From contig NZ_AP027142.1 in NCBI RefSeq assembly GCF_027925385.1, positions 974,001 through 1,038,000 of the forward strand: a stretch of 64,000 bases of DNA, in the 5' to 3' direction. The position numbers and the translations under genes were made by a program. Every line of letters begins with the position of its first letter. Within the stretch, counting starts at the first letter, position 1. The notes under the pieces are model-generated. The model worked only from the letters and a program-made list of their open reading frames with translations, did not search any database and was not told the origin of the DNA. The DNA comes from Methylocystis iwaonis. Lineage in GTDB: Bacteria; Pseudomonadota; Alphaproteobacteria; Rhizobiales; Beijerinckiaceae. Of this stretch, positions 1-64,000 are shown piece by piece.

Positions 1-561
1 CCAGGCCTCGACGTCGTCGTGTAGCTGCTTATGCGCATGCGGGCTCTGCGCGCCGACGGCTTTTGCGAATGCGTCGAAGGCGGCCGAATCGGTAAGGATT
101 TTATCGACCGCCGTATCGAGATCGGCGAGGAAGGCCTGGAAGTCGGATAGCGCCGGCCCGCCGTCGATGCGCCAGGAGGCGCCCTGGACGTTGATTTGAC
201 GAACGTGGCAGCCGGAGCAGGTCATGCTCAGCGTCCGGACGCCGCCTTCCGACGCGGTCAGGAAACCGACTGGCAGGCCGGGCGTCGGACTTTCAGAATT
301 GGGCAGATAGCCGTAGCGGGCCATGCTGTCGTCGAGAAACCCCGTGCCGTCGGCGCGCTTCAAGGCTTTGAACCAGTCGAACGGTATGATTCGCGCGCCC
401 TGGTCCCGCGTATAAAAGTCGTTACGGCTCGCCTGGGTCCATTGGCTCCCCTGGTTCGCGTAAGTCACTTCCGCTGCGGATGGAGACACGCTCGTCAGAG
501 TCAGGAGCGATGCGGCGCCGAGTGTGGCGATCGACGACATAAATCTATCATATTTTGACAT
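1..561 (-). CDS. RoxA-like c-type cytochrome, 5' part (gene runs off the window)
   Basis: The first 187 codons are visible; the rest lies left of base 1. The start ATG (561-559) follows a GGAGG at 566-570. Residues 1 to about 28 form a signal peptide ending near SPSAA, so the protein is exported. A CSGCH haem-c site (CxxCH) is preceded by MT and followed by RQ. The surrounding sequence (IPFDWFKAL, ARYGYLPN, GLPVGF, RIDGGPALSDFQ) resembles the rubber-oxygenase RoxA-like / dihaem cytochrome c peroxidase-like family. A second haem site would lie outside the window. A periplasmic oxidase or peroxidase role is inferred from family resemblance; the substrate is unknown. The cytochrome call is firm, the subfamily less so. 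Confidence 0.75.
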   Translation of the reverse strand, partial: MSKYDRFMSSIATLGAASLLTLTSVSPSAAEVTYANQGSQWTQASRNDFYTRDQGARIIPFDWFKALKRADGTGFLDDSMARYGYLPNSESPTPGLPVGFLTASEGGVRTLSMTCSGCHVRQINVQGASWRIDGGPALSDFQAFLADLDTAVDKILTDSAAFDAFAKAVGAQSPHAHKQLHDDVEAW

Positions 562-773
562 GTTTCCTCCCTCAAATGAATCAGAATGAATATTTCGCGG
601 GAGAAAAGCACAGAATATGTCTTTCATCAACTGGCGTTGCATTGGGCAACTCATGTTGCGCGACAAGATTGCGAGAAATTGAGTTGACCCTTGCCGCCTC
701 GCGGTTGACAAACCGGGAAAATATTCAAGGCGCGCCCCGGCGGAGCAGGGGCCGTGAGAGAGATGGCTGACGG

Positions 774-2141
774 ATGGCGACGAGCAGGATGACGAAAAGC
801 GCACGGTTGATCGGCGCGGGCCTTATCGCGGGCGCATGGATCGGCGCGGCGCCGGTGTTGGGGCAAAGCGCGCCGCCGGTGGTCGCGCCCGCTCCCGCCC
901 CTGCGCCGGCTCCCGCCGCCGCGCCGCCCGTTGCTCCCGCGCCGGCGACTCCGGCCGCGCCTGCCGAACAGACTGCGCCGGCTCCCGCCACTGAAGCCAG
1001 CGCGCCGGCGCCAAAGCCGAAACCCAAGCCCCGTCCGCCTGCGCCGCCGCGCGAGATGGCGCTTTCCGACGATCCCACGCCGGTGCTTCAACCGGAGACA
1101 TTCTTCACCACTTCCAAAGCCTCGGAACGATACGCCCAGATCGTCGATCTCGGCGGCTGGCCGACAGTGGGCGTCAGCTTGCGCGCCGGCGCGAAGGGCC
1201 CGGCGGTCGCCACTCTGCGCCGGCGTCTCGCGGCGGAGGACGATACGCTTTCCGACACGCGCAAGCAGGTCTGGGACAATGATCTCACGGCGGCGGTGAA
1301 GCGCTTTCAGTTTCGCATGGGTCTGAAGCAGACCGGCGTCGTCGCCGGCGCAACTTTGCGCGCGCTCGACGTGCCCGCGACCGTGCGCTTCCGCCAGCTC
1401 GCCTCCAGCGCGCAGCGGCTCGCCGGCGTCGATTTCCCCTTCGGACCGCGCTACATCATCGTCAATATTCCCTCGACGGCGGTCGACGCGGTGGAGAACG
1501 ACCGGGTGGTGCGCCGCTATGCCGCCATCGTCGGCGACCCCGAGCACCACTCGCCGGAAGTGCAGGCGAAGGTCGTCGCGGTCAACATCAACCCGACATG
1601 GACCGTGCCGGTCTCGATCATCAAGAACGAGATCGCGCCGCATATGCTGAAGGACCCCAGCTATCTCACCCGGCAGCGCATTCGCGTGCTCAACAACAAG
1701 GGCGACGAGGTCGATCCGCGCTCGATCAATTGGGCGAGCGAACGCGCGGTGAATTACACGCTGCGGCAGGATTCCGGCGTGGGCAATTCGCTGGGCTCGA
1801 TCCGCATTTCAATGCCCAACCAGCATTCGGTCTATATGCACGACACGCCGTCGCGTAATCTCTTCGCCAACGACTATCGCTTCCTGTCGCACGGCTGCGT
1901 GCGCGTGCAGGGCGTCGTCGATCTCGCGACCTGGATTCTCGACGGCGCCAATGGTCCGCAGATGAGCAAGGAAGACATCACCGCAAAGATTGCGAGCGGC
2001 GAGCGCGAGGAAGTGAAGCTCGCCCGCGCGGTGCCGGTGGTGTGGGTCTATATGACCGGCTGGGCGTCCGCGGACGGCACGGTGCATTTCCGCGACGATG
2101 TGTATCATCTCGATGAGGTGGGCGGCGACGCGCGGCTGTAG
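774..2141 (+). CDS. L,D-transpeptidase (YkuD) with PG-binding domain and Pro/Ala-rich linker
   Basis: 455-aa exported cell-wall enzyme, expected to cross-link peptidoglycan 3-3 or attach proteins to it. Residues 1 to about 31 are a signal peptide (cleavage near VLG-Q). Residues ~33-100 are almost pure Pro/Ala with a Lys-Pro stretch, a flexible linker suited to crossing the wall. Residues ~135-200 resemble a PG_binding_1 domain. The YkuD catalytic domain follows, with the SHGCVRV motif placing His373 and the nucleophile Cys375. The large size and the N-terminal PG-binding domain fit the YcbB-like (LdtD) group common in alphaproteobacteria. The gene is divergent from the cytochrome gene and followed by repeats, so it is probably monocistronic. 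Confidence 0.92.
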   Translation: MATSRMTKSARLIGAGLIAGAWIGAAPVLGQSAPPVVAPAPAPAPAPAAAPPVAPAPATPAAPAEQTAPAPATEASAPAPKPKPKPRPPAPPREMALSDDPTPVLQPETFFTTSKASERYAQIVDLGGWPTVGVSLRAGAKGPAVATLRRRLAAEDDTLSDTRKQVWDNDLTAAVKRFQFRMGLKQTGVVAGATLRALDVPATVRFRQLASSAQRLAGVDFPFGPRYIIVNIPSTAVDAVENDRVVRRYAAIVGDPEHHSPEVQAKVVAVNINPTWTVPVSIIKNEIAPHMLKDPSYLTRQRIRVLNNKGDEVDPRSINWASERAVNYTLRQDSGVGNSLGSIRISMPNQHSVYMHDTPSRNLFANDYRFLSHGCVRVQGVVDLATWILDGANGPQMSKEDITAKIASGEREEVKLARAVPVVWVYMTGWASADGTVHFRDDVYHLDEVGGDARL

Positions 2142-2173
2142 GCGCTGATCTACCCTCCAATAAAGGCCCGAAC

Positions 2174-2380
2174 CTGCCCCCTCTCCCGCGAAGCGGGGGA
2201 GGGTTGGGGAGGGGGCTCTTATAGAATTTCTGTTTGATAGCGCGCATCGGGGCTTGGTCATTCCCGCCGAGCTGAAAGCCTGACCGGGAATCCGAGCCCG
2301 TCATTGCGAGCGAAGCGAAGCAATCCAGAGCAGCGATGCGGCCCTGGATTGCTTCGTCGGCTCCGCCTCCTCGCAATGAC
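2174..2380. repeat. Repeat cluster: BIME arm, half MITE-like unit, 80-bp palindrome
   Basis: Three elements fill the gap between the transpeptidase and the GNAT gene. 2174-2217 is a CCCTCTCCCGC/GCGGGGGAGGG hairpin with a GGTTGGGGAGGGGG tail (BIME-type arm). About 2219-2298 is one half of the MITE-like family (GTCATTCCCG core with its left-end flank). 2300-2380 is a complete 80-bp palindrome beginning GTCATTGCGAGCGAAGCGA and ending CTCGCAATGAC. No gene is seen here. Confidence 0.85.
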
Positions 2381-2411
2381 GGCGGTGAGTCCCTGTGTGT
2401 CCGAACCGCTG

Positions 2412-2852
2412 CTACAGCGTTAAGCGATAGCGCACGAAATCGTCGGCTCCGGCGAATTTATCATAGAGCCGACGAGCGCGCGCATTGTCTGTTCTTGTAT
2501 GCCAGTAGATGCGCGACCACCCCTGCGCGCGCCCGAGATCTATCAAATCCTGGATCAACGCCTGTCCCACGCCGCCGCCGCGAAGGCCAGGATCGACGAA
2601 CAAGTCTTCGAGATAGCAGCTCGGCGCCATTGTCCAGGTGCTTTCGTGAAGCACGGAAATGGTAAAGCCGGCGATCCGCCCGTCGGTCTCGGCGATCCGT
2701 CCGATCAAAGGCGAGGAGGGATCGAGTAGCCGGCGTAAAGTATATTCCGTCACATCGGCCGGCACGGTCGACTCATAGAAGGCGTTGTAGCCTGCCCAGA
2801 GCCTACGCCAGTCTTCGGCGTCGGGCGCACGCATGTCTCTGACGATCGTCAT
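2412..2852 (-). CDS. GNAT-family N-acetyltransferase
   Basis: 146 aa with a single GNAT fold. The acetyl-CoA pyrophosphate loop is visible as GLRGGGVGQAL (motif A, after YLEDLFVDP), followed by the NARARRLYDKFG-like motif B. Its start codon overlaps the permease stop by four bases (ATGA), so it is the last, translationally coupled gene of the ABC uptake operon. The substrate cannot be told from sequence. Its place behind an NMT1/SsuC-type transporter suggests it modifies the imported compound, but that is inference. Confidence 0.85.
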   Translation of the reverse strand: MTIVRDMRAPDAEDWRRLWAGYNAFYESTVPADVTEYTLRRLLDPSSPLIGRIAETDGRIAGFTISVLHESTWTMAPSCYLEDLFVDPGLRGGGVGQALIQDLIDLGRAQGWSRIYWHTRTDNARARRLYDKFAGADDFVRYRLTL

Positions 2853-3625
2853 TCACCCCGCTCCCGCGCGCTCTCATGCCAGCCGCGCAGCAGATAATAG
2901 GACAGCGCCGTTAGCGCGCCATAGATTGCGAGCCCCGCCGCCGAGATCAGCGCCAGCGCCGCGAACATGCGCGGAATATCGAGCCGGAAGCCCGCCTCCA
3001 CAATGCGATAGGCGAGGCCCGATCCCTGGCCCGATGCGCCCGCCGCCAGCTCCGCGACAATGGCGCCGATCAGCGACAGCCCGCCGCCGATGCGCAGCCC
3101 CGCGAGAAATTGCGGGAGCGCCGCCGGCAGGCGCAGATAGATGAGCCTTTGCCATGGCGAGGCGTGATAAAGATCGAAGAGGTCTTGCAGCGCGTGATCG
3201 ACAGAGGCGAGGCCGAGCGCCGTATTGGAGAGGATCGGAAAGAAGGCGACGAGAAAGGCGCAGACGAGCACGGCGTTATCCGGCTGCAGATAGACGAGCA
3301 ACAGCGGCGCTATGGCGACGATGGGCGTCACCTGCAGCACAATGGCGAAAGGCAACAGCGCGCGCTCGAGCCACTTTGACTGCGCAAGGAGAAGCGCGAG
3401 CGCCACGCCGCTCGATGTGGCGAGGAGAAGCGCTTTCAGCGTCACGCCCAGCGTGACCAGAAGCGAGGAAAAGAGCAACTCCCGATCCTCGATCAGCCTC
3501 TCGAGAATTGCGCTCGGCGCCGGCAGAACATAGGGCGGAATGTCTCGCGACATCACGACCCATTCCCACACGCCAAGCGCTGCTGCGCAGACGGCGAGGG
3601 GGATGAATATATCGGAAAGTTTCAC
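2849..3625 (-). CDS. ABC transporter permease (SsuC/TauC/ThiX type)
   Basis: 258-aa inner-membrane permease of the BPD_transp_1 superfamily with about six membrane segments. The EAA-type cytoplasmic loop lies around LFDLYHASPWQRLIYLRLPAALPQFLAGLRIG, where the ATPase docks. Close resemblance is to the nitrate/sulfonate/taurine/HMP permease group. It overlaps the ATPase gene upstream and the GNAT gene downstream by four bases each (ATGA), so the three are translationally coupled. The partner binding protein is probably the gene at 6123-7112, now separated by an insertion sequence. Confidence 0.9.
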   Translation of the reverse strand: MKLSDIFIPLAVCAAALGVWEWVVMSRDIPPYVLPAPSAILERLIEDRELLFSSLLVTLGVTLKALLLATSSGVALALLLAQSKWLERALLPFAIVLQVTPIVAIAPLLLVYLQPDNAVLVCAFLVAFFPILSNTALGLASVDHALQDLFDLYHASPWQRLIYLRLPAALPQFLAGLRIGGGLSLIGAIVAELAAGASGQGSGLAYRIVEAGFRLDIPRMFAALALISAAGLAIYGALTALSYYLLRGWHESARERGE

Positions 3626-4383
3626 GCTTCTTCTCTCACCGCGTGGCCGAGCGCGCGCGAAGCGCGGCGCGAGATTTGGGCGAATGTGTCGCTCATCCTG
3701 AACTCGGCGTCGCGCACTATTGCAGGATCGACGTCGATCTCATCGATGATCTTTCCATGAGGCGTCGACATCACAATGATGCGCGTCGAGAGGAAGGCGC
3801 TTTCGAAGATGGAGTGGGTGACGAACACGATCGTGGCGCCGAGGTCCTTCTTCAAGGCGACGAGATCGTCATTGAGTTTGAAGCGCGTGACTTCGTCGAG
3901 CGCCGCGAAGGGCTCGTCCATCAGAATGAGCGCCGGCTCGGTGACCAGCGCGCGGGCGATGGCACAGCGCATTTTCATGCCGCCCGAAAGCTCGCGCGGC
4001 AGCGCATCGGCGAAATCGGCGAGGCCGACGCGCGCGAGCGCCTCCATCACGCGCTCTCCAGCCGCCGCGCGGCTCTCGCCTGCGAGTCGAAGCGGCAAAT
4101 AGACATTGTCGAAGGCGCTCGCCCAGGGCAGCAGCGTCGGCTCCTGAAAGACGACGCTGAGCTTTTTACGCGCGCGCGGATAGGCCCAGGAGATGACGCC
4201 TTCGCTCGGTTGCGTGAGACCCGCGATGAGGCGCAACACCGTGGATTTGCCGCAGCCTGAAGGACCGAGCAGCGTGAGCGTTTCGCCTTGATAGATGTCG
4301 AGATCGAGGCCCGAGAGCGCGGTGACGCCATTGGGGAAAGTTTTGGCGATGCTTTGCAGGGAGAGGAGGGGATCAGTTCCCAT
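3622..4383 (-). CDS. ABC transporter ATP-binding protein (SsuB/TauB/ThiZ type)
   Basis: 253 aa if started at ATG 4383, the first Met before the conserved ABC fold; the open frame extends much further upstream only because the region is GC-rich. Walker A GPSGCGKST is at residues 40-48, the Q-loop at FQEPTLLPW, the signature LSGGM at 132-136, Walker B LILMDE at 152-157 and the switch His at VTHSIFE. It powers the adjacent permease. Directly upstream are a BIME repeat and the Tn5-like IS (4485-5946). Transcription from the original promoter, in front of the binding-protein gene, is therefore likely interrupted or replaced. Confidence 0.92.
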   Translation of the reverse strand: MGTDPLLSLQSIAKTFPNGVTALSGLDLDIYQGETLTLLGPSGCGKSTVLRLIAGLTQPSEGVISWAYPRARKKLSVVFQEPTLLPWASAFDNVYLPLRLAGESRAAAGERVMEALARVGLADFADALPRELSGGMKMRCAIARALVTEPALILMDEPFAALDEVTRFKLNDDLVALKKDLGATIVFVTHSIFESAFLSTRIIVMSTPHGKIIDEIDVDPAIVRDAEFRMSDTFAQISRRASRALGHAVREEA

Positions 4384-4387
4384 GGAG

Positions 4388-4484
4388 CCCCCTCCCCAAC
4401 CCTCCCCCGCTTTGCGGGAGAGGGGGCAGATTGTGGCCTTCATCAACAAAGTGGATCGCGAGTGTTCCCTCTCCCGCTTTAGCG
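4388..4484. repeat. BIME-like composite repeat, left part (interrupted by an IS)
   Basis: Two GC palindromes (CCCTCCCCCGC/GCGGGAGAGGG and CCCTCTCCCGC...) are joined by a ~40-bp spacer beginning GCAGATTGTGGCCTTCATC. The second palindrome is split at its loop by the IS at 4485-5946 and resumes at 5947-5977. The same palindrome-spacer-palindrome order flanks both IS4 copies at 38776 and 49959. Bases 4475-4484 are the left copy of the target-site duplication CGCTTTAGCG. Confidence 0.85.
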
Positions 4485-5946
4485 CTATCGAATGCACACA
4501 TCGTGATTGCCTCGGTCGGGTCTGTTTGATTCCGTGGGTCGCGTTTTGATTCGCGGGGTGGGGCATGGCGATTTCGTATGGACTGGGGCGGTTCGGCGAC
4601 CGCCGCCTGGAAAAAGGGGGGTCTCGTTGCATCGGGGCCTCGTCGCGCGGCCGTGCGCGCGCATCCGTCGGATCGCCGGCGGGCGGCGGGCGCAGGAGGT
4701 GCGGCTCGCGCGCTTCCTGCGCAATCCTGCGGTGACCGCCGAGGAGATGGCGCGGCACGCCGCCGGGCTCACAGCGGCGCGGGCGGCGGGTCGCGACATA
4801 GTGGTGGCGCAGGACACCAGCGAGCTGGCGCTCGGCGGCAAGCGCGCGCAGGCGAACGGCTATGGGCCGGTCGGCAAGGGCGGCGGGACGCGCGGCCTTT
4901 TGCTGCACGCGGCCCTGGCGCTCGACGCCGGCACGGGCGCGCTGCTCGGCCTCGCTCATGCCGAGGTCTGGAACCGCGACACGGGGGCCAAGGTCGCGGC
5001 GCGGCGCTCGCGCGCGCTCGCGGACAAGGAATCGCAGCGCTGGCTCGATGTGGCGACGCATGCGCGCGAGGATTTCGCGGCGGCGAAGCGGATCACTGTC
5101 GTCTCGGATCGGGAGAGCGACATCTACGCGCATCTCGCGCAGCGTCCGGGCGGCGTGGAGCTGATTGTGCGCGCCTGCCAGAACCGGACGATCGCCGCAG
5201 ACGGCGAGGATGCGATCGAGCTTTTGTTCCCCTTCGCCGACGGATTGGCCGAGGCGGGCCGCTTCGTCGCCGAGATCCCGGCGGCTCCGGGACGCAAGGC
5301 GCGCAAGGCGGCGCTCGCGGTCCGCGTCTCGCCGGTCACTTTGCGCAAGCCGCGCCACGGCGCGCGCGACTTGCCGGACGCGGTCGGCGTGACTTTGGTC
5401 GACGTGCGCGAGGTCGGGGCCGCCGAGGGCGTCGCGCCCATTCATTGGCGGCTTCTCACGACCCATGCGGCGACGAGCCTGGCCGAGGCGCGCCGGGTGA
5501 TCGACCTCTATCGAATGCGCTGGACCATCGAGGAATTCTTCCGCACGCTGAAGACGGCGGGCTTCGAGATCGAGCAGGCCGACATCTGCGATCCGAAAGT
5601 GATGATCAAGCTGGTGGCGGCGACGGCGGTCGCCGCTGTGACGGTCATGCAACTGGTCAAGGCGCGCGACGGCGCGACCGACCAGTTGCTGACGGACGCT
5701 TTCGAGCCCGAGGACGAAGCGCTGCTCGAGGCCGTCTCGGCGAAGCTCGAGGGCGCGACGGCCCGCCAGAAGAACCCCCACCGCAAAGGCAGCCTCGCCT
5801 TCGCCGCCTGGGTCGTCGCCAGGCTCGGCGGCTGGACCGCCTATTACGGAAAGCCCGGCCCCAAAGTAATGCGCCAGGGCCTCGACGACTTTCGACGAAT
5901 AAAGTTCGGAGCCGCGCTGACCTTCTACGATGTGTGAATCCGATAG
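4485..5946 (+). mobile_element. Tn5-like IS4-family insertion sequence with intact ends
   Basis: The element is 1462 bp long. The left end CTATCGAATGCACACATCGT and the reverse complement of the right end CTATCGGATTCACACATCGT agree at 18 of 20 positions. It is bracketed by a perfect 10-bp direct repeat, CGCTTTAGCG (4475-4484 and 5947-5956), within the size range expected of IS4-family target duplications. The intact duplication suggests a recent insertion. The target is the loop of a BIME palindrome between a binding-protein gene and its ATPase gene. Confidence 0.93.
4565..5937 (+). CDS. IS4-family (Tn5-like) transposase, apparently needing a -1 frameshift
   Basis: The main reading frame ending at 5937 carries the DDE core: DTSEL (first Asp), DRESDIY (second Asp) and the YREK signature YRMRWTIEEFFRTLK with the catalytic Glu. 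The expected IS4 N-terminus (LGRFGDRRLEKGG, compare LGDPRRTARL in Tn5) is in another frame starting at ATG 4565. The two join by a -1 shift at the A5G6 run at 4611-4621. The alternative is an in-frame start further left (ATG 4507), but its first 35 residues do not look like a transposase. The shift may be programmed, a disabling mutation or a homopolymer sequencing error. Confidence 0.85.
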
Positions 5947-6030
5947 CGCTTTAGCGGGGGAGGGACAGGGAGGGGGCAAAACGGCCGCGATAACGAATGC
6001 AACTAATCGAGGTCGGCGGGGATGCCCCCC

Positions 6031-6111
6031 GCCATTGCGAGCGAAGCGAAGCAATCCAGCGGCCCCATAGCGGCTCTGGATTGCTTCGTCGCTGGCGCTC
6101 CTCGCAATGAC
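6031..6111. repeat. 80-bp palindromic repeat (GTCATTGCGAG family)
   Basis: A long hairpin: CATTGCGAGCGAAGCGAAGC pairs with GCTTCGTCG...CTCGCAATG across a CGGCCCCATAGCGGCTC-type loop. The same unit occurs at 2300, 13876, 14172, 29779, 36320, 51200, 54088 and 57572. It lies just past the stop of the binding-protein gene. Confidence 0.88.
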
Positions 6112-6122
6112 GGTCGTTGGTC

Positions 6123-7112
6123 TCACCGGCGCAACTCCATCCCGACCTTTTTGCCGATGAAGCGCAGCGTGTAGCCCTTCTTGTAATTGAGGTCGGCCGG
6201 AACAACTCCCGCCCTGGCCATCTTGTCGAAAAAGCTCTTCATGCGCGCGTCAGTCATGGCGCCGACGCCCAATGTCAGAGAGTCGCCAGAATCCACAATG
6301 CCGCGTTCTTTCATCTTGGCGAGCGAGAAGGCGATCTGGCCGTCGGTCATCTCGGGGTTGTCGCGCTTGATGGCGGTGTTGGCGCTGGCGTTATCGCCAT
6401 AGATGTAGTTGTACCAGCCGATGATTGAGGCGTCGACGAAGCGCTGCACGAGATCAGCTTTCTTCTCGACCGTCTCCGCGCGCGTCTCTATCGTCGTCGA
6501 ATAGCCATCATAGCCAATATCCGACAGCAAAAAGACGTTAGGCCTGAAGCCGGCCCGCATCTCGATCGCATAGGGCTCGGAGGTCAAAAGCCCCTCCTGA
6601 ATGGAATTCTTGTCAGCGATGAAAGGCGCCGAATTGAAGCCATAGGGCTTCACTTTCTCGTCCCTAAAGCCATAGGCCTGTTTCAGCCACCGCCACACCG
6701 AGGCGCGCATGTCGCTGGCGATGAAGGCGGTCGCCTTCGGCAAATCCTCGAAGCGGTCGAGCCCCACGCCCGGATGCGACATGAAGATCACGGGGTCGAT
6801 CTGGAACATGCTGGCGACGGTGACGATCGGCACGTTCTGCTGGATGGATTCGAACATCTGGATCGTATTGGCGCCCATGGCGAAATCGACGCGGCCCGCT
6901 GCGAGCAACAGCCGCGCATTGATCTGCGGCCCGCCCTGCTGGATCGTCACGTCGAGCCCGTAGCGCGCATAAGTGCCGTCGGCCACAGCCTGATAAAATC
7001 CGCCGTGCTCGGCTTGCGCGCGCCAATTGGTGGCGAAACTCACCTTGTCGAGGGCGTGCGCCGGCAGGGCAAAGAGGATCGTCAGAATTGCAATAAAGAG
7101 ACGAGGAAACAT
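6123..7112 (-). CDS. ABC transporter substrate-binding protein (NMT1/ThiY-like)
   Basis: 329 aa from ATG 7112, chosen because it begins directly with a signal peptide (MFPRLFIAILTILFALPAHA, then LDKVSF); an in-frame ATG at 7145 would add 11 unlikely residues. The mature protein has the NMT1/THI5-like periplasmic fold: FATNWRAQAEHGGFYQA, GLDVTIQQGGP, VDFAMGAN. This group binds pyrimidine precursors of thiamine, riboflavin-like compounds or sulfonates; the ligand here is not determinable. It would be the first gene of the binding protein-ATPase-permease operon but is now separated from the ATPase by the IS and repeats. Confidence 0.87.
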   Translation of the reverse strand: MFPRLFIAILTILFALPAHALDKVSFATNWRAQAEHGGFYQAVADGTYARYGLDVTIQQGGPQINARLLLAAGRVDFAMGANTIQMFESIQQNVPIVTVASMFQIDPVIFMSHPGVGLDRFEDLPKATAFIASDMRASVWRWLKQAYGFRDEKVKPYGFNSAPFIADKNSIQEGLLTSEPYAIEMRAGFRPNVFLLSDIGYDGYSTTIETRAETVEKKADLVQRFVDASIIGWYNYIYGDNASANTAIKRDNPEMTDGQIAFSLAKMKERGIVDSGDSLTLGVGAMTDARMKSFFDKMARAGVVPADLNYKKGYTLRFIGKKVGMELRR

Positions 7113-7159
7113 CTGCTGCGGCGCTCCGTTAGGCCGTAGCAGCATATATCAAACCCGCC

Positions 7160-8494
7160 TCAGACGCCGCTGGATTTGGACGAGAAGTGGAACTTCTCCG
7201 CCAGCATGGGCGGAGCCGCCGCTGCGCCGCCGCCCCCCGCCGCGCGCCAAGTCCGCTCGGTTTTGCCCAGCGCGACGATATTGCCGAAGAGTTCGCCCAA
7301 CCGCTGGTTGAAGCGCATGTTGCGCACCGGCGCGCTCACGCGGCCATTCTCGATGAGGAAATTGCCGTCGCGGGTGAGGCCGGTGAGCAGCAGGCTCTTC
7401 CGGTCGACCATATTCTCGTACCAGAAGCGCGTGACGAGCACGCCACGCTTCACCGAGCGGATCATGTCGTCGAGCGAAGCGTCGCCGCCTTCGACCACGA
7501 AATTGGCCGCGAAGGGAATGGCCTCCGCGTTGGTCTTCTGCGCCCATGCGCGCGAGCGATAGAGCGCGCTCACCACGCCCTTGTCGATGAAAGCGCGGGC
7601 GCGATGCGGCACGCCTTCCCAACCGACGCCGCCCTCCGGCGCAAGCGGATCGGCGGGGTCGACGCGAATCGTCAGCTTCTCGTCGAAGAGCTTTTCGCCG
7701 ATCTTCGTCCCGCCGCCCGCCCGCGCATAGAAGCTGCGGCCTTCGTCGGCGGCGCGGGCGTCCATGGCGCTCATCACCCAGAAAGCGAGCTCCGCGACGG
7801 CGGCGGGTTCAAGGATCACCGTGTAATCGCCGGGCTCGAGATCAACGGGCTCTGCGTCATGAGCCGCCTTCGCGCAGGCGCGCCGCGCAATGCTGTCCGC
7901 ATCGAGGCGGGCGCTGATGAATTCATGCGCGCCCGCCCAGCCCGACCATGTGTCCGTCTTGTTGCGCGCCGTCGCCGAAAGGTCGATCTCGCTCCAGCGT
8001 TCAAAGGCGAAGAGCCCGTTGCTCGTGGCGAGCGCGGAATAGCGCCGCGCGCCGGTCGCGCAGCCGAAAGTATCGACGCCCTGTCTGACGCCTTCCGCGA
8101 TGACGCGCGCCGCTTGCGCCGCAAGCGCGTCGAGGCGAAAGCCCGATGCGTCTTCGTCATAGCGCGCCGAGGCGTCGTAAGTCTGCGGGCCGAGCGGCGC
8201 GACATAGTCGGGGTCGACCGGCAACATGCGCGCGATCTCCTCCGAGCGCGCGCGCGCGGCGTTAAGCGCATCATCGTCGAGGCGCGTCGTGGTGACCGCG
8301 CCGACGCGCCCCCCAATATGCGAGGAGATGCGCAGGCGCGCTTTCGAGGTTGTGATATTGGTCGTCGCGCCGCCGCGCGCGAAGCGCAGGCTATTGTCCT
8401 CGCCGCCGTCGATCTTCACCACGCAGGCGTCGGCGCTGGACCCTGCGATGATCTTCTCGCTGATGGCTTTGGCGTCGTCAGAAGAAAGAAGCAT
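7160..8494 (-). CDS. TldE/PmbA-family metalloprotease partner subunit
   Basis: 444 aa of the TldD/PmbA family. It lacks the HExxxH motif of its neighbour, as expected for the TldE-type subunit that forms the substrate cavity of the TldD/TldE heterodimer. Family landmarks include SGWAGAHEF, PGDYTVILEPAAVAELAFWVM and a C-terminal LGELFGNIVALGKTERTW. It starts three bases after the stop of the tldD-like gene, so the two are co-transcribed and made in similar amounts. The known role is cytosolic maturation of modified peptides or degradation of unfolded peptides; the substrate here is unknown. Confidence 0.88.
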   Translation of the reverse strand: MLLSSDDAKAISEKIIAGSSADACVVKIDGGEDNSLRFARGGATTNITTSKARLRISSHIGGRVGAVTTTRLDDDALNAARARSEEIARMLPVDPDYVAPLGPQTYDASARYDEDASGFRLDALAAQAARVIAEGVRQGVDTFGCATGARRYSALATSNGLFAFERWSEIDLSATARNKTDTWSGWAGAHEFISARLDADSIARRACAKAAHDAEPVDLEPGDYTVILEPAAVAELAFWVMSAMDARAADEGRSFYARAGGGTKIGEKLFDEKLTIRVDPADPLAPEGGVGWEGVPHRARAFIDKGVVSALYRSRAWAQKTNAEAIPFAANFVVEGGDASLDDMIRSVKRGVLVTRFWYENMVDRKSLLLTGLTRDGNFLIENGRVSAPVRNMRFNQRLGELFGNIVALGKTERTWRAAGGGGAAAAPPMLAEKFHFSSKSSGV

Positions 8495-8497
8495 GCG

Positions 8498-10039
8498 TTA
8501 CGCGCCAGGGCTTGTGTTGAGCACCCGCACATTGCGGAAGCGCGCGGGCGGGCTGCCATGTGAGACGGGCGCCACCTGCACGGGCTCGGCCTTGCCGCAG
8601 GTGAAGGTGCCGTCGAGATGATAGGTGCTCGCGTCGCCGAGCCCGTCGAGCGAATTCCAGAAAGGAATCGTGCGGCCCTGATAGGCGACGTCGCGCAGCA
8701 TCTCGCCGAGCCTGCCGTTCTTGATCTCGTAGAAGAGCTGGCCGCCGAATTGGAAATTGTCACGCTGCTGGTCGATGCTCCAGCTTCCGGCGCCGACGAC
8801 ATAGACGCCGTTCTCCACGCCGGTCACGAGGTCGTCGAGTGTGCATTTTTCCGGGTTCGGCGCGAGCGAGATATTGGGCATGCGCTGGATCGGGAACGAG
8901 GTCGGATCATCTGCATAAGCGCAGCCATTCGAGGCGGAAAGGCCGATATGATGCGCTTGCCCCAGCGCCATTTGGAAGTTTTTCAGCACGCCCTTCTCGA
9001 CGATGTTGAATTCGGCCGAGGCGGCCGGCGCGCCGTCGTCGTCATAGCCGATGGTCGCGAGCGCGCCGGGCTGCGAACGGTCGGCGACGATGGTCATCAG
9101 CTCCGAGCCGAAGCGGAGATTGCCGAGCATCGCCGGCTTGATGAAGCTGGTGCCGGCGAAATTCGCTTCCCATCCCAGCACGCGGTCGAGCTCGGTCGAA
9201 TGGCCGACCGTTTCGTGGATCGTGAGCCAGAGATTGGTCGGGTCGATGACGAGGTCGTAATCGCCGGCGGTGACGGGTTTGGCCGTGAGCTTGGCGCGCG
9301 CCTCGCGGCCGGCCGTTGCGGCTTCTTCGAGAAGGCGGGCGCTCGTCACATATTCCCAGCCGGCGCCGCGCGCCGGGACCAAGCTCTCGCGCGAGGCCAT
9401 GCGGTCGGCGGCGCGATCGACGGCGGTGGCGGTAAAGGAGGGATGCACGCGCGTGCGCGTCTGCCGAATGCGCGCGCCGAGACTATTGGCGAAGAGGCGC
9501 TCTTCACGCGCGATGGAGAGCGAGGCCGAGCAGAAATCCGCGCCATTGTCGCGCGCCGTAGCGCAGATGGACAAAAGCAGGTCGGATTTCTCCCGCGACG
9601 AGACCGATAAAGGATCGACGCCCATGGGCATGATCCATTCGGCCTCATGCGCCGGGAGCTGCTCCAGCTCGATCGCGCGCGGCTGGATCACCCGCATGGC
9701 CCGGGCGTTGTCCAAGGCGCGTTGGACGCCTTCCCGAATGCTTGCCGGATCGAGACGGCGTGCGCCATAGAAGCCCCAGGAGCCGTCGAGCAGCACGCGC
9801 AGCCCGAAGCCGCGCGACATGCGTTCGTCGAAATGTTCGAGCCGGTCATCCTCGGCTTGCGCATATTCTTGCAGCGTTTCGCCCAGGCGAATGTCCGCAT
9901 AGCGCGCGCCGCCGCGCTTGGCGCCATCCAGCGCAAGATCGGCGAGACTGTCGAGCAAGGCGCGGTCCAGCGCGAAGCGGTCGCCGCTGGCCGTCGCGCG
10001 CTCGGGCGCGTCCCTGACAGGCGCATATGTCGGCGCCAC
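8498..10039 (-). CDS. TldD-family zinc metalloprotease
   Basis: 513 aa. The catalytic HExxxH motif is present as HETVGH (His275, Glu276, His280), and the C-terminal part has the family's Cys/Gly-rich end (FTCGKAEPVQVAPVSHGSPPARFRNVRVL). The start is a GTG (10039) behind a strong AGGAGG eight bases upstream. It forms an operon with the tldE-like gene. Established family role: the Zn2+-dependent active subunit of the TldD/TldE protease, acting on short or unfolded peptides. Upstream lies a repeat, then the RluA-like gene. Confidence 0.9.
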   Translation of the reverse strand: MAPTYAPVRDAPERATASGDRFALDRALLDSLADLALDGAKRGGARYADIRLGETLQEYAQAEDDRLEHFDERMSRGFGLRVLLDGSWGFYGARRLDPASIREGVQRALDNARAMRVIQPRAIELEQLPAHEAEWIMPMGVDPLSVSSREKSDLLLSICATARDNGADFCSASLSIAREERLFANSLGARIRQTRTRVHPSFTATAVDRAADRMASRESLVPARGAGWEYVTSARLLEEAATAGREARAKLTAKPVTAGDYDLVIDPTNLWLTIHETVGHSTELDRVLGWEANFAGTSFIKPAMLGNLRFGSELMTIVADRSQPGALATIGYDDDGAPAASAEFNIVEKGVLKNFQMALGQAHHIGLSASNGCAYADDPTSFPIQRMPNISLAPNPEKCTLDDLVTGVENGVYVVGAGSWSIDQQRDNFQFGGQLFYEIKNGRLGEMLRDVAYQGRTIPFWNSLDGLGDASTYHLDGTFTCGKAEPVQVAPVSHGSPPARFRNVRVLNTSPGA

Positions 10040-10079
10040 TTCAGCTTCCTCCTAGGTTCATCCCAATCCTGCGCTCGGC

Positions 10080-10183
10080 GTCATTCCCGACGTTCGAGAA
10101 GCGGGCGATCGGGAATCCAGAGCCGGTACACGCTTGTTTTGGCTCTGGATTCCCGGTCAGGCTTCCAGCCCGCCGGGAATGAC
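10080..10183. repeat. Palindromic repeat of the GTCATTCCCG family
   Basis: Two hairpin arms beginning GTCATTCCCGACG and ending CGCCGGGAATGAC, joined through CCAGAGCC...GGCTCTGG. Its right-hand flank runs to the stop codon of the RluA-like gene (10210-10212). Same family as 13999, 32343, 36457, 51333 and the half copies at 2257, 54202, 57529 and 57667. Confidence 0.85.
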
Positions 10184-10209
10184 AAGGCCCAAGGCTCAAG
10201 CGCAGGGCA

Positions 10210-10956
10210 TTACTCGGTTATATTGAGCGCTTCCGGCTGGTTTAGCAATTCTGGCGCCATTGTGGCGCTAGCGTTGCTGTCCTTCCGCCAGCCACAAGCG
10301 GCCATGGCCTCCAGCATATGCGCCGGCGCCGGCGCTTGCGTGCGCACGGGCTCCTTGCTGTCCTGCATGGGGATAGTGATTGCCCGGGCATGGAGATGCA
10401 GCGGCGGCGCGCCCTCGCGTCGTCCGCCCCCATAGATCGGGTCGCCCAAAATCGGCCAGCCCATCGCCTGCGCATGGACCCGGATTTGGTGCGTGCGGCC
10501 GGTATGCGGGGTGAATTCGATGAAGGACAAGCCCGCCTCGGGCGCGCGGCCGAGCACGCGCCAGCCCGTGCGCGAGGGCAGCCCCATGGGGTCCGGCTGC
10601 ATCCACCAGCCGCGCGTGGCGTCGAGCCGGCCGAGCGCAAGGTCGATCTCCCCCGCGTCGCCTTCCGGCGCGCCTTCCACGACGGCCCAATAGCTCTTGG
10701 AGATGCGCCCGGTCTTGAAGAGCTTGCCCAGCCGGTCGAGCGCCTTGCGGTGGCGGCCCAGCACCAGGCAGCCGGAGGTGTCCTTATCCAGCCGGTGGGC
10801 GAGCGCCGGGGCGCGCGGCAGGCCGAAGCGCAACTGGTCGAAAGCGTCTTCGAGGCTCGGGCCCCCCTTGGGGCCGCGATGCACGGGAACGCCGGCAGGC
10901 TTGTCGATGACGAGCATCAGCCCGTCGCGGTGGAGCAGTCGGGAGAGAAGATCCAT
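10210..10956 (-). CDS. RluA-family RNA pseudouridine synthase
   Basis: 248 aa, a catalytic domain without an N-terminal S4 domain. The RluA signature HRLDKDTSG gives the catalytic Asp57; RTHQIRVHAQAMGWPILGDPIYG is the conserved C-terminal motif. The enzyme converts specific uridines to pseudouridine in rRNA or tRNA. The lack of S4 and the small size resemble RluA/TruC-like enzymes, but the target base cannot be assigned. The start ATG 10956 leads straight into the fold (LLSRLLHRDGLMLVIDKPAG). The stop codon abuts a repeat. Confidence 0.9.
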   Translation of the reverse strand: MDLLSRLLHRDGLMLVIDKPAGVPVHRGPKGGPSLEDAFDQLRFGLPRAPALAHRLDKDTSGCLVLGRHRKALDRLGKLFKTGRISKSYWAVVEGAPEGDAGEIDLALGRLDATRGWWMQPDPMGLPSRTGWRVLGRAPEAGLSFIEFTPHTGRTHQIRVHAQAMGWPILGDPIYGGGRREGAPPLHLHARAITIPMQDSKEPVRTQAPAPAHMLEAMAACGWRKDSNASATMAPELLNQPEALNITE

Positions 10957-10980
10957 GAGCAGCTTATATCAGGGCGGCTT

Positions 10981-11772
10981 CTACCTGCGCGCCGCGTCGT
11001 TGCGGGCGAGCGTCATGGCCGAGCCGATGAACCCGCCGTATTTGTGATAGGCCGCGTCGGTCAGATGCACGCCGTCGAGCGTGTAATTATCTTCATGCCC
11101 CTCGAATTTGTCGATGAAATTATCGAACTCGATCGTCTGCAGCCGGGGATGATCGCGCCACAGCGCGACGCGATAGACGTCGTTCACCTGATAATCGCAT
11201 CCGTCGTAGAGACAGCGGAAGATTGTGCGCTTGATCAGGCTGAAGAGGTTCGGCGGCTTGAACCAGCGTTCGTTCACGCGCGGGATGGAGACGACTTCGA
11301 CCTCGCTCGCGTCCGAAAAATAATCGACGAGCTTCTCGGTGAACTCCACATAGGCGCTAGCGCCGATATGTTGGATCGCGTCATTGACGCCGGTCATCAG
11401 AATGACCTTGTCCGGCGCATTGCCCTCATAGAGGGAGTAGAGCCTGTCTTTTGGGAATTTCTTGCGCAGCTCCGCGTAGAGAAGGCGGGAGTTGCGGCCG
11501 TTGAAGCCGATGCTGCAGGCCCGCACGCCCCGGCCGCCCAGCCGCTCCGAGACGGTCCTGGGCAGGTCCGGGAAAATCTTGCCGTCGGAAGCCCAGGATT
11601 CGCCGACGACCAAAATCCGGTAATTATTCGGGCCGTCGTTGACGAGGGAGCAATCGACCGTCGGCGCGTCGGACCGCTTGAGGCTCAATAGGCCGAGGCC
11701 GGTCACGACGGCGAGGAGGAAGAACGCGCGCCGCAGATTTGGCAGCAGAACCGCAAACCTCAGCCTCAGCAA
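10981..11772 (-). CDS. SGNH/GDSL-type hydrolase, membrane-anchored
   Basis: 263 aa starting at a TTG (11772), so the start is less certain. Residues ~13-30 form one membrane anchor; the rest is an SGNH hydrolase fold with the block I Ser59 in VGESWAS, the block III Asn in TGVND, and the Asp/His pair in DGVHLTDAAYHKYG. Such domains remove or transfer acetyl groups on surface polysaccharides. It lies 80 bp behind an acyltransferase-3 gene on the same strand. The two halves correspond to the fused AT3-SGNH proteins (OafA type) that O-acetylate exported glycans. The glycan is unknown. Confidence 0.82.
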   Translation of the reverse strand: MLRLRFAVLLPNLRRAFFLLAVVTGLGLLSLKRSDAPTVDCSLVNDGPNNYRILVVGESWASDGKIFPDLPRTVSERLGGRGVRACSIGFNGRNSRLLYAELRKKFPKDRLYSLYEGNAPDKVILMTGVNDAIQHIGASAYVEFTEKLVDYFSDASEVEVVSIPRVNERWFKPPNLFSLIKRTIFRCLYDGCDYQVNDVYRVALWRDHPRLQTIEFDNFIDKFEGHEDNYTLDGVHLTDAAYHKYGGFIGSAMTLARNDAARR

Positions 11773-11852
11773 AGCGCCGCCCTCCGCTGCGGCATGACGC
11801 CGCAGCGGCCGGAAGCTATCAGCTTCGCGCGCCAGCCGCTACATCGACGAGA

Positions 11853-12875
11853 TCACGCCGCCGCTGCTTGCGCCGCCCCCATCGGCTCGGCCGCCATGCG
11901 TCGGCCGGAGACCCAGGCCGCGCGCAATTTCCCGATCGGGCGGTCGATCAGCAGCCAGATGAGATAGGAGCCGGCGAGGATGAGGGCGATCGCCTCGGCG
12001 CTGAGCAGAAGGCGATCCATATAGGAGCCTTCGCCCGTCCCGATCGCGCCGATCACCGACCAGTGCAGCAGGTAGAAGATATAAGACATGTCCCCAACCA
12101 TGCGGTCGGTCGAACCGGACGCCTGCCGCGTGGTGTAGATGGCCCAGGGCGTCATCAACACGGCGATGAACAGATTGGCCTTGCTGCTGAAGGCGAGCGC
12201 CGTGGTCTGTGTCGGGTCGAGATTTATGAAAAAGACAGACCCATAGGCCAGGAGCAGCGCGACGCTCGCCGCAAGCGAGCCATAGGCGAGACGACGCGAG
12301 GGCCTGAGGTCGTGGGTCGCCGCGGCGACGCCGATCCCGAAGAAGTAAAGGAAGGGCAGGACAGTCGCCGAGCCGCCGAGCTTGGGCGCAAACAGCGAGA
12401 GCGCCACGCAGCCGAGCACGGCGTAAAGGTTGCGCGAGACGAGGAAAACGACCATCGGCGCGACGAGATAGAACTGGACTTCCATATCGAGCGACCAGCC
12501 CGGCACATTCGCCTGATAGGGCAGCGAGTTGTAGCCGAGGATCATCACATTCGAGAAAAGCTGGTGGATGAGCCCGCCGACATTTTCCGGCGCGCCGCCG
12601 CGCCACCAGAGCAGCGCCCAAGCGATGGCCGAGCAGAGCGCAAAGACCGGCGCGACGCGCCACACGCGCGAGACGAGAAAGGTGACATAGGACCAGTTGG
12701 TCTTCGAATAGGTCTTCGTCCACATGGTCGCGACCCAATAGCCGCTGAGCACGAAGAAGATCAGCACGGCCGACATGCCGAGGTTGAACTTGGTCGTGTG
12801 ATGCAGAAAGACCGACAAGGCCAGCGCCATTCTCAGCGCGCCGGGCGCGGCGAACTTATCCGTTGTGACCGACAT
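11853..12875 (-). CDS. Acyltransferase family 3 (OafA/YrhL-like) integral membrane protein
   Basis: 340 aa from ATG 12875 (MSVTTDKF); an ATG at 12914 would add 13 residues. About ten hydrophobic segments. The conserved N-terminal region GALRMALALSVFLHH carries the His pair expected to act in acyl transfer, followed by FFVLSGYW and a membrane-embedded Arg stretch (SRVWRVAPVFAL). AT3 proteins move acyl groups, usually acetyl, across the inner membrane to surface glycans. The SGNH hydrolase downstream probably completes the reaction in the periplasm. This is inferred from fused homologues. Confidence 0.87.
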   Translation of the reverse strand: MSVTTDKFAAPGALRMALALSVFLHHTTKFNLGMSAVLIFFVLSGYWVATMWTKTYSKTNWSYVTFLVSRVWRVAPVFALCSAIAWALLWWRGGAPENVGGLIHQLFSNVMILGYNSLPYQANVPGWSLDMEVQFYLVAPMVVFLVSRNLYAVLGCVALSLFAPKLGGSATVLPFLYFFGIGVAAATHDLRPSRRLAYGSLAASVALLLAYGSVFFINLDPTQTTALAFSSKANLFIAVLMTPWAIYTTRQASGSTDRMVGDMSYIFYLLHWSVIGAIGTGEGSYMDRLLLSAEAIALILAGSYLIWLLIDRPIGKLRAAWVSGRRMAAEPMGAAQAAAA

Positions 12876-13068
12876 TGCTGCTCCAAGTCGCGCCGGGATC
12901 GAAGCTGCCACCATTACGCGCTTGTTGCGCCGCGGCGGTGTGGCAAGAGGTCGCGAGGGGGCGCGGGCGCCTGCGGCGTGGGGTCGCAGGCGGCAAGCCC
13001 AAATGCTTGCGTGGATTGTCCGCGAGACTGGTGTTTGCGGCGCAAACCAAGTCCTGTACTAATCCGGC

Positions 13069-13869
13069 ATGGCCATTATCTCTCCCACACCCAAGCTCCG
13101 CGTCGAACTCGCTCATGGCGTCGCGCGGCTCCTCATCGACAATGGTTCGAAGCGCAACGCCTTCGATCTGGAAATGTGGCGCGCCTTGCCGACGCTGATG
13201 GCGGCTTTGGAGGCAAAAGCCGACGCGCGCGTCATCGTGCTCTCCGGGGCGCCGGGGCTGCCCTTCTGCTCGGGCGCCGATATTTCGGAGTTTTCGACCG
13301 TGCGCGCCACGAGCGGCGGCGGCCGCGCTTATGAGCAGGCCAATGTCGAGGCGTTCGACGCCATTTCGTCCTGCTCCAAGCCGACTGTCGCCGCGATCAG
13401 CGGCTTTTGCATGGGCGGCGGCATGGGGCTGGCCTCGGCCTGCGATCTGCGCGTGGCGCGGGAGGGGACGGTGTTCGGCATTCCGGCCGGGCGCCTCGGC
13501 GTCGGCTATCCGCCCTCCGCCATGCGCTATGTGGTGACGGCGGTCGGCGCGCAACGCGCCATGGAAATGTTCTTCACCGCCCGCCGCCTCACGGCGCGAG
13601 AGGCGCTGGGCGCCGGTTTTCTTTGCCGCCTTCTGGATCAGGAGACCTTCGAGGGGGCGGTCGACGAGCTCGCCGAAACAATCGCCGCCAACGCCCCCTT
13701 GACCCTATGCGCCGCAAAGGCCGCGATCCGCGCCGCAGCGCAATTGCCGAATACGCCGACGCTGGAGGAATGCGAGGCGCTCGCCGCGAAATGTTTCGAC
13801 AGCGCCGATTACATGGAGGGCAGGGCGGCCTTTCTGGAAAAGCGCGCGCCGAAGTTCACCGGAAAATAA
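13069..13869 (+). CDS. Enoyl-CoA hydratase/isomerase family protein
   Basis: 266 aa, a complete crotonase fold. The first oxyanion-hole segment is GLPFCSGADISEF and the second is SGFCMGGGMGLASACDLRVA. The usual trimer-forming C-terminal helices end in SADYMEGRAAFLEKRAPKFTGK, typical of enoyl-CoA hydratases. The likely reaction is hydration of 2-enoyl-CoA in fatty or organic acid breakdown. It is a single gene on the plus strand, divergent from the acyltransferase and followed by repeats, so no pathway context is available. Confidence 0.88.
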   Translation: MAIISPTPKLRVELAHGVARLLIDNGSKRNAFDLEMWRALPTLMAALEAKADARVIVLSGAPGLPFCSGADISEFSTVRATSGGGRAYEQANVEAFDAISSCSKPTVAAISGFCMGGGMGLASACDLRVAREGTVFGIPAGRLGVGYPPSAMRYVVTAVGAQRAMEMFFTARRLTAREALGAGFLCRLLDQETFEGAVDELAETIAANAPLTLCAAKAAIRAAAQLPNTPTLEECEALAAKCFDSADYMEGRAAFLEKRAPKFTGK

Positions 13870-13875
13870 GCACGC

Positions 13876-14331
13876 CATCATTGCGAGGAGCGTAAGCGAC
13901 GAAGCAATCCAGAGCCACATCACGGCCCTGGATTGCTTCGCTGCGCAATGACGGCCGCGATCATATCATTTTCGTTTAAATAGCTCGGATTGCGGCTTGT
14001 CATTCCCGACGGGCCGAAGGCCCGATCGGGAATCCAGAGCCACAAAAGCGCTGGTTTGGCTCTGGATTCCCGATCGCTCGCTGCGCGAGCGTCGGGAATG
14101 ACACCGAACCAATCAAGCGGATTCCCGGCGAGCTGAAAGCCCGACCGAGAATCCAGAGCCACTCAGAGCCCGTCATTGCGAGCGAAGCGAAGCAATCCAG
14201 GGCGGCGGTGCGGCCCTGGATTGCTTCGTCGGCTCCGCCTCCTCGCAATGACGGCGGTGGTTTCCTGTGTGTCCAAACGGCGCCAGCGTCGGGAATGGCG
14301 CCGAACCAATCGAGCGGATCTCGTATCAATC
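13876..14331. repeat. Repeat cluster filling the gap before the kinase gene
   Basis: In order: an 80-bp palindrome (13876-13952); a MITE-like unit whose left flank (GTTTAAATAGCTCGG) starts near 13958 and whose palindromes span 13999-14102; a partial GTCATTCCCG arm (14120-14166); a second 80-bp palindrome (14172-14252); and the right end of another MITE-like unit (14285-14331) that overlaps the kinase stop codon. No gene is seen in this 456-bp gap. Confidence 0.85.
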
Positions 14332-14826
14332 CTCGGAATAAACGATGACGTTGAAGCCCTCTTCCGGCGTCGGAGGGGCGAAATATCCGGTAATCCTGTC
14401 GAAAGCTTCGTCCGTCACCTGGAATTCATGGCCACCGTCGGCGTTGCGCTTCTGGAGGCGCGCCCGGCAGGTTGCGTCTGAAATTTTCAGATAGTGAAGC
14501 TGATGCGCAGCGCCCGTGTTTTCGAACAGGCCGCGCATCCATTTTCGGTTCGCGATAGTGTTGGCGGGGAAGTCCAGCACTACGGAAAGCCCGGCGCGCA
14601 GCAAATCTTCGACATGCTCGCCCATGGCGGCGCGGAGCCGCGCAGAATAGCGCGTATAGTCCTCGACGGTCCGCAGCTCCGGCTCGAACAGACTTGCCAT
14701 CCACCTGTCCTCGCTGATCAGCACCGCTTCTGGGGACGCAGCGAGACGCCGGCAGAGCGTGGACTTTCCTGCGGCGATCTTGCCGCACACCAGATGAAGC
14801 GTCGGTTCCTCGGCCATGGTCGCCAC
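14326..14826 (-). CDS. Small P-loop kinase (AAA_33 / zeta-toxin-like fold)
   Basis: 166 aa, or 163 from the third in-frame Met. Walker A GKIAAGKST is at residues 15-23, followed by EDRWMASLF and VVLDFPANT, a pattern of AAA_33-type nucleotide or small-molecule kinases related to chloramphenicol phosphotransferase and zeta toxins. A lid Arg cluster (CRARLQKRN) is present. The substrate is unknown and no antitoxin-like partner is adjacent. The final codons (YSED then TGA) run straight into a MITE-like repeat end, which supplies the stop. It sits beyond the rpoC terminator and is presumably transcribed separately. Confidence 0.8.
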   Translation of the reverse strand: MATMAEEPTLHLVCGKIAAGKSTLCRRLAASPEAVLISEDRWMASLFEPELRTVEDYTRYSARLRAAMGEHVEDLLRAGLSVVLDFPANTIANRKWMRGLFENTGAAHQLHYLKISDATCRARLQKRNADGGHEFQVTDEAFDRITGYFAPPTPEEGFNVIVYSED

Positions 14827-14845
14827 TGTCGGGAGAAAGAATAGC

Positions 14846-14876
14846 TAAAAAAAAGGCCGCCCGTTTCCGGGCGGCT
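14846..14876 (-). terminator. Rho-independent terminator of the rplJL-rpoBC operon
   Basis: Read on the minus strand, the stem GCCGCCCG/CGGGCGGC with a GAAA-type loop is followed by eight T residues (14854-14847). It lies 26 bases past the rpoC stop. The geometry is that of a strong intrinsic terminator. Confidence 0.92.
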
Positions 14877-14901
14877 TCTGTTTCTCACGCGCTGAGCAGC
14901 G

Positions 14902-19077
<4,176 letters not shown>

Positions 19078-19150
19078 GGTCTTCTCCTGAGGCGCAGCGG
19101 AAGCAGCTTCTAACCGGCTTGCCGTTACGCCGAAAATCTTTCCGCTCGAT

Positions 19151-19302
19151 CCCTCTCCCGCTTGCGGGAGAGGGTGGCCCTCGCGTGAGCGAGGGTCGGG
19201 TGAGGGCCCTCATCCGTCATCGCCATAGCCCGTCTGTAAGGACGGGCGTCTTTGCAGACGCCCTATGGCGGCGACACCTTCTCCCGCAAGCGGGAGAAGG
19301 GA
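19151..19302. repeat. Hairpin array between rpoB and rpoC
   Basis: Three palindromes: CCCTCTCCCGC-TTGCGGGAGAGGG (19151-19174); a longer one starting CCATAGCCCGTC and ending GACGCCCTATGG (19223-19268), which holds two sub-hairpins; and CCTTCTCCCGCAAGCGGGAGAAGG (19278-19301). The second family recurs inside the repeat at 38663-38705. Such hairpins in an essential operon could slow polymerase or stabilise the upstream rpoB mRNA; that is inference. Confidence 0.85.
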
Positions 19303-19314
19303 GGCATGTGTTGA

Positions 19315-23457
<4,143 letters not shown>

Positions 23458-23567
23458 GTCGCTTTTCGAGCCTCTTGTGATGAGAGCGAATGGGGATTAG
23501 CGAACAGCGGATCTATCCGTCCTGCGCTGCTCGCTATTCGCCACTCCCTCTCCCGATGCGGAAAAAC

Positions 23568-23594
23568 CCTCTCCCGCCGCAGCGGGAGAGGGGA
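23568..23594. repeat. GC hairpin between rplL and rpoB
   Basis: CCCTCTCCCGC and GCGGGAGAGGGG pair across a short CGCA loop. It is the same palindrome core as the BIME family. Its position is where partial attenuation between L7/L12 and polymerase genes occurs in other bacteria. A regulatory role here is inference; it has no T-run. Confidence 0.75.
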
Positions 23595-23607
23595 AACAAT
23601 CGCGAGC

Positions 23608-23985
23608 TTACTTGAGCTCGATCTTGGCGCCGACCTTCTCGAGGGTCGCCTTGATCTTCTCGGCCTCTTCCTTCGAAGCGCCTTCCTTCAGCGGCTTCGG
23701 AGCGCCTTCGACGAGGTCCTTGGCTTCCTTCAGGCCGAGGCCGGTGATCGCGCGGACTTCCTTGATGACCTCGATCTTCTTGTCGCCGGCCGAAGCCAGG
23801 ATCACGTTGAACTCGGTCTTCTCTTCGGCGGCCGGAGCGGCGGCGCCGCCGGCCGGAGCAGCGGCGACGGCGACGGCGGCGGCGGCGGAGACGCCCCACT
23901 TCTCTTCGAGGAGCTTCGCGAGCTCAGCCGCCTCGAGGACGGTGAGAGCCGAGAGGTCTTCGACGATCTTTTCGAGATTAGCCAT
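23608..23985 (-). CDS. rplL: 50S ribosomal protein L7/L12
   Basis: 125 aa. The N-terminal dimerisation helix ([28 protein letters not shown]) is followed by an Ala-rich hinge and the C-terminal factor-binding domain ([36 protein letters not shown]), which contacts EF-Tu and EF-G on the ribosome stalk. It follows rplJ by 45 bp, as usual, and precedes rpoB. Confidence 0.98.
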
Positions 23986-24030
23986 TTGTAGCGTCCTTTG
24001 AATTTGGTTCGATTTGGTTCTGCAAGCCTC

Positions 24031-24546
24031 TTAGGCCGCGTCCTTGTTGGCGTAAGCGCCGAACACGCGCGCGAGCTTGGCGGCTGGCGCGGTCGAGAGC
24101 TGGGCGATCTTGGTCGCGGGCGCATTGATGAGGCCCACGAGCTTGGCGCGCAGTTCGTCGAGAGACGGCAGGGTCGCAAGCGACTTGACGCCGTCCGTAT
24201 TCAGCAGCGTGGCGCCCATGGCGCCGCCCAAAATCACGAACTTGTCGTGATCCTTGGCGAATGCCACGGCGACCTTCGGCGCCGCCACCGGATCGTCCGA
24301 ATAGGCGATCAGGGTCGGCCCCTTGAGCAAGGGGCTGATGTCGGCGACGTCCGTGCCATCCAGAGCGATCTTGGCGAGGCGGTTCTTGGCGACCTGAACG
24401 GTGGCGCCCGCTTCGCGAGCCTGCTTGCGCAGCCTCTGCATTTGGGCGACGGTCAAGCCGGAGTAGTGCGCAACGACAACTGCGCCGGCCTTCGAAAAGA
24501 CCTGCTGCAGCTCCGCTACGGCTTCTTTTTTCTCCGCTCTATCCAC
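24031..24546 (-). CDS. rplJ: 50S ribosomal protein L10
   Basis: 171 aa from a GTG start (24546) with a GAGAG ribosome-binding site. The typical N-terminus ([32 protein letters not shown]) and rRNA-binding core ([11 protein letters not shown]) are present. L10 anchors L7/L12 dimers to the large subunit through its C-terminal helix. It is the first gene of rplJ-rplL-rpoB-rpoC. The rplKA genes that often precede it are absent; instead there is a ~440-bp leader and a probable promoter. Confidence 0.98.
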
Positions 24547-25018
24547 GGTTGCTCTCTTCTAACAGGCGGGAAACCCCGCCGGTTGCGACATGCCGCCCGC
24601 GGGAAGCAGGCGGCGCCGTAGATCCTGTCCCCGAAACGAAGCGCCAACTGGCGAACCGCTCCGGTTGAAGGGGCGCGAACCAAATTCGAAGGACGGTGGC
24701 GTTTCCGCCAGCGGCCAAAAATTTCGGTTTCCCCGTCTGTGCAGGCCGCCTTCGGACGACAGATTTCTCTGAGGTCCTCTGGGCGATTGAGCCGCTTGGA
24801 GTTGTGGATAACTCCGCGCCGGCGCCGGCAGTCTCGGACAGGACATGGCCGGACAGGACGCGAGGCTGAAGCCCCGGGTCCGCCGGCCTATCCACCGTCT
24901 TTCCCTTGAGCCATTGACAAAGCCGAGGTTCGGACGGAAGCTTCAAAACTGAGGTCGGGGTCGATTGCGTGTCTAGCCCCGGAACGGCCTATTTAATGGG
25001 GCTGCGCGCGTTTGCCAA
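24547..25018 (-). promoter_or_regulatory. Promoter and long 5' leader of rplJL-rpoBC
   Basis: A candidate promoter reads TTGGCA (25018-25013), a 16-base spacer, then TTAAAT (24996-24991). Transcription from there would give a ~440-nt untranslated leader before the rplJ GTG. This position is where L10-L7/L12 autoregulation acts in other bacteria. The leader is rich in short complementary GC segments (for example GGCGGGAAACCCCGCC near 24565). A 135-codon open frame crosses it (24539-24946) but has no recognisable protein character. The assignment rests on position and promoter-like boxes only. Confidence 0.45.
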
Positions 25019-25056
25019 GAGGCAATTTTGATCCCCTTGCCCCTCGGGTATCCGAT

Positions 25057-25428
25057 CTAGCGCCTCCCCGGCGTAAACTCCATCCGTATCCGGCCGTGCG
25101 TGTGAAAACCCCGGCCGTAGCTCGATGCGGTTGCGTGGCCTGAGCTGTATTTCGAGGCTCCGCTCCTTCCGCCCTTCTCCCCCTCGCTTGCGACGCCCGG
25201 ATAGCTCGCGCCATGCTGGCCCCGCATCGGGCCGAAGGAGGCGAGGCAGAGATTATAGGCGTTGGCGTCCTTGATCGCCTCGCAGTCGTCGATCTTGCGC
25301 GGACCGGCGAGGGCGGGGGCAGTGAGGGCCCCGACCAAGACCAATAAGGCGAGCCTGAAGGCTCGCGGTCCTTGGCTGCGTTTGGACCGCGCGCCTTTAG
25401 GCGCGCAACGAGGCAGAGTCGCGCTCAC
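25057..25428 (-). CDS. Small putative exported protein, pheT-coupled, with repeat-derived N-terminus
   Basis: 123 aa, no family recognised. The ATG overlaps the pheT stop by four bases (ATGA). Residues ~23-42 ([18 protein letters not shown]) look like a signal peptide, but 22 basic residues precede it. The DNA for those residues is two GC hairpins: GCGCGCCTAAAGGCGCGC and GCGAGCCTTCAGGCTCGC. The second also occurs twice at 61774-61819. The mature part ([23 protein letters not shown]) has two Cys, then a Gly/Ser-rich tail. A true signal peptide may begin at a non-ATG codon near residue 25. Function unknown. Confidence 0.6.
25349..25406. repeat. Two short GC hairpins inside the start region of the small exported gene
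   Basis: 25349-25366 reads GCGAGCCTGAAGGCTCGC, and 25389-25406 reads GCGCGCCTTTAGGCGCGC. The first is identical to a copy at 61802-61819, and its reverse complement lies at 61774-61791. They fall in the first 25 codons of the gene at 25057-25428. Confidence 0.85.
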
Positions 25429-27836
25429 CGCAGCGTCGCCCCGGTCTTCTTGTTCGCCTCGGCGACGATTTTCTGCGCAACGGCCTCGATCTCGGGGTCG
25501 GTCAGCGTCTTTTCGCGCGGCTGGAGCGTTACGGCGACGCCAACAGACTTCTTGCCCTCCGGCACGCCGACGCCCTCATAGACGTCGAAGACGCTGACGT
25601 CGGTGATAAGCGCCTTGTCGGCGCCCGCGACCGCCTTGACGAGATCGCCCGCTGACGCCGAGCGGTCGACGATGAAGGCGAAATCGCGCGAGAGCGGCTG
25701 AAGGTCGGAAAGATCGAGTTTCGGCTTGATCTTCGTGGGCTTGGCCTTCGGCGCTGGCAGCACGTCGAGAATGATCTCGAAGGCGGCGATCGGTCCCTCG
25801 ACGTCGAGCGCCTTGAGCGCGCGCGGATGCAATTCGCCGAAATAGCCGACCACGGCCTTAGGGCCGAATTGCAATGTCGCCGAACGGCCCGGATGGAACC
25901 ACGACGGCCCGCCCGGGACGACCTGCAGGCCGCCGGTCGCGACGCCAAGCGCGCCCAGAAGCGCCATGACATCCGCCTTGGCGTCGAAGGCGCCGGCGCG
26001 CTGCGCGGGCGCGGACCAGTGTCGGCCCGCGCCGGCAAGACCGCGCCGGATGCCGGCGGCGGCGAGGCGCTGGCCCTTCTCCGAAGGGTCGATGAAGATT
26101 TGGCCGACCTCGAAGAGGTCCTGGTCGCCCAGCCCGCGCGCGGCGTTGCGATGCGCGGCGGCGACGAGGCCCGGCAGCAGGCTCGGCCGCATGTCGGAAA
26201 GGTCCGCCGCGATCGGATTGGCGAGGGCGAGGCCCGGCGCGCCGCCGCCGAAGGCTTCCGCTTGCTCCTTGGAGACGAAGGACCAGGTGACGGCCTCGAC
26301 GAGCCCCTGCGACGCCAGCGCGCGGCGGGCGTTGCGGGCGCGTTTCTGCATCAGCGTCAGCACGGCGGCCGCGACGCCTTCCGTGCGCGGCAGCGGCGTC
26401 GAGGGCACATTGTCGACGCCATAGATGCGGACGATCTCCTCGACGATATCGGCCTTGCCTTCGATGTCCGGCCGCCATGTCGGCGCAGTGATCTTGGCGC
26501 GCTCCGTTCCGGTCTTCTCGACGGTGAAGCCCAGGCGCTCGAGAATGGCGGTCGCTTCCGCTTGCGTGACGTCGACGCCTGCAAGGCGCTGCGTTTCACT
26601 CCAGGGGAAATCGACCGCGCGCCGCTCGCGCGGAATCTCTCCGGCGATGATGAGCTGCGAGGCCTCGCCGCCGCATAGCTCCAAGACGAGCTGCGTCGCG
26701 AACTCCATCCCGGGGAGAGCGAAGTCGGCGTCCACGCCGCGTTCGAAACGGTAGCGCGCGTCGGTGACGATGCCGAGCTTGCGGCCAGTATGGGCGATGT
26801 TCTGCGGGTCCCACAACGCCGACTCGATCAGCACGTCGGTCGTGTCGTCGTTGCAGCCGGACACCTCGCCGCCCATGACGCCCGCGATGGATTCGACGCC
26901 ATTGTCGTCGGCGATGACGACCATGGTCTCGTCGAGCGCATGTGTCTTCCCGTCGAGCGCCAGCAGCGTCTCGCCGGCGCGTGCACGGCGCACGGCAAGA
27001 TTGCCCGTCACCTTATTGGCGTCGAAGACATGCAGCGGACGCGCCCGGTCGAAGGTAAGAAAATTGGTGATGTCGACGAGCGCATTGATGGGGCGCAGGC
27101 CGATCTCGCGCAGGCGCTTTTGCAGCCAGGACGGGCTCGGGCCGTTCTTGACGCCCTTCACAAGGCGTAGGCCGAAGAAGGGCGCGAGATGTTTGTCGTT
27201 TTCCGCGAAATCCAGCGTGACGCCGACAGGGCAGGGGAATTTGCCCTCGACGGGGAGAATGTCCTTCTCCTTCAGCACGCCGAGCCCCGCCGCCGCGAGA
27301 TCGCGCGCGACGCCATAGACGCCCGCGGCGTCGGGCCGGTTGGGCGTGAGATTGATCTCGATGACCGGATCGTCGAGCCCCGCCCATTGCGCGTAGACGG
27401 CCCCCACGGGCGCGTCCTCGGGCAGCTCGATGATGCCTTCGCTTTCCGTTGCAAGGTCGAGCTCCTCGAAGGAGCACATCATACCGAGCGACTCGACGCC
27501 GCGAATGACGCCCTTGCCGAGCGTGATCTTCTTACCGGGAATATATGTGCCCGGCGCCGAGAAGACCGTCTTGAGACCGGCCCGCGCATTGGGCGCGCCG
27601 CAGACGACCTGCACGAGATCGCCCGCGCCTGTATCCACCTTGCAGACGCGAAGCCGGTCGGCGTTGGGGTGCTGCGCCGCCTCGACGATCTGCGCGATGG
27701 TGAAGGCTTTCAGTTGTGCGGCGGGATCGTGCACATGCTCGACTTCGAGGCCGATGCGCGTGAGCGTCTCGACGATCTCGGCGAGCGTGGCGGAAGTGTC
27801 GAGATGCTCTTTGAGCCAGGAGAGGGTGAGTTTCAT
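25425..27836 (-). CDS. pheT: Phenylalanine--tRNA ligase beta subunit
   Basis: 803 aa, full length. The order is that of bacterial PheT: N-terminal B1 and tRNA-binding domain ([24 protein letters not shown]), B3/B4 editing domain ([23 protein letters not shown] region), B5 domain, and C-terminal FDX-ACB anticodon-binding domain ([25 protein letters not shown]). It forms the alpha2beta2 synthetase with PheS. Its ATG overlaps the stop of the HEPN-like gene by four bases, so pheT translation is coupled to that gene rather than directly to pheS. Confidence 0.98.
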
Positions 27837-28327
27837 CGTGCTGAATTCCGGATTTGCGCTCTACTCGCCCGTCGAGGTTTGCTGATCAAATTGACTGCAA
27901 GCAATCGTTTCGTTGCTTCGTCGAGATTGCGGATTTTTTCTACGGCGTCCCTGGCTCCGGCAATCAATCTGCGCACTTCCTCCCTCGAATGGCCGGACCA
28001 TTCCGGGTCGTAATCGGCGCTTTCCCGCGCCTCTTGGAGCTCGAGAAGCACAGGGCTGAGCTGTTTGACAACTGACCCGAACGCTTTCTTGTCGCGGGCC
28101 TGCTGGAAAACTCGACGCAAGGCTTCGTGGTCGAGCGATCGATGGATGACGCGCGACGCCTGCCAATCAATCCGGGTTCCGATGAGCGTATCGGCGCACA
28201 TCCAGGCGAGCGCATTAAACACCGCGTAGTAAGCCGACGACATAGCCCGCCGCAGGCTAGCTTGGCGCGGCTTGCCTTTGTCTCTTCCCGCGAGGTCGTC
28301 CGCTATGTCGAGGAGGTCATCGATCAT
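27833..28327 (-). CDS. HEPN-like all-helical protein between pheS and pheT
   Basis: 164 aa, predicted all-helical. The segment [21 protein letters not shown] and the later SADYDPEWS resemble the HEPN/UPF0332 fold found in RNase toxins and nucleotide-binding proteins. The catalytic Rx4-6H signature of active HEPN RNases is not obvious, so it may be non-catalytic. Its start overlaps the upstream 104-aa gene's stop by one base (TGATG) and its stop overlaps the pheT start by four (ATGA). It is thus fully embedded in the pheS-pheT operon and must be translated at rates comparable to the synthetase. Confidence 0.7.
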
Positions 28328-28641
28328 CAGTGAGAATGCGTCGAATGAGGTTCGGGCGACTCATCGTCGACCGGGACATCATCGGGATGCGTGAACCTCA
28401 TGTAAGGAAACCGGGCGTCACTGATTTCCAGCAGCGCGTCGCTCACGGCGACTCTCGCATCGATCGACTTATGAGCTGTTAGCGGCTGGTCGCTCCGCTT
28501 CATAACCACTTCCAAGAAGAGCGCATCTTCGTCAGCATGATCGAGACCCTCGCGAATCACGATATGATCGATCGCGGAAGGGCCGAGCGTTTGAATGAGA
28601 GCCTTTTCGATTGCGCATCTCGTTGACGTCGAGACAGTCAT
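28327..28641 (-). CDS. Conserved small protein, partner of the HEPN-like gene
   Basis: 104 aa from ATG 28641 (MTVSTSTRCAIEK); the longer frame upstream overlaps pheS and is rejected. No named family. The middle (DHIVIREGLDHADEDALFLEVVMKRSDQPL) alternates strands with acidic turns, and the tail (LLEISDARFPYMRFTHPDDVP) is compact. I recall small unnamed proteins of this style next to HEPN-like genes, so a two-protein module is plausible. It lies 19 bases after the pheS stop. Its role, antitoxin-like or a structural partner, is not shown by the sequence. Confidence 0.65.
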   Translation of the reverse strand: MTVSTSTRCAIEKALIQTLGPSAIDHIVIREGLDHADEDALFLEVVMKRSDQPLTAHKSIDARVAVSDALLEISDARFPYMRFTHPDDVPVDDESPEPHSTHSH

Positions 28642-28660
28642 TCGACTTCTCCTCTCCTGT

Positions 28661-29740
28661 TCAACTGCCCAACCCGCCCGCAAGCGTCGGGAAATCCAGC
28701 GGCCTGAATCCATAATGCTCCAGCCAGCGCGTGTCCGCGTCGAAGAAGGCGCGCAGGTCCGACATGCCATATTTCAGCATGGCGAGGCGGTCGATGCCCA
28801 CGCCGAAGGCGAAGCCCTGGTAGACGTCCGGGTCGTGCCCGCAGTTGCGCAGCACATTGGGATGCACCATGCCGCAGCCCAGAATCTCCATCCAATCCTC
28901 GCCCTCGCCGAAGCGGATTTCGCCGCCCTGGCGCCGGCACTGCACGTCGACCTCCATCGAGGGCTCGGTGAAGGGGAAGAAGGAGGGGCGGAAACGCAGC
29001 TTCACGCCCTTCACCTCGAAGAAGCTCCTGAGGAACTCCTCCAGCACCCATTTCAAATGGCCCAGATGCGTCGACTGGTCGATCACGAGACCCTCGACCT
29101 GATGGAACATCGGCGTATGGGTCTGGTCGAAGTCGCAGCGATAGACGCGTCCCGGGCAGATCACGCGGATCGGCGGCTTTTGGGAGAGCATGGTGCGCAC
29201 CTGCACCGGGCTCGTATGGGTGCGCAGCAGCTTCTTCTCGCCGGCCTCCGGCGAGAGGAAGAAGGTGTCCTGCATCTCGCGGGCGGGGTGGCCCTCGGGG
29301 AAGTTCAGCCGGGTGAAATTATAGTCGTCGCTCTCGATGTCCGGCCCCTCGGCCACAGCGAAGCCCATATCCGCGAAGATGACCGAAAGCTCGTCCATCA
29401 CCTGGGAAATGGGATGGATGCGGCCGCGCTCCAGCGGGCTCCGCGCGGCGGGCAGCGTCACGTCGAGCGTTTCGGCCTGGAGCCGCGCCTCCAGCGCCGC
29501 CTCGGCGAGGGCGGCGCGGCGGGCGGTGAGGGCCTCGGTCGCCTTGTCCTTCAGCGCGTTGATCTTGGCGCCTTCGGTCTTGCGCTCCTCGGGCGACATT
29601 TTGCCCAGCGTCGAGAGCAGCGCCGAAATCGCGCCCTTTTTACCCAGCGCGGCGAGACGCACGGCCTCGAGCGCCGGCTCGTCGGCGGCCTCTGCAATCT
29701 GGCGGAGCGTGTCTTCTTCGAGTTTCGCGATATCGGTCAT
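28661..29740 (-). CDS. pheS: Phenylalanine--tRNA ligase alpha subunit
   Basis: 359 aa. The N-terminal coiled coil is followed by the class II synthetase core: motif 1 near [19 protein letters not shown], motif 2 near [12 protein letters not shown] and [14 protein letters not shown], and motif 3 [18 protein letters not shown]. It charges tRNA-Phe together with PheT. First gene of a five-gene minus-strand unit (pheS, 104-aa protein, HEPN-like, pheT, small exported protein). A degenerate 80-bp repeat lies upstream. Confidence 0.98.
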
Positions 29741-29778
29741 GTCGGCGCGTCTGTTTGCGGAATAGGCGGTAAGCGCCC

Positions 29779-29858
29779 GTCATTGCGAGCGAAGCGAAGC
29801 AATCCAGGGCGGCGATGGCGACCCCTGGCTTGCGTGGCGGCTTTCCCCTCGCAATGAC
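29779..29858. repeat. 80-bp palindromic repeat, degenerate right arm
   Basis: The left arm GTCATTGCGAGCGAAGCGA is perfect. The right arm is altered (CTTGCGTGGCGGCTTTCCCCTCGCAATGAC), so this copy has decayed or recombined. It lies upstream of pheS. Confidence 0.8.
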
Positions 29859-29934
29859 GGCGGAAGCCAGAGCCTGCTCCGCTGCCTGAAAGATTTCCCG
29901 CGCCTTCTGCCACGCGCGGGGCCTTCTGTCGAGG

Positions 29935-30912
29935 CTAGGTCGCCGTTCGCGGCCTGTGGGCGAAAAGCTGGGCCAGGGCCGAGGAGGCGACGCGCGACTT
30001 CACATCGTCGGCGCGGCTGGTCAAAACGATCGGCACGCGGGCGCCCAACACGACGCCCGCCGTGTCGGCGCCGGCCAGAAACACAAGCTGTTTGGCGAGG
30101 ATATTCCCGGATTCGAGGTCGGGCGCGACGAGAATGTCGGGGTCGCCAGCCACCTCGGAGGCGATATGCTTGGCGTCGGCGGCGTCGCGCGAAATGGCGT
30201 TGTCGAAGGCGAGCGGACCGTCGAGGATCGCGCCGGCGATCTGGCCGCGGTCCGCCATTTTGCACAAAGCGGCGGCTTCGACGGTCGAGGGGATTTTCGC
30301 CTCGACGGTCTCGACCGCCGAGAGGATGGCGACCTTCGGGCGTTCCATGCCGATGGCGTGGGCGAGGTCCACGGCGTTGCGCACGATGTCGCGCTTGATG
30401 TCGAGCGCGGGCGCGATGTTGATTGCGGCGTCGGTGACGAACAGCAGTTTGTGATAGGTCGGCGCGTCGATCACGAAGACATGGCTGATGCGCCGATCGG
30501 TGCGCAGGCCCGTGCCGTCGCGCACCACGGCCGCCATCAGCTCGTCGGTGTGCAGCGCGCCCTTCATGATGGCGTGAAGCTTGCCGCGCCGTACCAGCTC
30601 GACCGCCTGATCCGCCGCCGCATGGCTATGCGGGGCCTCGACGATGTCGACGTCCTCGAGCGAGACGCCGGCCTCGCGCGCGGCCGCCTCCATTTTCTTG
30701 CAGGGGCCGATCAGCGTGGGCACGATTAGCCCCTTGTCACGCGCAGCGAGCGCGCCTTCGAGCGAGGGCCGGTCGCAGGGGTGAACCACCCCCATGCGGA
30801 TCGGCGGCAGGGATTGCGCGCGCGTGACCAGCTCTTGCAGCAGCGCCCCGCGCGGCCGGGCAAAGACGGCGCTCCAGGGCGGAGGGGCTTTGCCGCTGTC
30901 GCACTCGCTCAT
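29935..30912 (-). CDS. Phosphate acetyl/butyryl-transferase-like protein
   Basis: 325 aa of the PTA_PTB family. Landmarks are the first-domain core MKGALHTDELMAAVVRDGTGLRTDRRISHVFV, the conserved DAAINIAPALDIKRDIVRNAVDLA, and the C-terminal GDPDILVAPDLESGNILAKQLVFLAGADTAGVVLGARVPIVLTSRAD. Such enzymes exchange acyl groups between CoA and phosphate. The sequence is closest in style to the C-terminal half of the bifunctional enoyl-CoA hydratase/phosphate acyltransferases. The adjacent genes do not include an acetate kinase. Cytosolic. Confidence 0.88.
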   Translation of the reverse strand: MSECDSGKAPPPWSAVFARPRGALLQELVTRAQSLPPIRMGVVHPCDRPSLEGALAARDKGLIVPTLIGPCKKMEAAAREAGVSLEDVDIVEAPHSHAAADQAVELVRRGKLHAIMKGALHTDELMAAVVRDGTGLRTDRRISHVFVIDAPTYHKLLFVTDAAINIAPALDIKRDIVRNAVDLAHAIGMERPKVAILSAVETVEAKIPSTVEAAALCKMADRGQIAGAILDGPLAFDNAISRDAADAKHIASEVAGDPDILVAPDLESGNILAKQLVFLAGADTAGVVLGARVPIVLTSRADDVKSRVASSALAQLFAHRPRTAT

Positions 30913-30925
30913 CTCTTTCGCCCTT

Positions 30926-31444
30926 TCAGATGGCCGGGTCGCGCGCCAGCCGCTCGATGAAGAATTTCGCCGCCCGCGCGTAAGATTGGTCGTTGTCGCC
31001 GCGGAAGTCGAAACCTTGATGAAAGATAAGCTCCCCGGACGACGCCTGCGTGATGGAGACGCCCAGGCTCAATATCAGCGTGCTCACCTTGTTGACGACG
31101 CCGGTCATGACGAGATCGGCGCCGGCCTTCTTGCCGAGCGCGGCGGCGCAATTGCAGGTGCGAATATAGGTCTGGGCGAGGAGCCTATCGAGCTCGTCCT
31201 GCACCGCCGCGCGGTCGACGATCTCATAAGTGCCCTGCGCCGCGAGCCCCGAGGCGATGGCGTCGCGCACGTCCGCGAGCCGCCGCGCGTGCTCGGCGCG
31301 CTGATCCACGGGTTCGTTGGAGGTGTCGATAATTTCGAAATCGAGGACGAGAAGACGTTTCCCGGTCTTGACGCCAGCCTGCGCAGGGGCCGCGAAGGGA
31401 AGAAGCGCCGTCGCAGCGATGAGCCGCCGCCGGTCGAGCATCAT
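30926..31444 (-). CDS. Exported DUF2380-like protein
   Basis: 172 aa from ATG 31444, which overlaps the stop of the upstream metallopeptidase gene by four bases (ATGA); this coupling decides the start. MMLDRRRLIAATALLPFAAPAQA is a signal peptide. The mature part starts KRLLVLDFEIIDTS, the opening strand of DUF2380/DUF3280-type secreted proteins, and has two close Cys in TCNCAAALGKKAGAD, followed by VNKVSTLILSLGVSI. Function unknown; the fold resembles periplasmic proteins of the TolB/CsgG-N style. Confidence 0.72.
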   Translation of the reverse strand: MMLDRRRLIAATALLPFAAPAQAGVKTGKRLLVLDFEIIDTSNEPVDQRAEHARRLADVRDAIASGLAAQGTYEIVDRAAVQDELDRLLAQTYIRTCNCAAALGKKAGADLVMTGVVNKVSTLILSLGVSITQASSGELIFHQGFDFRGDNDQSYARAAKFFIERLARDPAI

Positions 31445-32202
31445 CCCTTGGCTCCATATTTGTGCAGATGCGCGCCATGCGCCGAAAGCCATGCCTCGGC
31501 GCGATCGGTCTCGGGACACAGGCGGCGCGCCAGCGACCAGAACCGCGGCGAATGGTCGAGGTGCACCAGATGCGCCACCTCATGGGCGGCGAGATAGTCG
31601 AGAACGAAAGGCGGCGCCATGATCAGCCGCCACGAAAAATTCAGCGATCCTGTCGATGAGCACGAACCCCATCGGCTGACCGGATCGCGCAGCCCGACGC
31701 CGCGCGGCGGCAGGCTCAGCGCCGAGGTGTGCCGCGCGACGGCGTCTTCGAGGTCGCGACGCGCCTCGCGCTTGAAGTGATCCTGCACGCGCCGGTGCAC
31801 ATGCTCGGCCTGGCCGGCGACGCAAAGCGCCAGCCGCGTCTCTACATCGTCGCGCTCTTCCGTCCACACGGTGCCGCGTCGATCGGGCAGATGGATGACG
31901 GCGTGATCGACGCCGCGCAAAGGAATGAGCGAGCCATGTGCGAAGGGAATCGTCTCGGGCAGCCGGTTCAACCGCGTGGCGATCCAGGCGGCGTGACGCT
32001 GCGCGAAGGCGCGCGCCTCGCGAATCGAGGCGCGGCTCGGCATGGTGAGAACCGCGTCGCGCGCGGCGAATCGAACCCTCAGGGTAAAACGCCGCGCAGT
32101 GGTCGCGCGGCGCAAAGCGACGACGATCGTTTCGCCGGCGTGTTCTAACGTAAGGAGGGACGTTCCCTTGCCGGAAGGGCCGTCGCGCAAAAGGCGAAGC
32201 AT
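31441..32202 (-). CDS. YgjP/WSS1-like zinc metallopeptidase (DUF45)
   Basis: 253 aa. The zinc motif HEVAH is at residues 207-211 with the third ligand His217 in DHSPRFW, as in the SprT/YgjP clan. The upstream core RWGSCSSTGSLNFSWRLIMAPPFVLDYLAAHE is characteristic of the DUF45 family. Probably a cytosolic peptidase; no signal peptide. Co-transcribed with the DUF2380-like gene downstream. Confidence 0.88.
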   Translation of the reverse strand: MLRLLRDGPSGKGTSLLTLEHAGETIVVALRRATTARRFTLRVRFAARDAVLTMPSRASIREARAFAQRHAAWIATRLNRLPETIPFAHGSLIPLRGVDHAVIHLPDRRGTVWTEERDDVETRLALCVAGQAEHVHRRVQDHFKREARRDLEDAVARHTSALSLPPRGVGLRDPVSRWGSCSSTGSLNFSWRLIMAPPFVLDYLAAHEVAHLVHLDHSPRFWSLARRLCPETDRAEAWLSAHGAHLHKYGAKG

Positions 32203-32314
32203 GCGGACATGCTAGCGAAAGGCTGCGTGAGTCGCGAGTTCGAAAAACGCAACTACCGCAAAAAATTCGCTTGGCGTAGACTTGCGAGTCGTCCTGCGCC
32301 GCGGTGAGGGCGCG

Positions 32315-32486
32315 TGATAGGAGATCGGCTTGTTCGGGCGGCGTCATTCCCGACGCTCGCTCGAGCGAGTGATCGGGAATCCAGAGCAAAACCGGCGCTT
32401 TTGTGGCTCTGGATTCCCGGTCGGGCTTTCAGCCCGCCGGCAATGACATGCCCCAGTGCGAGCTATTCAAACGGAAATGGCGTTAC
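32315..32486. repeat. Complete MITE-like repeat unit ending at the SCO1 stop codon
   Basis: The unit runs from TGATAGGAGATCGGCTTG (left end), through two GTCATTCCCG-type arms (32343-32447), to AGCTATTCAAACGGAAATGG and CGTTACA (right end). The TTA at 32483-32485 is the reverse complement of the SCO1 stop TAA. The layout is the same as 36428-36598 and 51304-51474. Confidence 0.85.
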
Positions 32487-33127
32487 AGATAACGCGCCAG
32501 ATCCTTCGCCGCTTCCTCGGGTTTCCGGTTGACGTTGAAGGAAGTGACGAAGCGGCCGTTCTTGTCCATCAGATAGACAACCGTGGTGTGATCCACGGCG
32601 TAGTCCTCATCCTTGCCCGGCGCACGCTTCGCGTAGATGCGATAGGAGCGCAGCATGGGTTCGAGCTGCGCGCGCGGGCCGGTGAGGCCGGTGATGCGCG
32701 GGTCGAAATTCGCCAGATAGTCCTTCAAAACGTCCGGCGTGTCGCGTTCGGGATCAACGGTGACGAAAAGGCCGCCGACCTTCGCGTCGGGTCCCAGCGC
32801 GCGCAAAATCTCCGACATCTCGAACAGCGTCGTGTGGCACACGTCGGGGCAATGCGTGTAGCCGAAGAAGATGAGATAGGGCTTGCCGAGCAGCTCCTTC
32901 TCATTGACCTGCGCGCCCGTCTGCGACGTCAGTTGAAACGGGCCGCCGATGGCGGAGGCCGGCGGCGCAGGCGGCGTGTTGCTCGTTACGGCGACGAAGA
33001 CGCCGAAGATAAGGGCGAAAACTGCGCCCGCGCCGATGAGCAGGCCTTTGGAGATCGCAGGACCGTTCGCCGCCTTTTTGTCGCCGCGCTTGTTCCTGCC
33101 GTTTCCCTTCACCGACCCTCTGGACAT
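32483..33127 (-). CDS. SCO1/SenC-family copper chaperone
   Basis: 214 aa. One N-terminal membrane anchor (residues ~28-48, ISKGLLIGAGAVFALIFGVFVAV) precedes a periplasmic thioredoxin-like domain. The copper ligands are visible: Cys93 and Cys97 in THCPDVC, and His180 in YAVDHTTVVYL. Family role: delivery of copper to the CuA site of cytochrome c oxidase, or thiol-redox signalling. No oxidase genes are adjacent. The C-terminus (ARYL, stop) touches a MITE-like repeat. Confidence 0.93.
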   Translation of the reverse strand: MSRGSVKGNGRNKRGDKKAANGPAISKGLLIGAGAVFALIFGVFVAVTSNTPPAPPASAIGGPFQLTSQTGAQVNEKELLGKPYLIFFGYTHCPDVCHTTLFEMSEILRALGPDAKVGGLFVTVDPERDTPDVLKDYLANFDPRITGLTGPRAQLEPMLRSYRIYAKRAPGKDEDYAVDHTTVVYLMDKNGRFVTSFNVNRKPEEAAKDLARYL

Positions 33128-33673
33128 GCGTGCCTTCCCTGCGTCTTGTCGGCCGTCGCGTTACGGCGTCTCGTTTTGATTTGCGAACTTATCCGCCTGA
33201 ATCGAATTCCGCAAAAGTTGGCCGCTTTCGCGATGGAGAACTCGCTTCGCTTATCGGTCAGCGCGGTTTCTTGTCGCTCCGCCATTCGAGTCCAGCGGAA
33301 AGCAGGCCAGGCGATGTGCGCGTCGAAGTCATCGCGCCGTCGGTCTCGAGTTTCGCGACGTCGCGCCGTGGCATTCTGTCCTTCGGGTGCGGGACGATCG
33401 TAACGTCGACGGCGCTGCCGGGCTTTGTTCTCCAGATTGACGGCGGCTGCAAGCTAGAGGGCTGCCGGCCGTGGCTCGGGGCGCTTGCCGCATGCGCCCG
33501 GTTGCGACGGCGAACCTCTCCGACACGAATTTAGCCCGGCGCAGCGCATTCGCCAAGTCACGGCTTCCACGGCTTTTCGCCTGCGTGAAGATGCTGCGCT
33601 GCAGCGCGGATGCGGGTGGGGCGAGAATGATGTAGCTTCCGTCTCCGCCGATTCCCAGCGAGAGCGCCACGTC
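33128..33673. other. 546-bp gap without a recognised gene
   Basis: The interval lies between the SCO1 start (minus) and the HerA-like start (plus), so it must hold two divergent promoters. A 64-codon minus-strand frame (33258-33452: PHPKDRMPRRDVAKLETDGAM) has protein-like composition, and a 134-codon plus-strand frame crosses it. Neither matches a family I know and neither has a convincing ribosome-binding site. No repeat of the local families occurs here, which is unusual for this window. Confidence 0.5.
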
Positions 33674-35188
33674 ATGAGCCAAGCCAGCGAAAGTCGCCCC
33701 AACGCCGTCCCCGGTAAGATTCTCGTGGGCGCGGCGCATGGCGGGGCGGGGGCGCGCGCCTATCGCTATCTGACGCTGTCGCTCGGCAACCGCCACGGGC
33801 TTATCTCCGGCGCGACCGGCGGCGGCAAAACGGTGTCTTTGCAGCTCCTCGCGGAAGGCTTCTCCAATGCGGGCGCCTCGGTCTTTCTCGCCGATGTGAA
33901 AGGCGACCTTTCGGGCCTCTCCCAACCGGGCGACGCCAAGCCACCCTTCGTCAAACGCGCCGAGGAAATCGGGTTGGATTACGAGCCCGACCGTTTTCCG
34001 GTGGTCTATTGGGACGTCTTCGGCGAGCAGGGCCATATGGTGCGCGCCACCGTTTCGGAAATGGGCCCGCTGCTCATCTCCCGCCTGCTCGACCTCAACG
34101 AGACGCAGGAAGGCGTCATCAATATCGTCTTCAAGGTCGCGGACGAGCAGGGGCTTTTGCTGCTCGATCTGAAGGATCTTCGCGCCGCGCTCGCCCATGT
34201 CGCCGAAAACGCGGCGGAATACAAAGTCAAATACGGTAATATCGCGCCGGCCAGCGTCGGCGCGATTCAGCGCCAGCTCCTCGTGCTGGAGACGCAGGGC
34301 GGCGACAAATTCTTCGGCGAGCCGGCGCTGGAGATCACGGATTTCATCCGAACGGATCGCGACGGGCGCGGCGTGGTGAATATTCTCGCCGCCGACAAGC
34401 TGATGCGCGCGCCCAAGCTCTACGCCACTTTTCTTCTGTGGATGCTCTCGGAGCTTTTCGAGACGCTTCCCGAGGTCGGCGACCAGGATAAGCCGAAGCT
34501 CGTCTTCTTCTTCGACGAGGCCCATCTCCTTTTCGACGATGCCCCGAAGGCGCTGCTCTCGGCGATCGAGAAGGTTGTCCGGCTCATTCGCTCCAAGGGC
34601 GTCGGCGTCTATTTCATCACGCAGAATCCGCTCGACGTGCCGGACGCCGTCTTGGGCCAGCTCGGCAATCGTATCCAGCACGCGCTGCGCGCCTTCACGC
34701 CGCGCGACCAGAAAGCGGTGCGCGCGGCGGCGGAAACCTTCCGCAAGAACCCCTCTTTCGATACGGCGGACGCCATCATGCATCTTGGCGTCGGCGAGGC
34801 GCTCGTCTCCATGCTCGGCGACAAGGGCGCGCCCGAGATCGTCGACCGCGTGCTGATCGCGCCGCCCGCCGCCCGCGTCGGGCCGGCGACGCCGCAGGAG
34901 CGCGCCGCGGTCATGGGCGAGAGCAAATTCGCCGGCAAATATGACACGCCGGTCGATCGCGACTCGGCTTACGAGAAGCTGCAGGGGGGCGGACAAAACG
35001 CCGCAGGCGGCGGCTTGATCGGGACCATCGGCTCCGTGTTGGGCAAGCTCTTCGGCTCGGCCAAGGGCAAGAATCTCTCGCCGGCCGAGGCCGCGCTGCG
35101 GTCGGCCGTCCAAAGCGCTGCGCGCACAGCGGGAAATCGCATCGCCAAGGAAATTTTGCGCGGCGTCCTGGGTGGCATCAGTAAATAG
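33674..35188 (+). CDS. HerA-like ATPase of the DUF853 (YjgR) family
   Basis: 504 aa from ATG 33674, the first Met before the conserved N-terminus; the open frame reaches further left. Walker A GATGGGKT is at residues 46-53, then [16 protein letters not shown], and Walker B is [47 protein letters not shown] carries the conserved Arg finger region of HerA/FtsK ATPases. It presumably assembles into a hexamer that moves DNA or protein; the physiological role of YjgR is not established. A terminator follows at 35218-35248, so the gene is probably transcribed alone. Confidence 0.88.
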
Positions 35189-35217
35189 AATCTTAAGCTT
35201 CGCGAAGTGTCGGGACG

Positions 35218-35248
35218 CCCCCGGCGACGCTTTCGCCGGGCCTTTATT
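35218..35248 (+). terminator. Rho-independent terminator after the HerA-like gene
   Basis: The stem CCCGGCGA/TCGCCGGG (35220-35240) has a short CGCTT loop and is followed by CCTTTATT. The T-run is short, so termination may be partial. Confidence 0.7.
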
Positions 35249-35317
35249 ACGGAATCTTAATCCCGACTTTAGCGAGTTGTCACGTAGCGGTCATTTTCCT
35301 GCCCGTCGTTTCCGGCC

Positions 35318-35323
35318 TATACT
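35318..35323 (+). promoter_or_regulatory. Candidate -10 box of the rpoH promoter
   Basis: TATACT lies about 80 bases before the rpoH ATG. The region 17 bases upstream (TTTCCT) is a poor -35, so an activator or an alternative sigma factor may be involved. The call rests on the -10 hexamer and its position only. Confidence 0.35.
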
Positions 35324-35403
35324 ATCCTCGTTGCGATCGGCGAATGCGCGATCGACCGTCGCGGGCTTGCCGCCCCGGGAGCCCGTCAGGGGAGGGACGA
35401 GAT

Positions 35404-36288
35404 ATGGCGAATACTTTGCCCATCGTCGCGGAAGGCGGGCTCGCCCGTTACCTTGCCGAAATCCGCCGGTTCCCGATGCTGGAGCCGCAGCAGGAATATA
35501 TGCTCGCCAAGCGTTGGCGCGAACATGAAGACCCGAAGGCCGCTCACGCGCTTGTCACCTCGCATCTGCGCCTCGTGGCCAAGATCGCCATGGGCTATCG
35601 CGGCTACGGCCTGCCGATCGGCGAGATCGTCTCGGAGGGCAATGTCGGCCTGATGCAGGCCGTCAAGCGCTTCGAGCCGGACCGCGGCTTCCGCCTCGCT
35701 ACCTATGCGATGTGGTGGATCCGCGCCTCGATTCAAGAATACATCCTGCGCTCCTGGTCGCTCGTGAAAATGGGCACGACGGCGAGCCAGAAGAAGCTCT
35801 TCTTCAATCTGCGCAAGGCCAAGAGCCGCATCTCCGCTTTCGAGGAGGGCGATCTGCGGCCCGAGAATGTCGAGAAGATCGCGACGCGTCTCGGCGTCTC
35901 GCAGCAGGACGTGATCGAGATGAACCGCCGCATGGGCGGCGACGCCTCGCTCAACGCCCCGCTGCGGGAGGAGGGCGAAGGCGAATGGCAGGACTGGCTC
36001 GTCGACGAGAGCGACGACCAGGAGCGCATTCTCGCCGCGCAGGAGGAGAGCAACAATCGCTTGAAGGCGTTGCGCGGCGCGCTCGACGTGCTCAACCCGC
36101 GCGAACGCCGCATCTTCGAGGCGCGCCGCCTCGCCGACGATCCGGTGACGCTCGAGGCGCTTTCCGAAGAATTCGGCGTCTCCCGCGAGCGCGTCCGCCA
36201 GATCGAGGTCCGCGCCTTCGAGAAAGTGCAGGCGGCGGTGAAGACCGGCGTGGCGCGGATCGAAGAGACGCACGCCGCGGCGATGTGA
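35404..36288 (+). CDS. rpoH: RNA polymerase heat-shock sigma factor sigma-32
   Basis: 294 aa from ATG 35404 (MANTLPIV), preceded by GGGGAGGGACGAG; the upstream ATG 35344 is disfavoured. Region 2 includes MWWIRASIQEYILRSWSLVKMGTTASQKKLFFNLRKAKSRI, with the RpoH box (QKKLFFNLR), which distinguishes it from RpoD. Region 4 ends in SEEFGVSRERVRQIEVRAFEKVQ. It directs transcription of chaperone and protease genes on heat or unfolded-protein stress. Alphaproteobacteria often carry more than one RpoH; only one is seen here. Single-gene unit. Confidence 0.95.
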   Translation: MANTLPIVAEGGLARYLAEIRRFPMLEPQQEYMLAKRWREHEDPKAAHALVTSHLRLVAKIAMGYRGYGLPIGEIVSEGNVGLMQAVKRFEPDRGFRLATYAMWWIRASIQEYILRSWSLVKMGTTASQKKLFFNLRKAKSRISAFEEGDLRPENVEKIATRLGVSQQDVIEMNRRMGGDASLNAPLREEGEGEWQDWLVDESDDQERILAAQEESNNRLKALRGALDVLNPRERRIFEARRLADDPVTLEALSEEFGVSRERVRQIEVRAFEKVQAAVKTGVARIEETHAAAM

Positions 36289-36768
36289 GGGGGCGAGAGC
36301 CCCTTCACGCGCTCTCCCCGTCATTGCGAGCGAAGCGAAGCAATCCAGGGCCACGATGAGGCTCTGGATTGCTTTTCTTCGCTCGCAGTGAGTAAGCGGC
36401 GTTAGCGCGCTTTCCGCTCGCATGGAATCATACGAGATCCGCTTGATTGGTTCGGTGTCATTCCCGACGCTCGCGCAGCGAGCGATCGGGAATCCAGAGC
36501 CAAACCAGCGCTTTTGTGGCTCTGGATTCCCGATCGGGCCTTCGGCCCGTCGGGAATGACAAGCCCCAATCCGAGCTATTCAAACGGAAACGGTATCATG
36601 CGAGCGATGAGAAAGCGCGCAGATTCAGAAAGGAACGCGCGCTAAGCGGCGATGTCGAGGCGCTTCAGCTCGGCCTCGAACTCCAAACGAAGCTGATCCC
36701 GTTCGGCTTCCGGCAGCCAGTTCGACATTTGAGGGAAGAGCAGCCGCTTCGCTCGCAATGATGAACCT
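36289..36768. repeat. Repeat-filled gap after rpoH, with one complete MITE-like unit
   Basis: 36320-36392 is an 80-bp-family palindrome with a shortened right arm. 36428-36598 is the cleanest 171-bp MITE-like unit: it begins TCATACGAGATCCGCTTGAT and its other end, read in reverse, is TGATACCGTTTCCGTTTGAA, so the ends are imperfect inverted repeats. Palindromes at 36457-36560 form the middle. Beyond it a 28-codon minus-strand frame (36642-36728, MSNWLPEAERDQLRLEFEAE...) looks protein-like but is too short to call. Confidence 0.85.
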
Positions 36769-37845
36769 TTAACCGCAAATTCCCTTCAACGCATCCCACT
36801 CTTCCTCGCTCAAAAGCGGCGGCGCCGTTTCGCCTTTGTCGGCGGCTTTCAGCGCCTCCAGCCGGTCCGCGCTCAGCGGATGGTCGTGAAGAATGCTCGA
36901 CGGGCCGCCGCCGTCCGCGCCGGTGATGCGCACCAGCAATTCGCCCATGGGCTTTGCGGGCCGGCCGAGCGCGCCGAGCGTCCTGGCGGCGAAAGCGTCG
37001 GCCTGCGCCTCGTTGTCGCGCGAATAGGCGGCGGTGAACACGGAGTTGCCGATGACGACCATGGCCGAGCCCCCGGTCACGTCGCCGAAGACAAGGCTGA
37101 CGAGCATGGCCGCGCCGCCCGTCTCGACGAGGCGGCGCAGATGGTCGCGGTGCTCCAGATGCCCCAGCTCATGGGCCAGCACGCCAATGACTTCGTCCTG
37201 CGAGCGGGCCTTATCCAGCAAGCCGGAGAGCAGATAGACCTTGCCGCCGGGCAAGGCGAAGGCGTTCGGCGTCGTCGCGGCGACGACCTCGATCGTCGCG
37301 GGCAGGCGCAGATGGGCGGCGCCCTGGAGGCGGCGGGAGACCTTCTGCAAGGCCTCCACGCCCTTGGGCGCGTTGCAGCTTTTGCCGGAGAAGGTCTTGC
37401 GCGCTTCTTCGTCGGCGCTTTCGCCGAGTTTCTTTTCCCAGTCCACGGGAATGGCCGGGGCGATGAGGCCGGCCATGCGCGGCACGCCGCCCCAGAGAAA
37501 GGCGCCGAAGATCACGCTGGCGGCGAGGCCATAGACGAGCCTCTTGCGCCCTTCGAGGTTGGGCGCGTCCTTCTCGCCCAAAAGCAGGAGGCAGTGGCGC
37601 GCAATGTCGGCCTGCGTTTGCGGATCGTCGATTTCGAGCCGGGCGCCCTTCGGCGCGCCGAGCGCCGCGAGCCGCATGAGGCCGCCGGGCGGCGGCAGCC
37701 GGCGAACCTCCGCATAGGGCCAGGCCGCGACGAGGACGCCGTTTTCCACGATTTCGAGCGCGGGGCCGAAGATGAGCGTGACGGCGCGGCGTCTTTCGAC
37801 ATAGCCGTCGAAAAAACTGGCGCTGCCGGTCGCTTCCCTCGTCAC
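36769..37845 (-). CDS. M48-family membrane metalloprotease
   Basis: 358 aa from a GTG start (37845). The N-terminal ~110 residues are a cytoplasmic domain (LIFGPALEIVENGVLVAAWPYAEVRRL), followed by one membrane segment (residues ~125-145) and an M48 peptidase domain. Zinc ligands are HELGH at 225-229 and Glu279 in RDNEAQAD. The FALPGGKVYLLSGLLDKARSQDEVIGVLAHELGH block is typical of the BepA/LoiP/Oma1 group. The likely role is envelope protein quality control. It points toward rpoH, tail to tail. Confidence 0.9.
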   Translation of the reverse strand: MTREATGSASFFDGYVERRRAVTLIFGPALEIVENGVLVAAWPYAEVRRLPPPGGLMRLAALGAPKGARLEIDDPQTQADIARHCLLLLGEKDAPNLEGRKRLVYGLAASVIFGAFLWGGVPRMAGLIAPAIPVDWEKKLGESADEEARKTFSGKSCNAPKGVEALQKVSRRLQGAAHLRLPATIEVVAATTPNAFALPGGKVYLLSGLLDKARSQDEVIGVLAHELGHLEHRDHLRRLVETGGAAMLVSLVFGDVTGGSAMVVIGNSVFTAAYSRDNEAQADAFAARTLGALGRPAKPMGELLVRITGADGGGPSSILHDHPLSADRLEALKAADKGETAPPLLSEEEWDALKGICG

Positions 37846-37936
37846 GCGCCCCTCCTCGACCGAAGGCTAGCACCGCGAGAGCCAAAGATAAAACGCGGCG
37901 CTATATTGAAAGGCGAAGCGCAGCGGGAGATCGATT

Positions 37937-38626
37937 ATGTCGCATTGGTTTATCGCCGGCGCGAGCCGGGGCATTGGTTTGGAGCTGGCGCGCCAGCTCG
38001 CGCTCAGGGGCGCGCGCGTCACCGCGAGCGTGCGGAGCGAAAACGGCCGCGCGGCCTTGCAGGAGGCGCTGGCGCCGCTGGGCGACAGGGGGCAAATTCT
38101 CATCTTCGACACGCGCGACGCGGCGCAAATTCATGCGGCCGCCGCGGAGGTGAGCGAGCCGATCGACGCGCTTGTCGCCAACGCCGGCGCCTATGGGCCG
38201 CAGCGCCAATCGACGCTCGATATGGATTTCGACGGCGTGCTCGATCTCGTCAACATCAATACGCTGGGGCCTTTGCGCGTCGTTCAGGCGTTTCTGCCGC
38301 TTCTGCGGCAGGGCGAGCGGCCGCGCATCGCGGTGATGTCGAGCGTGCTGGGCTCCATGGCGCTGGAAGGGACGTTCAACGTCGGCTACCGCCTCTCCAA
38401 AGCCGGGCTCAACAAGATCGTTCAATGTCTCGCCGACGATCTGAAGCCCGAGGGCGTCGCGGTCATTTCCATGCATCCGGGCTGGGTGCGCACCGACATG
38501 GGCGGGCCCGACGCGCCGGTCGGCGTCGAGGAAAGCGCCGCAGGAATCATTGGCGTCGTCGAGCGACTGACGCTCGCGGATACGCGGCGGTTCGTCGATT
38601 ACAAGGGCGCGGAAATCGATTGGTGA
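37937..38626 (+). CDS. Short-chain dehydrogenase/reductase
   Basis: 229 aa, the length of a C-factor/CsgA-like SDR. The nucleotide-binding glycine motif is AGASRGIG (residues 7-14), NAG is at 82-84, and the catalytic Tyr151 and Lys155 lie in YRLSK after the Ser in VMSSVLGS. The motif HPGWVRTDMGG is characteristic of this subgroup. Substrate unknown. The gene is divergent from the M48 protease with ~90 bp between, and is followed by the BIME repeat and the first IS4 copy. Confidence 0.9.
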   Translation: MSHWFIAGASRGIGLELARQLALRGARVTASVRSENGRAALQEALAPLGDRGQILIFDTRDAAQIHAAAAEVSEPIDALVANAGAYGPQRQSTLDMDFDGVLDLVNINTLGPLRVVQAFLPLLRQGERPRIAVMSSVLGSMALEGTFNVGYRLSKAGLNKIVQCLADDLKPEGVAVISMHPGWVRTDMGGPDAPVGVEESAAGIIGVVERLTLADTRRFVDYKGAEIDW

Positions 38627-38640
38627 GCGCGGCCGACAGG

Positions 38641-38775
38641 CCCTCTCCCCAACCCTCCCCCGCCATAGGGCGTCTGCAAGACGCCCGTCTCTCGACGGGC
38701 TATCGCGGGAGAGGGAGCGGTTCGTCGTCTTCATCAAGAATGCTGATCGTAAGCGTCCCCTCTCCCGCTTTAGCG
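38641..38775. repeat. BIME-like composite repeat with a nested hairpin, left of IS copy A
   Basis: The outer palindrome CCCTCCCCCGC...GCGGGAGAGGG holds a second palindrome in its loop (38663-38705, CATAGGGCGTC...GACGGGCTAT), of the same family as the rpoB-rpoC gap. A spacer (CGTCTTCATCAAGAATGCTG) leads to the second BIME palindrome, which breaks at its loop where the IS begins and resumes at 40066-40095. Confidence 0.85.
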
Positions 38776-40065
38776 CAGGGCTGTCCGGGGAATGAGTCGA
38801 AAGGTCGCGGGCGCATGCCCGGTTTTCCCGACGGTTGTCGGGTATTTTCCGGTTGTCGAGACTGGAAAAAAGGACCGGACATGCCCGTGCACTCTACTGT
38901 ATTCGCCCAACTGCTCAAGCCGGTCGATCGGCGCGCCTTCAAGCAGATCGTCGAGCGGCATGGCGGCGACGCCTACGACAAATCCTTCAAGAGCTGGGAT
39001 CACCTCGTCGCGCTCATCTACGCCCAGCTTGCCGGGGTCTCCAGCCTGCGCGCCCTCGTTCCCGCCTTCAACGCCGACGCGCGCGCGCATTATCACCTCG
39101 GGACGCGGCGGCTCGCGCGCACGACCCTTTCCGACGCCAACGCCCGCCGGCCCGTCGCCGTCTTCGCCGATCTCTTCGCCATGCTCTCCGGCGCGCTCGA
39201 CCGTCATACGCGCCGGGAGGGCGCGGACATGATCCGCCTCATCGATTCGACGCCCATCCCTTTGAGCAAATTCCTCGATTACGCCCGCTCCAACGGCCGC
39301 ACTCACGGCCTCAAAATGCACGTGGTCCATGACCCGCGCGCCAATCGGCCCCTTCGCGCGGAAGTCACGCCCGCCAATGTGAACGACATAGAGATCGGCA
39401 AGAAAACCGATATCGAGCCGGGCGCCGCTTATGTCTTCGACAAAGGCTATTGCGACTATCGCTGGTGGACCGAGATCGCCGCGCAAGGCGCTTTCTTCGT
39501 CACCCGGCCGAAGGCGAACGCCCGCTTCCGGGCGATCGCCGCCCGCCCGCTCGACCCCGAAAGCGCGCGGGGCGACGGCTTCGCCGTGATCGCCGACGAG
39601 GAGGTGGCGCTGGCCAGCAAAGGCGATTCCAAGCTGCCCATGCCGCTGCGGCGCATCACCGTGGAAAGAGACGAGGCCAAAGGCCGCATCGTCCTCATCG
39701 TCAACGACATGCGCCGCCCGGCCGCGGAAATCGCCGCGCTCTACAAGGGCCGCTGGGCAATCGAGCTGCTGTTCCGTTGGATCAAGCAGCATCTCAACAT
39801 CAAGAGCTTCATCGGCGAGGCCGAAAACGCCGTGCGCCTGCAGCTCTTCGCCGCGATGATCGCCTTCACCCTGCTGCGCATCGCCGCCTGCGTCCACAAG
39901 ATCGACATGGCGGCACTGCGTTTCGCCGAGCTCGTCGGCCGCTTCCTCTTCGACCGCCGGCCGATCGCGCTTATCGACAAGCCGCCAATCAGGCCCAAGC
40001 CCGGCCGAGACTTCTCTAGTCTGCAGCTCCAGCTCGCGGCCCTATGATTTCCCCGGACAGCCCTG
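38776..40065 (+). mobile_element. IS4-family insertion sequence, copy A
   Basis: 1290 bp. The terminal inverted repeats are CAGGGCTGTCCGGGGAA at the left and its complement at the right (38776-38792, 40049-40065). Copy B at 48670-49959 has the same length, an identical transposase and opposite orientation. No target-site duplication: the left flank is CGCTTTAGCG and the right flank is CGTGAAACGG. The insertion is in the loop of a BIME palindrome. Confidence 0.95.
38881..40047 (+). CDS. IS4-family transposase (DUF4372 + DDE), copy A
   Basis: 388 aa from ATG 38881 with an AAGGA site. The N-terminal DUF4372-like domain (FAQLLKPVDRRAFKQIVERHGGD, SWDHLVALIYAQLAG) precedes the DDE core: Asp122 in LIDSTPIPL, Asp187 in YVFDKGY, and Glu295 in YKGRWAIELLFRWIK, which matches the IS4 Y-R-E-K spacing. 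The frame is complete and identical in copy B, so it is probably active or recently so. Confidence 0.95.
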   Translation: MPVHSTVFAQLLKPVDRRAFKQIVERHGGDAYDKSFKSWDHLVALIYAQLAGVSSLRALVPAFNADARAHYHLGTRRLARTTLSDANARRPVAVFADLFAMLSGALDRHTRREGADMIRLIDSTPIPLSKFLDYARSNGRTHGLKMHVVHDPRANRPLRAEVTPANVNDIEIGKKTDIEPGAAYVFDKGYCDYRWWTEIAAQGAFFVTRPKANARFRAIAARPLDPESARGDGFAVIADEEVALASKGDSKLPMPLRRITVERDEAKGRIVLIVNDMRRPAAEIAALYKGRWAIELLFRWIKQHLNIKSFIGEAENAVRLQLFAAMIAFTLLRIAACVHKIDMAALRFAELVGRFLFDRRPIALIDKPPIRPKPGRDFSSLQLQLAAL

Positions 40066-40095
40066 CGTGAAACGGGGGAGGGACAGGGAGGGGGC
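40066..40095. repeat. BIME arm right of IS copy A
   Basis: CGTGAAACGGGGGAGGGACAG and the G-rich tail form the second half of the palindrome split by copy A. The 30 bases are identical to the complement of 48640-48669 next to copy B. Confidence 0.8.
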
Positions 40096-40193
40096 GCCTC
40101 CTCATTGTCGATGGCTATGAAGGCTTGCATCGCGCGGCGTCTACAACAAGACGGACTACGAACCGCAGGAATGAAACCCGACAGGAAGTTCGA

Positions 40194-40730
40194 ATGGACA
40201 TTGTCGAAACCGACCGGCTGATTTTGAGAAACTTTAGGCAGGGCGACGCCGCCAATCTGTTTGCCTATCTGCGTCAACCCAGGTCGAATTGTTTCGTCTC
40301 ACTCAGACTTGCGGATATCGACGCCGCGCAAGCGGAAGTGGAGACGCGCAGTCGCAGTGATGAGCATATCGCTGTGTGCTTGCGGGGCGTCGACAGGCTG
40401 ATCGGCGATTTGTTCTGCGTCCATGAGCCGCCCGACACATTTTCTGTGGGGTGGAACTTCAACGCGGATTTTGGCGGCGCCGGCTACGCCACCGAAGCCG
40501 CGCGGGCGCTCGTCGAGTATTTGTTCACGGTGAAGCAGGCCCGGCGTCTCTACGCCTATGTGGAAGAAGACAATGTCGCCTCGCAGCGCCTGTGCGAAAG
40601 ATTGGGGATGCGGAGGGAGGGGCTGTTCAGAGAGTTCGTGTCCTTCGTGACCGATGACGACGGCGCCCAAATATTCGAGAACACGATGCAATACGCCATC
40701 CTGCGTAAAGAGTGGACGGCGCGACGATAG
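40194..40730 (+). CDS. GNAT acetyltransferase (RimJ/RimL type)
   Basis: 178 aa from ATG 40194 behind ACAGGAAG. It opens with ETDRLILRNFRQGDAANLFAYL, the usual start of Acetyltransf_3 (RimJ/RimL-like) proteins. Motif A is GGAGYATEAARALVEYLF and motif B is VEEDNVASQRLCERLGMRREG. Likely an acetyl-CoA-dependent acetyltransferase for a small molecule or protein N-terminus. It stands alone between the IS and a convergent ABC transporter operon. Confidence 0.9.
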   Translation: MDIVETDRLILRNFRQGDAANLFAYLRQPRSNCFVSLRLADIDAAQAEVETRSRSDEHIAVCLRGVDRLIGDLFCVHEPPDTFSVGWNFNADFGGAGYATEAARALVEYLFTVKQARRLYAYVEEDNVASQRLCERLGMRREGLFREFVSFVTDDDGAQIFENTMQYAILRKEWTARR

Positions 40731-40759
40731 CCGTCCAGGTCTTCCAGCTTGTTGTTCGA

Positions 40760-41512
40760 CTATGAAGGCTGGCGACGCGCCGCGGCCAACGCCTCGCGCG
40801 CTTGCGCCTCCAGCGTCTCGGCCGCTTCCTTGCTGAGCCGCCCCCTTGGCGTCGCAATATCGAGCGTCGCGACGACGCGGGCGGGGCGCGGCGAGAGCAG
40901 GAAAATCCGGTCCGCGAGCGCGATCGCCTCGGCGATGTCGTGCGTCACGATCAGCGTCGTGATGCGTTTCTCCTCGATCAGCGCTGCGATCTTGTCGCGC
41001 AGCGCGCGCGCGAGCGCGGCGTCGAGCGACACGAGCGGCTCGTCGAGGATGAGAAGGTCGGGTTTGAGGGCGAGCGCCCGCGCGAGCGCCGCGCGCCGCG
41101 CCAGGCCGAGCGACAATTCGCCCGGATAATGCGTTGCATGCTCGCCAAGCGAGAGTTCGTCGAGCAGCGCGGCGATCTCATCCTCGCTCGCTTCCGGCGC
41201 GGCGATGCGGATATTGTCGGCGACGCTGCGCCAGGGCAGCAGGCGGGGCTCCTGAAACACCATGCCGAGCCGGCCATGGGCGGGCAAATGAATATCGCCG
41301 GCATAATCATGGTCGAGCCCGGCGATCAGCCGCAGCAAAGTCGTCTTGCCGCAGCCCGAGGGGCCGACGAGGGCGCCCGCCTGTCCGATCGGCAGAGTCA
41401 GGCGCAGATCGTCGAGCGCGCGCAACGCCCGCCCGTCGGCGCTCCTGTGATCCTTATGCGCGATCGCGACGTCGAGCGCCGCCGCGCCGCCAGCGGGCGA
41501 CATGTCGTTCAA
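40760..41512 (-). CDS. ABC transporter ATP-binding protein (SsuB/TauB type) with LSLGL signature
   Basis: 250 aa. Walker A GPSGCGKTT is at residues 50-58 and Walker B is LLILDE. The signature is LSLGL at 133-137 instead of LSGGQ; from memory, a subset of nitrate/sulfonate-type ATPases has LSLGM, so this is a variant rather than a defect. The start (ATG 41512 or 41503) lies inside the permease coding end, an overlap of 50-59 bases. Third gene of a binding protein-permease-ATPase operon. It energises import of a small anion or sulfonate. Confidence 0.88.
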   Translation of the reverse strand: MNDMSPAGGAAALDVAIAHKDHRSADGRALRALDDLRLTLPIGQAGALVGPSGCGKTTLLRLIAGLDHDYAGDIHLPAHGRLGMVFQEPRLLPWRSVADNIRIAAPEASEDEIAALLDELSLGEHATHYPGELSLGLARRAALARALALKPDLLILDEPLVSLDAALARALRDKIAALIEEKRITTLIVTHDIAEAIALADRIFLLSPRPARVVATLDIATPRGRLSKEAAETLEAQAREALAAARRQPS

Positions 41513-42209
41513 GGGGCTGCACCAGAAAGGTTTCGACGGCGAGCATGAGGCCGACGAAGGGAAGAGCGTAGGCGAACAGCAGCTTCATGTCGAATTGCTG
41601 GAACGCCATATTGATCTCGAAGCCCACGCCGTTGGAGCGCCCGAGCAGCTCGACGACGAGCACGATCTTCCACACGAGCGAGAGGCCTGAGCGCGTCGCC
41701 GCGGCGAAATAGGGCGCAAGCTGCGGCAGGACGACATGCTGCAACCGCACGGCCGGTGAGAATTTGAAGGCCTGCGCCATTTCCTCGAGCTGCGGATCGA
41801 GCGCGCGGGCGCCTTCGCGGATCATGACGACGGCGTTCGGCAGCTTGTTGAGCGCGACGGCGCCGATGGCGGCCGCCTCCGTCAAGCCCGCCCAGACATA
41901 GGCCAAGACGATCACGACCAGCGCCGGCAGATTGAGCAGCGCGACGAGCCAGGGGTCGAGCAGGCGGTCGGCGATCCTGTTGCGGCCCATCAGGTAGCCG
42001 ATCGCCGCGCCGAGGCTCATGGCGAGAACGAAAGCCGCGATCACGCGCGCGAGCGTGATCGCGAGATTGGAGAATAGCGCGCCGGAACGCGCTTCCTCCA
42101 TGATCGCCTGGAATACGAGCGCCGGCCCCGGCAGGCGCCGCGGCTCCGAGCACCAAGCGCCAATCTGCCAAAGGCCGAGAAGCGTCGCGAGCGATATGAG
42201 GCGGATCAA
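41454..42209 (-). CDS. ABC transporter permease (SsuC/TauC type)
   Basis: 251 aa from a TTG start at 42209, chosen because it overlaps the TGA of the binding-protein gene (TTGA) and leads directly into the first membrane segment (LIRLISLATLLGLWQIGAW). About six membrane segments. The EAA loop region is EEMAQAFKFSPAVRLQHVVLPQLAPYFAAATRSGLSL. The open frame extends upstream without a better start. Inner-membrane channel of the second NMT1/SsuABC-type transporter in this window. Confidence 0.87.
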   Translation of the reverse strand: MIRLISLATLLGLWQIGAWCSEPRRLPGPALVFQAIMEEARSGALFSNLAITLARVIAAFVLAMSLGAAIGYLMGRNRIADRLLDPWLVALLNLPALVVIVLAYVWAGLTEAAAIGAVALNKLPNAVVMIREGARALDPQLEEMAQAFKFSPAVRLQHVVLPQLAPYFAAATRSGLSLVWKIVLVVELLGRSNGVGFEINMAFQQFDMKLLFAYALPFVGLMLAVETFLVQPLERHVARWRRGGARRRDRA

Positions 42210-43171
42210 CGCGCGGCGGCCTCGCCGCCCTTGTAAAAGGTTCCCGGCGCGAGGGTTTTGCCGGGGCCGACGAGCTTCTCGCCCCCTGTCTCGGCCAGCA
42301 CCTTGTAGAGCGCGGCGGCGTCCTTCTCCTCCTCCGCAATCGGTCGCTTGGGGATGCCCGCGACATAGCGCTTGCGGTAGATGTCGAGCGTCGCGGCGTC
42401 CTTCTGGCCGATGCGGCTCGCGGCCGCCGCCCAGGCTTTGTCGTCCGTGGCGATGAGCGCTTTGGCTTTGCCCGTCATCGCGAAAAACCGGGCCAGCGCG
42501 TCCTTGTTTTTGGCGGCGAAAGCGTCGTCGAACACATAGCCGGTGATGACGACATTGCCTTTGGCGCCGAGCGCCTTCTCCACATCGACGATGTCGATCG
42601 CGCGCGCGAAACCCTTGCCTTCGAGGTCGGCCGCGAAATTCCAAAATTCCAGCGCCGCGTCGATTTCGCCCTGCAGGGCCTTTTCGGCGATGAGCGGCGG
42701 CGCGCCATAAAGAATGGTGGCGCTTTTCGCGAGATCGACGCCTTGCTTCAGCGCGAAGGCTTCGAGCATCAGCCAGCTTTTATCCAAAGGCCCGCCGGCG
42801 ACGCCGAGCTTCTTGCCGACGAGATCCTTCACGCTTTTGATCGAGGCGTCCCGCGTCATCACCGCGCCGACCCCGGTGGAGTAGGGGTAAAGCGTGAGCT
42901 TCGCGCCCTGGGCGCGCTCGCGCGCCACCCAGAGCCAGTCCGAAACGATAAGATCCGCGCTTCCGCCCTGAATGGCGATCTTGCCGGCCTCTGGCGAGGC
43001 AAGCTCCGTCACCTCGAGCTCCAGCCCTGCCTCCTTGTCGAGGCCGAAGGCCTTCACGACGGCCATCTCCCAGCCGGTCGTGCCGGTCTTCTGCAAGGCG
43101 AGCCGTAGTTTTTCCGCCTGCGCTGGCGCGGCGAAAAGAACAGCGGCGGCGAGAAAGGCGAGGCGTTTCAT
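42206..43171 (-). CDS. ABC transporter substrate-binding protein (SsuA/NMT1-like)
   Basis: 321 aa from ATG 43171 (GGAAAG site), which begins a clear signal peptide MKRLAFLAAAVLFAAPAQA; the frame extends upstream without coding character. The mature domain (KLRLALQKTGTTGWEMAVVKAFGLDKEAGLELEVTEL, GSADLIVSDWLWVARER) is of the NMT1-like group used for sulfonates, nitrate and related ligands. First gene of the operon with permease and ATPase. The ligand is unknown. Confidence 0.88.
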   Translation of the reverse strand: MKRLAFLAAAVLFAAPAQAEKLRLALQKTGTTGWEMAVVKAFGLDKEAGLELEVTELASPEAGKIAIQGGSADLIVSDWLWVARERAQGAKLTLYPYSTGVGAVMTRDASIKSVKDLVGKKLGVAGGPLDKSWLMLEAFALKQGVDLAKSATILYGAPPLIAEKALQGEIDAALEFWNFAADLEGKGFARAIDIVDVEKALGAKGNVVITGYVFDDAFAAKNKDALARFFAMTGKAKALIATDDKAWAAAASRIGQKDAATLDIYRKRYVAGIPKRPIAEEEKDAAALYKVLAETGGEKLVGPGKTLAPGTFYKGGEAAAR

Positions 43172-43229
43172 GTGCTTTCCTGGATTAGGGGCGATGGTCT
43201 TACCGCAGGAAAAGCCCTGCGTCGATGCG

Positions 43230-44462
43230 CTACCGGGTCGCGCGCGCGAGCATTCGGTCGTAAACTGCAAGGGTTTCCGCGACATGGCGCTCCAGCGTCG
43301 CCGGCGACGCCCAATAGGCGTCATAGGCACGGTTCGACATTTGCGCGATCACTGCGTCGTTTCTCAGCTCGCGGATGGCGGAGGCAAGCGACTCTCCGTC
43401 GCCGCTCTTGAACCATAATCCGGTAACGCCATCCTCCACCGCCTCGCGCGCCGCACAGCCGTCGGCCACGATGACCGGCGTGCCCATCGCCTTCGCTTCC
43501 AGCGCGGTAAGCCCGAAGGTCTCGTACCAGAGCGAGGGAAACACCAAGGCGCGCGCAGCGCGCATCGCCGCGCGCACCTCTGCCGGCGAGCGCCAGCCGA
43601 GGAGTTGCGCTTGCGGATAGCGCGCGGCAAGCTCCCCGGCGATCGGGCCGTCCCCGATGAAGATCGGCGTCACGCCCACCCGCTGCGCCGCTTCGGCGAA
43701 GAGAAACGCGCCCTTTTCGGCCGAAAGCCTGCCCACGAAAAGGAAGCCGCCGTCTGTCGGGTCGCCCTTATGGCCCAGCGGCTCGGCTTCCACCGGATTG
43801 GTCACGCGATGGATGGCCGCACCTGCCGGCAGACAGGAGGCGAGCACTTTCTCCTGCAGATCGGAGAGCAGCAGAATATCTGAAAAGGTTTCAGCCAGAT
43901 GCGCGACATGCTCGGCGATGAAAAGGCGGATGTTGCGCCATAACTTGAACGGATAGTTGCGCGAGTCGCAATGCGTCGTCCAGCAGGCGAAGGACATGGG
44001 CTTCAAGGGGCAGACTTCGTTTTTCTGGAAATTGTAGAATCCGCCATTCGGGCAGCTCAGGAAGAATTCATGCATCGTATAGGCGGCGGGCAAGCCGCTC
44101 GCCTGTATCGGCCTGGCGATCGACGGCGACAGCGCCTTCGCCCAGCCATGCACATGGACGATCGCTCGCTCCCTCGCGAGTGCGCTCAGTGTCTCGTCGA
44201 GCGCCTTTGCGGCTTCGAAATTCCAGATTCCCTGCCGGGCCGCGTCGAGGCGGGAGGGATTGCCGAGAATATCATGCTGGCCGAGACTAACGGTTTCGAC
44301 GCCGGCCGCCTCTAAGCGCGCATCGGCCGGGCCGCAGGCGGAAAAGAAAATCACCCGGGCGCCCGCGGCCTTCAGGCCCAGCGCGCTTTCGATCGCGACC
44401 TTGGATTGGCCGCCGCTGACAAAGGCATGATCCACGCAGATGACGACGGTGAACGGGCGCAT
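43230..44462 (-). CDS. Glycosyltransferase family 4
   Basis: 410 aa, GT-B fold. The N-terminal acceptor domain starts VVICVDHAFVSGGQSKVAIE and has YTMHEFFLSCPNGGFYNFQ with a Cys-containing insert (CPLKPMSFACWTTHCDSRNYP). The C-terminal donor domain includes FLFVGRLSAEKGAFLFAEA and the EX7E-like region YETFGLTALE. It transfers a sugar from a nucleotide donor, probably in exopolysaccharide or LPS assembly. No other glycan genes are adjacent. Confidence 0.9.
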   Translation of the reverse strand: MRPFTVVICVDHAFVSGGQSKVAIESALGLKAAGARVIFFSACGPADARLEAAGVETVSLGQHDILGNPSRLDAARQGIWNFEAAKALDETLSALARERAIVHVHGWAKALSPSIARPIQASGLPAAYTMHEFFLSCPNGGFYNFQKNEVCPLKPMSFACWTTHCDSRNYPFKLWRNIRLFIAEHVAHLAETFSDILLLSDLQEKVLASCLPAGAAIHRVTNPVEAEPLGHKGDPTDGGFLFVGRLSAEKGAFLFAEAAQRVGVTPIFIGDGPIAGELAARYPQAQLLGWRSPAEVRAAMRAARALVFPSLWYETFGLTALEAKAMGTPVIVADGCAAREAVEDGVTGLWFKSGDGESLASAIRELRNDAVIAQMSNRAYDAYWASPATLERHVAETLAVYDRMLARATR

Positions 44463-44680
44463 GGCGGCTCCAGGGAAAAGACGCGGAACCTTACCGAGGC
44501 GAGCTTGCGCGGGCGTAAATGCGCGGCGCCCTCAATGTATTCATAGGTTTAAAGCTAAGCTTTATTAATCTTTTGCGCGCAATTCTGGCAACTGTGCAAT
44601 TATCGAGTGCTTTGTCTGCGAAACGCGTTGCGAGCGAGAGACAATCCATTTGATTTTAGCGCGGGCACGGGAAGCGCTTC

Positions 44681-46546
44681 ATGGATAGGGCGGACATGGA
44701 CTGCAGCGGCTGCGGGAAGCCTTCCATGCTCGGGCTGAAAGCAATACAGCACGCGGCTCTGGAAGGCGTCGCGCGCGACCAGCCCGTGAAGGCGATCATG
44801 AACCGGCTCTGCCTTCAGGTGGAGCGGCTGGCGCCGGGCGTCATCTGCTCGATTCTGTCGGTGGACCCTCTGGGAAAATTGCGTGTGCTGGCGGCGCCAA
44901 GTCTGCCGGAGGATTATTCCGCCGCGATCGATGGTCTGCTGATCGGCCCGTCGGTCGGCTCCTGCGGCACGGCCGCCTATTTCGGAAAATCCGTCGAGGT
45001 GACGGACATCGCCACCGATCCGCTCTGGGCGGATTTCAAGGATCTCGCTTTGCCGATCGGGCTGCGCGCCTGCTGGTCGTCGCCCATACGCGCCTCCGAC
45101 GGCCGGGTCATCGGCGCTTTTGCCTTCTATTACCGCACCTGCCGTGGCCCGAGCGCGCTCGACCGCACCATTGTCGAGGCCTGCATAAACCTTTGCGCCA
45201 TTGCTCTGGAGCAGGAGGAGCGCAAAGCCAGCATCCATCGCCTCGCTTATTTCGACGGCCTGACCGGGGTCGCCAATCGCGCGGCGTTCGAAAAGCGTGG
45301 ACGCGAGGCGGTGTCGGAGGCGGTCAAGAACGACTCCAGCCTCGCCATCCATTGGATCGATCTGGACGGCTTCAAGAATATCAACGATACGCTTGGTCAC
45401 GGGGCCGGAGACGCGGCGCTGCAAATCATCGCCAAGCGGATTGCGGACGTGCTGCGCTCTGGAGAGTATCTCGCCCGGATCGGCGGCGATGAATTCGTGG
45501 TGCTCCAGCAAGCCGCCGGCAAGCAGGAGGAGGTCGAGGCGCTCGCCCGCCGGCTGATCGCGGCGGCGAGCGAGCCCGTCGATTTCGGCTTCGGGGTCTT
45601 CACCTCGATCGGCGCCAGCATCGGGGTCGCGCGCGCGCCGCAGGACGGCCTGGCGCTTCCCGATCTGATGAAAAAGGCCGACCTCGCGCTCTATGAGGCA
45701 AAGCTCGCCGGCCGCAGGCGGTTCTGCTTTTTCGACGCCGAGATCGAAGCCCATTTCGCCTCGCGCTGGCAATTGGAGCAAGATCTCAAGCTGGCGCTCG
45801 CCCGTCAGGAGTTCGAGCTCTATTTCCAGCCGATCGTCGATCTTGCCGAGGCGAAGCTCGCAGGCTTCGAGGCGCTGCTGCGCTGGCGCCGGCCGGGCCA
45901 CGGTTTGCTGAGCCCGCCGCTGTTTCTCGACATCGCCGAACGCATGGGGCTGATCAACGACATTGGCGCCTGGGTTTTGAAGGAGGCCTGCACATGCGGG
46001 GCGTCGCTGCCGCACCCGCTTCGCGTCGCCGTCAATCTCTCGCCGACGCAATTGCTCAAGCCCGGCTTTGCGCTGGAGGTGGCCAGGATCGTCGGCGAAA
46101 GCAAATTCTCCCCACGCCGGCTCGAGCTCGAAATCACCGAATCGGCGCTTTTTCTGGAGAACAGCGCCACGCTCGCTTGCCTGAAGGATCTGCGGCGCCT
46201 CGGCATTTCCGTCGCCCTCGACGACTTCGGCACGGGATTTTCGGCTTTGTCGCATCTGCGGGTTTTCCCGGTCGACCGGATCAAGATCGACCGGTCCTTC
46301 GTGCAGGAGGCCGACAAAAACCCCGAAACGGCGTCGATCATCCGCGCCATCACCGGGCTGGCGCGGGAGCTCGGGGTCAGGACGACGGCCGAGGGAATCG
46401 AAACCGAGGCGCAGTTGCGCAAGCTCAAGAGCCTGGGCTGCGACGAAATCCAGGGCTATCTCGTCAGCCGCCCCAAGCCGCTCGGGGCCTTCCAGAATTT
46501 GGAGGAGCTGGCGGTCGGCGGCTCCCGCCCGGCGAAGACGGCGTAA
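44681..46546 (+). CDS. GAF-GGDEF-EAL cyclic-di-GMP protein
   Basis: 621 aa without membrane segments. Residues ~20-185 form a GAF domain (GPSVGSCGTAAYFGKSVEV). The GGDEF motif is intact at residues 268-272. The EAL domain begins at Glu397-Ala-Leu and keeps the metal and catalytic motifs NLS, ELEITES, DDFGTGFSAL, KIDRSFV and TAEGIET. Both diguanylate cyclase and phosphodiesterase activity are therefore possible, with the GAF domain deciding the balance. The gene stands alone on the plus strand. A 218-bp spacer before it holds no recognised repeat. Confidence 0.95.
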   Translation: MDRADMDCSGCGKPSMLGLKAIQHAALEGVARDQPVKAIMNRLCLQVERLAPGVICSILSVDPLGKLRVLAAPSLPEDYSAAIDGLLIGPSVGSCGTAAYFGKSVEVTDIATDPLWADFKDLALPIGLRACWSSPIRASDGRVIGAFAFYYRTCRGPSALDRTIVEACINLCAIALEQEERKASIHRLAYFDGLTGVANRAAFEKRGREAVSEAVKNDSSLAIHWIDLDGFKNINDTLGHGAGDAALQIIAKRIADVLRSGEYLARIGGDEFVVLQQAAGKQEEVEALARRLIAAASEPVDFGFGVFTSIGASIGVARAPQDGLALPDLMKKADLALYEAKLAGRRRFCFFDAEIEAHFASRWQLEQDLKLALARQEFELYFQPIVDLAEAKLAGFEALLRWRRPGHGLLSPPLFLDIAERMGLINDIGAWVLKEACTCGASLPHPLRVAVNLSPTQLLKPGFALEVARIVGESKFSPRRLELEITESALFLENSATLACLKDLRRLGISVALDDFGTGFSALSHLRVFPVDRIKIDRSFVQEADKNPETASIIRAITGLARELGVRTTAEGIETEAQLRKLKSLGCDEIQGYLVSRPKPLGAFQNLEELAVGGSRPAKTA

Positions 46547-46620
46547 GCGCGGCCATTCGTCCGCCAGTCCTTTGGCTGGAGCCTCGCGCATCGCCTTCCG
46601 AATCGCGCTAAGATGGCCGC

Positions 46621-48636
46621 ATGGCCACGAAACCCGATCTTTTCGGCGGCGCGCCGCGCAAGGCGCCCGCGCCCAAAACCGCCGCGAAACCGACCCCCGC
46701 GGAATATGACGCCGGCTCCATCGAGGTGCTCGAGGGGCTGGAGCCCGTCCGCCGGCGCCCCGGCATGTATATCGGCGGCACGGACGAGACCGCGCTGCAC
46801 CACCTCTTCGCCGAGGTGCTCGACAACGCCATGGACGAGGCTGTCGCCGGCTACGCCACCTTCATCGAAGTGACGCTGGAGCCCGATGGCTGGCTGACGG
46901 TCAACGACAATGGCCGCGGCATCCCGGTCGGCCCGCATCCCAAGATGAAGGACAAATCCGCGCTGGAGGTCGTCATGACCGTCCTTCACGCGGGCGGCAA
47001 ATTCGATTCCGGCGCCTATCAGACCTCCGGCGGCCTGCACGGCGTCGGCGTGTCGGTTGTGAACGCTTTGTCCGAGAAGGTGGAAGTCGAGGTCGCGCGC
47101 GAGCAGCAGCTCTACCGCATGGCGTTCTCGCGCGGCCTGCCGCTCGGCAAGCTCGTCAATGTCGGCAAGATCAACAATCGCCGCGGCACGCGCGTGCGCT
47201 TCAAGCCGGACGCCCAGATTTTCGACGCGAACGCCCATTGGAAGCCGGCGCGGCTCTTCCGCATGGCGCGCTCCAAGGCCTATCTCTACGGCGGCGTGGA
47301 AATCCGCTGGCGCTGCGACCCGTCGCTCATCGAGCCAGGCTCGGACGTTCCCGCCGAAACGGTGCTGTGCTTCCCCGGCGGGTTGAAGGACTATCTCGCC
47401 CGCGAGACGCATGACAAGGAGCTCGTCACCGACCAGCCTTTCTCCGGCAAGGTGACGCGCGAAGGGGGCCATGGCTCGCTCGAATGGGCGGTCGCCTGGT
47501 TCGCCGAGGATGACGGCTTCATCCATTCCTACTGCAACACGGTCTGGACGCCGGACGGCGGCACGCATGAGGCGGGTCTTCGAAACGCGCTATTGAAGGC
47601 GTTGAAGGACCACGCCGATCGCACTGGTCAGACAAAACGCTTCAAGGACGTGACCGCCGACGATCTGATGAGCCAGGCGGCGGCGATGATCTCCGTCTTC
47701 ATCCGCGATCCGCAATTCCAAGGCCAGACCAAGAACCGGCTGATGAGCGCCGATGGCGCGCGCATCGTCGAGGGAACGGTCCGCGACGCCTTCGACCATT
47801 GGCTCGCCGCCGCGCCGACGCAGGCCAATAAGCTGCTCGATTTCGCGGTGACGCGCGCCGAGGAGCGCCTGCGCCGCAAGGCCGAGAAGGACGTCGCCCG
47901 CAAGACCGCGACGCGCAAATTGCGGCTGCCGGGCAAGCTCGTCGACTGCACCAATAATTCGGCGGAAGGCTCCGAGCTTTTCATCGTCGAAGGCGATTCG
48001 GCCGGCGGCTCCGCGAAGGAGGGCCGCAATCGCACCATGCAGGCCATTCTTCCCCTGCGCGGCAAAATCCTCAACGTCGCCTCGGCGACGAAGGACAAGC
48101 TCCTCGCCAATCAGCAGCTCGCCGATCTCACGCAGGCGCTGGGCTGCGGGCTCGGCGCGCATTATCGCGAGGAGGAGCTTCGCTACGAGAAGGTCATCGT
48201 GATGACCGACGCCGACGTCGACGGCGCCCATATCGCGTCGCTGCTCATCACCTTCTTCTACCGGCAAATGCCGCGGCTCATCGAGAACGGCCATCTCTAT
48301 CTGGCCCAGCCGCCGCTCTATAAGCTCACGCAAGGGGCGAAAACGGTCTATGCCCGCGATGACGCGCATCGCGACGAGCTGATCCGCACCGTGCTCACCG
48401 GCAAGGGCAAGGTCGAGACCAATCGCTTCAAGGGCCTGGGCGAAATGAGCGCCGCCCAGCTCAAGGAGACGACCATGGACCCGGGTAAGCGCACGCTGCT
48501 CAAGGTGGTTCTGGTTGGAGAGGAGCGCGAGGAGGTGGCCGATTGCGTCGAGCGGCTGATGGGCAACAAGCCCGAGGCGCGCTTTGCCTTCATCCAGGAG
48601 AAGGCGGCCTTCGCGACGGAATTGCTGGATATTTGA
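46621..48636 (+). CDS. parE: DNA topoisomerase IV subunit B
   Basis: 671 aa, the length of ParE rather than GyrB (~800 aa). The GHKL ATPase domain has EVLDNAMDEA, NGRGIPVGPHP and GGLHGVGVSVVNALS. The TOPRIM domain contains VEGDSAGGSAKEGRNR and the metal Asp pair in TDADVDGAHIASLL. GLGEMSAAQLKETTMDP is near the end. With ParC it decatenates daughter chromosomes; essential. It lies just inside the inverted IS copies, and its stop is four bases from a BIME arm. Confidence 0.96.
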   Translation: MATKPDLFGGAPRKAPAPKTAAKPTPAEYDAGSIEVLEGLEPVRRRPGMYIGGTDETALHHLFAEVLDNAMDEAVAGYATFIEVTLEPDGWLTVNDNGRGIPVGPHPKMKDKSALEVVMTVLHAGGKFDSGAYQTSGGLHGVGVSVVNALSEKVEVEVAREQQLYRMAFSRGLPLGKLVNVGKINNRRGTRVRFKPDAQIFDANAHWKPARLFRMARSKAYLYGGVEIRWRCDPSLIEPGSDVPAETVLCFPGGLKDYLARETHDKELVTDQPFSGKVTREGGHGSLEWAVAWFAEDDGFIHSYCNTVWTPDGGTHEAGLRNALLKALKDHADRTGQTKRFKDVTADDLMSQAAAMISVFIRDPQFQGQTKNRLMSADGARIVEGTVRDAFDHWLAAAPTQANKLLDFAVTRAEERLRRKAEKDVARKTATRKLRLPGKLVDCTNNSAEGSELFIVEGDSAGGSAKEGRNRTMQAILPLRGKILNVASATKDKLLANQQLADLTQALGCGLGAHYREEELRYEKVIVMTDADVDGAHIASLLITFFYRQMPRLIENGHLYLAQPPLYKLTQGAKTVYARDDAHRDELIRTVLTGKGKVETNRFKGLGEMSAAQLKETTMDPGKRTLLKVVLVGEEREEVADCVERLMGNKPEARFAFIQEKAAFATELLDI

Positions 48637-48640
48637 TTGG

Positions 48641-48669
48641 CCCCCTCCCTGTCCCTCCCCCGTTTCACG
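48641..48669. repeat. BIME arm left of IS copy B
   Basis: CCCCCTCCCTGTCCCTCCCC then CGTTTCACG. It is the reverse complement of the arm to the right of copy A (40066-40095) and starts four bases after the parE stop codon. Confidence 0.8.
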
Positions 48670-49959
48670 CAGGGCTGTCCGGGGAAATCATAGGGCCGCG
48701 AGCTGGAGCTGCAGACTAGAGAAGTCTCGGCCGGGCTTGGGCCTGATTGGCGGCTTGTCGATAAGCGCGATCGGCCGGCGGTCGAAGAGGAAGCGGCCGA
48801 CGAGCTCGGCGAAACGCAGTGCCGCCATGTCGATCTTGTGGACGCAGGCGGCGATGCGCAGCAGGGTGAAGGCGATCATCGCGGCGAAGAGCTGCAGGCG
48901 CACGGCGTTTTCGGCCTCGCCGATGAAGCTCTTGATGTTGAGATGCTGCTTGATCCAACGGAACAGCAGCTCGATTGCCCAGCGGCCCTTGTAGAGCGCG
49001 GCGATTTCCGCGGCCGGGCGGCGCATGTCGTTGACGATGAGGACGATGCGGCCTTTGGCCTCGTCTCTTTCCACGGTGATGCGCCGCAGCGGCATGGGCA
49101 GCTTGGAATCGCCTTTGCTGGCCAGCGCCACCTCCTCGTCGGCGATCACGGCGAAGCCGTCGCCCCGCGCGCTTTCGGGGTCGAGCGGGCGGGCGGCGAT
49201 CGCCCGGAAGCGGGCGTTCGCCTTCGGCCGGGTGACGAAGAAAGCGCCTTGCGCGGCGATCTCGGTCCACCAGCGATAGTCGCAATAGCCTTTGTCGAAG
49301 ACATAAGCGGCGCCCGGCTCGATATCGGTTTTCTTGCCGATCTCTATGTCGTTCACATTGGCGGGCGTGACTTCCGCGCGAAGGGGCCGATTGGCGCGCG
49401 GGTCATGGACCACGTGCATTTTGAGGCCGTGAGTGCGGCCGTTGGAGCGGGCGTAATCGAGGAATTTGCTCAAAGGGATGGGCGTCGAATCGATGAGGCG
49501 GATCATGTCCGCGCCCTCCCGGCGCGTATGACGGTCGAGCGCGCCGGAGAGCATGGCGAAGAGATCGGCGAAGACGGCGACGGGCCGGCGGGCGTTGGCG
49601 TCGGAAAGGGTCGTGCGCGCGAGCCGCCGCGTCCCGAGGTGATAATGCGCGCGCGCGTCGGCGTTGAAGGCGGGAACGAGGGCGCGCAGGCTGGAGACCC
49701 CGGCAAGCTGGGCGTAGATGAGCGCGACGAGGTGATCCCAGCTCTTGAAGGATTTGTCGTAGGCGTCGCCGCCATGCCGCTCGACGATCTGCTTGAAGGC
49801 GCGCCGATCGACCGGCTTGAGCAGTTGGGCGAATACAGTAGAGTGCACGGGCATGTCCGGTCCTTTTTTCCAGTCTCGACAACCGGAAAATACCCGACAA
49901 CCGTCGGGAAAACCGGGCATGCGCCCGCGACCTTTCGACTCATTCCCCGGACAGCCCTG
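48670..49959 (-). mobile_element. IS4-family insertion sequence, copy B (inverted)
   Basis: 1290 bp, in opposite orientation to copy A with the same terminal repeats (CAGGGCTGTCCGGGGAA) and identical transposase. In IS orientation its right flank equals that of copy A for 30 bases and its left flank is a near-copy (CCCGCTTGCGG against CCCGCTTTAGCG). No target-site duplication is seen. With copy A it brackets 8.6 kb containing parE. Confidence 0.95.
48688..49854 (-). CDS. IS4-family transposase (DUF4372 + DDE), copy B
   Basis: 388 aa, residue-for-residue identical to the transposase of copy A: DUF4372-like N-terminus, catalytic Asp122, Asp187 and Glu295. The start is ATG 49854; the open frame continues further upstream through the IS end and the BIME repeat without coding meaning. 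Two identical copies imply recent duplication or ongoing gene conversion. Confidence 0.95.
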   Translation of the reverse strand: MPVHSTVFAQLLKPVDRRAFKQIVERHGGDAYDKSFKSWDHLVALIYAQLAGVSSLRALVPAFNADARAHYHLGTRRLARTTLSDANARRPVAVFADLFAMLSGALDRHTRREGADMIRLIDSTPIPLSKFLDYARSNGRTHGLKMHVVHDPRANRPLRAEVTPANVNDIEIGKKTDIEPGAAYVFDKGYCDYRWWTEIAAQGAFFVTRPKANARFRAIAARPLDPESARGDGFAVIADEEVALASKGDSKLPMPLRRITVERDEAKGRIVLIVNDMRRPAAEIAALYKGRWAIELLFRWIKQHLNIKSFIGEAENAVRLQLFAAMIAFTLLRIAACVHKIDMAALRFAELVGRFLFDRRPIALIDKPPIRPKPGRDFSSLQLQLAAL

Positions 49960-50056
49960 CCGCAAGCGGGAGAGGGGACGCTCACGATCAGCATGGTCTA
50001 TGAAGTCCGCAATCTGCCCCCTCTCCCGCGAAGCGGGGGAGGGTTGGGGAGGGGGC
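49960..50056. repeat. BIME-like composite repeat right of IS copy B
   Basis: It resumes the split palindrome (CCGCAAGCGGGAGAGGGGAC), then the conserved spacer (complement of GCAGATTGCGGACTTCATAG), then an intact palindrome CCCTCTCCCGCGAAGCGGGG. This is the mirror image of the layout at 4388-4484. Confidence 0.83.
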
Positions 50057-50126
50057 CAACCAGCTACCACCCGCTCGCGCCCGCGCCCGTCTGCCACTAT
50101 AATGCCGCATCTCCGAAAGGTGATGC

Positions 50127-51191
50127 GTGAGCGATACGGACACATTCCCCGACGCCGGCGAGGCGCGCGGCGCGGCTTCGGACTGCGGCGCGATCCAGGA
50201 TCAGGCCTATGCGCTCGAGCGCATGCAGCTCGCGCTCGACGCCGGCCGCACGGGCGTCTGGGACTGGAACCTCGTGACCGGCGCGGTGCATCTCGACGCC
50301 CGCGTGCGCCAGCTCTGGGGCCTCCACGACGACACCGAGCCGAGCTTCGACGTCTTCCGCAATGCGCTGCACCCGCAGGACAAACGCCGCAGCAAGGAGG
50401 CCGTCGGCCTCGCGCTCGATCCGACCTATGAAGGCGATTACGAGATCGAATATCGCGTCATCGGCGTGAAGGACAAGATCGAGCGCTGGGTGTCGATCCG
50501 CGGCCGCACCTTCTTCGAGAACGGACGGCCCGTGCGTATCCTCGGCACGGCGCGCGACATCACCGAGCGCAAGATGCGCGAGCAGCATGTGCGCGTGCTG
50601 CTGCGCGAATTGGTGCATCGCTCGAAAAACCTATTGGCCGTCGTGCAGGCCATGTCGCGGCAGACGGCGGCGGGCGCGCCATCCGTGGAAGAGTTTCAGC
50701 GCAAGTTCAGCGCGCGCCTTCAGGCGCTTTCCATGGCGCATGATCTTCTCGTGTCGCAGGATTGGCGCGGCGCCTCCATGCGCGAATTGGTGGGCGCGCA
50801 GCTCGCCTATTGCATGGACGTTCCCAAGGACGACCTTCCCGAGCATGCGCGGATCGAGGGCCCGAAGATCAATCTGAAGCCGGAGGCCGCGCAGAACATC
50901 GGCCTTGCGCTGCACGAGCTCGTCACAAATGCATTGAGCTATGGCGCGCTCTCCGTGCCGGAGGGAAGCGTCTCGCTGACATGGGATTTCGAGGACGACC
51001 GGCTCAACATCGAATGGCGCGAGAGCGGCGGCCCGCCGCTCGTGACGCCGCCGAAGGAAGGCTTCGGCCACAAGGTGGTCAAGAAGCTTGTCGCCCAGGC
51101 GCTCGACGGCGAAGCCACATTGAGCTTCCCGCCGGACGGGCTGATCTGGACGCTGTCGATTCCCGCGAGCTTCGCGATGTTGCGCGAGTAG
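50127..51191 (+). CDS. PAS-domain sensor histidine kinase of the HWE family
   Basis: 354 aa from a GTG start with AAAGGTG ahead. Residues ~30-155 form a PAS domain with a PAC end (GTARDITERKMRE). The phosphoacceptor is His164 in LRELVHRSKNLLAVVQAM. HELVTNALSYGALS and the WRESGGPP segment with GFGHKVV are the HWE features that replace the usual N and G1 boxes. No membrane segment, so it is a cytosolic sensor; PAS could bind flavin or haem, but no Cys of the LOV type is apparent. No response regulator is adjacent (orphan). Confidence 0.92.
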   Translation: MSDTDTFPDAGEARGAASDCGAIQDQAYALERMQLALDAGRTGVWDWNLVTGAVHLDARVRQLWGLHDDTEPSFDVFRNALHPQDKRRSKEAVGLALDPTYEGDYEIEYRVIGVKDKIERWVSIRGRTFFENGRPVRILGTARDITERKMREQHVRVLLRELVHRSKNLLAVVQAMSRQTAAGAPSVEEFQRKFSARLQALSMAHDLLVSQDWRGASMRELVGAQLAYCMDVPKDDLPEHARIEGPKINLKPEAAQNIGLALHELVTNALSYGALSVPEGSVSLTWDFEDDRLNIEWRESGGPPLVTPPKEGFGHKVVKKLVAQALDGEATLSFPPDGLIWTLSIPASFAMLRE

Positions 51192-51199
51192 CGCCAGCC

Positions 51200-51474
51200 G
51201 TCATTGCGAGCGAAGCGAAGCAATCCAGAGCGTCATCACGGCACTGGATTGCTTCGTCGCTTTGCTCCTCGCAATGACGGCGGGGGTCGGCAGCGGGAGC
51301 CCTTATCACGAGATCCGCATGATTGGTGCGGTGTCATTCCCGACGCTCGCGAAGCGAGCGATCGCGAATCCAGAGCCGAACCAGCGCTATTGCGGCTCTG
51401 GATTCCCGGTTGGGCTTTCAGCCCGCCGGGAATGACACGTCCCGATGTGAGCTGTTCAACGTGAAATGGCGTCA
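51200..51474. repeat. 80-bp palindrome followed by a complete MITE-like unit
   Basis: 51200-51278 is an 80-bp-family copy. 51304-51474 is a MITE-like unit (left end TTATCACGAGATCCGCATGA, arms 51333-51436, right end GTGAAATGGCGTCAC). Its right end overlaps the last codons of the DUF2252 gene (51456-51474), including the stop. Confidence 0.85.
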
Positions 51475-52841
51475 CTCTGCGCCGCACGATAGGCGTCGAA
51501 ATCATCCTTCGTTTGCTTCGCATAGAGCATGGCAAACGAAGCCAGCGCATCCTCGAAAGCCTCGCCCTTGCCCATATAGCCCGCGAGCACGGCGGGCCGC
51601 GACGAACGCGCATGGGCGCGCGCCAGCGTGCTGCCGCAGAGCTCCGCGTAACGCGGGAAGGCTTCGTCTTTCAGCAATTCGGAGATCGAGCCGAGACGGC
51701 GCGTCTTGAGATGGCGCATATAGAAGCGCCGCCCGGTTTCGGCGTCGTCCGCATGGGCGAGGAAAATATCCGACGCCGCCTGCATGACCCGCTGCCCAGT
51801 GGTCACGCGCTTTCCTTGCGACTCTTTCCAGCCTCCCTGGCCGAAGCGCTCCAGCACGGAAGGCCGCGCTTCCTTGATCTGCAAAGCGAGCGGCTGGTCA
51901 TCTTCCGACATATAGAGGCCGATGGCGCAGAATGTGCCGACGCTGCCGACGCCCACGGCCTTGAAGGCGGTGTCGCTGAGCCGATAGCGCTCGAAAAGCG
52001 TGGCGAAGGGCGCCTGTAGGCCGTCTTGCACAAGATGCTCGAAAAGCTTCGGCAGATCGATGTCCGCGCCCGGATCGCGCAGCGATTCGAGATGTTGAAG
52101 CTTCGGCGGCTTGTCGACGAAGCGCCAACCGTCGCCGACCTTTTCGATTTTCGGCAGACCGTCGATGCGGTCCTGCGGGCCGTTCCCCTCATAGATCGCA
52201 GCGCTGAGCTTGTCGTGCAGCACGCGGTCGCGCAGGGCTTTGACAATGTCGCGCAAGTGAACGCGCACATTCCAGACCTCGATCGGCGACATGGCCGCGA
52301 GCTCCAGCAGGCGCGCGCGATAGGTCTTTACCGTGCGGCGGGCGAATTGGCGCGCTTGGCTTTTGGAGAAATTCATATCCAGCGCCGCCACTGCGACGCT
52401 CGTCGCCAAACGCCGCAGATCGAAGATGATGTCGACATGCGGCAGCGTCTCGTCGAAGTCGTTGACGTCGAAGAGGATGTTGCCTTCCGGCGACGAGAAG
52501 GCGCCGAAATTCATCAAATGACAATCGCCGCAGGCCTGCGCGGTCACGCCGGGCGCGAGCTGGCTTGCGAGATCGAACGCCATGACATCGGCTGCGCCGC
52601 GCAGGAACGCAAAGGCGGACTCCGCCATCGCTTTGCGCCGCATGGGCAGCAAGGATTGCAGACGCGGGCGTTCCGTCTCGGCAATGATCGCGATCGGATC
52701 GCGGATTTCGGGCGGGACAAAATCCGCGAGCGCCTCGCGCGGGACCGCCTCACGCAGGCTTTTCCCGAGCTTGTAGCAGTCGCGCCGGCCGAGGCCGGCG
52801 GCGTCGCGATGTCCGAGATCTTGCCAATCGATTTCCGTCAT
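51456..52841 (-). CDS. DUF2252 family protein
   Basis: 461 aa. The DUF2252 pattern is clear: PMRRKAMAESAFAFLRGAADVMAFDLA, then CGDCHLMNFGAFSSPEGNILFDVNDFDETLPHVDIIFDLRRLATSV (kinase-like core with HxxN and the DFDE metal motif) and VGVGSVGTFCAIGLYM. The fold is thought to be protein-kinase/aminoglycoside-phosphotransferase-like; the activity is not established. The C-terminal residues SDAISR and the stop lie in the end of a MITE-like repeat, so the repeat has replaced or supplied the original terminus. Confidence 0.88.
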   Translation of the reverse strand: MTEIDWQDLGHRDAAGLGRRDCYKLGKSLREAVPREALADFVPPEIRDPIAIIAETERPRLQSLLPMRRKAMAESAFAFLRGAADVMAFDLASQLAPGVTAQACGDCHLMNFGAFSSPEGNILFDVNDFDETLPHVDIIFDLRRLATSVAVAALDMNFSKSQARQFARRTVKTYRARLLELAAMSPIEVWNVRVHLRDIVKALRDRVLHDKLSAAIYEGNGPQDRIDGLPKIEKVGDGWRFVDKPPKLQHLESLRDPGADIDLPKLFEHLVQDGLQAPFATLFERYRLSDTAFKAVGVGSVGTFCAIGLYMSEDDQPLALQIKEARPSVLERFGQGGWKESQGKRVTTGQRVMQAASDIFLAHADDAETGRRFYMRHLKTRRLGSISELLKDEAFPRYAELCGSTLARAHARSSRPAVLAGYMGKGEAFEDALASFAMLYAKQTKDDFDAYRAAQSDAISR

Positions 52842-52881
52842 GAGCGGATGTTAGCCCGCCCACATGGCGTTACCAAGTCGT

Positions 52882-53283
52882 CTACCCAAGCAGATCGATC
52901 AGCGGCGCAATGAGCGGCGCGTCGGCGGGCGGCATGTCATATTTGCGCAAATCCCGCGCGCGCGCCCATTTCACCGCCTGGCCCTCCGCGGGCGTCACGA
53001 AGCCCTCCCATTTGCGGCAGACATAAAGCGGCATGAGGAGATGGAACTCTTCATAGGCGTGGCTCGCGAAAGTGAGCGGCGCGAGGCAAGGCGCCTTCAC
53101 CGTAATGCCCAGCTCCTCCGCAAGCTCGCGGATCAGCGCATCCTCGGGCCGCTCGCCGGGATCGATCTTGCCGCCGGGAAACTCCCATAGTCCCGCAAGC
53201 TGCTTGCCCTCGGGACGCTGCGCGATCAGCACGCGATTATCGGCGTCGACAAGCGCGCAAGCGACGACGAGAAGGAGTTTCAT
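52882..53283 (-). CDS. Nudix hydrolase, MutT-like (8-oxo-dGTP diphosphatase)
   Basis: 133 aa. The Nudix box is complete at residues 37-59 (GGKIDPGERPEDALIRELAEELG, matching Gx5Ex7REUxEExGU). LLLVVACALVDADNRVLIAQRPEGKQLAGLWEFPGG is the usual MutT opening, in favour of sanitising 8-oxo-dGTP. In alphaproteobacteria this gene often follows argJ on the same strand. Here it sits on argJ's strand with a lipoprotein gene and repeats between them. Confidence 0.9.
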   Translation of the reverse strand: MKLLLVVACALVDADNRVLIAQRPEGKQLAGLWEFPGGKIDPGERPEDALIRELAEELGITVKAPCLAPLTFASHAYEEFHLLMPLYVCRKWEGFVTPAEGQAVKWARARDLRKYDMPPADAPLIAPLIDLLG

Positions 53284-53291
53284 GCAAAGCC

Positions 53292-53810
53292 CTATTTGCC
53301 GGAGATAACGACTTCGACCGGCTTGGTCTCGGCGCCGGTCACTGTGGCTTCCTCATATATCAGGCCGCCTTCCGTCACAAAGGACTGCTCAGGCTTCCAG
53401 ATCACCTGCGTGGACAGATAGTAGCGGCCCGGCGGCACGTTTTCGAACTTGAATTGCCCGGTCGGCCCGGCCTTGGTCGTGCGGGTGTGGGCGACATAAT
53501 CCGGGTCGGGGTCGTTCTTCGGGATGGACGAGGCGGGCGCGAATTTGGCGCCGTGGAAATAATAATCGAGGCGCGCCTGGGCGTAGCTCGTCAACGGTAT
53601 CAGCCGCACGACTTCGCCCATCGCGTAGTGAACATGCGCGCCCGTTTTATCCGGCAGGAAAGCCTGGCCATGAATCGCGGCCTTGCCGGGCTTGTCGAGA
53701 AAGGCGGCCTCGGCTGCGTCGAAGCGCGCCTGTGGCGGCGAGGCGGACGTCGAATTGCAGGCGAGGAGGGGGAGAGGAAGGAGAATAAGGAAAAGACGCG
53801 ATAGAAACAT
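53292..53810 (-). CDS. Putative lipoprotein with carboxypeptidase-regulatory-like domain
   Basis: 172 aa from ATG 53810 (MFLSRLFLILLPLPLLAC). The lipobox LLAC puts the lipidated Cys at residue 18. The C-terminal half (TKAGPTGQFKFENVPPGRYYLSTQVIW) is a carboxypeptidase-regulatory-like beta-sandwich pattern. Function unknown; anchored in the outer or inner membrane facing the periplasm. Its stop is eight bases before the Nudix start, so the two are probably co-transcribed. Confidence 0.8.
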   Translation of the reverse strand: MFLSRLFLILLPLPLLACNSTSASPPQARFDAAEAAFLDKPGKAAIHGQAFLPDKTGAHVHYAMGEVVRLIPLTSYAQARLDYYFHGAKFAPASSIPKNDPDPDYVAHTRTTKAGPTGQFKFENVPPGRYYLSTQVIWKPEQSFVTEGGLIYEEATVTGAETKPVEVVISGK

Positions 53811-53889
53811 ATGCAACGCCTTAAAAATGAAAAAATGCAGGTCTCCGGGCAATCGAGTGAATAGCGAACTCGCGTCGTTAGCCCCAATA

Positions 53890-54243
53890 CCTCCCCTTTA
53901 CGGGGAGGTCGGCGGCCAAAGGCCGCGGGGTGGGGCTCGCGCCGCAACCATTTCGATGGGGCTGGGCCCCACCCGACGCAGCTTCGCTGCGCCACCCTCC
54001 CCGTAAAGGGGAGGGATCGGCTCACGCCCAGCATCCACGCGATTGCCTGAAGAAGAGTTTCAGTATGGCGTGTGAAAAGCAAGCGCCGTCATTGCGAGCG
54101 AAGCGAAGCAATCCAGAGCCGCGCCGACGCCGCTGGATTGCTTCGTCGCTCACGCTTCTCGCAATGACGGCGGATGCAATTTGCGCGGCCAACCCGCGCC
54201 CGTCATTCCCGGCAGGCCGAAGGCCTGACCGGGAATCCAGAGC
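53890..54243. repeat. Three repeats between the lipoprotein gene and argJ
   Basis: 53890-54014 is a ~125-bp palindrome whose outer arms are CCTCCCCTTTACGGGGAGG and CCTCCCCGTAAAGGGGAGG, with inner hairpins (GGCCAAAGGCC, GCAGCTTCGCTGC). A partial copy lies at 63291-63349. 54088-54168 is an 80-bp-family palindrome. 54202-54243 is half of a GTCATTCCCG-family unit. No gene is seen in the ~465-bp gap. Confidence 0.85.
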
Positions 54244-54275
54244 AACGGCGACGCTCTTGCGAGCCTTCAGGAAAC

Positions 54276-55523
54276 TCAGCTCCGGTAATCCCCGTTGATC
54301 GCCACATATTCCTTCGTCAGATCACACGTCCACACAGTGGCGGCGCCGTCGCCGAGGCCGAGGTCGACATTGATGACGATCTCCTGCCGCTTCATGATCT
54401 CCGAGACTTCCTGCTCGTTGTAATCCGGATCGCGCAGGCCCTTGAAGGCGACGCGCACGCCGCCGAACCAGATGGCGAGCTTGTCGCGCTCGGCATATTC
54501 GCCGGCCTTGCCGACCGCCATCACGATGCGGCCCCAATTGGCGTCTTCGCCGGCGATCGCCGTCTTCACCAGCGGCGAATTGGCGATGGCAAGCGCAACC
54601 CGCTTCGCCGCTTTCGCGCTTTCGGCGCCGGTCACCGTCACTTCGACGAATTTGCGCGCGCCCTCGCCATCCTTCACCACCTGATGGGCGAGGTCGAGCA
54701 GCACGGCGTCGAGCGCCTTCTTGAACTCAACGAGACGCCGGTCGCTGGCCTTTTCGATCTTCGGCGCGCCGCGCTTCTTGGCGGCGCCCGTCGCGAACAG
54801 CAGCAGCGTGTCAGACGTAGAAGTGTCGCTGTCGACCGTGATCGCGTTGAACGAGCCCTGCACGGATTTGGAGAGCATCGTCTGCAGCGCTTCGGCGGCG
54901 ATGGGCGCGTCGGTGAAGACGAAGGAGAGCATGGTCGCCATGTCGGGGGCGATCATGCCGGCGCCCTTGGCCATGCCGCTGATCGTCACTTCCACGCCGC
55001 CGATCGTCGCGGTGCGCGTCGCGAGCTTGGGGAAGGTGTCGGTGGTCATGATGGCGCGCGCCGCCTCTTGCCAGCCGTCGGGCCGCGCCTCGGCGGCGAG
55101 CGTCTCCAGCACGCCCTCGAATTTCGTCGCGTCGAGCGGCTCGCCGATCACGCCCGTCGAGGCGATGAAGACTTGCCGGTCGCTCGCGCCCGTCGCGGCG
55201 GCGGCGATCTTGGCGGAGCGCTTCACCGCTTCGGCGCCGACCTTGCCGGTGAAGGCGTTGGCGTTGCCGGAATTGACGAGCAGCGCCTTCGCCTTGCCGC
55301 CCTTCAGTTTCGCGCGGCACCAGTCGACCGGCGCCGAGGGGCATTTGGATTTGGTGAAGACCCCCGCGACCGCGGCGCCCTCGTCCATGATGGCGAGCAT
55401 CACGTCGGTGCGGCCGGCGTAGCGAATGTTCGCCGCGCCGGCGGCGAAGCGCACGCCGTCGAGCGGCGCGATTTCGGGAATGGTTGCGGGCGCGAGCGGC
55501 GAGAGGGGGGCGTCATGGGCCAT
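54276..55523 (-). CDS. argJ: Bifunctional glutamate N-acetyltransferase / amino-acid acetyltransferase
   Basis: 415 aa from ATG 55523 ([12 protein letters not shown]); the frame extends upstream without coding character. ArgJ cleaves itself between Ala196 and Thr197 in [14 protein letters not shown], giving alpha and beta chains, with Thr197 as nucleophile. Other landmarks are [22 protein letters not shown] and [12 protein letters not shown]. It transfers acetyl from N-acetylornithine to glutamate, making ornithine and recycling acetyl in arginine synthesis. Cytosolic. Divergent from the patatin gene. Confidence 0.96.
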
Positions 55524-55747
55524 GGTGAAAACCCTGCGTATATCGATGCGGCCGCCTGAAGAGGGCGGCGCGGAGAATGTGTTTGCAAATGGGGTTTGGC
55601 GGCATGGAGCCGCGCCGTCAAGCCGCGACGCGCGCGGCGGCGGCATTTTGCGCAGTCATTCTCCGTTGCGTGCAAAAGTTTATACTCCCGTCACGGCGGC
55701 CTGCTTGTCTGGCTCTTCGCCGCAAAGCACTTTTCAAGGAGATTGAT

Positions 55748-57511
55748 GTGTCGAAGCCTTTCTACGAAATCGGCGTGGTGTTATCCGGCGCCATCTCGGC
55801 GGGCGCCTATTCGGCCGGCGTCATGGACTTTCTCATCGAAGCGCTCGACGCCTATGAGAGCGCCAAGGCGCATCCCGGCTGGGACGGCCCCACGCATGAT
55901 GTGCGCATTCCGATCATGGCCGGCGCCTCGGCGGGCGGCATGACCGCGGCGATTTCCGCGCTCCACGCCTTTCGCCGTCCCGAGCATGTGTGGCCCGGCA
56001 AGCCGTTGCCGCTGCCGCCCGCCAATCGACTTTATTCGAGCTGGGTTCACGACATCGACATCATGCGCCTTCTCGAGACCACCGATCTCGACGGCGCCAG
56101 GGCGGCGCAGGGCGTGAAATCGGCCTTGTGCTGCGACGTCATCGACGAGATCGTCGCTAACGCTTTCGAGCTTTCGGGCGAAATACGGCGGCCAAATTGG
56201 GTGGGGCGCGGCGCCTCGCGCGATCTGCGCGTCTTTCTCACGCTCACCAATCTGCGCGGCGTGCCCTATTCCTTCCAGCTCTTCGGCTCCGACGATCCGC
56301 GCCGATACGGCATGCTCAATCACGGCGATTATCTCGATTTCAACATCGGTGTGGCGCCGGGGCAGGCGGATGGCGCGCTGGCGCTGGACATTGGGAGCAC
56401 TGAGACCGACGGTTGGGAGCTTTTCCGCACGGCCGCCAAGGCGACAGGCGCCTTTCCGGTCGGCCTCGCGCCGCGCTTCATCCAAAGGAACGAGCTCGAT
56501 TACTGGCATAGCCAGCGGGTCGGCTTCGACTCCGATGGCGGCTTCACGCCTGTCTATCCGGACGACTGGGTAAAATCGGTCCAGCCCTATTCATTCGTCG
56601 CGGTCGACGGCGGGACGATCGACAACGAACCACTCGAGCTTGTGCGGCGTTATCTTGCCGGGACAGGCGGAAGCAACGAGCGCAGCGCCGACAGAGCGAA
56701 CCGATCGATCATCCTCATTTCGCCCTTCCCCAATCTGCAGAAGACGACCCTCGAGGGCCGCGGAGAGAGGCTTCTCGACGTCCTGCCCAGATTATTCTCG
56801 ACGCTGATCGATCAGGCGCGCTTCAAGCCGGACGAGCTGGCGCTGGCGCAGGACGAGCGCGTCTATTCGCGCTACATGATCGAACCGGAGCGGGCGCCCA
56901 ATGCGCATCCCGACTCCAAGCTCTATCCGATCGCCTGCGGCGTTCTCGGCGGCTTCGGCGGCTTCCTGCACCAATCCTTCCGCCACCATGATTATTTGCT
57001 CGGCCGGCGCAATGCGCAGGCGTTTTTCCGCGCGAATTTCTCGCTACCTGTCAGCAATCCGCTGTTTGCGGAATTCCCCGAGGCCTTGCGCGAAAAATGG
57101 CTCGTGCGCGACATCGACAGCGGCGATCTGCGTTTGCACGACACCGAGCGCGGCAAGGAGCCGGGCCTGCCGATCATCCCGCTCACGCCGGAGATACAAG
57201 GGGCCACGCCCGACATGATGAAAGAAATCGCCATCGGCGCCAGCGATCTGCCGCGCCCTCAGGTTTTCGACAATCCGGTTGTCAGAGGCGATCTGCAGAG
57301 CGCGATCGAGAAGCGCGCCGCGACGGTCGTCGCCGCTTTGGTGGAAAACGATCTCAAAGCCTTCACCTCGGGACCGCTCGGCTTTTTCAAGCGTCTCGGC
57401 GCCCGGCATTTCGGAACGGATATGGTGGTCGCGAAAGCCAATGACGCCATTTTCGGCATTGGGGGCGCAATCGACAACGTCAGAAACGCTTTTTTCGAAA
57501 CGAAAGTTTGA
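55748..57511 (+). CDS. Patatin-like phospholipase family protein, long form
   Basis: 587 aa from GTG 55748, preceded by AAGGAG seven bases upstream; the in-frame region further left has no such site. The oxyanion-hole segment is SGAISAGAYSAGVMDFL, the nucleophile Ser61 lies in GASAG, and the dyad Asp287 is in VAVDGGTIDNEP. A long C-terminal region (residues ~300-587) of unknown structure follows. Such proteins hydrolyse acyl esters of lipids. No signal peptide, so cytosolic or peripheral. Single gene. Confidence 0.9.
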   Translation: MSKPFYEIGVVLSGAISAGAYSAGVMDFLIEALDAYESAKAHPGWDGPTHDVRIPIMAGASAGGMTAAISALHAFRRPEHVWPGKPLPLPPANRLYSSWVHDIDIMRLLETTDLDGARAAQGVKSALCCDVIDEIVANAFELSGEIRRPNWVGRGASRDLRVFLTLTNLRGVPYSFQLFGSDDPRRYGMLNHGDYLDFNIGVAPGQADGALALDIGSTETDGWELFRTAAKATGAFPVGLAPRFIQRNELDYWHSQRVGFDSDGGFTPVYPDDWVKSVQPYSFVAVDGGTIDNEPLELVRRYLAGTGGSNERSADRANRSIILISPFPNLQKTTLEGRGERLLDVLPRLFSTLIDQARFKPDELALAQDERVYSRYMIEPERAPNAHPDSKLYPIACGVLGGFGGFLHQSFRHHDYLLGRRNAQAFFRANFSLPVSNPLFAEFPEALREKWLVRDIDSGDLRLHDTERGKEPGLPIIPLTPEIQGATPDMMKEIAIGASDLPRPQVFDNPVVRGDLQSAIEKRAATVVAALVENDLKAFTSGPLGFFKRLGARHFGTDMVVAKANDAIFGIGGAIDNVRNAFFETKV

Positions 57512-57528
57512 AGACGGAAAAATGTGCC

Positions 57529-57729
57529 GTCATTCCCGTCGGGCTGAACGCCCGACCAGGAATCCGGCCCCGTCATTGCGAGGAGCAAAGCGACGAAGCA
57601 ATCCAGAGCCACATCGCTGCTCTGGATTGCTTCGCGTCGCTCGCAATGACGGAGCTGGTTTTGCTCTGGATTCCCGATCGCTCGCTTTGCGAGCGTCGGG
57701 AATGACATCGACCCGGTCGAGCGGTCGCC
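57529..57729. repeat. Repeat cluster between the patatin and PpiC genes
   Basis: 57529-57570 is half of a GTCATTCCCG-family unit, 57572-57650 an 80-bp palindrome, and 57667-57706 the other half unit. Its flank CGACCCGGTCGAGCGGTCGC runs to the PpiC stop codon at 57730. The half units appear to be one MITE-like element split by the 80-bp repeat. Confidence 0.83.
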
Positions 57730-58617
57730 TTACTTCTTCTTCTCTTCCGGCTTCGCCGCCGGAGCCGGAGCCGCTGCGCCCTTGGCGGCGTCGGCCGGCT
57801 GGTCGGTGCGCTCGATCTTGGCGCCTTCGCGCAGCTTCATCACCAGGTCGCTCTGCGCCTTCTGCACGACATAGCGGGCGACCTGCTCCTTGACCTGATC
57901 CATCGGCGGGAAGGTCTTCGGGCGGGTCTCGTCGAGCTTGATGATGTGCCAGCCGAACTGGGTCTTCACCGGCTCGGAGATGTCGCCGGGCTTCATCTTC
58001 GAGGCCGCCTCGCCGAATTCCGGCACCATGCGGTCCTTGGTGAACCAGCCGAGGTCGCCGCCCTTGGAGCCCGGGTCCTTGGAGACTTCGCCGGCGACCT
58101 TGGAGAAATCCTCGCCGCCCTTCACGCGCGCGAGCGCCTTCTTGGCCTCTTCCTCGGTGGGCACGAGGATGTGATGGGCGTGGAACTCGGTCTCGGGCTT
58201 CTGGTTCTTGGCCGCCTCGTCATAAGTCGCCTTGATGGCGGCGTCGGTCGCGGCGTTCTTGGCGACATTGCCGAGCAGGGTCTCCATCAGCGCCTTGTCG
58301 CGCAGATAGGCCATCTTCCTGGCGAATTCCGGGGTTTCGGCGAGCTTGTCGGCCTGCGCCTTCTGCACGACGAGCTGCTCGTCGATGAGGAAGTCGATAA
58401 TATAGCTGTCGCGCGCCTTGCCTTCGAGCTGACGCGGAATGCCCGGGCCGAGGTCCTCCATGGCGATTTTGAGGTCGTCGTCGGTGATCTCGACGCCATT
58501 CACCTTGGCGAGCACCTTGGCCTGCGCGGGCGCGGCGGCGGCCATCAGGGCGACGAGACCGAGCGTCCCGAAGGCGACGCCGGCCAGGGAACGCGCGTTA
58601 TAGCGGGCATTTGACAT
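57730..58617 (-). CDS. Parvulin-type peptidylprolyl isomerase (PpiC/SurA-like), exported
   Basis: 295 aa from ATG 58617 with a GGAG site. Residues 1 to about 33 are a signal peptide (GTLGLVALMAAAAPAQA). A SurA-N-like helical part (VNGVEITDDDLKIAMEDLGPG) is followed by a PpiC rotamase domain at ~145-235 (HAHHILVPTEEEAKKAL, SKGGDLGWFTKDRMVPEFG, GWHIIKLDE). The Ala/Pro/Lys-rich tail is low complexity. It should assist folding of envelope proteins in the periplasm. It lies 89 bases downstream of glnE on the same strand. Confidence 0.93.
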   Translation of the reverse strand: MSNARYNARSLAGVAFGTLGLVALMAAAAPAQAKVLAKVNGVEITDDDLKIAMEDLGPGIPRQLEGKARDSYIIDFLIDEQLVVQKAQADKLAETPEFARKMAYLRDKALMETLLGNVAKNAATDAAIKATYDEAAKNQKPETEFHAHHILVPTEEEAKKALARVKGGEDFSKVAGEVSKDPGSKGGDLGWFTKDRMVPEFGEAASKMKPGDISEPVKTQFGWHIIKLDETRPKTFPPMDQVKEQVARYVVQKAQSDLVMKLREGAKIERTDQPADAAKGAAAPAPAAKPEEKKK

Positions 58618-58706
58618 GATATGCTCCAGAAATCGAGGCAGAAGGCCCCAGAAAAGCCGCCGCCACGGTCGGCGCGGAAAGTTCCTGCGTGACGAATGGG
58701 GCGTAT

Positions 58707-61685
58707 CTATGCCGGAGGCGGCGCCTCTGACAACTCCCCAGCGCCGGTAGCGGGCCCAGAAAACGGTCCGATGACAGACAGGAAAATCTCCCGCGTTCTC
58801 TTCTGAGAATCGGCGAGCAGCGCCTCGAGATGAGAGAGATTGGGCGAATCCCCGACCCGCAGCAGAAGCTCGGTCAGCCCGCGCGGCGCGTCCGTCGCCC
58901 GGAACGGGCCGTCGACGGCGAGGCGCAGCACTTGCGTGAGCCCCTGGTAAAGGCTCGCGGCGGCGCGAAGCGTCTCGGCCGCGCCGGCGTCGAGCAGGCC
59001 GGCGTCGCGCAGTCCGCGCAGCGCCAGGGGCGTCGTCGTCGAGAAAATCGCCGGATGCGCCGCGCCATGCAGAAGCATCAGATATTGGGCGATGAATTCG
59101 ATGTCGATCAGCCCGCCCGCGACCTGCTTCACCTCCCAAGGGCTGGTTGAGCCCTTGGCCTGCGCGATGCGCTTGCGCATGGCGAGCACGTCGATTTTCA
59201 GCTTTTGCGGATCGCGCGGCCGCGTCAGCGCGGCGCGGATCGCCGTCTCGACGCGGGCGGCGAATTCGGCCGGCCCGGCGACGACGCGGGCGCGGGTGAG
59301 CGCCATATGCTCCCATGTCCAGGCTTCTTCGGCCTGGTAAGCCTCGAAGGATTTAAGGCTCACCGCGATCGGCCCCATATTGCCGGAGGGGCGCAGACGA
59401 AAATCCGTTTCGTAAAGCGTGCCTTCGGCCGTCGGCGCCGAAATCGCGGTGATGAGGCGCTGGGTGAGGCGGGCGTAATATTGCGCTGTCGAGAGCGAAC
59501 GCTCGCCCCCGATAGACTCCGCGTGCGGATCGGCCTCGTAGAGCAGCATGAGGTCGAGATCGGAGGCGGCGGTCATTTCGCGCCCCCCGAGCTTGCCCAT
59601 GGCGACGACCGCCGCCGCGCCGTTCTCGATGCGCCCATGCGCCTTTTCGAATTCCTTGCAAACCTCCTCGAAGAGGCAGGCAATCAGCGTCTCGGCGAGG
59701 CGCGTATAGGCGGCGCCGGCGTCGGCCACCGAGATCGAGCCGGTCAGCACGCGCACGCCGATGAGAAATTTCTGCTCCTGGCCGAAGATGCGGGCGCGGT
59801 CGAGCGCGTCTTCATAGCTGCGCGCCTCGGCGAATTGCGCCGCAAGGCGCTCGCGCAGATCGGCGTCGCTCGGCAAAGTGTGGAAGAACGCCGGCTCCAT
59901 CAAAGCGTCGAGCACGCGCGGGCGTTTCGAGATGGTGGCGGCAAGCTTTGGCGCTGCGCCGGTGATGGCGGCGAGCAGCGTGAGCAGGCGCGGCTGCGAG
60001 ACGAGCAGCGAGAAAAGCTGCACGCCGGCGGGAAGCTTCTGGATGAGCTTGTCGAACGCAAGAAAGGCCTGATCGGCGTTTTCCGTCGCGGCGAGGGCTT
60101 CCAGCAGTTTTGGCGTCAGCTCCGTGAGGCGTTCGCGCGCGACGGTCGAGCGCGTCGCGGCGTAGCGGCCAAAGTGCCAGCCACGAATAGTTGCCGTCAC
60201 CATTTTCGGGTCTTTGTAGCCCATGCGCGCGAGCGTCTCGATCGTCTCGGGATCGTCGTCGTCGCCCGTGAAGACCAGATTGCCGCCGGTGGCGGAAAGC
60301 TCGGGGGCGCTTTCGAAGAGCCGCGCATAATGGCCCTGCACGATGTCGAGCCGCTTCATGAGCGCCTCGGCAAAGCCGTCGTAACCGCCAAAGCCCATCA
60401 TGCGGGCGATAGTCTCGACGCCTTCCTTCGTGTCGGGCAGCGTATGTTTCTGCTCGTCGGCGACCATCTGAATGCGATGCTCGACGTCGCGCAGGAAGAG
60501 ATAGGCTTCCCGCAAATCGTCGCGCGCCTGCGCCTCGACCCAGCCGCTCTCGACGAGCTGATCGAGCATGGGCAGCGTCGCGCGGCCGCGCAATCTTTTG
60601 TCGCGTCCGCCGGTGATGAGCTGCTGCGTCTGCGTGAAGAATTCGATCTCGCGAATGCCGCCGCGCCCCAATTTGATATTGTGGCCGATGACGGCGATCT
60701 TGCCGTGGCCTTTATGCGCATGGATCTGCCGCTTGATCGAATGCACGTCGGCGATCGCGGCGAAGTCGAAATATTTGCGCCAGACGAAGGGCGACAGCTC
60801 CTGCAAAAATTGTTCGCCCGCGTAAATGTCACCGGCGACGGGCCGCGCCTTGATATAGGCCGCGCGCTCCCAGTTCTGGCCCATGCTTTCGTAATAGGAG
60901 AGGGCGGCCTCCAGCGGAATGGCGATGGGCGTCGCGCCGGGGTCTGGGCGCAGGCGCAGATCGGTGCGAAAGACATAGCCGTCGCTGGTGCGCTCGCTCA
61001 TGATCTTCACGATGCGCTTGGTGAGCTTCACGAAGAGATCGACGTCTTCGGAAGGATCGGTCAGACGGGCGCGGGAACGGTCGAAAAAGACGATGAGGTC
61101 GATGTCGGAGGAGTAGTTCAGCTCATAGGCGCCGCCCTTGCCCATGCCGAGGAAAATCCAGCCCGAGGCGCGTTCGGGGTCGCGCTGGTCGGCGAGCTCG
61201 AGCTTACCTGCGTGCTGGGCTTGGCGCAGCGTGAAACGAATGGCGGCGGAAAGCATGGCGTCGGCGATGCGGGTGAGCGCCTCGGTCGCCTGCAGCGTGT
61301 CCCACGCCTTGGAGAGATCGGCGAGCGCAATGACGAGCGCCGCCTCCTGCTTGATGAGCCGCAGGCGGCGCATGATCTCGGCTTCGTCGTCGGTCTCCAG
61401 CGCCTTGGTTTCGTCGATCAACGCGCCGACGCGCGTCTGTGGATCGGCCGCGAGCGCCGTCGTCAGACGCGCCGGGTCGCGCGCCGCAAGATCGGTGAGA
61501 TAGGGGGAGGAGCCGAAGACGCCGAAGAGCAGGTCGCGCGCCTTGGGGTGTGCGGCGAGGAAGGCCGCGAGCGGGCCCTTATCTTTCTCCAACACGCGAT
61601 CGAGCGCCTTTTGCGCTTTTTCGGCGTCGGGTGGCGAGATGATGATTTTCACGCGGGAGAGCAGGGCGTCGGCGTCGAGCGTCAA
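58707..61685 (-). CDS. glnE: Bifunctional glutamine synthetase adenylyltransferase/adenylyl-removing enzyme
   Basis: 992 aa from a TTG start (61685). Two nucleotidyltransferase domains are visible: the N-terminal one with GKGGAYELNYSSDIDLIVFFD and the C-terminal one with GKLGGREMTAASDLDLMLLYE, each with the paired metal-binding Asp, separated by a regulatory helical region. It adds AMP to, or removes AMP from, glutamine synthetase in response to PII and glutamine, so it sets nitrogen assimilation. Full length for the family. Confidence 0.97.
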   Translation of the reverse strand: MTLDADALLSRVKIIISPPDAEKAQKALDRVLEKDKGPLAAFLAAHPKARDLLFGVFGSSPYLTDLAARDPARLTTALAADPQTRVGALIDETKALETDDEAEIMRRLRLIKQEAALVIALADLSKAWDTLQATEALTRIADAMLSAAIRFTLRQAQHAGKLELADQRDPERASGWIFLGMGKGGAYELNYSSDIDLIVFFDRSRARLTDPSEDVDLFVKLTKRIVKIMSERTSDGYVFRTDLRLRPDPGATPIAIPLEAALSYYESMGQNWERAAYIKARPVAGDIYAGEQFLQELSPFVWRKYFDFAAIADVHSIKRQIHAHKGHGKIAVIGHNIKLGRGGIREIEFFTQTQQLITGGRDKRLRGRATLPMLDQLVESGWVEAQARDDLREAYLFLRDVEHRIQMVADEQKHTLPDTKEGVETIARMMGFGGYDGFAEALMKRLDIVQGHYARLFESAPELSATGGNLVFTGDDDDPETIETLARMGYKDPKMVTATIRGWHFGRYAATRSTVARERLTELTPKLLEALAATENADQAFLAFDKLIQKLPAGVQLFSLLVSQPRLLTLLAAITGAAPKLAATISKRPRVLDALMEPAFFHTLPSDADLRERLAAQFAEARSYEDALDRARIFGQEQKFLIGVRVLTGSISVADAGAAYTRLAETLIACLFEEVCKEFEKAHGRIENGAAAVVAMGKLGGREMTAASDLDLMLLYEADPHAESIGGERSLSTAQYYARLTQRLITAISAPTAEGTLYETDFRLRPSGNMGPIAVSLKSFEAYQAEEAWTWEHMALTRARVVAGPAEFAARVETAIRAALTRPRDPQKLKIDVLAMRKRIAQAKGSTSPWEVKQVAGGLIDIEFIAQYLMLLHGAAHPAIFSTTTPLALRGLRDAGLLDAGAAETLRAAASLYQGLTQVLRLAVDGPFRATDAPRGLTELLLRVGDSPNLSHLEALLADSQKRTREIFLSVIGPFSGPATGAGELSEAPPPA

Positions 61686-61773
61686 GGCTGTCCTCTAAAG
61701 CTTCATCGGCGCGCTAAATGGCTGCGCGATTCTTTCCCTTAACACGCGAAAGCGGGTTCGGAACCCACGGACC

Positions 61774-61930
61774 GCGAGCCTTCAGGCTCGCATATCGCAG
61801 GGCGAGCCTGAAGGCTCGCGGTCTAGGGCCGCCCGGCGATCCGGGGATGGGCTGCTTATGATTCCCAAAACGCGGCGCTCTCCCCTTCTCCCGCTTGCGG
61901 CGCGAAGCGGGGGAGGGACAGGGAGGGGGC
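61774..61930. repeat. GC hairpins and BIME arm upstream of glnE
   Basis: GCGAGCCTTCAGGCTCGC (61774-61791) and its complement-ordered copy (61802-61819) form hairpins alone and could also pair with each other. 61881-61930 is a BIME palindrome with an uninterrupted loop (CCCGCTTGCGGCGCGAAGCGGG), useful as the pre-insertion reference for the three IS-split copies. No gene lies between glnE and the IS481-like element. Confidence 0.85.
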
Positions 61931-61958
61931 GTATCAGCGGTATGAACCGGCGAGATAG

Positions 61959-63253
61959 CTGACAGATTGGACCGGGAGCATTCCTGACAGTCAAGTTCGT
62001 GTCTTCGAGAGGAGATGCGGGCGATGCCTATCAGGGAGCGCGCGGCGGTGGAAGAGCGGATCGCTTTGTTTCGGGATTTCGACACGGGGGTCTTCACCGT
62101 GTCGGAGTTGTGCCGGCTTTACGGCGTGAGCCGCGAGACATTCTACGTTTGGAAACGCCGGCGCGAGAGCGGCGAGGCGCGCTGGTTCGAGGAGCGGAGC
62201 CGGGCGCCGTTGCGTGCGCCGCAGGCGGCGACGGCCGAGACAATCGCCAGGATCCTGGATCTGCGCCGCCGCTTTCCGCACTTTGGGCCAAAGAAGATCA
62301 GGGCGCGCCTCTTGCTCGGCGCCCCCGAAACAGCGTGGCCCGCGGCGTCGACCATCGGCGATATCTTGAAGCGTGAGGGCCTGATCGCAGCAAAGCCGCG
62401 GTGTCGCCGCCCGGTCGGCCGAGGCGAGATCATCGCCGGCTCGGATGCGCCCAACGGCGAATGGGCGATGGACTTCAAGGGCTGGTTTCGCACGCGCGAT
62501 GGCCGACGCATCGATCCGCTGACGGTTTCCGACACGGCGAGCCGCTACCTCGTCGACGTTCGGATCACGCCGCCGACGCATGATGGGGTCAAGGGCGCGC
62601 TATTGCGCATTTTCAGCGACATCGGCCTGCCGGCCGCTCCGACAATGGCGCGCCCTTCGGCGCGACGGGCGCCGGTGGACTTTCGCGGCTTTCGGTCTGG
62701 CTTTTGAAGCTCGGCGTGGAGCCGCGTTTCATCCCGCCGGCCGCGCCGCAGCACAACGGCCGGCACGAACGCATGCATCGCACCTTGAAGGATGAAACGG
62801 CGAAGTCCCCAGCGAGCGACAGGATGGAGCAGCAGGCGCGTTTCGATGCGTTCCGGCGCAGCTACAACGAGGAGCGTCCGCATGAGGCGCTCGAACAGAC
62901 GACGCCGGCAAGTCATTGGTCGCGGCCGGGACGGCTCCTGCCGGAAAGGATCGACGAGCCCTGGTACGACGCGGACCATGAGGTCCGCCGGGTCCGCTCC
63001 GAGGGATCGATCAAATGGCGCGGCGAGACCGTGTTCATCGGCGAGGCTCTGGCCGGAGAGCTGGTCGGCCTCGCGGAGCTGGAAGACGGCGGCCATATCG
63101 TCCGCTTCATCGGCCGCGATCTCGGCGTCATTGATCCTGCGCTGCGTTTCCACCGCTTCGCTCCGCCGCGCGCGCGGCTGCGCTCAGCAGTGGAAACGCA
63201 GCGCAAACCAGAGTAGCAATTCTGTCAGGGATGTTGCCGGTCCAAACTGTCAG
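61959..63253 (+). mobile_element. IS481-like insertion sequence, defective
   Basis: Inverted repeats of 32 bp: the left starts CTGACAGATTGGACCGG and ends CCTGACAG (61959-61990); the right (63222-63253) matches it with about five differences. Each contains two CTGACAG copies. Weaker similarity (TGAAC...CCGGC) extends ~20 bp outward on both sides, so the true ends may be near 61940 and 63275. The transposase inside is frameshifted. It lies between glnE and shc. Confidence 0.82.
62015..63216 (+). pseudogene. IS481-family transposase, frameshifted
   Basis: The first part (62015-62707) has an HTH domain (ELCRLYGVSRETFYVWKRR) and the first catalytic Asp in EWAMDFKGWF. It then runs out of frame after FSDIGLPAA. 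The second catalytic Asp (DNGAPFGATGAGGLS) and the Glu (NGRHERMHRTLK) are in a different frame that continues to 63216. Comparison with the expected GLPxAIRSDNG shows loss of 3n+1 bases near 62634-62641. Without a -1 frameshift event the enzyme is inactive. Confidence 0.85.
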
Positions 63254-63290
63254 GAGAGTTGCCGGTCGTTCAATTTTGGGCGTGATCCCG

Positions 63291-63349
63291 GCCGGGCCCC
63301 ACCCGACCCCGCTGTCGCGGGGCCACCCTCCCCGTAAAGGGGAGGGATG
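63291..63349. repeat. Partial copy of the CCTCCCCGTAAAGGGGAGG palindrome
   Basis: The right-hand part of the ~125-bp palindrome at 53890-54014: GGGCCCCACCCGAC, a CCCCGCTGTCGCGGGG hairpin, then CCCTCCCCGTAAAGGGGAGG. It is located just after the shc stop codon. Confidence 0.8.
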
Positions 63350-63384
63350 GGGCGCACCGAAATTGTCGATCGGCGGAAAGGCTC

Positions 63385-64000
63385 TTACAGCCCCACCTGC
63401 ACCAGCTTGCTGTTCGTCTGCAGCAGGTTGCGGTAGCGCGCCAGCGCCCAGAGCGGGAAGAATTTCCGATAGCCGTGGTAGCGCAGATAGAAGACGCGCG
63501 GGAAGCCCGTCGCCGTGAAGCGCGGCTCGTTCCAGAGCCCGTCCTGCGCCTGCGTCGCCTGCAGATAGGCGACGCCGCGCGCGACCGCCGGATGGTCGAC
63601 CTCGCCAGCCGCCATCAAGCCGAGCAGCGCCCAGGCGGTTTGCGAAGAGGTCGAGGGCGCGGGCTCGTAGCCCTTGTAGTCGAGCTTGTAGCTCGCGAGA
63701 TCCTCGCCCCAGCCGCCGTCCGCGTTCTGGATCGAGACGAGCCAGTCCACCGCGCGGCGATAGGATTCATGTTCGTGCGGCAGGCCGACGGCGTTGAGCG
63801 CGCAGAGCGCCGACCAGGCGCCGTAGATGTAATTGGCGCCCCAGCGGCCGAACCAGGAACCGTCCTTCTCCTGCTCCCTCAAGAGATAGTCGACGCCGCG
63901 CCGCACGCATTCGCTCGACTCCATGGTGTCGCCGAGCTGCGCCAGCATGGAGATGCAGCGCGCCGAGACGTCGACCGTCGGCGGATCGAGCAGCGCGCCG
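63385..64000 (-). CDS. shc: Squalene--hopene cyclase, C-terminal part (gene runs off the window)
   Basis: The last 204 codons are visible; the frame is open through base 64000 (LLDPPTVDVSARCISMLAQ). QW repeats characteristic of triterpene cyclases are present: QEKDGSWFGRWG, QNADGGWGED and QAQDGLWNEP, plus NYIYGAWSAL and the C-terminal FPRVFYLRYHGYRKFFPLWALARY. The enzyme cyclises squalene to hopene/hopanol at the membrane, the first step to hopanoids. Other hopanoid genes would lie to the right. Confidence 0.97.
   Translation of the reverse strand, partial: GALLDPPTVDVSARCISMLAQLGDTMESSECVRRGVDYLLREQEKDGSWFGRWGANYIYGAWSALCALNAVGLPHEHESYRRAVDWLVSIQNADGGWGEDLASYKLDYKGYEPAPSTSSQTAWALLGLMAAGEVDHPAVARGVAYLQATQAQDGLWNEPRFTATGFPRVFYLRYHGYRKFFPLWALARYRNLLQTNSKLVQVGL

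Follow-up and report, generated by a model that had tools for sequence, protein, structure and literature searches.

Three copies of two insertion sequences (IS) lie in the stretch of Methylocystis iwaonis DNA analyzed here (64,000 nucleotides, referred to as the window), and each interrupts the loop of a palindromic repeat, raising the question of whether the palindromes are targets and, if so, what is recognized in them. The elements are one copy of a Tn5/IS50-like IS (IS-A) and two copies of a DUF4372 IS (IS-B), and the boundaries assigned to them in an earlier, sequence-only reading were found to be exact (Table 1). IS-A has imperfect 18-bp termini (CTATCG[AG]AT[GT]CACACATC), and IS-B has 17-bp termini (CAGGGCTGTCCGGGGAA). 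All three junctions correspond to the loop of a CTCCC...GGGAG-type palindrome, which is matched by a second palindrome on the far side of an asymmetric spacer of roughly 40 to 50 bp; the terms REP and BIME are used descriptively for these repeats. A perfect target duplication was identified in the window for IS-A only (10 bp, CGCTTTAGCG), and both IS-B copies have unlike half-sites. The right half-site of the IS-B copy at locus L025, CGTGAAACG, is also present at another copy, L027, and in reverse at L021.

Table 1. Coordinates of the IS elements, half-sites, and palindromes within the window
Feature	Position	Strand	Length	Detail
IS-A	4485..5946	+	1462 bp	Tn5/IS50-like insertion sequence
IS-A left target duplication	4475..4484			CGCTTTAGCG
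IS-A right target duplication	5947..5956			CGCTTTAGCG
First palindrome of pair split by IS-A	4402..4420			Intact
IS-B, locus L025	38776..40065	+	1290 bp	DUF4372 insertion sequence
IS-B L025 left half-site	38767..38775			GCTTTAGCG
IS-B L025 right half-site	40066..40074			CGTGAAACG, unlike left
First palindrome of L025 pair	38655..38711			Nested hairpin of ~40 bp in loop
IS-B, second window copy	48670..49959	-	1290 bp
Half-site of second IS-B	48661..48669			CGTTTCACG, right half in IS-B orientation
Half-site of second IS-B	49960..49968			CCGCAAGCG, left half in IS-B orientation
Partner palindrome of second IS-B	50023..50041			Intact
Unsplit palindrome	61888..61915			Doubled loop

The last palindrome in Table 1 had been taken for an unsplit copy of the repeat. 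Unsplit it is, but it is not an ordinary intact palindrome, as the loop occurs twice in succession, first as CGCTTGCGG and then as CGCGAAGCG. It looks as if two half-sites had been joined, and it is possible that the palindrome is the remnant of a lost insertion.

Across the 4.48-Mb genome, 14 copies of IS-A (13 complete) and 16 copies of IS-B (15 complete) were identified, sharing 99 to 100% identity. A REP-type palindrome half was present on each side of every complete copy (13/13 for IS-A and 15/15 for IS-B), and the truncated copies L014 and L034 carried one at their single remaining end. All 30 copies thus have a palindrome half at every end that they retain, rather than lying at random in unrelated sequence, and both IS-A and IS-B behave as REP-targeting IS, with all copies at one REP position. 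The loop position therefore extends beyond the window, whereas the further claim that the second palindrome of each pair is the one split does not: by eye, the GAGxGTC side holds 11 insertions and the GCAG side 9 among the 20 of 28 complete copies for which the spacer type could be told, with the other 8 left out of the count. The target palindromes include the types CTCCCGC.., CTCCCC-TTT[AG]C-GGGGAG, CCTTCTCCCGC.., and CTCTCCCCGC.., and the second of these, or half of it, was recognized by eye at 4 of the 13 complete IS-A copies (L002, L007, L008, and L010) and at none of the 15 of IS-B.

Among the 28 complete copies, 18 (8 of IS-A and 10 of IS-B) are flanked by an exact duplication of 8 bp or more, measuring 10 or 11 bp at all eight IS-A sites and 9 bp for IS-B. 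Each of these sites (8/8 and 10/10) was centered on an ungapped stem with 8 pairs or more, one mismatch being allowed, compared with 258 of 20,000 random positions drawn from a 400-kb sample; the truncated copies L014 and L034, as well as L181 (the same element as L180), were excluded from the counts. If the sites are independent, the probability of 18 centered sites of 18 is 0.0129^18, or approximately 1e-34, bearing out the earlier judgment that the window insertions are unlikely by chance. Two other measures were rejected in favor of the ungapped-stem count: folding energy, as GC-rich random 50-mers fold equally strongly, and a looser "centered hairpin" rule, which was satisfied by 693 of 3,000 random positions and by three of the six sites of IS-E, the control element described below. 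Rfam searches of three stretches with intact repeats returned 12 matches, all below gathering scores and mostly to microRNAs. A Y1_Tnp search found no CTCCC..GGGAG palindrome within approximately 1.5 kb of two PF01797 matches; the target repeats do not flank a Y1_Tnp gene in the manner of RAYT-associated REPs of the same type.

The counterparts of 12 of the 28 complete sites were sought in a second genome of the same species, G445. Ten of them (L001, L005, L007, L008, L010, L011, L022, L024, L026, and L028) were collinear, free of the element, and held an intact palindrome, with 135 of 135 columns around the junction identical at L028 and 128 of 135 at L022. As the palindromes are intact at empty orthologous sites, they preceded the insertions. 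At L001, L010, L011, L022, and L028, the empty palindrome of G445 has a single copy of the bases that are duplicated around the element; L026 is an exception, its G445 palindrome having a different center. The flanks of the copies thus showed a genuine, genome-wide excess at the loop, which together with the empty orthologous sites indicates that the palindromes are targets.

Describing IS-A and IS-B as two unrelated types, as in the sequence-only reading, was too strong, as both transposases match IS4-family models, albeit different ones, and the ends of the elements differ. The transposase of IS-A matches NCBIfam transpos_IS4_3 (265.5 bits; cut-off, 160) and that of IS-B matches transpos_IS4_1 (224.6 bits; cut-off, 115), and both match Pfam PF01609 above its cut-off, as expected of IS4-type DDE transposases. 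Their duplications (10 to 11 bp for IS-A, 9 bp for IS-B) agree with the length of about one helix turn given for the IS4 family (PMC2266710). The IS4Sa subgroup has CA ends and an 8- to 10-bp duplication (PMC2266710), matching the CAGGG ends and 9-bp duplication of IS-B, whose ends are described here as IS4Sa-like. Residues 35 to 420 of the IS-A transposase align with the Tn5 transposase (E = 1.5e-30). The IS50 subgroup is described as generating 8- to 9-bp duplications (PMC2266710), a length seen at none of the eight exact IS-A sites, and IS-A was thus filed as IS50-like rather than in the IS50 subgroup proper.

The explanation that best fits these data, and one that we consider likely, is target choice by the transposases at REP dyads, with later exchange of half-sites. 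IS-A and IS-B would both move by cut and paste, with transposases that select GC-rich targets of dyad symmetry, consisting of a C-rich arm, a short center, and a G-rich arm, and make a staggered cut centered on the dyad (9 bp for IS-B and 10 to 11 bp for IS-A). The REP/BIME palindromes would be the sites in the genome that fit this form, with recognition probably performed by the transposase itself, reading the dyad and C-to-G polarity of the duplex rather than an extruded hairpin. A two-fold symmetric target suits the two-fold symmetric synaptic complex of DDE transposases. As homology between copies does not stop at the element but includes the adjoining REP arms, half-sites may then be exchanged by gene conversion. 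The position of the insertions, their target duplications, the preexistence of the palindromes, the same habit in relatives, and its absence in IS-E were observed directly.

Recognition of a folded hairpin or cruciform shape, rather than of duplex sequence, would also center insertions on the loop and accommodate the variation in loop sequences. All 18 exact sites, however, have a C-rich left arm and a G-rich right arm, despite the presence of 91 GAGGG..CCCTC arm pairs in the genome versus 308 CTCCC..GGGAG pairs. By proportion, this polarity would be expected with a probability of (308/399)^18 = 0.009, many of the 91 probably being short chance arms. In addition, the stems targeted by ISRm16, a relative of IS-B considered below, tolerate mismatches (e.g., CTTCGCCCC..GGGGAGAAG). 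The constant polarity favors the duplex, and shape recognition appears rather unlikely. The suggestion that the palindromes are structural targets is supported for "targets" but not for "structural," as duplex recognition explains the succession of C-rich arm, loop, and G-rich arm at least as well.

Convergence of two transposases of different IS4-family models on the same sites could alternatively reflect recruitment by a host protein bound to the REPs, as gyrase or IHF-like proteins are associated with BIMEs in Escherichia coli. This is improbable given the behavior of other elements. IS-E, an unrelated element present in six copies in the same genome, has a PF00665 transposase and generates 3- to 4-bp duplications; its flanks contain no REP core, and none of the six sites has a centered stem of at least 8 pairs (maximum, 6). 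The rve elements IS-F (four copies, L140 to L143) were left out of the controls, as their ends were not fixed. IS-E thus ignores REPs in the same host, and specificity follows the element rather than the host. Likewise, the distant IS50-like elements L065, L066, L067, and L039 (26 to 31% identical to IS-A), three of which are from genomes of the same genus, are in palindromes in none of four cases, representing three independent sites, as the flanks of L066 and L067 are alike in two genomes.

Homologues in other genera, in contrast, retain the habit. ISRm16 is present in Sinorhizobium meliloti (GenBank accession number CP090106.1) in 23 distinct copies, 19 of which have exact duplications; a centered stem of at least 8 pairs was found at 16 of these 19 sites, in a REP of different sequence. 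For IS-A-clade elements of other genomes (37 to 60% identical), such a stem was found at 8 of 11 exact sites, three of the copies being from G007 and two from G343. It was lacking at the remaining three sites in each set (3/19 and 3/11). The IS-A-clade count omits L063, which has unlike halves; L035, for which the ends chosen gave no exact duplication; L036, which is at a contig edge; L126 and L127; and partial matches. No clear palindrome was found at L035, which is 64% identical to IS-A. The class-wide surveys yielded few relatives, with at most four candidates scored per genome. A third element of the window's own genome, L015, is 47% identical to IS-A and lies in a palindrome loop, and its other copy, L016, was judged by eye to border a nested hairpin within a palindrome. 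Specificity thus tracks the transposase across hosts, favoring intrinsic recognition.

A tree built from 15 transposases placed the 12 rows of the IS-A clade apart from three distant rows with 100/100 support. Nine of the 12 were labeled palindrome targeting and three had a weak palindrome or none; a palindrome was found in none of the distant rows. The label required 4 changes on the tree, and 138 of 500 shuffles were as low. As this clustering is not significant, the tree does not show a single origin of targeting.

No exact duplication reaching 8 bp was found at 5 of the 13 complete IS-A copies and 5 of the 15 complete IS-B copies; thus, not every copy is a simple single insertion. The halves differ by a single base at L012 and L030, and others hold half of another palindrome. 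The ten copies could suggest that most copies were spread by homologous recombination between REPs and not by transposition, as could L007 and L008, which are identical over 27 bp on one side of IS-A and 108 bp on the other. This is less probable still than a host protein, as the 9- to 11-bp duplications at the dyad in 18 of the 28 complete copies are what transposition predicts, and at the five sites listed above, with L026 the exception, the duplicated bases are single in the empty palindrome.

Recombination is nonetheless likely to have acted after insertion. The identity between L007 and L008 stops about where the repeat stops, and in G445 the counterpart of L007 has a different spacer and that of L008 the shared one; IS-A was apparently copied together with the whole BIME from L008 to L007. 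Reciprocal rearrangement was rejected as the source of the unlike halves at L005, L007, L008, and L024, where the flanks are collinear in G445, favoring gene conversion over reciprocal exchange. The unlike half-sites, several with collinear flanks in the sister genome, suggest that gene conversion of elements borne on REPs reaches into the sequence outside the element.

Selection alone, with random insertion and survival only in noncoding REPs, is scarcely credible: REPs are extragenic and insertions there are probably harmless, but IS-E copies persist outside REPs in the same genome, and gene avoidance alone cannot center 18 of 18 sites within a few bases. It is plausible that the palindromes serve as a safe landing site for IS elements.

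The two looked-up sites that were not empty, L021 and L025, are at contig ends in G445. At L025, the contig ends carry both IS-A ends, with CGCTTTAGCG on each side, and at L021 both contig ends carry IS-A, with unlike halves. The same palindromes thus hold IS-B in the window's genome and IS-A ends in G445, the contig pairs presumably adjoining at these sites, judging by the order in the window's genome. In the 15 readable G445 contigs (five small contigs were masked), these four are the only contig ends, out of 30, with termini of IS-A or IS-B. Assuming approximately 280 palindromes, the probability of both G445 IS-A junctions falling on IS-B sites is approximately (16/280)^2 = 0.003, and uniform targeting gives no explanation. 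In another genome, G002, the L021 site is empty and has a nested hairpin in the loop. Tentatively, and with some doubt, loop targeting may provide a second route of spread, in which an element and its half-sites are gene converted from REP to REP. If so, REPs would be dispersed, exchangeable cassettes, with the same REP holding different elements in different strains.

REP targeting by IS, including an IS4-family element, was published in 2006 (PMC1525189). That element is ISRm22 of S. meliloti, assigned to the IS4Sa subgroup, with 10 of 10 copies in REPs (PMC1525189). As described there, it resembles IS-A and IS-B in inserting at the palindrome axis, in its confinement to REPs, and in having some unlike repeats, which Tobes and Pareja ascribed to recombination between copies; its specificity for a target arm is also noted in a review of the IS4 family (PMC2266710). 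The reported ISRm22 duplication is 6 bp, versus 9 bp for IS-B, a comparison made by description and not by sequence. ISRm16, named from the record annotation, has a transposase approximately 60 to 62% identical to that of IS-B, the same ends, a 9-bp duplication, and insertions in palindrome loops, but it is found in another host and in another REP, mostly CCTTCTCCCCGC..GCGGGGAGAAGG-like. ISPpu9 and ISPpu10 of Pseudomonas putida are likewise two elements of one genome reported at the same REP point (PMC1525189); unlike IS-A and IS-B, they belong to the IS110 family, with another transposase type. Palindromic repeats (Bru-RS) are also reported as insertion hot spots for IS711 in Brucella, another alphaproteobacterium, although IS711 is a different element with a reported target of YTAR (PMC2266754). 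Among titles and abstracts of the open-licence literature and the papers cited here, no IS50-like element confined to REPs was identified, and titles and abstracts of the Methylocystis literature held no such report. Targeting of REP loops is therefore already known, and its extension to a Tn5-like/IS50-like clade is new as far as this literature search shows. IS-A shares with Tn5/IS50 an alignable transposase and CT ends; however, palindromes are its sole location in this genome, whereas the palindrome preference reported for Tn5 is milder (PMC1525189). The structural biology of the Tn5-like clade is well worked out and, as the clade has both palindrome-targeting and nontargeting relatives, target choice by a DDE transposase could be tested in it by domain swaps.

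The REP palindrome occupied by the DUF4372 element (IS-B) at window position 38776 (L025) lies between flanks that, in another genome compared (G002), are separated by 2.2 Mb on a single contig; this REP therefore lies at a breakpoint where the two genomes have been rearranged relative to each other. At locus L011 and its counterpart in a same-species genome (L183, G445), the spacer that separates the two palindromes of the pair seems to run in opposite orientations, so the REP pair appears able to flip.

Both palindromes were occupied by an element in three repeat pairs (L004 and L006, L012 and L027, and L013 and L020), with two of the three combining one copy of IS-B and one of the Tn5/IS50-like IS-A. 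The palindrome at window 61888-61915, which the sequence-only reading had described as unsplit, consists of the half-sites CGCTTGCGG and CGCGAAGCG back to back; it is possible that this arrangement arose by excision of IS-B from a hybrid site, i.e., an insertion with unlike half-sites on its two sides.

In some REPs, the short loop is replaced by a hairpin of approximately 40 bp with CGTC/GACG motifs, perhaps another small element using the same REP-loop position. A further IS50-like element was found inside a palindrome loop at L015 and, at L016, at the margin of a hairpin nested within a palindrome.

Features associated with REP palindromes
Feature	Locus	Coordinates	Identity to IS-A
Loop hairpin, ~40 bp	Window	38655-38711	
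Loop hairpin, ~40 bp	L059	3172-3227	
Loop hairpin, ~40 bp	L186 (G002 counterpart of L021 site)		
Further IS50-like element	L015	G000 (window's genome):C1:3648409-3649535	47%
Further IS50-like element	L016	G000:C1:1220895-1222021	47%
Transposase-like gene, two overlapping frames	Window	about 61930-63270	
Transposase-like gene, two overlapping frames	L016		
Transposase-like gene, two overlapping frames	L033		
Transposase-like gene, two overlapping frames	L034		

One end of this two-frame transposase-like gene was seen at four places, and at three of them it coincided with the outer edge of a REP pair. On the basis of its TGACAG motifs, the gene is presumably IS481-like.
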